A DNA stretch of 37,462 nucleotides from Actinomycetaceae bacterium. Lineage in GTDB: Bacteria; Actinomycetota; Actinomycetes; Actinomycetales; Actinomycetaceae. The stretch's first letter is position 1. Every line of letters begins with the position of its first letter. The translations under genes were made by a program, and so were the position numbers. Positions 1-37,462 of this stretch are shown piece by piece. The stretch covers positions 1-37,462 of the forward strand of contig JAUNLF010000015.1 in the NCBI GenBank assembly GCA_030532405.1, read 5' to 3'. Below the pieces are notes generated by a model. It was not told where the DNA came from and made no database searches. It worked only from the letters and a program-made list of their open reading frames with translations.

Positions 1-2664
1 GGTCTAGTGCGCGACGAAGAGGGGCACATCGTAAAGGCGATTAACCCGCGAAACACGTGGATCCCGCTTAACGGCTCGGGTCGGCAGGTGTTCTACGTTG
101 AGGCTGCGGCGAACCCGCTTTTGCTGGCCGTGCCTCCATTCCAGGTGACTGAAGACGGCGACAAGCTGACGAGTGGTCAGGAGCCCCTGTACAAGATCGC
201 CCGCGCAGATGTGGTGATCCGCCGCGAAGACACCTACCAGCTCGCCCTCGATCTATCGGCGCTACGCGAACTCGTTACAACAATGGACGAGTCTGACTCG
301 TGGGGTTGGAAAATCCTCCTCACCATGTCGGAGGCGCTCGACCTTGTGGACCTCGACAATATTGCCGCAACCGCGGGCCGCGCACGGGAGGCGTTGAAGC
401 CGATCTTTGAGAACAAGGCTTACCCGACCGCGCACAGGCTTTCCGCAATGGGCCACGCGCACATCGACTCGGCGTGGCTGTGGCCGATCCGCGAAACGCG
501 CCGCAAGGTTACGCGCACGATCGCGAACGTCGTCCGCCTGATTGAAGACGGCACGGGCCTCATCTTCGCCCTGCCTGCCGCGCAGCATGTCGCGTGGCTC
601 AAGGAGGAGGATCCCGAGCTGTTCGACAAGGTGAAGAAGCACGTGGAGGACGGCTCGATTGTGCCCGTGGGTGGCATGTGGATTGAGCCGGACGCCGTTC
701 TGCCCGGCGGTGAGGCGATGTGCCGCCAGCTGGTGGAGGGTCTCGACTTTTTCGAAACTGAACTTGGTGCAACGTGCCAGGAGATTTGGCTTCCCGACTC
801 GTTCGGATACTCCGCGGCGATCCCGCAGATTGCGCGCCTGGCTGGAATCGACAGGTTCCTCACGCAGAAAATCTCGTGGAACCAGGTGAACACGTTCCCG
901 CACCACACGCTGCAGTGGGAGGGCATTGACGGCTCCCGTATTTTCACGCACTTCCCGCCGGCCGACACCTACGGCTCGGAGGTTACGGGCGAAAATCTGA
1001 GCCACGCGCAGACGAACTTCAAAGACAAGGGGCGCGCAAACAGCTCGGCACTTCTGTTCGGCTACGGTGACGGAGGTGGCGGCCCCACCCGGGAAATGAT
1101 CGAACGCATCTCGCGTTTCTCCGATCTGGCTGGTGCTCCGCGCACGGTCGTGGAAACGCCGAAGCAGTTCTTTGACCGCGCGCAGGCCGAATACGACAAC
1201 CCGCCCGTTTGGGTTGGCGAACTTTACCTCGAGTTGCACAGGGGCACGTTCACCTCGCAGATCAACACGAAGCAGGGCAACCGCAGGGCCGAGGCGCTTC
1301 TTCGCGAGGCGGAGCTGTGGGCCGCTATGGCGTTTGTGCGCGCGGGCGTTGCCTACCCGGCCGACGAGTTGCAAAACGCCTGGCGAGACGTGCTGCTGTG
1401 CCAGTTCCACGACATCCTCCCGGGCACCTCCATCGCCTGGGTTTACCGCGAAGTTGCAGCGATCTACGAGCGCGTAACCGAGCAACTAGAGGCGATCATC
1501 GACCGTTCGCTGAAGGCGCTCGCGGAGGACTCCGTGCCCTCGATCGCTAACGCATCCAGCTTCGCCATCGCGGGAGTGCCGGCGCTTTCGGCCGGCGTGC
1601 ACGCAGAAGCCTCCCCGGTAGTGGTAGACGGGCGCACCCTCGAAAATGAGCACCTGCGCGCGCAGTTCAGCGAAGACGGCCTCCTCACATCGCTAGTCGA
1701 GAAAGAAAGCGGCCGCGAGTTCGTGCCCGCAGGCCAGCGCGGCGGCGAGTTCCACCTGTTCCAAGACTTCCCGAACATGTGGGACGCGTGGGACCTCGAC
1801 CCGTTCTACCGCGGCTCGGGGCAGGTAATCACGCCCTCAAATGCGATTTTTGAGGACGAATCCGGAACGGCGAAGGTCAGTGCAACTGCAAAGTTTGGAA
1901 ACTCGAGCGCGAAACTCACGTGGACGCTCAGGCCCGGCTCGACCGCACTCGACGTGCACGTCGACCTCGACTGGCATGAAAGCGAGAAGATCTTGAAGCT
2001 CGCACTGCCCGTCGATATTCACACGGATTCGGCGCAGTACGAGACTCAAATGGGCTACATTACGCGCCCGACCCACGAAAACACGTCGTGGGATGCATAC
2101 AAGTTCGAGGTCAGCGCACACCGCTGGCTACGCCTTTCCGATGCATCCACCGGACTCGCGATCGCGAACGACTCGACCTACGGCTGGAGCGTTACGCGCC
2201 ACCAAAGCCGCGCCCGCGGCACGTGGAGCCTCGTTTCTGCCTCCCTTGCTCGCGCCGCGAAGTACCCCGACCCGCGCCAAGACCAGGGCAGGCACGAGTG
2301 GAACTTCCAGATCGTTCCGGACGCTTCGGTAGAAGACGCCGTTGCTGCCGCGCAGGAGCTGAACATCGGTGAGCGGGTTGCTCCCGGCCGCATCAGCGGA
2401 CTGTTCGAGCTTGAAGGCGCGGTCGTCGAATCGGTACGCATCGCACCGGACGAAACCGGAGACGTAATCATCCGCGCGTACGAGGCGAATGGAGGCCGTT
2501 CCAAGGCGACACTCAGGTTCCCGGGAGCTGCCGGCGTGCGCGGCCAAGACCTGCGCTACCGCGACAGCGACCTCGGAGTCGTCGTGCGCGAGGCGGACGG
2601 TGCGTTCGAGTTCGACCTAGATCCCTTCGAGATCGCAACCCTTAGAGTTGAGGTGGCAAAGTGA
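1..2664 (+). CDS. GH38 alpha-mannosidase, 5' end cut by window edge
   Basis: Hydrolyses alpha-linked mannose, most likely from N-glycan fragments in the cytoplasm, since no signal peptide is visible in the part present. The reading frame is open from base 1 (GGT CTA GTG), so the gene starts left of the window. About 887 residues are visible, against roughly 1000 for bacterial family members. Counting from the GTG at base 7, the GH38 motif HAHIDSAWLWP lies at residues 150-160 (H152 and D154 are the expected zinc ligands). The nucleophile motif LPDSFGYS gives D264, and QFHDILPG gives the third zinc ligand H468. The C-terminal beta-rich domains follow to the end. It overlaps the next glycosidase by 4 bp (GTGA), so the two are translationally coupled. 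Family assignment is secure; the linkage cleaved is inferred. Confidence 0.93.
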   Translation, partial: GLVRDEEGHIVKAINPRNTWIPLNGSGRQVFYVEAAANPLLLAVPPFQVTEDGDKLTSGQEPLYKIARADVVIRREDTYQLALDLSALRELVTTMDESDSWGWKILLTMSEALDLVDLDNIAATAGRAREALKPIFENKAYPTAHRLSAMGHAHIDSAWLWPIRETRRKVTRTIANVVRLIEDGTGLIFALPAAQHVAWLKEEDPELFDKVKKHVEDGSIVPVGGMWIEPDAVLPGGEAMCRQLVEGLDFFETELGATCQEIWLPDSFGYSAAIPQIARLAGIDRFLTQKISWNQVNTFPHHTLQWEGIDGSRIFTHFPPADTYGSEVTGENLSHAQTNFKDKGRANSSALLFGYGDGGGGPTREMIERISRFSDLAGAPRTVVETPKQFFDRAQAEYDNPPVWVGELYLELHRGTFTSQINTKQGNRRAEALLREAELWAAMAFVRAGVAYPADELQNAWRDVLLCQFHDILPGTSIAWVYREVAAIYERVTEQLEAIIDRSLKALAEDSVPSIANASSFAIAGVPALSAGVHAEASPVVVDGRTLENEHLRAQFSEDGLLTSLVEKESGREFVPAGQRGGEFHLFQDFPNMWDAWDLDPFYRGSGQVITPSNAIFEDESGTAKVSATAKFGNSSAKLTWTLRPGSTALDVHVDLDWHESEKILKLALPVDIHTDSAQYETQMGYITRPTHENTSWDAYKFEVSAHRWLRLSDASTGLAIANDSTYGWSVTRHQSRARGTWSLVSASLARAAKYPDPRQDQGRHEWNFQIVPDASVEDAVAAAQELNIGERVAPGRISGLFELEGAVVESVRIAPDETGDVIIRAYEANGGRSKATLRFPGAAGVRGQDLRYRDSDLGVVVREADGAFEFDLDPFEIATLRVEVAK

Positions 2665-3899
2665 AGTTCGGCGTCAACTACACCCCGCGAGTTGGCTGGT
2701 TCCACTCCTGGCTCGACTTCGAGCCGCAGCAGGTTCGCGACGATTTCGCCGCAATCAAGGAAATCGGCGCCGACCACGTGAGGATCTTCCCGCTGTGGCC
2801 AATCCTGCAGCCAAACCGCACGCTAATCCGCTCCTCCGCAATTGACGACGTTGTACAAACAGTGCAAATTGCTGGCGAATTCGGGTTGAAAGCCTCCGTG
2901 GACGTGCTTCAAGGTCACCTTTCCTCCTTCGACTTCGTACCTGCATGGGCGCTTTCGTGGCACAGGCGAAACATGTTCACGAACCCGGACGTCGTCTCGG
3001 GTGAAGTTAACCTCGTCGCCGAACTCGCGCGCGCACTTCGCGGCCTAGACAATACGACCGGCCTCACGGTTGGCAACGAGTTCATCCAGTTCGCCGCCGA
3101 GCGTCACCCCGACCCCGATATTATTTCCGAGGACGAGGCTGCCGTATGGTTGGAAACTCTGCTTGCGAAAGCACGTGAAGAGTGGCCGGATGGCGAGCAC
3201 GTGCACTGCCACGACGATGACCTCTGGTTTGAGAACTCCCAGCCGTTCACCCCGAGCATCGGCGCGAACATTGGAGACCTCACGACCGTGCACTCCTGGG
3301 TGTTTGGCCGCATCGGCCCGCGTTTTGGCAAAGACACGCCGCAACTGCCGTGGTTCGGCCGATACCTCGTCGAACTAGCACACGCGTGGAACCCCGGCCG
3401 GCGAGTGTGGCTCCAAGAAATTGGCGCACCCGACAACTACGTGTCGGAACACCTTGCGCCCGAATTCCTCCTACAAACCGTAGGTAACCTCATGGGCGAA
3501 AACGGAGGGGGAGTAGCACCCGGACTCGAAGCAATCACCTGGTGGTGCTCCCACGACGTATCCCGCGAGCTCTCAGACTTCCCACCGCTTGAGCACACGC
3601 TCGGCCTCATCGATCAAAACGGCAACCCCAAGCCGATCGGCGACGCCTTCGCTCACTCGGCAACACAGTGGCGAGACAAACGGTACGAGCCTACGTCTCG
3701 CGAGAGCGTCACTTTCGGTGATTCCCCGTGGAAACGCTCGGAAACCGACGCTACTGGAAAACTCTTTGACCGATGGATCGAAGCCGCGATGAGCGGCAAC
3801 GTGTTGGCCATCGAGCTGAATCAAACAACTTACGTGAAAGACCTGGAGAGGAGTTTCAACAAGCTCGAGAAAGCTTCGTTTCTTTCGACCACAGCATAA
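2661..3899 (+). CDS. GH5-like beta-mannosidase candidate (clan GH-A TIM barrel)
   Basis: A 412-residue cytoplasmic glycosidase starting at GTG inside the stop of the alpha-mannosidase gene. The clan GH-A signature is visible: GLTVGNEF places the acid/base at E140 and VWLQEIGAP places the nucleophile at E253. Length and architecture fit GH5 subfamily 18-type enzymes. A Bifidobacterium enzyme of that type cleaves Man-beta-1,4-GlcNAc, the last step of N-glycan core breakdown. Here the gene sits directly behind a GH38 alpha-mannosidase and ahead of a sugar ABC importer, which fits the same job: GH38 trims alpha-mannose and this enzyme cuts the remaining beta-mannose. The subfamily is inferred from context and general resemblance; a cellulase-like or beta-mannanase activity remains possible. 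Confidence 0.75.
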   Translation: MKFGVNYTPRVGWFHSWLDFEPQQVRDDFAAIKEIGADHVRIFPLWPILQPNRTLIRSSAIDDVVQTVQIAGEFGLKASVDVLQGHLSSFDFVPAWALSWHRRNMFTNPDVVSGEVNLVAELARALRGLDNTTGLTVGNEFIQFAAERHPDPDIISEDEAAVWLETLLAKAREEWPDGEHVHCHDDDLWFENSQPFTPSIGANIGDLTTVHSWVFGRIGPRFGKDTPQLPWFGRYLVELAHAWNPGRRVWLQEIGAPDNYVSEHLAPEFLLQTVGNLMGENGGGVAPGLEAITWWCSHDVSRELSDFPPLEHTLGLIDQNGNPKPIGDAFAHSATQWRDKRYEPTSRESVTFGDSPWKRSETDATGKLFDRWIEAAMSGNVLAIELNQTTYVKDLERSFNKLEKASFLSTTA

Positions 3900-3923
3900 A
3901 AACCCGCGTTCAAAGGAGAAAAT

Positions 3924-5213
3924 ATGCGGAACAAGAAACTTATGGGTGGCCTCGCCTTCGCGGCCACAGCTGCACTACTAGCAGGCTGCACGGGCGGTAC
4001 GGCCCCCAGCACCGAGTCGGAAGCGCCCGCCACTGACGGCGAGATCGCCGGCGAAATCACCTTCCAAACCTGGTCACTAAAGAATGACCGTTTCACCCCG
4101 TACTTCGAAGACCTCATCGCAAGCTTTGAGGCAGAATACCCCGACGTGACGATCAACTGGATCGACCAGCCGGGTGACGGCTACGAAGACAAGATCCTCC
4201 AGCAGGCGAACTCCAATGAACTGCCGGACGTGGTCAACCTACCTCCCGAGTTCGCATACAAGCTCGCCCAGGTAGATCAGCTGGTAGACCTCGAAGCAGC
4301 CGACGCCGCGAAACTAGATGAGTACGTTGAAGGTGCGACGGATGCCTACAGGTTCCCGAACATCGAGGGCCAGTATGGCTACGCGTGGTACCTAGGTACC
4401 GACCTCAACTGGTACAACGTCGAGGTGCTTGAAGAAGCGGGAATCGATACTGAAAACCTGCCGACCGACCTTGACCAGTTATTCGAAATGGCTGGAAAAG
4501 TTGCTGAAGCAACCAACGGTGACGTCAAGATGATCGCGGACGTCCCCCGCACCGGCACGCTCTCCGCAGCCGGCGTTGAAATCTTCAAGGACGGCGAGTT
4601 CGTATTTAACACGCCGGAGGCCGTCGAAGTAGTAGAACGCTACAAGAAGGCGTACGAGGCAGGCGCAATGCCTCCCGAGGCTCTAAACGCGGACTATCTA
4701 GGCAACTCCGCACTTTACAAGCAGGGCAAGACCGCTTGGACCACCGGCTCCGCAGGCTTCGCATCCGAGCTTGAGAAGGAAGCACCCACCCTCGTGGACG
4801 CAACCGTAGCAACCCCGCGTATCGGCCACCCGCCGCTATTCATCCAGGGCATCTCCGTGTCCAAGGCATCGAAGGCCCCGGCCGCAGCACTCGCGTTTGC
4901 CCAGTACGTGACGAACACCGAAAACCAGGTCGAGTTCTTGAAGATCGCGCAGGGCTTCTTCCCCGGCACCAAGGAAGGCAACGACAACCCCGAACAGTTC
5001 ACTTCGGTAATCGAAAATGAGCTACAGAAGACTGCCACGGAAGCCGCAGCCGCCGCTATTTCGGACGCCGCCCCCGAATACCCGATCCAGTTCACCTACG
5101 ACATGGACCGCTACCTGCAACAGCAGATGGCACTCGCCGTGAAGGGTGACATTGGTGTTCAAGAAGCACTCGACAAGGCTGTCGACTACGCCAACAAGAA
5201 CCTCGTTGAGTAA
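3924..5213 (+). CDS. ABC sugar transporter solute-binding lipoprotein (family 1)
   Basis: The 429-residue extracellular binding protein of a carbohydrate uptake (CUT1) ABC transporter, held to the outer face of the membrane by lipid. The N-terminus has charged residues (MRNKK), a hydrophobic stretch and the lipobox LLAGC, giving a lipidated Cys at about residue 22. The low-complexity linker after it is typical. The body has the family 1 solute-binding pattern (ITFQTWS near the start, alternating alpha/beta lobes). The start ATG is preceded by a strong AAAGGAG ribosome site. It lies 24 bp behind the glycosidase and 31 bp ahead of the first permease, so all five genes read as one operon. The ligand is inferred to be a mannose-rich oligosaccharide from the neighbouring enzymes. 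Confidence 0.92.
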   Translation: MRNKKLMGGLAFAATAALLAGCTGGTAPSTESEAPATDGEIAGEITFQTWSLKNDRFTPYFEDLIASFEAEYPDVTINWIDQPGDGYEDKILQQANSNELPDVVNLPPEFAYKLAQVDQLVDLEAADAAKLDEYVEGATDAYRFPNIEGQYGYAWYLGTDLNWYNVEVLEEAGIDTENLPTDLDQLFEMAGKVAEATNGDVKMIADVPRTGTLSAAGVEIFKDGEFVFNTPEAVEVVERYKKAYEAGAMPPEALNADYLGNSALYKQGKTAWTTGSAGFASELEKEAPTLVDATVATPRIGHPPLFIQGISVSKASKAPAAALAFAQYVTNTENQVEFLKIAQGFFPGTKEGNDNPEQFTSVIENELQKTATEAAAAAISDAAPEYPIQFTYDMDRYLQQQMALAVKGDIGVQEALDKAVDYANKNLVE

Positions 5214-5244
5214 CTGAAAAACCGATATTCCCGAGGAGCTGATC

Positions 5245-6231
5245 ATGAAATCGCATCGCTGGTTTGCGCCGTACTTACTGCTCGCGCCAGCAGTCATTTG
5301 GGTACTGGTCTTTTCGATCTGGCCCTTTCTAAACACGGTCTACCTGTCGTTTACGGACGCTAGGCCACTGCGCACACCGCAGTTCATCGCCTTTGATAAC
5401 TACAAAGACCTGTTTGCTGACGAACGTTTCGTGTACGCAATGAGCACGAGCTTCGTGTACGCCCTCATATGCGTTCCGCTGCTCACGTTCCTGCCCCTTT
5501 TGCTCGCAATACTCGTGCAAAAGAAGCTCCCGGGAATATCGGTTTTCCGCACTTCCTACTACTTCCCGGTGATTGCCTCCGTAGTTGTCGTAGGCATCAT
5601 CTGGGCTTGGCTCTTCGACTCGAAGGGAATCATCAATGAATCCCTGCAGTTCGTTGGGCTTACAGATCAGCCAATCAACTTCCTGATCGACAGGTGGCTG
5701 ATCGTGTTCTCCGCAATCTCCCTAACCGTGTGGAAAGGCCTCGGCTACTACATGGTTATCTACCTGGCGGCCCTCACGAACGTTCCGAAAGAACTTCACG
5801 AAGCCGCAGCCCTTGACGGTGCCGGCCCGATCCGCAGGTTCTGGACGGTTTCCGTGCCGGCCGTGAAGGGCGCAATGCTCCTCATCTCCGCACTCGTAAC
5901 CGTTGCGGCCATGAGGGTGTTCTCCGAAATCTACGTGATCACAAACGGCTCGGGTGGCCCGGGCGGCCAGTCACAATCCCTCGTCATGCTCATCCAACAG
6001 ACAGGCAAGGGCCTCAACGGCGACCTCGGCTACGCCTCCGCCATCTCAGTCGTCCTGTTCTTCCTAACCATCGGCCCGCTCCTGCTGGTTGGCTACATCA
6101 ACCAGGGCGCCGAAATCCGCGAAGCACGCCAGCTACGCAAGCGCACTAGGGCGTACCGAAAGAGCCGCGCACAAAAAGCTAAAAAGGAAGCCGCGCTGGT
6201 TGGCGCAGCAGTACAGGGGAAGACTCAATGA
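5245..6231 (+). CDS. ABC sugar transporter permease, MalF/UgpA type
   Basis: A 328-residue inner-membrane permease with six or so hydrophobic helices, beginning with a long first segment (YLLLAPAVIWVLVFSIWPFL). The cytoplasmic EAA loop that contacts the ATPase is clear at EAAALDGAGPIRRFWTVSVP, about residues 190-209. The C-terminal tail is very basic (about residues 290-320, rich in R and K). An AGGAG site precedes the ATG. It overlaps the next permease gene by 4 bp (ATGA). It forms the translocation pore with the second permease. No ATP-binding subunit is encoded in this operon, so the pair probably borrows a shared MsiK-type ATPase encoded elsewhere. Confidence 0.93.
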   Translation: MKSHRWFAPYLLLAPAVIWVLVFSIWPFLNTVYLSFTDARPLRTPQFIAFDNYKDLFADERFVYAMSTSFVYALICVPLLTFLPLLLAILVQKKLPGISVFRTSYYFPVIASVVVVGIIWAWLFDSKGIINESLQFVGLTDQPINFLIDRWLIVFSAISLTVWKGLGYYMVIYLAALTNVPKELHEAAALDGAGPIRRFWTVSVPAVKGAMLLISALVTVAAMRVFSEIYVITNGSGGPGGQSQSLVMLIQQTGKGLNGDLGYASAISVVLFFLTIGPLLLVGYINQGAEIREARQLRKRTRAYRKSRAQKAKKEAALVGAAVQGKTQ

Positions 6232-7121
6232 GTACAGCAGTAGTTAACCCGCCAAAAGAGAGGCCGTACCGCAAACGCGGTGAAGCCGGCTTCGACAAGC
6301 CGACCCTTGCCGGCCTCATCATGCGCTACGTTTTGATGGCGCTAATCCTCGCCCTGACTGTCGGCCCGTTCCTGTGGCAACTGTCAACCTCCCTGAAGGG
6401 GCCGTTTGAGGACATTTACTCGTTCCCACCGCAAATCATTCCGGCAGATCCGACACTCGCTAACTACGGCGAAGTCATGCGGACAATCCCGGTAATCAAA
6501 TACGCGTGGCACTCGCTACTCGTGTCCGTCGCAATGGTTGTCACGAACGTGGTGTTCGCAACCGCCGCGGGCTACGCGCTGGCAAACATGAAGTTCAAGG
6601 GGAAGGCGCTCATCATGACGCTGATCCTCTCAACCCTTCTGCTCCCCGGCGAAGTCACGCTAACCTCGCAGTACTTGACGATTAAGTCGCTTGGACTAGC
6701 AAACACACTGACCGGCGTATTCCTGCCCACCGCCGTCACCGCGATCAACGTGCTGTTAATGGCAACCGCGGCACGCTCCATCCCGCAGGCAATCCTCGAC
6801 GCTGCCGCAATCGACGGTGCCACCACCATGCAGCGTCTACGCCTCATTGTGTGGCCGAACGTGCGGGGCATGGCAATGGTAGTCGCCCTCATGTCGTTCA
6901 TTCAGGCATGGGACGACTTCCTGTGGCCACTCGTAGTACTGTCCGACCCCGCCAAGTACACACTAACGGTCGGCATGCAGTACCTGAACTCCGCGTTCGG
7001 CTCCAACCCGCGCGTGGTCGCAGCCGGAACCATGATCGCCCTCCTGCCGATTATCATCCTCTTCATCTCGACACAGAAGTTCTTCTTCAGAGGTGTAGAA
7101 GAAGGCGCGGTAAAGGGCTAA
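6228..7121 (+). CDS. ABC sugar transporter permease, MalG/UgpE type
   Basis: A 297-residue membrane permease, the second half of the pore. It starts with a basic cytoplasmic segment and a first helix near residues 30-50. It carries the EAA loop as DAAAIDGATTMQRLRLIVWP near residues 187-206 and ends FFFRGVEEGAVKG, a typical MalG-family C-terminus. Its ATG overlaps the stop of the upstream permease, so the two are translationally coupled. It is the last gene of the glycan operon: a 110-bp gap with an imperfect hairpin follows, and then guaB with its own promoter. Confidence 0.93.
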   Translation: MSTAVVNPPKERPYRKRGEAGFDKPTLAGLIMRYVLMALILALTVGPFLWQLSTSLKGPFEDIYSFPPQIIPADPTLANYGEVMRTIPVIKYAWHSLLVSVAMVVTNVVFATAAGYALANMKFKGKALIMTLILSTLLLPGEVTLTSQYLTIKSLGLANTLTGVFLPTAVTAINVLLMATAARSIPQAILDAAAIDGATTMQRLRLIVWPNVRGMAMVVALMSFIQAWDDFLWPLVVLSDPAKYTLTVGMQYLNSAFGSNPRVVAAGTMIALLPIIILFISTQKFFFRGVEEGAVKG

Positions 7122-7143
7122 TCAAATACAGCTATACACGGTT

Positions 7144-7199
7144 GGCGATTTCCGGAAAAAGCAAGCATTCTCACGTCAGTATGTGAAACCGGAGTCGCC
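7144..7199 (+). terminator. imperfect hairpin after the glycan operon
   Basis: GGCGATTTCCGG (7144-7155) pairs with CCGGAGTCGCC (7189-7199), apart from a TT/C internal mismatch. A short inner TCAC/GTGA stem lies at 7171-7186. No U-run follows, so it could be a weak terminator, an mRNA-stabilising 3' structure or a regulatory dyad upstream of guaB. Confidence 0.4.
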
Positions 7200-7219
7200 A
7201 CCGTATATACACCCTGGGA

Positions 7220-8746
<1,527 letters not shown>

Positions 8747-8758
8747 ACACCTGTTCTG

Positions 8759-8831
8759 CGGGGTATACGCCTATTGGCCGAAAACCCCGTTGTACACCCG
8801 CTGGTGTAACCCGGTTGCATGCAAACCCGGT
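8759..8831 (+). repeat. hairpin and repeat-flanked palindrome after guaB
   Basis: CGGGGT (8759-8764) can pair with ACCCCG (8784-8789). Just beyond, the palindrome TTGCATGCAA (8815-8824) is flanked by two direct copies of AACCCGGT (8808-8815 and 8824-8831). The stretch is non-coding and precedes the strong terminator. The function is unknown. Confidence 0.45.
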
Positions 8832-8835
8832 GTTT

Positions 8836-8873
8836 AACTTGGGCCCTAGGAGGCGACTCCTAGGGCCCAAGTT
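8836..8873. terminator. bidirectional terminator with perfect 17-bp stem and GCGA loop
   Basis: AACTTGGGCCCTAGGAG (8836-8852) pairs perfectly with CTCCTAGGGCCCAAGTT (8857-8873), with the GNRA-type tetraloop GCGA between. It separates convergent guaB (+) and the exonuclease gene (-) and can serve both. No long U-run is present on either side, which is common in high-GC actinobacteria. Confidence 0.8.
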
Positions 8874-8911
8874 GTGCGCGCTGTAACAAGGCCAACGGCA
8901 ACACCGCGCGG

Positions 8912-9601
8912 TTAAGGTAGCCAGTTACGGCTGATGTGCGCGTCTTTGCCCCTGCTACGCAAGAACGCTTCGAAGTCTGCGGCCCAATCCGCGTGCGCTT
9001 GCTGTTGGAAATCGTGTAGCTGACCAAGACTAAAATCAGCAAGCCTTGGATGCCCCGCAATCATCTGCTGTAACAGGTCTAAGGTTGCGCGAGTGTCGAC
9101 CTCCGCATCGTGTAATGAATCATCTGCGGTGACGCCGTAAACCGCCATAAGATCCGCCAACCGGCGCTTCCCCCTACGCTTTTTCACCAGCGCGCGATCC
9201 AATACCAAAGGATCAATCACGGGCCGCACATCACCCAGGCGCGAAGCCAATGTTGGCAGGCCGAGCCGGTCAAGCTCGCCCTCCATAATCCCAAAATCAT
9301 AACCGGCATTAAACGCAACGATAGGAACCCCCGAACGCATGGCATCGGCCAGTATTACCGCGACTTCTTCCACAACCTCAATGGAAGGGCGGCCGTGCTC
9401 GCGCGCATACTCGGTGGATATCCCATGAATCTGCTGGGCCGATTCGGGGATCTGAACTTCGGGGTCAGCCAACCAGTTCGTGACCCGATCACCGTCCTCA
9501 TTACGGAAAATAATCGAAGCCGTAACCAGCCTGCTACTGCCCGGGATCAGCCCCGTAGTTTCAGTATCGAAACCAACAAATGGGCCCGAAGTCCAATCCA
9601 T
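8912..9601 (-). CDS. DEDDh-type 3'-5' exonuclease (DnaQ-like)
   Basis: A 229-residue stand-alone exonuclease of the DNA polymerase III epsilon superfamily. The four acidic metal-binding positions are visible: FDTETTG near residue 11 (ExoI, Asp and Glu), NAGYDF near residue 100 (ExoII) and the ExoIII motif HDAEVDTRAT near residue 164 with the general-base His and Asp. The ATG is preceded by a strong AGGAGG site (minus strand). It is longer than the bare domain; the C-terminal 50 residues (DWAADFEAFLRSRGK) are a family-typical extension in actinobacteria. It is divergent from guaB3. The role may be proofreading, repair or nucleic-acid turnover; the sequence does not say which. Confidence 0.88.
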   Translation of the reverse strand: MDWTSGPFVGFDTETTGLIPGSSRLVTASIIFRNEDGDRVTNWLADPEVQIPESAQQIHGISTEYAREHGRPSIEVVEEVAVILADAMRSGVPIVAFNAGYDFGIMEGELDRLGLPTLASRLGDVRPVIDPLVLDRALVKKRRGKRRLADLMAVYGVTADDSLHDAEVDTRATLDLLQQMIAGHPRLADFSLGQLHDFQQQAHADWAADFEAFLRSRGKDAHISRNWLP

Positions 9602-9681
9602 GCTTCCTCCTAAGGAGCTCTATATAAGTAGAGCTTACAAGCAAGGTAGGACATTACCTTCTGCGCGGCTGGTCGGCCTCG

Positions 9682-9693
9682 TATCATAAAGGA
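9682..9693 (+). promoter_or_regulatory. guaB3 -10 element, leaderless transcript predicted
   Basis: TATCAT at 9682-9687 is followed by 6 nt and GTG 9694. An AAAGGA touches the GTG with no spacer, too close to act as a ribosome site. The spacing matches that of guaB. A weak TTCTGC at 9659-9664 gives a 17-nt spacer. Confidence 0.5.
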
Positions 9694-10821
9694 GTGACTA
9701 CAACGATTGACATTGGCCGCGGCAAGCAAGCCCGGCGCGCATACTCCCTCGACGACGTCGCAGTCGTCCCGTCGCGTAGGACGCGTGACCCCGAGGACGT
9801 GAACACCTCCTGGCAAATCGACGCCTACCACGTCGACATGCCCATCCTGGGCGCACCCATGGACTCATCGATGAGCCCAAAAACCGTAATCGAACTCGGC
9901 CGCCTGGGCGGTATCGGCGTCCTCGACCTCGAAGGCCTGTGGACCCGGTACGAAAACCCCGAACCCGTCTACGACGAAATCAACCAGCTACCCGAAGAAG
10001 CCTCCAACAAGCGGCTCCAAGAAATCTACGCCGAACCAATCAAACCCGAACTAATCGGCGCTCGCCTGCAAGAAATCCGTGACGCCGGCGTCGTCGTGGC
10101 GGGCAAACTCTCGCCGCAACGCACCCAAAAATACTGGCGAACCGTCGTCGAAGCTGGCGTGGACCTGTTCGTCATCCGCGGCACCACCGTGTCCGCCGAA
10201 CACGTATCCACCCGCCAACAACCACTCAACCTGAAACGGTTCATCTACGAACTAGACGTGCCCGTCATCGTGGGAGGCGTCGCCAACTACAACGCTGCAC
10301 TGCACCTAATGCGCACCGGCGCCGCCGGCGTCCTAGTCGGATTCGGTGGGGGAGCCGCGCACTCCACCCGCCAACTACTCGGCATCCACGCGCCCATGGC
10401 AACCGCCATCGCAGACGTCGCCGCCGCGCGCCGCGAATACCTCGACGAATCAGGCGGTCGGTACGTGCATGTCATCGCCGACGGTGGCATCGGACGCTCC
10501 GGCGACCTCGTGAAAGCCATCGCGTGCGGCGCGGACGCCGTCATGCTCGGCGCCGCCCTCGCCCGCGCGTCAGAAGCCCCCGGCAAGGGATGGCACTGGG
10601 GATCCGAAGCCCACCACCCCGAAGTGCCCCGCGGACACCGCGTATTCGTCGGCACCGTCGGAAGCATGCAAGAAATCATGCTCGGCCCGTCCTCCCGCGC
10701 CGACGGCACCGTCAACTACATCGGCTCGCTACGCCGCACCATGGCAACCACCGGCTACCTCGAAGTCAAAGACCTCCAGCGAGTCGAAATGGTCGTATCA
10801 CCCTACGAGCCGCACTCCTAG
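9694..10821 (+). CDS. guaB3: GuaB3 family IMP dehydrogenase-related protein
   Basis: A 375-residue TIM-barrel protein of the GuaB3 family, paired with guaB in most actinobacteria. The N-terminus (SLDDVAVVPSRRTRDPEDVNTSWQ) and the phrase GGRYVHVIADGGIGRSGDLV are diagnostic. It lacks CBS domains. The loop equivalent to the IMPDH catalytic Cys loop reads VGFGGGAAHSTRQLLG, with no cysteine; I believe other actinobacterial GuaB3 proteins also lack it. IMPDH activity therefore should not be assumed, although some GuaB3 proteins outside actinobacteria have been reported active. The start at GTG 9694 is supported by the -10 hexamer 6 nt upstream. The role in purine metabolism is inferred from family and context. 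Confidence 0.9.
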   Translation: MTTTIDIGRGKQARRAYSLDDVAVVPSRRTRDPEDVNTSWQIDAYHVDMPILGAPMDSSMSPKTVIELGRLGGIGVLDLEGLWTRYENPEPVYDEINQLPEEASNKRLQEIYAEPIKPELIGARLQEIRDAGVVVAGKLSPQRTQKYWRTVVEAGVDLFVIRGTTVSAEHVSTRQQPLNLKRFIYELDVPVIVGGVANYNAALHLMRTGAAGVLVGFGGGAAHSTRQLLGIHAPMATAIADVAAARREYLDESGGRYVHVIADGGIGRSGDLVKAIACGADAVMLGAALARASEAPGKGWHWGSEAHHPEVPRGHRVFVGTVGSMQEIMLGPSSRADGTVNYIGSLRRTMATTGYLEVKDLQRVEMVVSPYEPHS

Positions 10822-10830
10822 CCGCTTGCC

Positions 10831-10881
10831 CGTTCCCGCGAGATGGCCAGCCCGTAGCCGAGCGCTCGTTCCGGCGAGATG
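10831..10881 (+). repeat. short imperfect direct repeat in the guaB3-fumC gap
   Basis: CGTTCCCGCGAGATG (10831-10845) recurs with one change as CGTTCCGGCGAGATG (10867-10881), 36 bp apart. The 251-bp gap holds no convincing gene. Its 3' part is AT-rich and probably contains the fumC promoter, but I cannot place the hexamers with confidence. Confidence 0.35.
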
Positions 10882-11072
10882 CTGGTCCGCCCTCACACAT
10901 GGGAACACGCAAAGCGAAGAGGAAGCGTGCGCGGCTGCCTAAAGCCAGCCCGCCCTCGCATACAAAACACGACCAAACAAGCAATAGTTGCGCATTAAGC
11001 CCCTAGTTATTAGAGAATAGAAATAAGTGTGTGCATAGCACGCGTTGAAATGAAGGACGCAAGGAGTTCTCA

Positions 11073-12473
11073 ATGACCGAGACCGAATACCGTATCGAAC
11101 ACGACACCATGGGCGAAGTTAAAGTCCCCAAGGACGCCCTGTACGCTGCGCAGACGCAGCGCGCAGTGGAAAACTTCCCCATCTCGGGCCGTGGTCTGTC
11201 CGACCACCACATCGCCGCGCTAGGCCAGGTCAAGCGCGCCGCCGCAATCGCGAACCTCGAACTTGGCGTAATCGACGAGGCCACCTCGAACGCAATCCGC
11301 GAAGCCGCCGAAGAAGTAATCGAAGGCAAGCACAACGGCGAATTCCCGATCGACATCTTCCAAACGGGTTCGGGCACGTCCTCCAACATGAACACAAACG
11401 AGGTCGTCGGCACGCTAGCCACGCGAATCAAGGGTGAAAAGGTACACCCCAACGACCACGTGAACGCATCGCAGTCTTCCAACGACGTGTTCCCGACCTC
11501 CATCCACATTGCCGCCGCGCAGGCCGTCAACGAGGTCCTACTACCGGGCCTCGAGGTTCTCGCCAAGTCTCTTGAGGGCAAGGCTGAGGAGTTCAAGGAC
11601 GTCGTGAAGTCCGGCCGCACGCACCTCATGGATGCAACCCCGATCATGCTTGGCCAGGAGTTCTCCGGCTACGCAACCCAGATCCGCTACGGCATCGACC
11701 GCGTGAACGCCGCCCTGCCGCGCCTGTACGAGCTTCCGCTCGGCGGCACCGCTGTTGGCACGGGCATCAACACGCCGGCCGGCTTCTCCCAGCGCGTGAT
11801 CGAACTGATCTCAGAAAACACGGGCCTACCCTTCAAGGAAGCCACCAACCACTTTGAGGCGCAAGCCGCGCAGGATTCGCTCGTCGAAATGTCGGGCGCT
11901 CTGCGTACCATCGCCGTCTCGCTCGTCAAGATCGCTAACGACCTTCGCTGGATGGGCTCCGGCCCGCGCACCGGCATCGGCGAGCTTTCGCTTCCGGACC
12001 TCCAGCCGGGCTCCTCGATCATGCCGGGCAAGGTGAACCCCGTTGTTCCCGAGGCAACCGTCATGGTCGCTGCTCAGGTGATCGGCAACGACGCGGCGAT
12101 CGCGTTCGCTGGCGCTCAGGGCAACTTCGACCTGCTCGTCATGCTCCCGGTTATGGCTCGCAACATTCTCGAGTCGATCAACATCATCGGTAACGTCTCT
12201 GTTGTTCTCGCAGAGCGCACCGTTGACGGCCTGATCGCAAACGTTGACCGTTGCAAGCAGCTCGCCGAGTCTTCCCCGTCGATCGTAACCCCGCTGAACC
12301 GCATCATCGGCTACGAGAACGCGGCTAAGATCGCGAAGCACTCGGTCAAGGAAGGCATGACGGTTCGTGAGGCCGTTATCGACCTCGGCTTCGTTGCAAA
12401 CGGTGATATCACGGAGGAGCAGCTCGACAAGGCGCTCGACGTTGCTTCGATGACGCACCCGAAGATGGACTAG
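11073..12473 (+). CDS. fumC: class II fumarate hydratase
   Basis: Interconverts fumarate and malate without an iron-sulphur cluster. At 466 residues it is full length for the aspartase/fumarase superfamily. Visible signatures are [14 protein letters not shown] near residue 97, the [14 protein letters not shown] segment near 133, [20 protein letters not shown] near 180, and the superfamily loop [11 protein letters not shown] near 313 that carries the catalytic Ser. The ATG follows a good AAGGAG site. It is monocistronic, with a strong intrinsic terminator immediately behind it. In a fermentative actinobacterium it may work in a partial or reductive TCA branch; that last point is inference. Confidence 0.97.
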
Positions 12474-12482
12474 TCTTCACCT

Positions 12483-12552
12483 AAAAACTCGCGCCCAGGC
12501 GCCGAACAGCCCGATTCTTCGCAGGTGGTTCGCCCCGGGCGCGAGTTTTTTT
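12483..12552. terminator. intrinsic terminator after fumC
   Basis: AAAAACTCGCGCCC (12483-12496) pairs perfectly with GGGCGCGAGTTTTT (12537-12550), giving a 14-bp stem with A- and T-runs on both sides. The long loop (12497-12536) may fold further. Confidence 0.88.
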
Positions 12553-12609
12553 ATACATATTTCGTTTTTCGCTCACAAGAGGTTAAGAATTAGCTGAAAA
12601 GGAGTGAAA

Positions 12610-13830
12610 ATGACGTCGCCACAAGCGGTTTCTTTGAATGCGCGCCGGGCTCGCGCGGGTGTTACGGCACTGTTTTTTACAAACGGTGCCCTGTTTGCAA
12701 ACTTCGCACCTAGGTTCCCAGAACTAAAGGACGCGTTCCAGCTGTCACCAGAACAGTACGGCCTGCTACTTGCCGCGTTCCCACTGGGAGCGATGATAGC
12801 CGGCCCATTCGCCGCGAAGCTCGTTAACAAGCTGTCTTCAGCGCGCCTAGCATCATACGGAACCGCCGTCATAGCCGTCATGATTACCCTTGCCGCCGGC
12901 CTAGTTGGCTTAGCGCAAGGCGGGGGAGCAATCCTGGTGATCCCGTTCGCCCTCCTATTCTTCCTTGGAGGCGGCGCAGACGCCGTCGTAGACGTTGGCC
13001 AAAACGCGCACGGCCTGCGCGTCCAAAAACTTTACGGACGGTCAATAATCAACGGCTTCCACGCATTCTGGTCGCTCGGCGCAATGACCGGCGGCCTGAT
13101 GGCAATGGGCGCGAAAGCGCTAGAAATCCCGATCATGTACCACATCGGCGGAGCGGGAATCCTGTTCACCGTGATGGCGCTGGTCGCAAGACGATTCACT
13201 CTGTCAGGGCCGGAGCGTTCAGCCGAAGAAGAAGCCTCCCACAGCAAGGTCGGCGTGCGTGCCTGGTCGCCCGCCCTCGTCATATCAATGCTGCTGGTAC
13301 TAGCAATCGCGGGCGTGATGGTCGAAGACATCGCGAGCTCGTGGTCCACGCTCTACATGCGCGACTACCTGGGTGCCGCGCCCGCAATCGCGCCGGCCGC
13401 CTACGTTGGGATGCTCGCATTCCACTTCCTAGGCCGCCTAACGGGCGACAGCTTCGTTGAGCGCCTGGGCGCAAAACTCACGATCCGCCTGGGTGGCCTG
13501 CTGATGATCCTCGGAATGGGCGCGGCCGTGTTCTTCCAAAACCCTGTGGTAACGGTAATCGCGTTTGCCGTATCCGGCTTCGGCGCTGCAACAACCGTGC
13601 CCCTCGCCATGAACGCGGCGGACGACATCGACGGGCTGGCACCCGGCGTTGGCCTCACGATCGTGTCGTGGCTGATGCGCCTAACCTTCCTGCTGGTCCC
13701 ACCGCTAGTGGGCGCCCTCGTAAGCGCAACATCGCTACTCGCCTCCATTGCGATTCTGCCGATCGCGGGCGTGTTTATCATCGCATCAACAGTCGTTCTG
13801 GCACCGCGTGCCGCCGGCCGCACACAATAA
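12610..13830 (+). CDS. MFS transporter, substrate unknown
   Basis: A 406-residue polytopic membrane protein with about 12 hydrophobic segments in two six-helix halves. A soluble loop lies near residues 195-215 (SGPERSAEEEASHSKVG). The first helix region reads GVTALFFTNGALFANFAPRFPELKDAF, a pattern of fucose-permease-like and YbjJ-like members. The ATG at 12610 is preferred over the GTG at 12604 because AAGGAG then has a 5-nt spacer. It stands alone between the fumC terminator and the peroxidase gene. The substrate cannot be told from sequence; a sugar or small-metabolite exporter or importer is equally possible. Confidence 0.85.
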   Translation: MTSPQAVSLNARRARAGVTALFFTNGALFANFAPRFPELKDAFQLSPEQYGLLLAAFPLGAMIAGPFAAKLVNKLSSARLASYGTAVIAVMITLAAGLVGLAQGGGAILVIPFALLFFLGGGADAVVDVGQNAHGLRVQKLYGRSIINGFHAFWSLGAMTGGLMAMGAKALEIPIMYHIGGAGILFTVMALVARRFTLSGPERSAEEEASHSKVGVRAWSPALVISMLLVLAIAGVMVEDIASSWSTLYMRDYLGAAPAIAPAAYVGMLAFHFLGRLTGDSFVERLGAKLTIRLGGLLMILGMGAAVFFQNPVVTVIAFAVSGFGAATTVPLAMNAADDIDGLAPGVGLTIVSWLMRLTFLLVPPLVGALVSATSLLASIAILPIAGVFIIASTVVLAPRAAGRTQ

Positions 13831-13920
13831 TTTGAGGGCGGCAAAACCGCGGTATAGTAAACAGCGGGCTTGTAAACTTTTGCAAGCAGTTGGCCTAGCA
13901 ATCGTGGAAAGAGCGTGAAA

Positions 13921-14421
13921 GTGACTCATCCCCTTGATATTCGGGATTTTAGTGCCCAAACAGCTCAGGGCGAGACAGTCAAGCTAGGCATGTATTACGG
14001 GCAGGTGCTGCTGGTGGTTAACACGGCCACCAAGTGCGGGTTAGCAACCCAGTTCAAGGCCCTGCAGCAGATTCACGAACGCTACGAGGACTCTGGGTTC
14101 ACCGTCCTTGGCTTCCCCAGTAACCAGTTTGGCGAACAGGAGCCCGGCGACGACTTGGAAGTTTTGCGTACCTGCCGCGAGGAACTAAACGTCACCTTCC
14201 CGATTTTCGCGAAAGTAAACGTAAACGGCGACGACGCGCACCCTTTGTTCAAGTGGCTTGTCTCCGAAACGAAGGGCCTTCTGAGCTCAAAAATCAAGTG
14301 GAACTTCACCAAGTTCCTCGTCGACCGCAACGGCCGCGTCGTGAAACGCTTCAGCCCAACCACAAAGCCCGAACAAATCGTTTCCGACATCGAACGCCTT
14401 ATCGCCGCGTCCCAGTATTAG
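13921..14421 (+). CDS. thiol/glutathione peroxidase family protein
   Basis: Reduces hydroperoxides in the cytoplasm, probably with thioredoxin, since actinobacteria lack glutathione. 166 residues. Family motifs are NTATKCG with the peroxidatic Cys39, NQFGEQEPG with the active-site Gln69, and KWNFTKFLVD with the conserved Trp and Asn. Cys85 (RTCREE) is placed where the resolving Cys of thioredoxin-dependent members lies. The GTG at 13921 is preferred over GTG 13915 because GAAAGAG then has a 7-nt spacer. A -10-like TATAGT lies at 13853-13858. It converges on the membrane-protein gene downstream. Confidence 0.92.
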   Translation: MTHPLDIRDFSAQTAQGETVKLGMYYGQVLLVVNTATKCGLATQFKALQQIHERYEDSGFTVLGFPSNQFGEQEPGDDLEVLRTCREELNVTFPIFAKVNVNGDDAHPLFKWLVSETKGLLSSKIKWNFTKFLVDRNGRVVKRFSPTTKPEQIVSDIERLIAASQY

Positions 14422-14428
14422 GCCGCGT

Positions 14429-14462
14429 TCGCCCTCCGGAATATAAAAATGTACGAGGGCGA
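14429..14462. terminator. possible shared terminator between convergent genes
   Basis: TCGCCCTC (14429-14436) pairs with GAGGGCGA (14455-14462) around an AT-rich 18-nt loop. It sits between the peroxidase gene (+) and the membrane protein gene (-). There is no clear U-run. Confidence 0.5.
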
Positions 14463-14512
14463 GCCGGGCGCGCTAAAACGAACGCAAAAACTGTGCCTGA
14501 AAGCTGCGGGCG

Positions 14513-14878
14513 CTACTGGTTGACGTGCGGTTTACGAACGTAGGCGGCTAGTACGCCAATGAGGCCCGCGCACGTCACGATTCCGGCCAGGACGATTAGT
14601 CCGAGCAGTTGCGCTGACTGGGGGCTTCCGCTTACGTGTAGGCCGGTGAGGGCGAGCAGGGTTGCTCCGTGCGCTACGGCGATGAATGCGGTGGCGACAA
14701 TCAGGGGGAGGGAGGCGCGGTGCACGTGGCGGACCACTTCAGGATCGTCGGATTGCACGGGCAGGTGCAGTGCGGATCCGTTCCAGGCAAAACCCCTGGC
14801 GATGCTTATTGTGAGGGCGACCGCGACGGTTGCGATCAGTACCAGAACCACGCCTGCGATGATGGCGAAAATGATCAT
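14513..14878 (-). CDS. small integral membrane protein of unknown function
   Basis: I do not recognise this 121-residue protein. Three hydrophobic segments are visible: about residues 2-28, 56-78 and 88-112, ending in a basic tail (YVRKPHVNQ). The soluble stretch at 30-55 includes QSDDPEVVRHVHRAS. The ATG follows AGGAAG with a 7-nt spacer and lies only 4 bp behind the nadE stop codon, so it is co-transcribed with and probably translationally coupled to nadE, as the last gene of pta-ackA-nadE. Coupling to nadE makes a membrane role linked to NAD or nitrogen supply thinkable, but nothing in the sequence proves it. Confidence 0.72.
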   Translation of the reverse strand: MIIFAIIAGVVLVLIATVAVALTISIARGFAWNGSALHLPVQSDDPEVVRHVHRASLPLIVATAFIAVAHGATLLALTGLHVSGSPQSAQLLGLIVLAGIVTCAGLIGVLAAYVRKPHVNQ

Positions 14879-14882
14879 GGGG

Positions 14883-16943
14883 CTACTTCCTGTCGATAGT
14901 CAGGCCGAGGTCTTCAGCCAACGCGTCAATGCGCCGAACCCACGCCGCAGAAGTCACATCCGAGCCGAGCCGCAGGTCGCCGCGCGGGGAAACTCCCGCG
15001 CCCTCCACGATCTTTGGGCCGTTTGGAAGCGTGGAGCGTTTGAACTGATTCGCAAAGAATCGGCGCGTAAACAGGCGCAGCCACTCCAAGATTTCCTTCA
15101 GGGAATACTCGTGCTTAGCGTCGTCCTCGTACCCTTCGGGCCAAGTACCACGCGCGGAAATGCCCCACGCGTGCAGGGCGCGGAACGCAACGTCCTCGGG
15201 TGTCATTCCCAAGTGAAGCATGTAGTAGGCGTTGAAGTCTTGAAGCTCATACGGCCCGATCTTGGCTTGCGTGGATTGGATTTGCGCGCCGTCGTGGGTG
15301 GGGATGAGCTCCGGCGTGATCTCGGTGTCCAGGATCGACTGCAGGGTGTCGTTTACGCCCGCACCGAAACGGTCCGTGCGGATAATCCAGCGGATCAAGT
15401 GCTGCATCAGGGTTTTAGGAATCCCCGGATTCACCGAGTAGTGCGACATGTGGTCGCCCACGCCGAACGTGCACCATCCCAGCATTAGTTCAGAAAAATC
15501 ACCCGTGCCCACCACGATTCCGCCGCGCGCATTCGCGATTCGGAACAGGAAATCGGTTCGAAGGCCGGCCTGCACGTTTTCGAACGTCACGTCGTAAACG
15601 GGTTCGCCGCGGCCAAACGGGTGCCCCATTTCGGTCAGCATTTGCTTGGCGGTTGGGCGAATGTCGAGTTCTTCAAACGTGGTTCCAAGGCTTTCGCACA
15701 GTTTCACCGCGTTGTTTTTCGTGTGGTCCGTCGTGCCGAATCCGGGCATTGTGAACGTGAGAATATCTTCGCGAGGGCGCCCCAGCCTATCCATCGCTTC
15801 GGCGCACACGAGGAGCGCCTGCGTTGAATCTAGCCCGCCGGAGATACCGATGACAGGGTGCGGGTTCCCAATCGCCCGCAGTCTTTGCGCGAGTGCCTGC
15901 ACCTGCAGGTTGAACGCTTCCTCCAGGTCTTCGCGCATTTTCTCGCGGTCACTGGAAATGTAGGGGAACCTGGCGATATCACGCGACAGCTCCCAATCTT
16001 TATGGGGGCCTAGCACTATCGGAATCACCGTCGCCCCAAACGCGTCTTCTGCCGCCATGGTTTTTGCGTCAAACTTGCGTTTGCCGCTCAAGGCTCGCAG
16101 GTCCAAGTCCGCGTAAATCACGCGCGGACCCGTTGCGAAGCGCTCGTTTTCGGCCAGCAAAGCACCGTCCTCAAAAATGAATGCATCCCCGTCCCACGCT
16201 GAATCGGTAGTGGATTCGCCGGCGCCCGCACCCGCGTAAATGTATGCGGCGTGATTGCGCTGCGAAGAATACGCGGCCTGTAGACGTCGCTGGCGTTTTT
16301 TGCCGACGAGGGCGGGGCTGGCCGCGGGGTTCGCGATCAGGGTGACGCCCGCGGAATCAACTCCGCCGGGGATGGGAAGTGCCGCTTGGGGTGCGAAGTT
16401 GGTGACGTTGTCACCAATCTGGGTGCCGATCACCAGGCCGGGAATGTCTTGCACGAGGAGGGTGAAACTGTCGCCGGCCGGAATGGGCACGCTGAGGATA
16501 GACACGAAATCTATACCTTCGGCCGGTGAAAACCAGCGGGATTCGTAGCTGGAGCGCGACCTGTCCACATCGGACTTAAGCCAGGCGGCGTGCAGTTCTC
16601 CGTTCGAGATCGCAACGGCCGCGTTCAGTAGCTTCCCACCGCTTCGCAGGGGAGTGCCCACGATCGCCAGGGTGGAGCAGTCTTCGGTCGCACTCGCGAT
16701 GTCCAGTAGCGCCATTTCGCACTCATCGATCAAGAGGTCGTGGCTGAACAGGTCTTCGGCGCTGGCACCGGTTAGCGTGAGCTCTGGGAAGACGATAACC
16801 GAGGCGCCCTCGTCGGACGCTTCCTCGATTGCCGCGATAACGGTTTGCGCATTCGTTTTCGGATCTGCAACTACCGTCGGAATCGACGCCGCCGCAACGC
16901 GGACAAAACCGCGCGCGATAGGCGAGTAAAAATCGGTCATCAT
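14883..16943 (-). CDS. nadE: NAD+ synthetase with degenerate glutaminase domain
   Basis: Makes NAD+ from nicotinic acid adenine dinucleotide, ATP and a nitrogen donor. 686 residues, the actinobacterial glutamine-dependent architecture: nitrilase-fold glutaminase domain (about 10-300), then synthetase domain with the ATP-pyrophosphatase loop GISGGLDST and conserved segments such as HTKNNAVKL, FENVQAGLRTDFLFRIAN and LDTEITPELIPT. The synthetase half looks intact. In the glutaminase half Glu54 (FPELTLTG) and Lys123 are kept, but the catalytic Cys (176 in M. tuberculosis NadE, in an EICEDM-like context) is replaced: here the segment reads TQIGDN, with Gly177 at that place, and there is no Cys from residue 90 to the synthetase domain. 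Ammonia is therefore the likely nitrogen donor. Two adjacent ATG codons (16943, 16940) are possible starts. Confidence 0.93.
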   Translation of the reverse strand: MMTDFYSPIARGFVRVAAASIPTVVADPKTNAQTVIAAIEEASDEGASVIVFPELTLTGASAEDLFSHDLLIDECEMALLDIASATEDCSTLAIVGTPLRSGGKLLNAAVAISNGELHAAWLKSDVDRSRSSYESRWFSPAEGIDFVSILSVPIPAGDSFTLLVQDIPGLVIGTQIGDNVTNFAPQAALPIPGGVDSAGVTLIANPAASPALVGKKRQRRLQAAYSSQRNHAAYIYAGAGAGESTTDSAWDGDAFIFEDGALLAENERFATGPRVIYADLDLRALSGKRKFDAKTMAAEDAFGATVIPIVLGPHKDWELSRDIARFPYISSDREKMREDLEEAFNLQVQALAQRLRAIGNPHPVIGISGGLDSTQALLVCAEAMDRLGRPREDILTFTMPGFGTTDHTKNNAVKLCESLGTTFEELDIRPTAKQMLTEMGHPFGRGEPVYDVTFENVQAGLRTDFLFRIANARGGIVVGTGDFSELMLGWCTFGVGDHMSHYSVNPGIPKTLMQHLIRWIIRTDRFGAGVNDTLQSILDTEITPELIPTHDGAQIQSTQAKIGPYELQDFNAYYMLHLGMTPEDVAFRALHAWGISARGTWPEGYEDDAKHEYSLKEILEWLRLFTRRFFANQFKRSTLPNGPKIVEGAGVSPRGDLRLGSDVTSAAWVRRIDALAEDLGLTIDRK

Positions 16944-16969
16944 CTTCCCTTAACTCACATTCGTGGTGC

Positions 16970-18163
16970 TTATTCGATAAGACCCATGGCCTGCTGGGCG
17001 ATGGCGAGCTCTTCGTTGGTGGGCACAACCATCACGCGGACCTTGGAATCTTCCGACGAGATCGTGCGCGGATCCTTCGAGCGCAGCACGTTGCCCACCG
17101 GGTCGAGCTTGATGCCGAAAATCTTTAGGCGGTCGGCAAGCTCTTGACGCAAAGCCGCATCGTTTTCACCAATGCCAGCCGTGAACGTGAGCACGTCCAG
17201 GCCACCCATTTCAGCGGCGAATGCGCCCACGTATTTCACCAGGCGGTGAAGCATGATATCGAGGGCGAGCCTGGCTTCCTTGTCTCCGGCGTTAGCGCGT
17301 GAACGGACGGTGCGCATGTCGTTGTCGCCCGTGAGGCCCTTCAGGCCGGAGCGCTTGTTGAACAGCGTGTCGATCTCGTCGAGCTTCATGCCGCCAACGC
17401 GCATGAGGTGGAAGACTGCGGCCGGGTCGATGTCGCCTGTACGCGTGCCCATCACGAGGCCTTCGAGCGGCGTGAGACCCATCGTGGTGTCGACCGCGTC
17501 GCCGTTTACAACCGCGGACGCGGACGCACCGTTGCCGAGGTGTAGCACGATCTGGCGGATGCGCTTGCGGCCCAGCAGGTCGTGAACGCGGTTCGACACG
17601 TACTGGTGCGAGGTGCCGTGCGCGCCGTAGCGGCGAATCGAGTACAGGTCAGCCGTCTCTTTATCCAGCGCGTACGTTGCCGATTCTTCGGGTAGCGACT
17701 GGAAGAACGCGGTATCGAAAACCGCGACGTGCGGCACGTCCGGCAGCATCCTGCGGGCAACGTCAATGCCTTTGAGGTGGGCGGGGTTGTGCAGCGGCGC
17801 AAGCGGGGACAGCTGGTCGATTAGGTTTCGCGTTTGATCGTCAATGAGGGCGGGCCCGTCAAAGTACCGGCCACCCTGTACGACGCGGTGGCCAACAGCG
17901 ACAATGTTTGCGTCCTGTAGCTTGGGGCCGACCTGCTCAAACAGGCGCAGTGCTTCGCGTAGCGCGGAGGAATGGTTCAAGATCGGCTGATCCATTGCCA
18001 CTTCTTTGTCGCCGTACACGTGCTCGGTGTGGGAAACCGGTTCGCCGATTCGCTCCACGATACCCGAAGCGATCGAGATTCCGTCCTCAGGCTCGATTAA
18101 CTGGTACTTCAGCGATGAAGAACCGGAGTTGATAACAAGGACTCTTGGGGGAGTTTCACTCAT
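16970..18163 (-). CDS. ackA: acetate kinase
   Basis: Converts acetyl phosphate and ADP to acetate and ATP, the energy-yielding end of mixed-acid fermentation. 397 residues, standard length. The ASKHA signatures are visible: VLVINSGSSSLKYQLI at the N-terminus, GHRVVQGG, FDTAFFQSLP near residue 150, RRYGAHGTSHQYV near residue 180 and HLGNGASASAV near 208. The ATG overlaps the end of pta by 8 bp, a tight coupling that matches their consecutive reactions. nadE follows after 26 bp, so the transcript continues. Confidence 0.97.
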   Translation of the reverse strand: MSETPPRVLVINSGSSSLKYQLIEPEDGISIASGIVERIGEPVSHTEHVYGDKEVAMDQPILNHSSALREALRLFEQVGPKLQDANIVAVGHRVVQGGRYFDGPALIDDQTRNLIDQLSPLAPLHNPAHLKGIDVARRMLPDVPHVAVFDTAFFQSLPEESATYALDKETADLYSIRRYGAHGTSHQYVSNRVHDLLGRKRIRQIVLHLGNGASASAVVNGDAVDTTMGLTPLEGLVMGTRTGDIDPAAVFHLMRVGGMKLDEIDTLFNKRSGLKGLTGDNDMRTVRSRANAGDKEARLALDIMLHRLVKYVGAFAAEMGGLDVLTFTAGIGENDAALRQELADRLKIFGIKLDPVGNVLRSKDPRTISSEDSKVRVMVVPTNEELAIAQQAMGLIE

Positions 18164-20219
18164 TAGCGTCTACTTTCTGCTGTTGTGCCTGGACGGCGGT
18201 GATCGCAACCGTGTTGATGATGTCTTCCACCAAAGCGCCGCGCGACAGGTCGTTGACGGGCTTATTTAGGCCCTGGAGGACGGGGCCAACCGCGACTGCG
18301 CCGGACGATCGTTGGACCGCCTTGTACGTGGTGTTACCCGTGTTCAGGTCGGGGAAGATGAATACGGTGGCCTTACCCGCGACCGGCGAGTCGGGGAGTT
18401 TCTTTGCGGCGACCGTGGGGTCAACTGAAGCGTCAAACTGGAGCGGGCCGTCAACTGAAAGCTCGGGCGCCTTTTGCTTGACTATTTCGGTGGCTTCGCG
18501 AACCTTGTCCACGTCCGGGCCGCTACCGGAGGTTCCGGTGGAGTAGGAGATCATGGCGACGCGCGGCTCCACACCAAACTGCTTGGCGGTTTCAGCAGAG
18601 GAGATCGCAATGTCAGCTAGTTCTTCGGCCGTGGGGTCAAGGTTTACAGCGCAGTCGCCGTAAACGTGGACGCGGTCCTTCATAAGCATTAGGAATACCG
18701 ACGACACGATCGATGTGCCGGGCTTCGTCTTAATCGTTTGGAACGACGGGACGATCGTGTGGGCGGTCGTGTGGGCCGCGCCGGAAACCATGCCGTCCGC
18801 ATCCCCCATGTGGACCATCATCGTGCCGAAGTAGGACACGTCCTGGACCTTCTCGCGGGCCTGCTCCAGGGTTACGCCCTTCTTTTCACGCAGGCGCGCA
18901 AACTCGGTGGCGTACTTTTCCAAAAGTTCAGGGTCGGTTGGGGACACGATCTGCGTCTCACCAAGGTTTACGTGCAGTTCCTTTGCACGCTCGCGGATGT
19001 CGTCCTCGTCGCCAATAAGGATTAGGTCGGCAACGCCGCGACGCACGATCGTGCCGGCTGCCTTCAAAATGCGGTCGTCGTCGGGTTCGGGCAGGACGAT
19101 GCGTTTGCGGTTCGAAGCGGCGAGTTCCAACAGGTCGGTTTGGAACATGAGCGGCGTGACGATCGGAACGTCCGGCGCGGCAAGGATTGCTTCCATCGCG
19201 CCCGGCGCAATGTTGTTACGAACGATTTCAACGGCGCGTTCCAGTTTGCGCGGCGTTTGTAGCGTGACCGGTCCGCGGGCGCGCGACGCCAGGTCAGCCG
19301 TTTCGAACGTGCCCGTATCAACGGTCATGATCGGCAGGTCGGGAACGAGTTTCTCAATTAGTTCCAGGACGCGTTTGGGTGTTTCAAATCCGCCGTTGAG
19401 GACGATGCCCGCCAGGTTGGGGGAGCCTTCGATTGCGTGGGCGGCCGCAACGGTCATGAGCAGTTCCGGGCGGTCGGCCGCGGCAATCACGATCTGTCCG
19501 TCGCGGAGGCGTTCAAGCACGTGCGTGGAGTTCATTCCGCAAACGAGGACGCTTTCGGCCTCACGCGTCAAGTTGAAACGCTCGCCCGAAATCATCTCGG
19601 CGCCCATCTTGTTCATGATGTCCACAACGCGCGGGGCGGTGAGCAGGGGCTCTTCGGGAATAACGTAGGTCGGGATCTTCTCGATCTTGTGGCGGTAATC
19701 GTTCAGTTGATCCTTCGGCGTGCGCGTAATGACGACGCCCGAAATGTTCGCGTACTCCTGACGCGCAGTGTTCACAGCGAGTCGGCCAGCGTCAATAATG
19801 TCCTGCGGCGTGCGGTCAATCGCCGACAAAACCACGGCCATGTGCGCCCCGATGTTCGCGGAGACTCGACAGTTGAACTCGAACTCGTCAAACCCAGCCA
19901 CGCCCTCAAAGTCGGATCCAGAAACGAGGACAACGTCAACGTTCTTCGCTAGCTTTCGATACGTGTTAACGATGCTTTCGAGGGCGGACTCGGGATCTGC
20001 AAGGTACTCCTCGTACGTGAGCGCCCCGACGGCCGGTGCGTTAATGAAACGGCCATCATTGAAAATGTTCAGCATCGCGTCAGTTGAACGGTCTCGCACG
20101 ATGGGGCGCAACAGGCCGACCGTCATACCCTTTTCATCAAAGAATGAAGCCAGGCCCACCGTGACCATTGGTTTGCCGGTCATTGGCTCCGGGGAGGCAA
20201 TAAACAAAGTACGCGCCAC
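18156..20219 (-). CDS. pta: phosphate acetyltransferase
   Basis: Converts acetyl-CoA and phosphate to acetyl phosphate. 687 residues, the long three-domain form: an N-terminal P-loop-like BioD/DRTGG-type half (starts ARTLFIASPEPMTGKP), a middle DRTGG region, and a C-terminal catalytic PTA domain from about residue 370 (RIVLPEPDDDRILKAAGTIV). The catalytic domain includes DADGMVSGAAHTTAHTIVPS and ISYSTGTSGSGPDVDKVREA. The GTG start is preceded by AAGGAG with a 6-nt spacer on the minus strand. It heads the pta-ackA-nadE operon. The upstream 300 bp contain an AT-rich stretch next to the gene that probably holds the promoter, though hexamers are not clear. Confidence 0.97.
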   Translation of the reverse strand: MARTLFIASPEPMTGKPMVTVGLASFFDEKGMTVGLLRPIVRDRSTDAMLNIFNDGRFINAPAVGALTYEEYLADPESALESIVNTYRKLAKNVDVVLVSGSDFEGVAGFDEFEFNCRVSANIGAHMAVVLSAIDRTPQDIIDAGRLAVNTARQEYANISGVVITRTPKDQLNDYRHKIEKIPTYVIPEEPLLTAPRVVDIMNKMGAEMISGERFNLTREAESVLVCGMNSTHVLERLRDGQIVIAAADRPELLMTVAAAHAIEGSPNLAGIVLNGGFETPKRVLELIEKLVPDLPIMTVDTGTFETADLASRARGPVTLQTPRKLERAVEIVRNNIAPGAMEAILAAPDVPIVTPLMFQTDLLELAASNRKRIVLPEPDDDRILKAAGTIVRRGVADLILIGDEDDIRERAKELHVNLGETQIVSPTDPELLEKYATEFARLREKKGVTLEQAREKVQDVSYFGTMMVHMGDADGMVSGAAHTTAHTIVPSFQTIKTKPGTSIVSSVFLMLMKDRVHVYGDCAVNLDPTAEELADIAISSAETAKQFGVEPRVAMISYSTGTSGSGPDVDKVREATEIVKQKAPELSVDGPLQFDASVDPTVAAKKLPDSPVAGKATVFIFPDLNTGNTTYKAVQRSSGAVAVGPVLQGLNKPVNDLSRGALVEDIINTVAITAVQAQQQKVDANE

Positions 20220-20373
20220 AACGAGCTCCTTAAAGGGGGAAGATCACCCATATACAACATTGTCCCTACTATCGTAGTGAAAAAAGTTCGCAAACGTTGA
20301 TTCGAAGTTGCGTCCGCTTAAAAGACTGTGCACTTTGACGGGGGCGAGGGCGGGGCGGCCGCGAGGGCGCGCC

Positions 20374-20483
20374 GGGCTTTGGTCCGCGGTGGCGGCCCGG
20401 TGGGTGCACGCGGGCGGGCCGGGCTTTCGTTCGCGCCAGCGGTAGGGCTTTGGTTCGCGCCGGCGGCCCGGTGGTTACACGCG
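20374..20483 (+). repeat. imperfect 39-bp duplication in the pta-exporter gap
   Basis: The 300-bp gap 20220-20519 holds no gene. Next to pta it is AT-rich; the middle is very GC-rich. Segment 20374-20412 recurs at 20445-20483 (offset 71 bp) with 34 of 39 positions equal by eye. Both share GGCGGCCCGGTGG exactly, and a third partial copy of GGGCTTTCGTTCGCG begins at 20421. Confidence 0.6.
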
Positions 20484-20500
20484 CGGTGCGCGTGAGGGTG

Positions 20501-20537
20501 TTCGACGCGGGCGGGCTGGGTGAGTAGACTTTCACGA
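20501..20537 (+). promoter_or_regulatory. promoter of the ABC exporter operon, leaderless
   Basis: TTCGAC (20501-20506), an 18-nt spacer, TAGACT (20525-20530), then 7 nt to GTG 20538. No ribosome site precedes this GTG. The -10 hexamer is identical to the one before guaB. Confidence 0.5.
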
Positions 20538-22583
20538 GTGCGCACCTTTGATTTCAACGAAAAGCATGCGCAGGCAAACATTGGGCTTGCGAAGAAGAAT
20601 TCGATCAAGCTACCGCCCATTGCGAACCAGCCTGGCCGGTGGCCCCAGTTCTTGCAACCTCCTTTGGGTAAGACACTGAATGTGCCGCCTGATCCTAAGG
20701 GTATTTTTCTTGAAATCTTGCGCAAGAATAAGGGGCTATTAGCTCTGGCGATACTTGTAACCAGCTTGTCGCAGTTGTCGTCAGCGTTGCTGGCGTGGGC
20801 GCTGGGGCTTCTTTTAGATTCGGGGCTTGATCGCGGTTTTGGCCCGCATTTGATTCAGCCGGTCTTGATTTTCGTAGGCCTCCTACTGGTCAGTACGGCA
20901 ACGACGGGCACGTATCAAATAGTTGAGATTGCGACCTGGCTTCAAGGGCAGGTTCGCAGTGCCCGCTTGGCGGGGCAGCATGTTGGAAACCGGCGCGGTA
21001 AGGCGCGGGTCGACATGGCGACGGGTGACATTATCGCCACGATCACGACGGACGCCGTCCACATTGGTGGGTTGATGTCATTCCTGCCCGACCTTATTGC
21101 GTCGGTCATTACCACTGTCGTGATCGCGTACCTGATGTTGTCCGTGTCCGTACCGCTCGGCCTCGTGGTTGTTATCGGTATGCCACTGGTTGTGTTGGCG
21201 CTCGCGTTTGTGATTAAGCCGCTTCAGCAGCGCCAGCAATCCCAGCGTGATGCTCAAGGCGACCTCACAAATATTGGAACCGACGTTGTAACCGGTCTGC
21301 GTGTGCTTCGCGGGATTGGCGGCGAGGACGTTTTTAACGAACGCTACAAAACGCTTTCGCAGGAGGCTCGCAGGCGCGGAGTTCGCACGGCACTGCCGCA
21401 GGCAGTTTTGAGTTCCGCATCGCAGGGACTGCCGCACGCGTTCGCACTGATGGTTGTCGCGATCGCGGCGTTCATGGTCTTGGACGGCAAGTTGACCGCC
21501 GGCGAAATGATCGCCTTTTACGGTCTGGCCGGCTATTTGATGCATCCGCTGTTCTCGATCGTGGGAGCCATGCAGTTTGGAACCCGGGCATGGGTTGGCC
21601 TGCGAAAAGTCGCGCGTGTTAAAAGCCTCGAATCAACCGTTTCCGATGAGCGCATGCAAAGCGATACTCGCATTAATGCGTCCGAGGGCGTGCCGGCTGA
21701 TGTTGTTGTAAATGCCAGCGGGAATGCCGATGACACTGCTGCCGCTGGCGGTACGTCCCCGCAGGCGGATCTATACCGGGGGTCGCTGCGCGATGGGCAA
21801 ACCGGAGTGGAGTTCAAAGCCGGTGTGATCACCGCGCTTGTAGCCGCTGATCCGGACAAAACCGCGCAGCTAGCTACACGCCTGTCCCGCGTTGATGACG
21901 CCGACCAGGTCTTTATCGGCGAGGTCGACCTTCGCACCCGCCCAATCGACGAGGTTCGCGACCACATCGTGCTGGCGTCCTCCGACGATCACCTGTTCAA
22001 CGGAACCCTGCGCGACAACCTGCTGGCGGGCCGCGCAGACCTGCACGCGCCGCTCACCATTTCGAACGCGATCTTTGAGACATACCTGAACAACCGCGTG
22101 CGCGAAGAACGCCCTCTTTTGAAAATTGAAGGACATCCCGAGGACGACCGCCTGCTTGCAGCAATGCGCACAGCTGACGCGCAAGACGTGCTGGACTCGA
22201 CACCTGGCGGGCTGGACGGCATTGTCGCAGAGAAGGGGCGCACGCTTTCAGGCGGGCAACGTCAGCGCGTCGCGTTGGCCAGGGCCCTTGCAACCGAGGC
22301 CGACGTCGTTATTGCGATCGAGCCAACGTCCGCGGTGGACTCCCACACGGAATCACGCATCGCGCACCACCTGCGCGCAAACCGCTCGGGCCGAACAACA
22401 ATTTTAGTAACCGCGTCCCCACTGGTTCTGGACCAGTGCGACGAGGTCGTGCTGATTGACGACGAAGGGCGCGAAGTCGCTCGCGGCACGCACGCCGGCC
22501 TGCTCGCGCAGGCTGAACAAGGTGATGCGGGCGGCCTGGAGTATCAGCGAATCGTGCAACGAGTTATGGGAGGTGACCAGTGA
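20538..22583 (+). CDS. ABC exporter half-transporter with degenerate ATP site
   Basis: A fused membrane-plus-ATPase exporter subunit, about 681 residues. A 55-residue basic cytoplasmic extension precedes six membrane helices (about 60-330), then a nucleotide-binding domain from about 400. The ATPase is unusual: the Walker A position reads VAADPDKTAQL instead of a GxxGxGKST loop, Walker B reads VVIAIEPTS without its Asp, and the H-loop His is absent (LVTASPLVL). The signature LSGGQRQR near residue 568 is perfect. An insert of about 40 residues, rich in Asp, Ala and Gly, lies before the ATPase. It must work with the next gene, which it overlaps by 4 bp. The start GTG 20538 is set by the upstream -10. 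The substrate is unknown. Confidence 0.9.
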   Translation: MRTFDFNEKHAQANIGLAKKNSIKLPPIANQPGRWPQFLQPPLGKTLNVPPDPKGIFLEILRKNKGLLALAILVTSLSQLSSALLAWALGLLLDSGLDRGFGPHLIQPVLIFVGLLLVSTATTGTYQIVEIATWLQGQVRSARLAGQHVGNRRGKARVDMATGDIIATITTDAVHIGGLMSFLPDLIASVITTVVIAYLMLSVSVPLGLVVVIGMPLVVLALAFVIKPLQQRQQSQRDAQGDLTNIGTDVVTGLRVLRGIGGEDVFNERYKTLSQEARRRGVRTALPQAVLSSASQGLPHAFALMVVAIAAFMVLDGKLTAGEMIAFYGLAGYLMHPLFSIVGAMQFGTRAWVGLRKVARVKSLESTVSDERMQSDTRINASEGVPADVVVNASGNADDTAAAGGTSPQADLYRGSLRDGQTGVEFKAGVITALVAADPDKTAQLATRLSRVDDADQVFIGEVDLRTRPIDEVRDHIVLASSDDHLFNGTLRDNLLAGRADLHAPLTISNAIFETYLNNRVREERPLLKIEGHPEDDRLLAAMRTADAQDVLDSTPGGLDGIVAEKGRTLSGGQRQRVALARALATEADVVIAIEPTSAVDSHTESRIAHHLRANRSGRTTILVTASPLVLDQCDEVVLIDDEGREVARGTHAGLLAQAEQGDAGGLEYQRIVQRVMGGDQ

Positions 22584-24313
22584 AACTTCCCATCGCCGGA
22601 AGGCAACAGATCATCACAAAGTTTTGGGCCGCGCTAAGGCGCTTTCCGAAACTGCTGGCGGGAATCTTGGTTTTTCAGATTCTGTCCGCCCTCGCAATGG
22701 TGTTGACGCCGTGGCTGATAGGCCGCCTGATCGACTTGATTTCGGGCGGCACAACCCGCGATATTGTGACGCAATACCTGATCGGTATCGGCGTGCTTGT
22801 GTTGGCGCAGTTCGTGCTCACGTTCCTCGGCGAGTACTTCTCGAGAGTATTTGGACAAGCCGTATTCGCGCAGCTTCGCGAAGACCTGGTCCACTCCGTT
22901 ACGCACATGCCCCTGTCAGTTGTTGAATCCGCGGGAACAGGCGACCTGATTGGCCGCACGACCCACGACATTGATCGCATTCAAGACCTCGTGCAGCGCG
23001 GTATCGCGCGAATCATCGTCATCGGTTTCACCGCGATCGCAACGTACGCGGCCGCGTTCCTGGTGGCGCCCGCCCTCGCGGTGCTACTACTCGCGCCGCT
23101 GATTCCGATGCTGATCGTTTTGCGCTGGTACTTGCACCGCGCGGTCCCGGCGTATCAGGCTCAGTCAGCCCAGTGGGCAAACCTGTCGGGCGTGGCAACA
23201 GAGACGGTTGAGCAGTACTCCACCGTTGACGCCCTCAATATGCGTCGCATTCGAAACCACGTGATGGACGTGGTGCTCACGCAGATTTGGCGGGTCGAGC
23301 GTTACGCCGCGTTCCTGCGTATCTTCTTGCTGGGTGGAATCATCTTCTTCTTGCAAACCCCGGCGCTACTGGTCGCGTTCGCGGGCGCGTGGGCAATCCC
23401 GGCGGGCTACGCCACTTTGGGTGCGGTCACAACCGTTGCGCTGTACGGCGTGCAGATTTCGCGGCCGCTTGGCGAGCTTTCCTTCTGGATCGACATCGTG
23501 CAGTCTGCGGCGACGTCACTGGCGCGTATTTTTGGCGTTGATGAGGTCGAGCCGGACCGCGTAACGTCAATGCGCAAACCCACCTCGGATGCGATCTCCG
23601 CGTCGGGCGTAACCTACGAGTACCGCGCGGGCCACCCCGTGCTACACGGTGTTGACTTGGACCTTCGGCCCGGGGAGACCCTCGCGATCGTGGGGCCATC
23701 GGGCGCGGGCAAGTCGACGCTGGGCAGGATGATCGCTGGCATTCACCCGCCTACCTCCGGCGCCGTGACCGTTGGGGGAGTGCCCCTGGTGGAGCTAAGC
23801 GAAGAGGAGCTACACCGCAACGTTTCGCTGGTCACGCAGGAGCACCACGTGTTTGTTGGCACGATTGCGGACAACCTGCGTCTTGCGAAAGCTGACGCCA
23901 CCGAAGAACAGATGTGGGAGGTTTTGGAAAGCCTCGGCGCGGCGCAGTGGGTCCGCGGCCTGCACGACGGCATTAACGCGAAGGTCGGGTCTGGCGCACT
24001 AACACTGAGTCCGGCGCAGGCGCAGCAACTCGCCTTGGCCCGCATCGTCCTCATGAACCCGCATACGCTGATTTTGGATGAGGCGACCTCACTCATGGAT
24101 CCAACAGCTGCGCGCGCTTTGGAAAGGTCGCTCGGCAAGGCGTTGCAGGGGCGCACGGTTGTTGCGATCGCGCACCGGCTCTACACCGCGCACGACGCGG
24201 ACCGGGTGGCCGTCATGGTGGACGGGCGCATCGTGGAGCTAGGCACCCACGATGAACTGGTTGCCCTGGGCGGCGAATACGCCTCCTTGTGGAACGCCTG
24301 GCAGCACGAGTGA
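22580..24313 (+). CDS. ABC exporter half-transporter, catalytically complete partner
   Basis: The second half of a heterodimeric exporter, 577 residues. Six membrane helices (about 20-310) are followed by a nucleotide-binding domain. It has a full Walker A (GPSGAGKST, near residue 371), Q-loop (VTQEHHVF), Walker B with catalytic Glu (LILDEATSLMD) and H-loop (AIAHRLYT). Its signature is altered: LSPAQAQQ near residue 475 instead of LSGGQ. With its partner this gives one good composite ATP site (this Walker A/B with the partner's LSGGQ) and one fully dead site. The GTG start lies in the stop of the upstream gene. Peptide, lipid or drug export are all possible. Confidence 0.92.
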   Translation: MKLPIAGRQQIITKFWAALRRFPKLLAGILVFQILSALAMVLTPWLIGRLIDLISGGTTRDIVTQYLIGIGVLVLAQFVLTFLGEYFSRVFGQAVFAQLREDLVHSVTHMPLSVVESAGTGDLIGRTTHDIDRIQDLVQRGIARIIVIGFTAIATYAAAFLVAPALAVLLLAPLIPMLIVLRWYLHRAVPAYQAQSAQWANLSGVATETVEQYSTVDALNMRRIRNHVMDVVLTQIWRVERYAAFLRIFLLGGIIFFLQTPALLVAFAGAWAIPAGYATLGAVTTVALYGVQISRPLGELSFWIDIVQSAATSLARIFGVDEVEPDRVTSMRKPTSDAISASGVTYEYRAGHPVLHGVDLDLRPGETLAIVGPSGAGKSTLGRMIAGIHPPTSGAVTVGGVPLVELSEEELHRNVSLVTQEHHVFVGTIADNLRLAKADATEEQMWEVLESLGAAQWVRGLHDGINAKVGSGALTLSPAQAQQLALARIVLMNPHTLILDEATSLMDPTAARALERSLGKALQGRTVVAIAHRLYTAHDADRVAVMVDGRIVELGTHDELVALGGEYASLWNAWQHE

Positions 24314-24336
24314 GGATCCGCTTTTAGATAGAACAA

Positions 24337-24367
24337 TGCCGGCAGTCGGGATTCCCGCCTGCCGGCA
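24337..24367. terminator. bidirectional terminator between convergent genes
   Basis: TGCCGGCAG (24337-24345) pairs with CTGCCGGCA (24359-24367). A second inner stem, CGGG/CCCG, closes on the loop ATT. It separates the exporter operon (+) from the kinase gene (-). Confidence 0.8.
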
Positions 24368-24388
24368 AAGACTTTGTGGCCGTGTAGT

Positions 24389-25333
24389 TTACGGCTGTCG
24401 AGCTAGGTCCGCCGCGCCGATCAGACCGGCCGGCACGCCAAGTTCTGCAAGCGTAATATCGGCAACCTTGCGGTACAGACGTGCGGTGACGTTCTTTTCG
24501 AAGGCTCGCGCGACGGGTTCGCGCAGGATTTCACCCGCGGATGCGACGCCACCGGCCAGAACGATCATTTCGGGATCGAGGATCGCGGTGAGGTCAGCCA
24601 GGCCTCGGCCCACCCAGGTGGCGACGGTTTCGATGACGTCTAGCGCGATGGGGTCGCCCTCTTGCGCTGCTTGGGTGACCATTTGCCCCGTGATCTTTTG
24701 AGCATCGCCGCCCGCAAGTTCAAGCAGTCGCACAGCGGATGCGGGTGCAACGGTCGCGATTTCGCGGGCTTCGTGAACGAGGGCGGTGCCGGAGCCGTAA
24801 CGCTCCCAGCAGCCGCGCAGGCCGCAACCGCAGCGGCGTCCACCTGCCTTGACTTGCATGTGTCCGACCTCGCCGGCGAATCCCTGGAAACCACGTACCA
24901 GGCGGTTGTCCACGATGATTCCACCACCAATGCCGGTGCCGAGCGTGATGACGATTGCGTTCTTCACGTCGCGGGCGGCGCCGAAGCGGAACTCGCCCCA
25001 CGCGGCCGCGTTCGCGTCATTTTCGACGACGGTTTGCAGGCCGGTTGCGCGCTGGATTTTCTCTGCGAGGGGCTCGTTCCTCCACGCGAGGTTCGGCGCG
25101 TAGACAACGGATGAGCGCTGCGCGTCGCAGAATCCTGCCGCGCCGATGCCGACTGCGGCGACTTCTTCGCCCTCCCTCAGTTGGGTAACGAGGCCTGCGA
25201 TGGCGTCCGCGGTTGCGTCGACAAGGTGTGCGGGGGTTTCCCGGCGGGCTGTGCGAAGTACCTTGCCTTCTTCATCGACGAGGCCGGCCGCGATCTTTGT
25301 GCCGCCTACGTCTACACCGATCGTGAGACTCAC
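24389..25333 (-). CDS. glk: ROK family glucokinase
   Basis: Phosphorylates glucose with ATP in the cytoplasm. 314 residues. ROK features in order: phosphate loop IGVDVGGTKIAAG at residues 5-17, ENDANAAAWGE near 109 with the catalytic Asp, GTGIGGGII near 142, the GEVGHMQV segment near 164, and the zinc site CGCGLRGCWE near 178-187. The arrangement resembles actinobacterial GlkA. The GTG start lies 4 bp behind the sugar-porter stop, and its AAGGAG site lies inside the last codons of that gene, so translation is coupled. The partner transporter supports a hexose substrate; N-acetylmannosamine kinase is a less likely alternative. Confidence 0.85.
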   Translation of the reverse strand: MSLTIGVDVGGTKIAAGLVDEEGKVLRTARRETPAHLVDATADAIAGLVTQLREGEEVAAVGIGAAGFCDAQRSSVVYAPNLAWRNEPLAEKIQRATGLQTVVENDANAAAWGEFRFGAARDVKNAIVITLGTGIGGGIIVDNRLVRGFQGFAGEVGHMQVKAGGRRCGCGLRGCWERYGSGTALVHEAREIATVAPASAVRLLELAGGDAQKITGQMVTQAAQEGDPIALDVIETVATWVGRGLADLTAILDPEMIVLAGGVASAGEILREPVARAFEKNVTARLYRKVADITLAELGVPAGLIGAADLARQP

Positions 25334-25337
25334 TTAT

Positions 25338-26750
25338 TTACTCCTTCATATCTTCTAGCTCGATGCCCTTGGTCTCTGAAACGTAGCGAAGTACGAAGAA
25401 CAGGGATAGTAGGGCAAAGCCTGCATATAAACCGTATGCCACCGCGAGGCTGAAATCAGCCAACATGGGGAACGTTTGTGTAACTGCAAAGTTGGCGAAC
25501 CATTGTGCAAATCCTGCGATTGCGAGGGCGGAGAAGCGGATCTGGTTGGGGAACATTTCGCCGAGCATCACCCACATGACTGGACCCCAGGAAACTCCGA
25601 AGAATACTACGAACAGGTTTGCGGCTACGAGGGCGATTGGGCCCGAGGCGCCTTCCAGTACGGGTCCGGTTTCGGTGACGGTTGCGGATGCGAATACGAC
25701 TGCCATGGTGCCAAGTGTTACCGCCATGCCGCCGGAGCCGACCAGCAGGAGCGGGCGGCGCCCTACCTTATCTACGAGGAGGATCGCGGCGATCGTAACG
25801 GTCACGTTAACTGTTGCGGAGATTAGAGAGAACACGAATGAGGCGTCTTCGGAGAAGCCGACGGATTGCCACAGGGTGTTGGAGTAGTAGAACACTACGT
25901 TGATGCCGACGAACTGTTGGAAGACGGCGAGCGCGATACCTACCCAGACGATGGGCTTCAGGCCAAACGAGGAGCCTCGCAGGTCTTTGAAGGAGGGACG
26001 GTTGTCGCGGTTGAGGCTGTCGCGAATGCGGGCGACGGATTCGTCGAGTTCTTCTGCGCCGAGGACGCGGGTGAGGACTGCGCGGGCTTCGTCAATGCGG
26101 CCGGTGCCGATGAGGTGGCGCGGGGATTCGGGGATGAGGTAGGCGCCGAGCAAGTACAAGACTGCTGGAATGACTTCGGCGAGTAGCATCCAACGCCATG
26201 CGCCTGCGCCAAACCAGAGGGGTTCTGCGGATCCGCCAGCGAGGTCGGCGAGGATCTTGTTTACAAGCTGTGAAAGGAAGATGCCGACGACGATTGCGAA
26301 CTGTTGCAGCGACCCGAGGCGGCCGCGCAGGTGGGAGGGTGCGATTTCTGCAATGTATGCGGGCGCGATAATGGATGCCACACCCATGCCGACGCCGCCG
26401 ATGATTCGGAAGATGATTAGCGAGTAGATTTCGGGTGCCAGGCCCGATCCGAGTGCGGAGACTAAGAATAGGACTGCGGCAATCTTCATGACCGCTGTGC
26501 GGCCGATTTTGTCTGCTACGGAACCGCCGAAGAATGCGCCAACTGCCGCGCCAATCAGGGCGGAGGCGACCGCGAATCCGAGCGGGCCCGGGCCGACTTC
26601 GAACTGGTGTCGAATGGCTTCGGTTGCGCCGTTGATTACCGCTGAGTCGTAGCCAAATAGGAAGCCGGCCAGTGCGGCGATGGAGGAGATCAAAATTACT
26701 GGTTTATTGCTGTGTGAAGCATTTCTTATTTGGGATGTGCTCGTGCTCAT
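25338..26750 (-). CDS. sugar porter family MFS transporter (hexose/H+ symporter type)
   Basis: A 470-residue, 12-helix sugar importer. Sugar-porter signatures are present: the GFLFGYDSAVINGA motif in helix 1, GGVGMGVASIIAPAYIAEIAPSHLRG around residues 120-140, PESPRHLIGTGR before the central loop near residue 213, and the QQFVGINVVFYYSN motif in helix 7 near residue 283. The ending YVSETKG is the usual family C-terminus. AAGAGG precedes the ATG. It forms a two-gene operon with the ROK kinase, implying uptake of free hexose followed by phosphorylation. Promoter and operator are described separately. Confidence 0.92.
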   Translation of the reverse strand: MSTSTSQIRNASHSNKPVILISSIAALAGFLFGYDSAVINGATEAIRHQFEVGPGPLGFAVASALIGAAVGAFFGGSVADKIGRTAVMKIAAVLFLVSALGSGLAPEIYSLIIFRIIGGVGMGVASIIAPAYIAEIAPSHLRGRLGSLQQFAIVVGIFLSQLVNKILADLAGGSAEPLWFGAGAWRWMLLAEVIPAVLYLLGAYLIPESPRHLIGTGRIDEARAVLTRVLGAEELDESVARIRDSLNRDNRPSFKDLRGSSFGLKPIVWVGIALAVFQQFVGINVVFYYSNTLWQSVGFSEDASFVFSLISATVNVTVTIAAILLVDKVGRRPLLLVGSGGMAVTLGTMAVVFASATVTETGPVLEGASGPIALVAANLFVVFFGVSWGPVMWVMLGEMFPNQIRFSALAIAGFAQWFANFAVTQTFPMLADFSLAVAYGLYAGFALLSLFFVLRYVSETKGIELEDMKE

Positions 26751-26765
26751 CGTTAAGCCTCTTTC

Positions 26766-26826
26766 GTTTAGCGACCCTCCGTTGGATCGTTAAACTAATG
26801 AAATCAAAAAAAGGGAAAGCCGTCAA
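26766..26826 (-). promoter_or_regulatory. sugar porter promoter with overlapping inverted-repeat operator
   Basis: On the minus strand TTGACG (26826-26821) and TTTCAT (26803-26798) are spaced by 17 nt. Just downstream, covering the expected start of transcription, is the inverted repeat GTTTAACGA-N12-TCGCTAAAC (26795-26766; 8 of 9 positions match). The ATCGTTAA core recurs near the start codon. The position suits a repressor, plausibly the ROK regulator encoded next door. Confidence 0.55.
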
Positions 26827-26875
26827 GTAATGAACACTATAAATAACTATGGCGTGGATCACAAAGAGAGTTGTT

Positions 26876-28042
26876 TTATATTTGGGGCGTGTGCGTGAGG
26901 GCGAGGCTAACGGCGCCTAACACGCTAGATTTTTCGCCAAGTTCAGCGCCTTTGAACTCGAGGTTCCTTACGACTCCGTGCACGGCGTTGCGTTTAAGGA
27001 TGCGCCGAACGGGTTCGATGATGAGGTCGCCGGCGGTTGAGAGGCTGCCGCCCAGGACCACGATGCGCGGGTTTAGGGTGTTCACCATGTTTGCAAGGGC
27101 GATGCCCAGCTGGCGGCCCGTGTCTTCGAGCAGTCGCATGGCTCCGGTGTTGCCTTGCTTCGCGCTGTCGATGATGTCGGTAATGGTTGATCCTTCGGGG
27201 AAGATCGGCTTCGCCAGGGTCAGGATAGACGGTACGGACGCGACGGTTTCGAGGCATCCGCGGTTGCCGCAGCGGCACATGTCGCCGCGTTCGTCGATGG
27301 TGATGTGGCCGATTTCGCCGGCGGATCCGTCGGCTCCGCGGTAGATTTGTCCGCCCAGTATGATGCCCGCGCCAATGCCGTCCGCGACTTTGATGTAGGT
27401 GATGTCGTCGAATCCGTGCGCGGCTCCCCACACGCGTTCGCCAATCGCGCCGAGGTTTGCATCGTTATCGACGAAGGTATCGATGCCGAAGTGTTCTTGG
27501 AATAGTTCGGGAATGTCGATGCCCGACCAGGTAGGCATGACCTGACTGGATGTGATTCTGCGTTGGTTTAGGTCGATAGGGGCGGGGATGGCAAGGCCGA
27601 TTGAGCGAATGTCGGACCGCTCGATTCCCGCTTCTTTCGTGACCTTATCTAGCGCTTTGTCGATTGTGTTGAGGTCGTCTTGGACGCCGTGATCGGAGGG
27701 CAGGTCGGTTCCGGCCTCCGCGATAATTTCGTGCGCGAGGTTTGATAGGCACACCCTCAGGTGGCGTTTGCCGAGGTCGATTCCAACGACGGTGCCGGGT
27801 GCTGGAACGATTCCAATTAGTTGCCCGTGCGGGCCTCCCAGGTTTTGTTTGCGTTCGACTACGCCGTCTTTAACTAGCGCGTTGACGATGTTTGACACGG
27901 TGGAGGCGGCGAGCGCGGTTTCGCGAGAAATCTGGGCTTGCGTGAGGTCTCCGCCAGAGGCCAGCGCGTCTAGAACTCGCCGCTCATTTTGGCTTCGAAG
28001 TGCCTTTTGTGATCCACCCTGAACATCCAACTTTCGTGCCAT
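26876..28042 (-). CDS. ROK family transcriptional repressor
   Basis: A DNA-binding regulator of sugar genes, 388 residues. A winged helix-turn-helix fills about residues 15-75 (ALASGGDLTQAQISRETALAASTVSNIVNALV). A ROK sugar-kinase-like domain follows, with VGIDLGKRHLRV near 95, DNDANLGAIGERVWG near 195 and the zinc site CRCGNRGCLE near 255. It lies 125 bp upstream of the sugar porter on the same strand and is the obvious candidate to bind the operator there. The ATG 28042 start is preferred because a promoter sits exactly 6 nt before it; an upstream TTG at 28054 is in frame but lacks support. Confidence 0.9.
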   Translation of the reverse strand: MARKLDVQGGSQKALRSQNERRVLDALASGGDLTQAQISRETALAASTVSNIVNALVKDGVVERKQNLGGPHGQLIGIVPAPGTVVGIDLGKRHLRVCLSNLAHEIIAEAGTDLPSDHGVQDDLNTIDKALDKVTKEAGIERSDIRSIGLAIPAPIDLNQRRITSSQVMPTWSGIDIPELFQEHFGIDTFVDNDANLGAIGERVWGAAHGFDDITYIKVADGIGAGIILGGQIYRGADGSAGEIGHITIDERGDMCRCGNRGCLETVASVPSILTLAKPIFPEGSTITDIIDSAKQGNTGAMRLLEDTGRQLGIALANMVNTLNPRIVVLGGSLSTAGDLIIEPVRRILKRNAVHGVVRNLEFKGAELGEKSSVLGAVSLALTHTPQI

Positions 28043-28077
28043 GACTGCATTCAATCACAAAGCGTCTATTAAGTGAA
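28043..28077 (-). promoter_or_regulatory. ROK regulator promoter, leaderless
   Basis: Minus strand: TTCACT (28077-28072), a 17-nt spacer, TTGAAT (28054-28049), then 6 nt to ATG 28042. Each hexamer matches consensus at 4 of 6 positions. There is no ribosome site. The promoter overlaps the last codons of the upstream gene. Confidence 0.45.
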
Positions 28078-29415
28078 CGGATTTGTGTCGGGCCCGTGGC
28101 TTTCCATTCCCGCCCACGCTGACAGCGGGTGGGTGGGAATCGTGTAGGCGCGGTGCAGGTGGTCTTCAACCAGGGATGCCAGGTTCGCGGGCTGACCGTC
28201 GGACACAAACAGGATCGGAGGGCGCAGTTTCGCGGTCTCAACCAGGTCCAGGATCGGCCGGGCGCCGCCGTCTTCGGATTCAACCCAATAGATCATCCAG
28301 TCGGGGCCGATCGGGTGGTCTCGGGAGACGATTAAGCGTTTCACCTGACAGCCGGGCGGCAGTGCGGCGACCACGTCCTCATCCAAATCGATCATTTGCG
28401 CGGGGCCCGAAACCCAGCGCAGTTCGTCCTCGTCCACTTCGGTTAGTTTGATTTTGAGGTCGGATACTTTCGCGTGGAACGGACGGTTTTTGCGGCGCAG
28501 GCTGAACGTTTCGAACTCGTCGAGGACGTCGCCGAGCATGTTTAGGTCTTTTCGCGTCCACGGCAGCATTACGCGCGGGTTGTGCGTGGTGTAGGAGGCG
28601 GCGGCGAGGAACCATTCCAACGGTTCGATGGGCGTGGTGAGCAGGCCTTCGCGCAGGTACAGGGCGCGGCGTAGCACCTGGTCGCGAAGCGGGTCGACCT
28701 TGCGTTGGCGTGCTTTGTAGAGGCGACGGTGGTAGCGCTCTTGGGCGGACGCGTAGTCGTCGCCCGTGTTCCACTGGTCGCCGGGCCAGTTGTGTAGGCG
28801 CGTGAGTTCTTCTTGCAGCGAGAATCTTTCGCCCGTGTGGCCGCGGTGGCGTAGGAAGCCGTCCCAGGCTTCGATCCAGGAAACGGCTTGATTGAATGAG
28901 GACGGGCGCTCCAGGTTGGGCAGGACGGTGAGGTTGCGGGCTTCGGCTTCGAGGGTGTCGTACCAGTCTTGAAGCTCGTCCTGCGAGAACCAGCGCGATC
29001 CGGATAGTTTTGTCCAACGTTCGTCGGACATGCGGGCGGCGTGGGCTTCCCACATGCGTTTTAGTGGGATGCGGATCTTTTTGCGCGGCAGGGTGCGTGA
29101 TTTGCCGGTGTACTTGTTTTCAATGACGTTGATTGCTTGCAGGACCAGGTCCAGGTCTGGAAGGTTCGGTCCGGTGCGTTTGCCGAGGTCTCTTGGTGAA
29201 CACCACAGTGATATTAACCATTTTGTGTCTGGCGCGTGAGCGGCGTCGGACGCTTGTTTCGCGGCGGCCAGGTAGTCGGCGTTGATGGCGGTAATTGCCT
29301 TTTTTTCGGCCTTGGAAAGTGGTGCTAGTTTGCGGCGCCCCCACCTGCGAATAATTGTTTCGGAGAGGCTTTCGGGTACCGCGTTCTTCTTGGCCATAGC
29401 CCCATTGTGCATCAT
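28069..29415 (-). CDS. hypothetical protein, 448 residues
   Basis: I do not recognise this protein. It is soluble, without signal peptide or membrane segment, and rich in Arg, Trp and Leu. The N-terminal 50 residues are basic and helical (SETIIRRWGRRKLAPLSKAE). The middle has many WxxxL and RxR patterns, and the C-terminal third looks more alpha/beta (VKRLIVSRDHPIGPDWMIYW, ILDLVETAKLRPPILFVSDG). No catalytic motif stands out. It ends 26 bp before the ROK regulator start and is divergent from guaA. Several starts are possible: 29415, 29412 or 29397 (MAKKNAVP); none has a good ribosome site. Codon use matches the core genes around it, so it looks like a resident lineage-specific gene. Confidence 0.78.
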   Translation of the reverse strand: MMHNGAMAKKNAVPESLSETIIRRWGRRKLAPLSKAEKKAITAINADYLAAAKQASDAAHAPDTKWLISLWCSPRDLGKRTGPNLPDLDLVLQAINVIENKYTGKSRTLPRKKIRIPLKRMWEAHAARMSDERWTKLSGSRWFSQDELQDWYDTLEAEARNLTVLPNLERPSSFNQAVSWIEAWDGFLRHRGHTGERFSLQEELTRLHNWPGDQWNTGDDYASAQERYHRRLYKARQRKVDPLRDQVLRRALYLREGLLTTPIEPLEWFLAAASYTTHNPRVMLPWTRKDLNMLGDVLDEFETFSLRRKNRPFHAKVSDLKIKLTEVDEDELRWVSGPAQMIDLDEDVVAALPPGCQVKRLIVSRDHPIGPDWMIYWVESEDGGARPILDLVETAKLRPPILFVSDGQPANLASLVEDHLHRAYTIPTHPLSAWAGMESHGPDTNPFT

Positions 29416-29452
29416 GGCGTGAACAGGTGCCTTAAACGCGCTGTAAAAGCGT

Positions 29453-29465
29453 TATTCTTGTGGTT
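29453..29465 (+). promoter_or_regulatory. guaA -10 element, leaderless transcript predicted
   Basis: TATTCT (29453-29458) lies 7 nt before GTG 29466, and no ribosome site is present. The -35 is weak. It shows the same geometry as guaB and guaB3. Confidence 0.45.
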
Positions 29466-31034
29466 GTGACCAACGCAAATGAGATGCTAAATCGCCCGGT
29501 GTTGGTGGTTGATTTTGGTGCGCAGAATGCGCAGCTGATTGCCCGCCGCGTCCGTGAGGCGCATGTTTATTCTGAAATCGTTCCCCAGTCGATGAGCGCG
29601 CAGGACATGCTTGCTAAGAATCCTGCCGCAATCATCCTGTCTGGCCCGTCGAATGTCTCCGCGCAAACTAAGTTTGACGCGGGCATTTTTGAATCGGGCG
29701 TGCCGATACTAGGTATTTCAACTGGTTTCCAGTTGATGGCGAAGGCTTTCGGAGGGCGTATAGAGCCTGGCGGGTCGCTGGAAAACGGTCGCGTTCGCGC
29801 GAAGGTTTTGGTGTCTGATTCGAAGCTTCTTGGAGGCGACGGCGATCAGGATGTGTGGATGTCGCATTCTGACGTGGTGGCGGAGGCTCCGGAGGGCTTT
29901 ACGGTTACGGCGAGCACGGATAAGGCGCCGGTTGCGGCGATGGAGGATCCCTCCCGCGGCTTGTATGGCGTGCAGTGGATGCCGGAGATTAGGCGCACGG
30001 AGTTTGGTCAGGATCAGATCGTGCGGTTCGTGCGTGAGGTTGCGGGCATTGAGTATGACTGGTCTGCGGCCTCAATTATCGACGATGAGATTGCGAAGAT
30101 TCGCGAGCAGGTTGGCTCCTCGCGCGTTATTTGCGCACTGTCTGGCGGTGTGGACTCGTCGGTTGCCGCGGCGCTTGTGCATAAGGCGGTTGGCGACCAG
30201 CTGACGTGCTTCTTTGTGGATCACGGTCTGCTGCGTAAGGGTGAGCGCGAGCAGGTTGAGCGCGACTACGCCGCTTCGATGGGTATTCGCGTGATTTCCG
30301 TGGATGAGTCGGATCGTTTCTTGGATGCGCTCGCGGGTGTTACGGATCCGGAGCAGAAGCGCAAGATTATTGGCCGCGAGTTTATTCGCGCGTTTGAGGA
30401 CGCCCAGAAGATGTTGATTGAGGAGGCGGGTCGCGACGGCGAGGAGGTGAAGTTCCTCGTGCAGGGCACGATTTACCCGGATGTGGTGGAGTCGGGCGCT
30501 GAGGGTTCGGCGAACATTAAGTCGCACCACAACGTGGGTGGCCTCCCGGAGGATCTCACGTTTGAGCTGGTTGAGCCGCTGCGCGCACTGTTTAAGGATG
30601 AGGTGCGCGAGCTGGGGCTTGAGCTGGGTGTGCCGGAGAAGATGGTGAAGCGTCACCCGTTCCCCGGCCCGGGTCTTGGCGTGCGTTTGATTGGTGAGAT
30701 CACGCGCGAGCGCCTGGATATTCTGCGTGAGGCTGATTTCATTGTTCGCGAAGAGTTTGAGGTCGCGGGCTTGAATGAGGTCGTGTGGCAGTGCCCGGTC
30801 GTGTTGCTTGCGGATGTGCGTTCGGTTGGCGTGCAGGGTGATCAGCGCACGTACGGTCACCCGATTGTGTTGCGCCCGATTATTTCGGAGGACGCGATGA
30901 GTGCCGAGTGGGCGCGTATTCCGTTTGACGTGTTGGATCGGATTTCGACGAGGATCACGAGCGAGGTGCCGCATATTAACCGCGTGGTGCTTGACGTGAC
31001 GTCGAAGCCGCCGGCAACGATCGAGTGGGAGTAA
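29466..31034 (+). CDS. guaA: GMP synthetase with degenerate glutaminase domain
   Basis: Aminates XMP to GMP using ATP, following GuaB. About 522 residues, normal length. The ATP-pyrophosphatase domain ([19 protein letters not shown]) and the C-terminal dimerisation domain ([17 protein letters not shown], ending KPPATIEWE) are fully conserved. The N-terminal class I amidotransferase fold is recognisable ([20 protein letters not shown]) but has lost its chemistry. Numbered from GTG 29460, the nucleophile site GICYG reads GISTG (Ser87), the YHPE triad site reads WMPE (Met174 for His, Glu176 kept), and the oxyanion-loop LSGGP is shortened to LSGP. Codons TCA and ATG at these places were checked directly. 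The enzyme probably uses free ammonia. GTG 29466 is preferred from the -10 position; GTG 29460 is in frame. Confidence 0.95.
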
Positions 31035-31064
31035 CCGCCAGGCAACGGTAGTAAATCTGCTGGG

Positions 31065-31102
31065 GTAGCCGGGCCACCAAAAGGTGGCTCGGCTACTTTT
31101 TT
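31065..31102 (+). terminator. rho-independent terminator of guaA
   Basis: GTAGCCGGGCCACC (31065-31078) pairs with GGTGGCTCGGCTAC (31083-31096) through one G-T pair, with loop AAAA and a TTTTTT run after it. Confidence 0.93.
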
Positions 31103-31106
31103 GTGA

Positions 31107-31175
31107 GGGCGTGCGTGCACGCCCCAATGGTCGAGTGCTCTCCAGGAGAGCATTGTCCGTTTTTGGGGGCGTTGT
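31107..31175. repeat. nested palindromes between guaA and brxL
   Basis: GGGCGTGC/GCACGCCC (31107-31114, 31117-31124) have only GT between them. TGCTCTCC-A-GGAGAGCA (31136-31152) is perfect. ACGCCCC (31119-31125) can also pair with GGGGCGT (31166-31172), enclosing the middle palindrome and followed by a T-run. This may be a second guaA terminator or an island-boundary element. Confidence 0.6.
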
Positions 31176-31179
31176 TTTT

Positions 31180-33354
31180 TTAGACGAAGCCTAGTGCTTT
31201 CCTTGCTGCGGCAACGGCATCACCATCTGGGTAGAAATCGGGGCTTACGCTTCCGGCAAGTTCAGCGGGAATGTCTTGGAAGCCTTTGATAGCGCTTAGC
31301 GGTAGCAAGATTCTCTTTGCACCCGCGTTCTTTGCGACTCGAAGGATATCTTCTAGACCTCTAACATCCTCGAGCGAGCCGGACAAACGAAGTATGCCGG
31401 GAATTACCGTTGCGTTAGCTACTGGCCTCCCACACGCGGCAGAACATAGGCCGATGAACTCTGCGAGGCTAACTTCATCGCTGGGGCCTTTTGCTTGTAG
31501 GTCATTGAAGAACAGTAGGTAATCTTTTTGCCTCGTGTGCATGCCCGGTATAACAGATTCTCCATTGTCCGTGAAATAGTGCCAGGCCGCGTCAATACTC
31601 TCCCGCGCTTGTCGGTTTGCTCCAACTCCCTCGCTTTGGAACTTGAAGCTTCCCGCGATCGCCTTGTTCTCGAGCTTGTAGACTGCGTATTCATCGTTCA
31701 GGCTTCGACCAATCGCAAAAACATGTCCTGGTTGCAGAGGAGCGTCTGGGATTAGGCTGTCTTGTGCTTGCTCGGGGACCCCTACGATTGTTGGCGCGGC
31801 AGGGTTATCAATGTTCGTATAGCCGAGGTTAACGTCCATGAACTCGACGCCTGCCATGATTTTCAGCTGTTCCTTAACGCGTCGACGCCCTTCAATTGCG
31901 TACTTTAGTATTTGCTCAGCATCTTCCTTGCTGACCTGTTCATCGGGGAAGATCAGTTTCATGAGTCCGCTGAATGTCTTTCGAACCGCAATTTCGTCTC
32001 TCTTGTTGAAATCACTGTTCAGACGGAAGTATCGGTCTAGGTGGTGCGTGTAGTCGCGTTTGCGCATCTCTTTGCAGACTTCGCTGAAACAGTCTGTGAT
32101 TAGACCGTAACGCTCTGTTAGGAGATCACTTCGCATTTTGGGTACTTCCCATCCGGGAAGATAGCAGTGAATGCGGTCGAAGAATGCGGAGTCGTTGTTA
32201 AATTCGGGCGGGAACGGGTCGAATAGATGCGTTGTCTTTAAGACGTTCTGCACACTGTCATTGATATTGCCTTCTAGAACAATGGAGGCATCTCCCGTGA
32301 AGCTTTCCCTACCTCGTGCGTAAGTTCCTCCGGCCATGTAACCCTTGAGGATTTGGATAGCGTTTTCGTCCTTAAAATGCATGCCAGCGACTTCGTCGAA
32401 TGTGATGACATCCCAGTTGCCGACAAGTCCGGTGCGGTCTAGGGATGACGCGTTCCTGCCGCTCGCGTTTAGTCTGCCGAAGAGGCTAGCTGTGCTAGTT
32501 TGGCCGCCAGAAATCAAGATGGCATAGGGGCTGACTTCGTTGTAGATGTGGCTCTTGCCGGTTCCCCTTGGACCAAGTTCGCAGAGGTTGTAGTTCTTTT
32601 CAGCGAGTGGAACCATCCTCTCGATAAAATGCATCTTCACGCGGTCGTCCATGACACTGGGCTCGTAACCGGCGCTGCGGAGGAGCACATCTTTCCATTC
32701 TTCCGTCGTGAAGTTCTGGCGTTGGCTGATGAACTCGTCCATATCGAGATTGGGCATTTGGATGGGAGTTAGGTTGCCGATTTCGAATGGATTGTTCTCT
32801 GGGCCTTGCGTGCGCGTGGGTTTACGCCTCGCGGTTGTTCCATTTTGGAAGAAGCCTGCTAATTCATCATCTTGTTCATCTTCAGGGCGGAAATACTCCA
32901 TGCGGAGAATGCACCACATGCCGCCGCTGAGCATCTTTGGATATTGGCGGATGTAATCGTCGGGGACAATCACCGGGTCGATGTTTAGGTTTGTGAACGT
33001 AGCGACGTAGACGTCTCGGTATTCGTCCAGTTTTGCCGAGAGCTTATCGATCACCGTGTACTGTCGAAGCTCTCGGATCTTTGACTTGATCCTCTCTGAT
33101 TCGTCTGGTCGTACGTAGTTGTCGGTGAGAATTTTCCGGATCCGGTTTACACCTTCATCTATTAGGTCCGGGTCAGTGGTCGAGCAGTACATTCCAAGGA
33201 GATATTCCAATACGAAAGTTGGTATGTTCGCGCCTCGCTTTAGGAGAGCTGTTAGGTCTTTCCGAACAGTCTTGCCGGGGAAGGCGTCAATGATTTTGCG
33301 GTCGAGGTTTTCTGCTTCAGCTTGACCGACTCGGGTTACGGCATTATCGCTCAC
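31180..33354 (-). CDS. brxL: BREX system Lon-like protein BrxL
   Basis: The last gene of BREX type 1 phage-defence cassettes. It is an AAA+ DNA-binding ring ATPase with a Lon-protease-like C-terminus. 724 residues. After an N-terminal helical domain, Walker A is GPRGTGKS (residues 261-268) and Walker B is VITFDEV (D320, E321). The loop LEGNINDSV and an arginine-bearing FFDRIHCYLPGWE follow. A Lon-like domain from about residue 540 has GPSDEV (Ser625) and the Lys-containing AKNAGAKRILLP (about 675-680). The GTG 33354 is chosen because AAGGAG sits 6 nt upstream; an in-frame TTG at 33375 would overlap pglZ. It lies 10 bp behind pglZ. GC content is visibly lower than in the flanking core genes. 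Confidence 0.93.
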   Translation of the reverse strand: MSDNAVTRVGQAEAENLDRKIIDAFPGKTVRKDLTALLKRGANIPTFVLEYLLGMYCSTTDPDLIDEGVNRIRKILTDNYVRPDESERIKSKIRELRQYTVIDKLSAKLDEYRDVYVATFTNLNIDPVIVPDDYIRQYPKMLSGGMWCILRMEYFRPEDEQDDELAGFFQNGTTARRKPTRTQGPENNPFEIGNLTPIQMPNLDMDEFISQRQNFTTEEWKDVLLRSAGYEPSVMDDRVKMHFIERMVPLAEKNYNLCELGPRGTGKSHIYNEVSPYAILISGGQTSTASLFGRLNASGRNASSLDRTGLVGNWDVITFDEVAGMHFKDENAIQILKGYMAGGTYARGRESFTGDASIVLEGNINDSVQNVLKTTHLFDPFPPEFNNDSAFFDRIHCYLPGWEVPKMRSDLLTERYGLITDCFSEVCKEMRKRDYTHHLDRYFRLNSDFNKRDEIAVRKTFSGLMKLIFPDEQVSKEDAEQILKYAIEGRRRVKEQLKIMAGVEFMDVNLGYTNIDNPAAPTIVGVPEQAQDSLIPDAPLQPGHVFAIGRSLNDEYAVYKLENKAIAGSFKFQSEGVGANRQARESIDAAWHYFTDNGESVIPGMHTRQKDYLLFFNDLQAKGPSDEVSLAEFIGLCSAACGRPVANATVIPGILRLSGSLEDVRGLEDILRVAKNAGAKRILLPLSAIKGFQDIPAELAGSVSPDFYPDGDAVAAARKALGFV

Positions 33355-33364
33355 GCTTGTCTCC

Positions 33365-35989
33365 TTAGAATCCAAAGTCGTCCATAGGTGTGAAAGCCAA
33401 GACTATTTGGAACTGTTCACGCCAGATTTCGCCTGTTCTACGGTTTATACACTTAAGGAAATACGGTTTCTTGGAGTCGTATTGCACGCCGGCCTTGAGA
33501 GAAAATTGGATTCGCTTCGTTCGTTCTGTCTCATCCAACATTTCCATGTCGGCGTGAGCCGTCTGTACCTCACTTATTTCGCGATCGAATGAATCCACCA
33601 TTACGAGATCGTACTCGGCGGGTCGGACCTTGCCGCCCACAGGTTCGGTCTGGAATAGCGTTATGTGGAAGACCATCGAAGTGATTCGTCGATCGGTTGG
33701 CAGGAGCCTAAATGCGGCGGTGCTGGGTTCCTTAAAGTTTTTAGAGCCTCTGCCGCTGTTGCGGTATTCGATTACCGGTACGCAGCATTCTTGCAGGCTC
33801 ACGCCACCGTGCACGTAGTTTTCACCTGGGCCGGCTTTCTTGATTCTGATGCATGTGCGGGGTGCAAGTCCAGTGTAGGTGCCGCCCCTGATGTGTTCCA
33901 GATTCATCTTGATGAAAAGAGGGTCGTCGAGGTTTATATCATCGCTGATCATGTAGCGGCGGCCCTGCTTTACAACATGCCCGGGGGCATCTTTAACCGA
34001 TACTTTGGCGTATTCTTCGAGCGGCTTACGGGTGTAGAGGAACCCGTGGTCCGCTGTAACAATGACGCGGGAGATTCCTAAGTCATTGCGCGCGCTTTTG
34101 ACTAGCGCAATGATGTCGTCGATCGCGTCGTCACAGGCTCTGAATACATCATGTTCCGTGTTGCTGTTCTCTCCTATAGCATCGATTTTATTGTGGTAGA
34201 CGAAGACGAACTCTGAGTCTCCTATGAGTTGCTTGCGTTCCGAGCGTCTGGCGTCAAGGAGGCGTTGGCTACGAATCGCAAGGCTCCTCGGCTTCCGTTT
34301 CTTGAGTACGGATTCTCTGTATTCGGTGGAAGATGTTGGTAGGTCTTCGTCCAGAAGTATCCGTCCGTCGGCTGGATTGATTTTCATTGAGGTGTGGGGG
34401 AGGAGTGCAGCCATCCCGAACTCGGTTATCGAGGGGAAAACGGATTGCATGCTTAGAAGCTTCGCAGAGCCGTTGGTATTTTGCTCAAGGCGCGTGCGTA
34501 GTTCAGCGGCCACTTCGAACCTGAGCGCGTCGCTGATGATGACCATTGTCCTTTTGACATTGGACGCGCCTGAAAGTACGAACTCGTCGAAAAAGTTTCG
34601 TTGTCGCGGAATACCTTCTGCGTGCCCGGTTTGTCTCCACTGGTCTTCCGTGGCGGCGATCCAAGAGGAGTTTGTGTCTTCTAGGAACCAATTTACGTAT
34701 ACACGTTCGACCCAGGTCGCTAGGTCTTCTAACCCTTCCTCGACAGAGACTGGTACATCGGTACTTGCGAGTTTGCCAGCTTCAAAGGCATTGTGGAAGC
34801 TCCTGTATAACGAATCCATTAGGTACCAGTCGGTCGTGTAAGCATTCCAAACGTCCGATGGTTTGGCGTAATGAAAACCTTGTAGGTGCTCCCTTTGGAA
34901 GCGTTGAATGTGTGCTGCCTGTTCGAGTGCATTGAAATATGGCTCTACGCGCGTGTACCATCTCAGATCTTTTCGGCGTTGGCTGACCGCAATTGTTTCT
35001 TCGTGACGGTCCGCGCCTTCGGACATGCTTCTGAGGAGATCTGAGAGTATTACTTCGTTGATGAATGGGAATACGTCGGCGTCTAGGAACTTCGATGTGG
35101 GTGTGTCCTTGAATTGGTTGGGGAGGTCGCACATAGATTCGGCTCTTCGGCAGAGGTCAAATAGTGTTTCTTCCGCGGCTTTGTCTGCCATCCAGGCCTG
35201 AACGATGTTGATACAGAATTGGCCGTGTTGCTCGGAGAATCTATGCTCTAGGCCTGCGAGTGAGCCTTCTGGTAGTTGCGCTGAGAGTGCGGAGAGTAGC
35301 AGATGTGTGGCCAGGTCATCGGGCGAAGCAAGATCTCCTTGGTAGCCGGTACGCTGCTTGACGAAGGTTGCGAAGGCCTGATCGGCTTGAAACTTGCCGA
35401 GTGCTTCGAGTGGCTCTGAACCTGAGCTGAGGGAGAGCAGGTAGGTTTTTATTATTGATTCGGTGGTGAGGTCGGTAGCACCCAGGATGGCGCTCATGAT
35501 TCCGATGGTGACATCGGATTTGCTCGCGGCGTTGGGCATAAGTCGCTTGAACTTTTGGCGTCTCTCGGCGGCGTTGAAGAAGGTCTTAAAGTATCGGATA
35601 CCCTCGACGGCTGAGTCAGCTGCGCCGAGTTCTTCCTGGAGCATGGATGCGAAATCTGCTTGGAAGTGGTCTGAGTAGATTTCTACGTCTGCGAGAGGAT
35701 TCTTTTCGAGGGCTTTTGGAGAAAGGTCCTTCTCGGCGGTTGTGTAAATGAGGAAGTCATCGTCCCTATGCTCGCGGTATATGCTGCGTTTCAGCGCGAA
35801 AGAGTTGTTGTTGCTGAGCTTTGCGAGTCTTACCGTGCGGGGGCTTCTGAATGAGGCCTCATTGAGTGAGTCGAACTCTTCTTCGAATGATCGATCCTTG
35901 TCGTGCCAGAAGATGATACGCCTCGTCGCGTAGTCATCGAGTGGACGGCTGAAGCGCTCCTTCAGCTGTGCTATGGGGTTATTGTCCAT
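33365..35989 (-). CDS. pglZ: BREX-1 phosphatase-like protein PglZ
   Basis: The hallmark gene of BREX. 874 residues. The N-terminal part (WHDKDRSFEEEFDSL, residues 28-42) is typical of BREX-1 PglZ. The alkaline-phosphatase-like domain begins near 480 with TMVIISDALRFE (metal-binding D487), followed by PSITEFGMAALLPH (T522 as candidate nucleophile), VYHNKIDAIGE and VTADHGFLY (D647, H648). A C-terminal beta-rich domain ends near DDFGF. The ATG 35989 is preferred because GAGGAGGAAG lies just upstream; the frame stays open another 51 codons to 36142 but those look non-coding. It is transcribed with brxL. brxA, brxB, brxC and pglX are not in the window. Confidence 0.94.
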   Translation of the reverse strand: MDNNPIAQLKERFSRPLDDYATRRIIFWHDKDRSFEEEFDSLNEASFRSPRTVRLAKLSNNNSFALKRSIYREHRDDDFLIYTTAEKDLSPKALEKNPLADVEIYSDHFQADFASMLQEELGAADSAVEGIRYFKTFFNAAERRQKFKRLMPNAASKSDVTIGIMSAILGATDLTTESIIKTYLLSLSSGSEPLEALGKFQADQAFATFVKQRTGYQGDLASPDDLATHLLLSALSAQLPEGSLAGLEHRFSEQHGQFCINIVQAWMADKAAEETLFDLCRRAESMCDLPNQFKDTPTSKFLDADVFPFINEVILSDLLRSMSEGADRHEETIAVSQRRKDLRWYTRVEPYFNALEQAAHIQRFQREHLQGFHYAKPSDVWNAYTTDWYLMDSLYRSFHNAFEAGKLASTDVPVSVEEGLEDLATWVERVYVNWFLEDTNSSWIAATEDQWRQTGHAEGIPRQRNFFDEFVLSGASNVKRTMVIISDALRFEVAAELRTRLEQNTNGSAKLLSMQSVFPSITEFGMAALLPHTSMKINPADGRILLDEDLPTSSTEYRESVLKKRKPRSLAIRSQRLLDARRSERKQLIGDSEFVFVYHNKIDAIGENSNTEHDVFRACDDAIDDIIALVKSARNDLGISRVIVTADHGFLYTRKPLEEYAKVSVKDAPGHVVKQGRRYMISDDINLDDPLFIKMNLEHIRGGTYTGLAPRTCIRIKKAGPGENYVHGGVSLQECCVPVIEYRNSGRGSKNFKEPSTAAFRLLPTDRRITSMVFHITLFQTEPVGGKVRPAEYDLVMVDSFDREISEVQTAHADMEMLDETERTKRIQFSLKAGVQYDSKKPYFLKCINRRTGEIWREQFQIVLAFTPMDDFGF

Positions 35990-36354
35990 AGTTTTGACTT
36001 CCTCCTCACTTTGGTGGATGTTGCAGGGCAACTGGTCGCGTATTGGCAAGCGTGTGCCTGCGAGGTGCAGAACATGTGCGTGCTGTGCCATTGCCTCCTT
36101 GGGATGGGGAAGAGGTCGATGTTCTAGATTATAGCGACGCATTCAAGTTGCAAGCGTTGCGGCGAAACGCGGTTTCGCTGAGAGAGGTATTAGTGCCTCA
36201 TAGTCATTCGAGGCTGGCGGTCTCATCTTCGAGTTTGGTTCCTGAGCTTTGTTTGGTTGTGCCCGGGATCCTTGCGGTTTGTCAGAGAGTGGTAAGCAGC
36301 GCCTTTGGAGTGAAGGAGCATGTCAAGTAAAGCAAGAGGCGAAAGGAGATGGCG
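35990..36354. other. 365-bp non-coding gap between pglZ and the recombinase gene
   Basis: It holds the divergent pglZ promoter and a dyad (next entry), and the recombinase ribosome site AGGAG at 36344-36348. Several short frames are open on both strands, but none has a good start or family look. A clear promoter for the recombinase was not found. Confidence 0.6.
36128..36178 (-). promoter_or_regulatory. pglZ promoter with upstream dyad
   Basis: On the minus strand a perfect TATAAT lies at 36133-36128, with a weak -35 CGCTTG 17 nt further up (36156-36151). Immediately upstream is the dyad GCGAAAC-GCG-GTTTCGC (36162-36178), a possible regulator or recombinase site. The predicted leader to pglZ is about 130 nt. 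Confidence 0.55.
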
Positions 36355-37395
36355 GTGAACGCGAGTATTGCTAAGGGGAGTTATTTAAGTCCTGGTGCTG
36401 ATGGTGCTGACGATTCGGAGTGGGTGTTCACAAAGATCGTTTACCAGTGGGGGATAGAGAGGGAGACAGCGGGGCTCGTGCAACCGTATACGGCTATGAA
36501 GGGGGTGCAGAAGGCTTCTTTGTTCATGCCGTGGATTGGAGATCTCAGGCCGAGTGAGGTTGATCCGGAGATCGTTAGGGGCGCGCTCGTTGAGCTCTCT
36601 AGGTGTGGTGGTAGAGATGGGAAAGGCCTCTCTTCTTCGACTCTCCGTGCGGCGCATTTGGCTGCAACGCAGGCGATTGATTGGGCAATTGGCAGGGGGG
36701 TTGGGCGGCAGAATCCTTTTCGATTGGTTCCTAGACCGAAGGCGAGGCATAGGTCGTCGCAGTTCCTAACCATGGGGCAAGCGTCGGATCTTGGAGCGTT
36801 GGCGGCGCGCGATGTTCGTAACGAGCTTTTTCTTGGGAATGTGAGTCGTTCATCTTTTGCGTTAGCAGCGTGTATTGCAGTTGCGACGGGCCTGCGTAGA
36901 GGTGAAATTTTTGCGTTGGAATGGAGCGACTGTGACCTCGCTTTGTGTCGACTTAGTGTGTCGAAGGCTGTGAAAGCGGATGGGAGGATGGGGGCTCCGA
37001 AGAGCGTGAGTGGGATTCGTAGCGTGGCGATAGGGAAGTGCTTAGCGTCCCTATTGCTTGAGGTTCTTGAGTGGCAGAGGAAGCACCTTCCTGAGCGTGC
37101 GTGGCACGAACGTCAGCACGTGATTTGCGACGAGTTTGGCGCGAGGGCGAGTATGAATTCGTTTGAGCATTGGTGGCGGAGTTGGGCAGATAGGAACGGG
37201 TGGGTGGGGCTCCGGTTTCATGAGTTGCGGCATACGCATGCGACGCTTCTGATTGCTCGTGGAGTTGATGTTAAGACGGTGCAGATGAGATTGGGGCATT
37301 CGTCGGCGGAGATAACTATGTCGTGTTATGCGCATGCGATTCCTCTGTCGGATGGTGCGGCAGCTGCTTCACTTGACGCGGCACTGTTTCGCTAG
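36355..37395 (+). CDS. tyrosine recombinase (phage integrase family), BREX-associated
   Basis: A site-specific DNA recombinase, 346 residues. The N-terminal half is a helical core-binding domain (about 30-115). The catalytic domain has the full set: Arg181 in ATGLRRGEIFALEW, a beta-hairpin Lys near 216, HELRH with His289 and Arg292, GHSSAEIT with His315, and Tyr325 in MSCYAHAIP. GTG 36355 is chosen over ATG 36349 because AGGAG at 36344-36348 then has a 6-nt spacer instead of none. It points away from pglZ and interrupts the usual pglX-pglZ order. Recombinases at this place in BREX-1 loci elsewhere invert pglX segments. A remnant prophage or island integrase is the alternative. Confidence 0.92.
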   Translation: MNASIAKGSYLSPGADGADDSEWVFTKIVYQWGIERETAGLVQPYTAMKGVQKASLFMPWIGDLRPSEVDPEIVRGALVELSRCGGRDGKGLSSSTLRAAHLAATQAIDWAIGRGVGRQNPFRLVPRPKARHRSSQFLTMGQASDLGALAARDVRNELFLGNVSRSSFALAACIAVATGLRRGEIFALEWSDCDLALCRLSVSKAVKADGRMGAPKSVSGIRSVAIGKCLASLLLEVLEWQRKHLPERAWHERQHVICDEFGARASMNSFEHWWRSWADRNGWVGLRFHELRHTHATLLIARGVDVKTVQMRLGHSSAEITMSCYAHAIPLSDGAAAASLDAALFR

Positions 37396-37462
37396 GTTTT
37401 GCCGGTGAGGGACCTGGCGTCCCTTGCCGGTGACGACACTATTTTCGCTGACGCTCTGCGGG
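37392..37462 (-). CDS. possible 3' end of a gene entering from the right edge
   Basis: On the minus strand one frame is open from the window edge to a TAG at 37392-37394, which overlaps the recombinase stop in a CTAG, a common end for convergent genes. The 22 readable residues (ending DARSLTGKT) are too few to identify. By BREX-1 gene order this would be the end of pglX or an inverted pglX copy; that is inference only. Confidence 0.2.
   Translation of the reverse strand, partial: RRASAKIVSSPARDARSLTGKT
37399..37433. repeat. direct repeat flanking a small dyad after the recombinase
   Basis: TTGCCGGTGA occurs at 37399-37408 and 37424-37433. Between them AGGGAC (37408-37413) and GTCCCT (37419-37424) form an inverted repeat with a 5-nt centre. 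It could be a recombinase site, a terminator or part of a coding end. Confidence 0.5.

Follow-up and report, generated by a model that had tools for sequence, protein, structure and literature searches.

Loss of glutaminase residues from GuaA, NadE, PurQ and PurF in a Gleimia clade points to ammonia-fed purine and NAD synthesis

Introduction

To our knowledge, the use of glutamine as a shared nitrogen donor in biosynthesis is nearly universal. The window analysed here (the whole stretch of DNA, 37,462 nucleotides) is part of a genome of Gleimia (Actinomycetaceae), a host-associated genus; the bacterium is human- and animal-associated. A sequence-only reading of the window held that the glutaminase domains of both NadE and GuaA are dead while their synthetase domains are preserved, and proposed one shared cause reaching beyond the two genes, possibly a genome-wide shift in nitrogen metabolism. 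The locus thus raises the question of whether these are two isolated losses or parts of a wider retreat from glutamine as nitrogen donor.

Results

The features on which the argument rests are as follows.

14883..16943, minus strand: nadE, two-domain NAD synthetase (686 aa) with a dead nitrilase-type glutaminase and an intact synthetase domain
15390..15902, minus strand: NadE synthetase core (profile match to Pfam NAD_synthase, residues 348-518)
16089..16901, minus strand: NadE carbon-nitrogen hydrolase (glutaminase) domain (profile match, residues 15-285)
16413..16415, minus strand: Gly177 codon, aligned with the catalytic Cys of Mycobacterium tuberculosis NadE
16542..16559, minus strand: NadE residues 129-134, which read SRSSYE where the regulatory YRE loop of M. 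tuberculosis NadE has YREFYE
29460..31034, plus strand: guaA, GMP synthase (524 aa) with a dead glutaminase and an intact ATP-pyrophosphatase/synthetase domain
29502..30035, plus strand: GuaA class I GATase domain (profile match to Pfam GATase, residues 15-192)
29718..29720, plus strand: Ser87 codon (tca), aligned with the catalytic Cys of solved homologues
29979..29981, plus strand: Met174 codon (atg), aligned with the catalytic His of the same homologues
29985-29987, plus strand: Glu176 codon, retained
30090..31031, plus strand: GuaA synthetase domain, conserved

Residues and curated-model scores bear out the reading of both genes. In GuaA, GIS87TGF replaces the GICYG of solved homologues and GVQWM174PE replaces GVQFHPE, leaving only Glu176 of the Cys-His-Glu triad of glutamine-hydrolysing GMP synthase, a triad described as invariant across GMPS sequences in an excerpt of a 2023 review (PMC10526850). 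Ser87 is unlikely to serve as a replacement nucleophile, because the catalytic His is lost as well. The ATPPase and dimerisation domains are present, with a match to GMP_synt_C and 475.6 bits against the curated model guaA_Cterm (cut-off 338.75). In NadE, TQIG177DN aligns with VEICED of the M. tuberculosis enzyme, whose catalytic Cys column we could identify because two M. tuberculosis entries differ there (veiCed in 3dla, veiAed in 3sdb; C176A mutants are mentioned in PMC6946656). Glu54 and Lys123 are retained, so that the Glu-Lys-Cys triad of glutamine-dependent NAD synthetase is broken at the Cys, and the YRE loop differs at three of its six positions. The synthetase domain of NadE is recognised by PF02540 and NF002730, the whole protein reaching 821 bits against the latter (cut-off 473).

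Both dead domains still pass their family models (105.4 against a cut-off of 22.8 for the GuaA domain with PF00117, and 53 against 23.2 for the NadE domain with PF00795). Routine annotation would therefore miss the loss, and “glutamine-hydrolysing” is a mistaken label for them even though they pass curated models.

The changes extend to two further enzymes of purine synthesis. PurQ, the glutaminase subunit of FGAM synthase, has lost its Cys-His-Glu triad in the window's genome, with Gly for Cys (GLGNGF) and the His/Glu region gone (MMASVD), and it too still passes PurQ models. The purD, purC, purS, purQ and purL genes are clustered with open frames, all named by eye except purQ, which was matched by a model. 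Clade PurF retains its catalytic Cys and carries three changes (STDT to ATGS, HNGN to NNGN, and ATTG to ATQD). The Asp lost from PurF, which we take to be the equivalent of Escherichia coli Asp127 that binds the glutamine amino group, is a probable glutamine-binding residue; the equivalents of Arg73, Thr76 and Gly102, judged by eye, are retained.

All these changes fall in one fully supported clade (100/100, computed from columns outside the glutaminase parts) of five genomes: the window's, G121, G122, G. europaea and A. urinae. PurQ and PurF are altered in all five, and GuaA and NadE in 4/4 members where the gene was found (for NadE, a count without G122). All four enzymes are intact in the other six Gleimia genomes examined. 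The GuaA loss is repeated in L034 (G. europaea UMB0652) and L036 (A. urinae), and the NadE loss in G023 and G053, which are the same two assemblies; the recurrence in named, separately sequenced genomes rules out sequencing or assembly error. Of the 112 family genomes in which the GuaA triad was readable, 107 have it intact and four carry substitutions, every one of the four in the Gleimia clade; the remaining case, in G110 outside the clade, is an in-frame deletion of the glutaminase. Dead PurQ was found in 5/95 genomes read, all in the same clade.

NadE behaves differently: its glutaminase is lost in 19 of 75 family genomes, and the family tree requires a minimum of six changes of state, five or more of them imposed by branches with good support; in most cases GuaA is intact. 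We had to reject a clade-specific NadE loss given this recurrence, and NadE loss alone is weak evidence because family members often show it alongside an intact GuaA. These NadE changes, with the lone GuaA deletion in G110, are what would be expected if ammonia were usable anyway and drift had removed glutaminases gene by gene in unconnected neutral losses. We nonetheless regard such losses as quite unlikely to explain the clade, within the family the only place where dead PurQ and substituted GuaA occur, alongside altered PurF and dead NadE. The clade stem makes up 1.5% of the length of the 75-genome tree and stem and inside branches together only 6.1%, so the convergence of separate random losses there is unlikely.

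Of the four altered domains, three are under weaker purifying selection. The dead domains show dN/dS of 0.16-0.21 (GuaA), 0.22-0.37 (NadE) and 0.11-0.17 (PurQ), all far below 1, as compared to 0.03-0.09 for measurable intact pairs, values to be read with most dS above 1 and dS not computable in 10 of 52 comparisons. For the glutaminase domain of PurF there is no sign of relaxation (0.05-0.06 for two dead pairs versus 0.04-0.05 for two intact ones); given this, its retained Cys and the three equivalents retained by eye, PurF may still draw on glutamine or some other amide. The synthetase halves are under strong selection (0.02-0.17). The GuaA synthetase part is also faster in two of three dead pairs (0.09 versus at most 0.04), so some of the relaxation may be clade-wide. 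Decay of the purine and NAD pathways themselves, with purines and NAD precursors taken from the host, would suit the host association of the genus and the several other biosynthetic amidotransferases (PyrG, CarA, GlmS and TrpG) that were not found in searches of the window's genome. It is nevertheless very improbable, and we reject it on the strength of selection on the synthetase parts and a purine cluster that is in place, the frames being open.

The proposed shift is thus borne out in part. The changes in PurQ and PurF support a shared cause reaching beyond two genes, but other glutamine-handling enzymes of the window's genome look intact and speak against a total shift: GatA, HisH, two glutamine synthetases and a class I amidotransferase that stands alone. 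GatA retains its catalytic residues in 11/11 genus genomes (the G121 contig carries the front part only). The stand-alone amidotransferase (contig C5, L003, NF005743) has an intact triad in the window's genome and in 7/11 genus genomes overall, four of them clade members. In the window's genome both GlnA1 and GlnA2 look intact, going by their motifs as judged by eye, so GlnA loss is rejected as the cause there; no GlnA was found in clade members G023, G053, G121 and G122. This is not the picture of otherwise intact amidotransferases and normal glutamine synthesis that would leave GuaA and NadE as isolated cases. Ammonium transporters, suggested as a sign of lifestyle, proved uninformative, with no Amt found in any of the 11 genus genomes.

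With GatA, HisH, the stand-alone amidotransferase and both glutamine synthetases intact, glutamine must still be hydrolysed somewhere. It could then remain the nitrogen source, with one or more free glutaminases, such as the stand-alone amidotransferase, feeding ammonia in trans and making the enzymes' own halves redundant. Orthologues of that protein with intact triads (66-79% identity) in G121, G023 and G053 fit this idea. We consider it unlikely: the protein also occurs in the intact relatives G095, G120 and G124 (60-64% identity) so that its distribution does not follow that of the losses, no orthologue surfaced for clade member G122, and the four members with no detectable glutamine synthetase would find glutamine an expensive donor.

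Discussion

Across this one clade, catalytic or probable glutamine-binding residues have been lost from four enzymes with open frames and intact synthetase halves. We think it likely that purine (PurF, PurQ/L and GuaA) and NAD (NadE) synthesis in the clade has largely left glutamine nitrogen and is now fed by ammonia; most likely, these pathways run on free ammonia, and translation and histidine are what glutamine still serves. The synthetase halves would take free ammonia arriving at the active site from solution, and the glutaminase halves would persist in a structural role, with selection on them relaxed yet real. We infer that the cell's actual donor is ammonia and that it would be plentiful, either because the site is rich in it or because amino acids or amino sugars are broken down; an ammonia-rich niche for the clade is plausible. 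Glutamine would be reserved for Gln-tRNA via GatCAB, plus histidine in the window's species. Glutaminase loss probably preceded glutamine synthetase loss, since the window's species still carries two glutamine synthetases and none is seen in its clade mates.

Excerpts of the literature describe GMP synthetases able to use external ammonia (PMC10526850) and E. coli PurF that still uses ammonia without its Cys (PMC3261824). Ammonia use by these synthetases or their relatives is an activity seen in vitro.

Partial counterparts are known. According to an excerpt of PMC7657897, vertebrate CPS I, and the transition from CPS III to CPS I in fish, kept the glutaminase domain while losing either its catalytic Cys or, with the triad retained, glutamine-binding residues, and ammonia is used. 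Both modes recur in the Gleimia clade, as Cys loss (GuaA, PurQ and NadE) and binding-residue loss (PurF); CPS I, however, is one animal detoxification enzyme, whereas the Gleimia case spans four biosynthetic enzymes and three glutaminase classes in one bacterial clade. The single-domain NadE of E. coli type makes NAD from ammonia, with use in vivo argued in the part of PMC3376133 consulted; it lacks a glutaminase domain, whereas the two-domain NadE of the clade keeps a dead one. For archaeal PurF', a PurF-like protein, ammonia dependence is proposed as one possibility in an excerpt of PMC3261824; it differs from the PurF of Gleimia, in which the N-terminal Cys is retained and the probable glutamine-binding Asp is lost instead. 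Among the matches listed in the open literature searched, there was no described case of such multi-enzyme glutaminase loss, and no paper linked Gleimia with glutamine.

The clade predicts growth dependent on ammonia, which is testable, and beside its intact sister species it offers a natural experiment on the purpose of glutaminases, ammonia channels and glutamine synthetase. Taken together, we favour, with less assurance than for ammonia feeding itself, a convergent, network-wide reversal of a trait that ranks among the most conserved in nitrogen metabolism, in which the clade retired the glutamine donor through parallel inactivation of three glutaminase classes, before losing glutamine synthetase, and in which such conversion also began independently elsewhere. 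This last element draws on an unrelated Syntrophomonadaceae MAG, in which GuaA and CarA are dead while PyrG and a TrpEG-like protein are intact.

GuaA and NadE in the window

Contig C23 of a 99.7% complete draft assembly of 2.23 Mb makes up the window. The GuaA encoded here shares 81–82% identity with entries named Gleimia europaea and Actinomyces urinae, and the genomes G023 and G053 of these two are assigned to the same genus as the window. The sequence-only reading held that the glutaminase domains of GuaA and NadE are both dead (catalytic residues lost) while the synthetase domains are kept. Comparison with solved homologues confirms the lost residues, and the synthetase domains of both proteins strongly match curated models:

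29460-31034, + strand: guaA; Ser87 and Met174 occupy the catalytic Cys and His positions
14883-16943, - strand: nadE; Gly177 occupies the catalytic Cys position

At an E-value threshold of 0.001, a 448 aa ORF adjoining guaA (28069-29415) drew no hit from Pfam, NCBIfam, or PADLOC. The BREX genes brxL and pglZ directly adjoin an integrase at the contig end (31180-36142 and 36349-37395); the eight window proteins scanned include no further BREX gene, and the remaining ORFs were read by eye.

Distribution across Gleimia

That reading further proposed a shared cause for the two losses, a relaxed need for glutamine as nitrogen donor and perhaps an ammonia-dependent lifestyle. The shared cause gains support and broadens, as PurQ and PurF are altered in the same single clade. 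Our residue tables cover 11 Gleimia genomes: the window's own (G000), G121, G122, G023, and G053, which form the clade, and G095, G124, G120, G077, G108, and G123. In a tree built from GatA, PurF, GuaA, and NadE columns, glutaminase parts excluded, the five altered genomes form one clade with 100/100 support; the basal branching order of G121 versus G000 is weaker (91/93). PurQ and PurF are altered in 5/5 clade members and intact in the six remaining Gleimia. GuaA is dead in all four clade members that have it (it was not found in G122, an 89% complete draft) and NadE in 4/4, with G122 outside this count; both are intact in the other six. Single-enzyme precedents are already known, such as that reported for CPS I (PMC7657897), whereas the Gleimia case is unusual for its breadth over several enzymes.

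In the window's genome, GuaA, HisH, and a stand-alone amidotransferase are the three class I enzymes above the PF00117 cut-off. A looser search added PurQ on contig C18 (E 0.05), its identity confirmed by models, with GLGNGF and MMASVDHAVE versus GICNGF and LMPHPEHAVE in intact relatives. PurF has its N-terminal Cys (DECGVF) and changes of ATTG to ATQD, HNGN to NNGN, and STDT to ATGS, the last removing an Asp that we take to be E. coli Asp127. Equivalents of E. coli Arg73, Thr76, and Gly102, reported to touch a glutamine analogue in simulations (PMC7953260), are present by eye. HisH is intact (GICVGL and QFHPEK), and GatA has the Lys, cis-Ser, and Ser that we presume to be catalytic. Searches with PF00117 and PF13522, with proteins named by eye, revealed no CarA, TrpG, GlmS, or AsnB-type enzyme in this genome. 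The amidotransferases divide: PurQ follows the proposed pattern, PurF has an altered glutamine pocket with its Cys kept, HisH and GatA depart from the pattern, and PyrG, CarA, GlmS, and TrpG were not found. Across the 11 genomes, HisH is intact in G000, G095, G124, and G120, and has Cys replaced by Asn in G121; the remaining six yielded no HisH. PF06418, the model for PyrG (CTP synthase), matched in 0/11 genomes (controls 14/14 positive), with no PyrG GATase recognised among PF00117 matches. GlmS was recognised in G095, G120, and G124 only.

GlnA is present in 7/11 Gleimia genomes and was not found in G023, G053, G121, or G122, the absences in G121 and G122 (91% and 89% complete drafts) being softer than those in G023 and G053 (99%). 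In the window's genome, two apparently intact glutamine synthetases speak against a total shift. Since G000 belongs to the clade and its GlnA1 shares 81% identity with the G095 protein, which fits vertical descent, glutaminase loss probably preceded GlnA loss.

Survey of the Actinomycetaceae

GuaA is present in 121 Actinomycetaceae genomes (118/121 in a first set and 3/4 in a second). Its triad was readable in 111, with 107 intact and four dead, every dead one within the Gleimia clade; this count omits nine genomes (fragmentary or not retrieved) and G110 (record L247), in which an in-frame gap deletes residues ∼70–181, and with them the Cys, the His, and most of the GATase domain. PurQ matched in 99/121 genomes and four Gleimia genomes, with long PurL proteins counted where they have a PurQ-like end; among the 95 read (eight matched genomes were not retrieved), 90 are intact and five dead, again all within the clade. 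NadE matched in 73/121 and three Gleimia genomes, and of the 75 read (G050 omitted), 56 are intact and 19, spread over eight genera, lack the Cys; in the most degenerate domains the letter at each site depends on the alignment, while the Cys loss does not. On the family tree, NadE state needs at least six changes, at least five of them forced by well-supported branches. Outside the clade, NadE lacks the Cys in 15 genomes of seven other genera (G001, G037, G011, G044, G068, G086, G103, G115, G046, G034, G117, G040, G020, G074, and G092), and GuaA is intact in all 14 with both read. The NadE glutaminase has thus been lost repeatedly in the family with GuaA intact, and the Gleimia peculiarity lies in the added GuaA, PurQ, and PurF changes.

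Second GuaA-like genes, seemingly without a GATase domain (matches start at residue ∼190–206), occur in G034 (contig C33), G028 (C1), and G062 (C1). Each of these genomes also encodes full-length GuaA, in G062 by the neighbouring gene.

An unrelated Syntrophomonadaceae MAG (L035/G125) offers an independent case, with GuaA and CarA both dead: GuaA reads GIGYGM and QFYPEM, and CarA, so called by best models on a partial protein, reads GVGLGHQ and SVQFDPE; Cys and His motifs are present in its PyrG, TrpEG-like, and C26-type proteins (named by eye).

Selection on the dead domains

Dead domains evolve faster yet remain constrained, as expected for scaffolds. We estimated dN/dS by Nei–Gojobori on up to eight pairs (dS missing in 10/52 comparisons); the figures are rough because most dS exceed 1. 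Values for the GuaA glutaminase were 0.16–0.21 in three dead pairs versus 0.03 and 0.07 in the two intact pairs that could be measured; for NadE, 0.22–0.37 (three dead) versus 0.04 and 0.06 (two measurable intact); and for PurQ, 0.11–0.17 (four dead) versus 0.03–0.09 (three measurable intact). The PurF glutaminase showed no relaxation (dead, two measurable pairs: 0.05 and 0.06; intact, two pairs: 0.04 and 0.05). Synthetase parts gave 0.02–0.17 in dead and 0.01–0.12 in intact pairs, and the GuaA synthetase part, too, evolved faster in two of its three dead pairs (0.09 versus ≤0.04).

Ammonia as the probable nitrogen donor

External ammonia is reported to be accepted in vitro by GMP synthetases (PMC10526850) and a two-domain NadE (PMC6946656), and PurF without its Cys to retain ammonia use (PMC3261824). 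Glutaminase loss would therefore be survivable wherever ammonia is high. The urinary tract and food-waste digesters are ammonia-rich sites. Published work places Gleimia in the human urinary tract (PMC12327349, PMC9833419), and an abundant food-waste digester genome has been assigned to it at genus level (PMC9869026). An ammonium transporter (PF00909) was found in 0/11 Gleimia genomes (controls 14/14 positive), so ammonia would have to diffuse in, use a different carrier, or originate within the cell. Genes for sugar import and for an alpha-mannosidase-like protein (named by eye) are also in the window and suggest a possible internal source, ammonia from amino sugars during host glycan breakdown. 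A complete ammonia lifestyle is at this point a hypothesis. In the window's genome GatA, HisH, and the stand-alone amidotransferase have their catalytic residues, a sign that the cell still needs and uses glutamine.

NadE shows signs of uncoupling. The YRE loop, described as the bottleneck at the ammonia tunnel entry of NadE (PMC6946656), is altered in 4/4 dead Gleimia NadEs, as are five synthetase-part positions that the intact genomes share almost without exception (≥55 of 56). Two of these, Gly650 and Trp658 (G095 numbering), are also altered in 10/15 and 8/15 of the other NadE-dead genomes, six of which belong to one genus, so that events are not independent; the remaining three are altered in 1, 0, and 0 of the 15. 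Gly650 and Trp658 would lie within the extended C-terminal loop, which is reported to belong to the NadE interdomain interface (PMC3376133).
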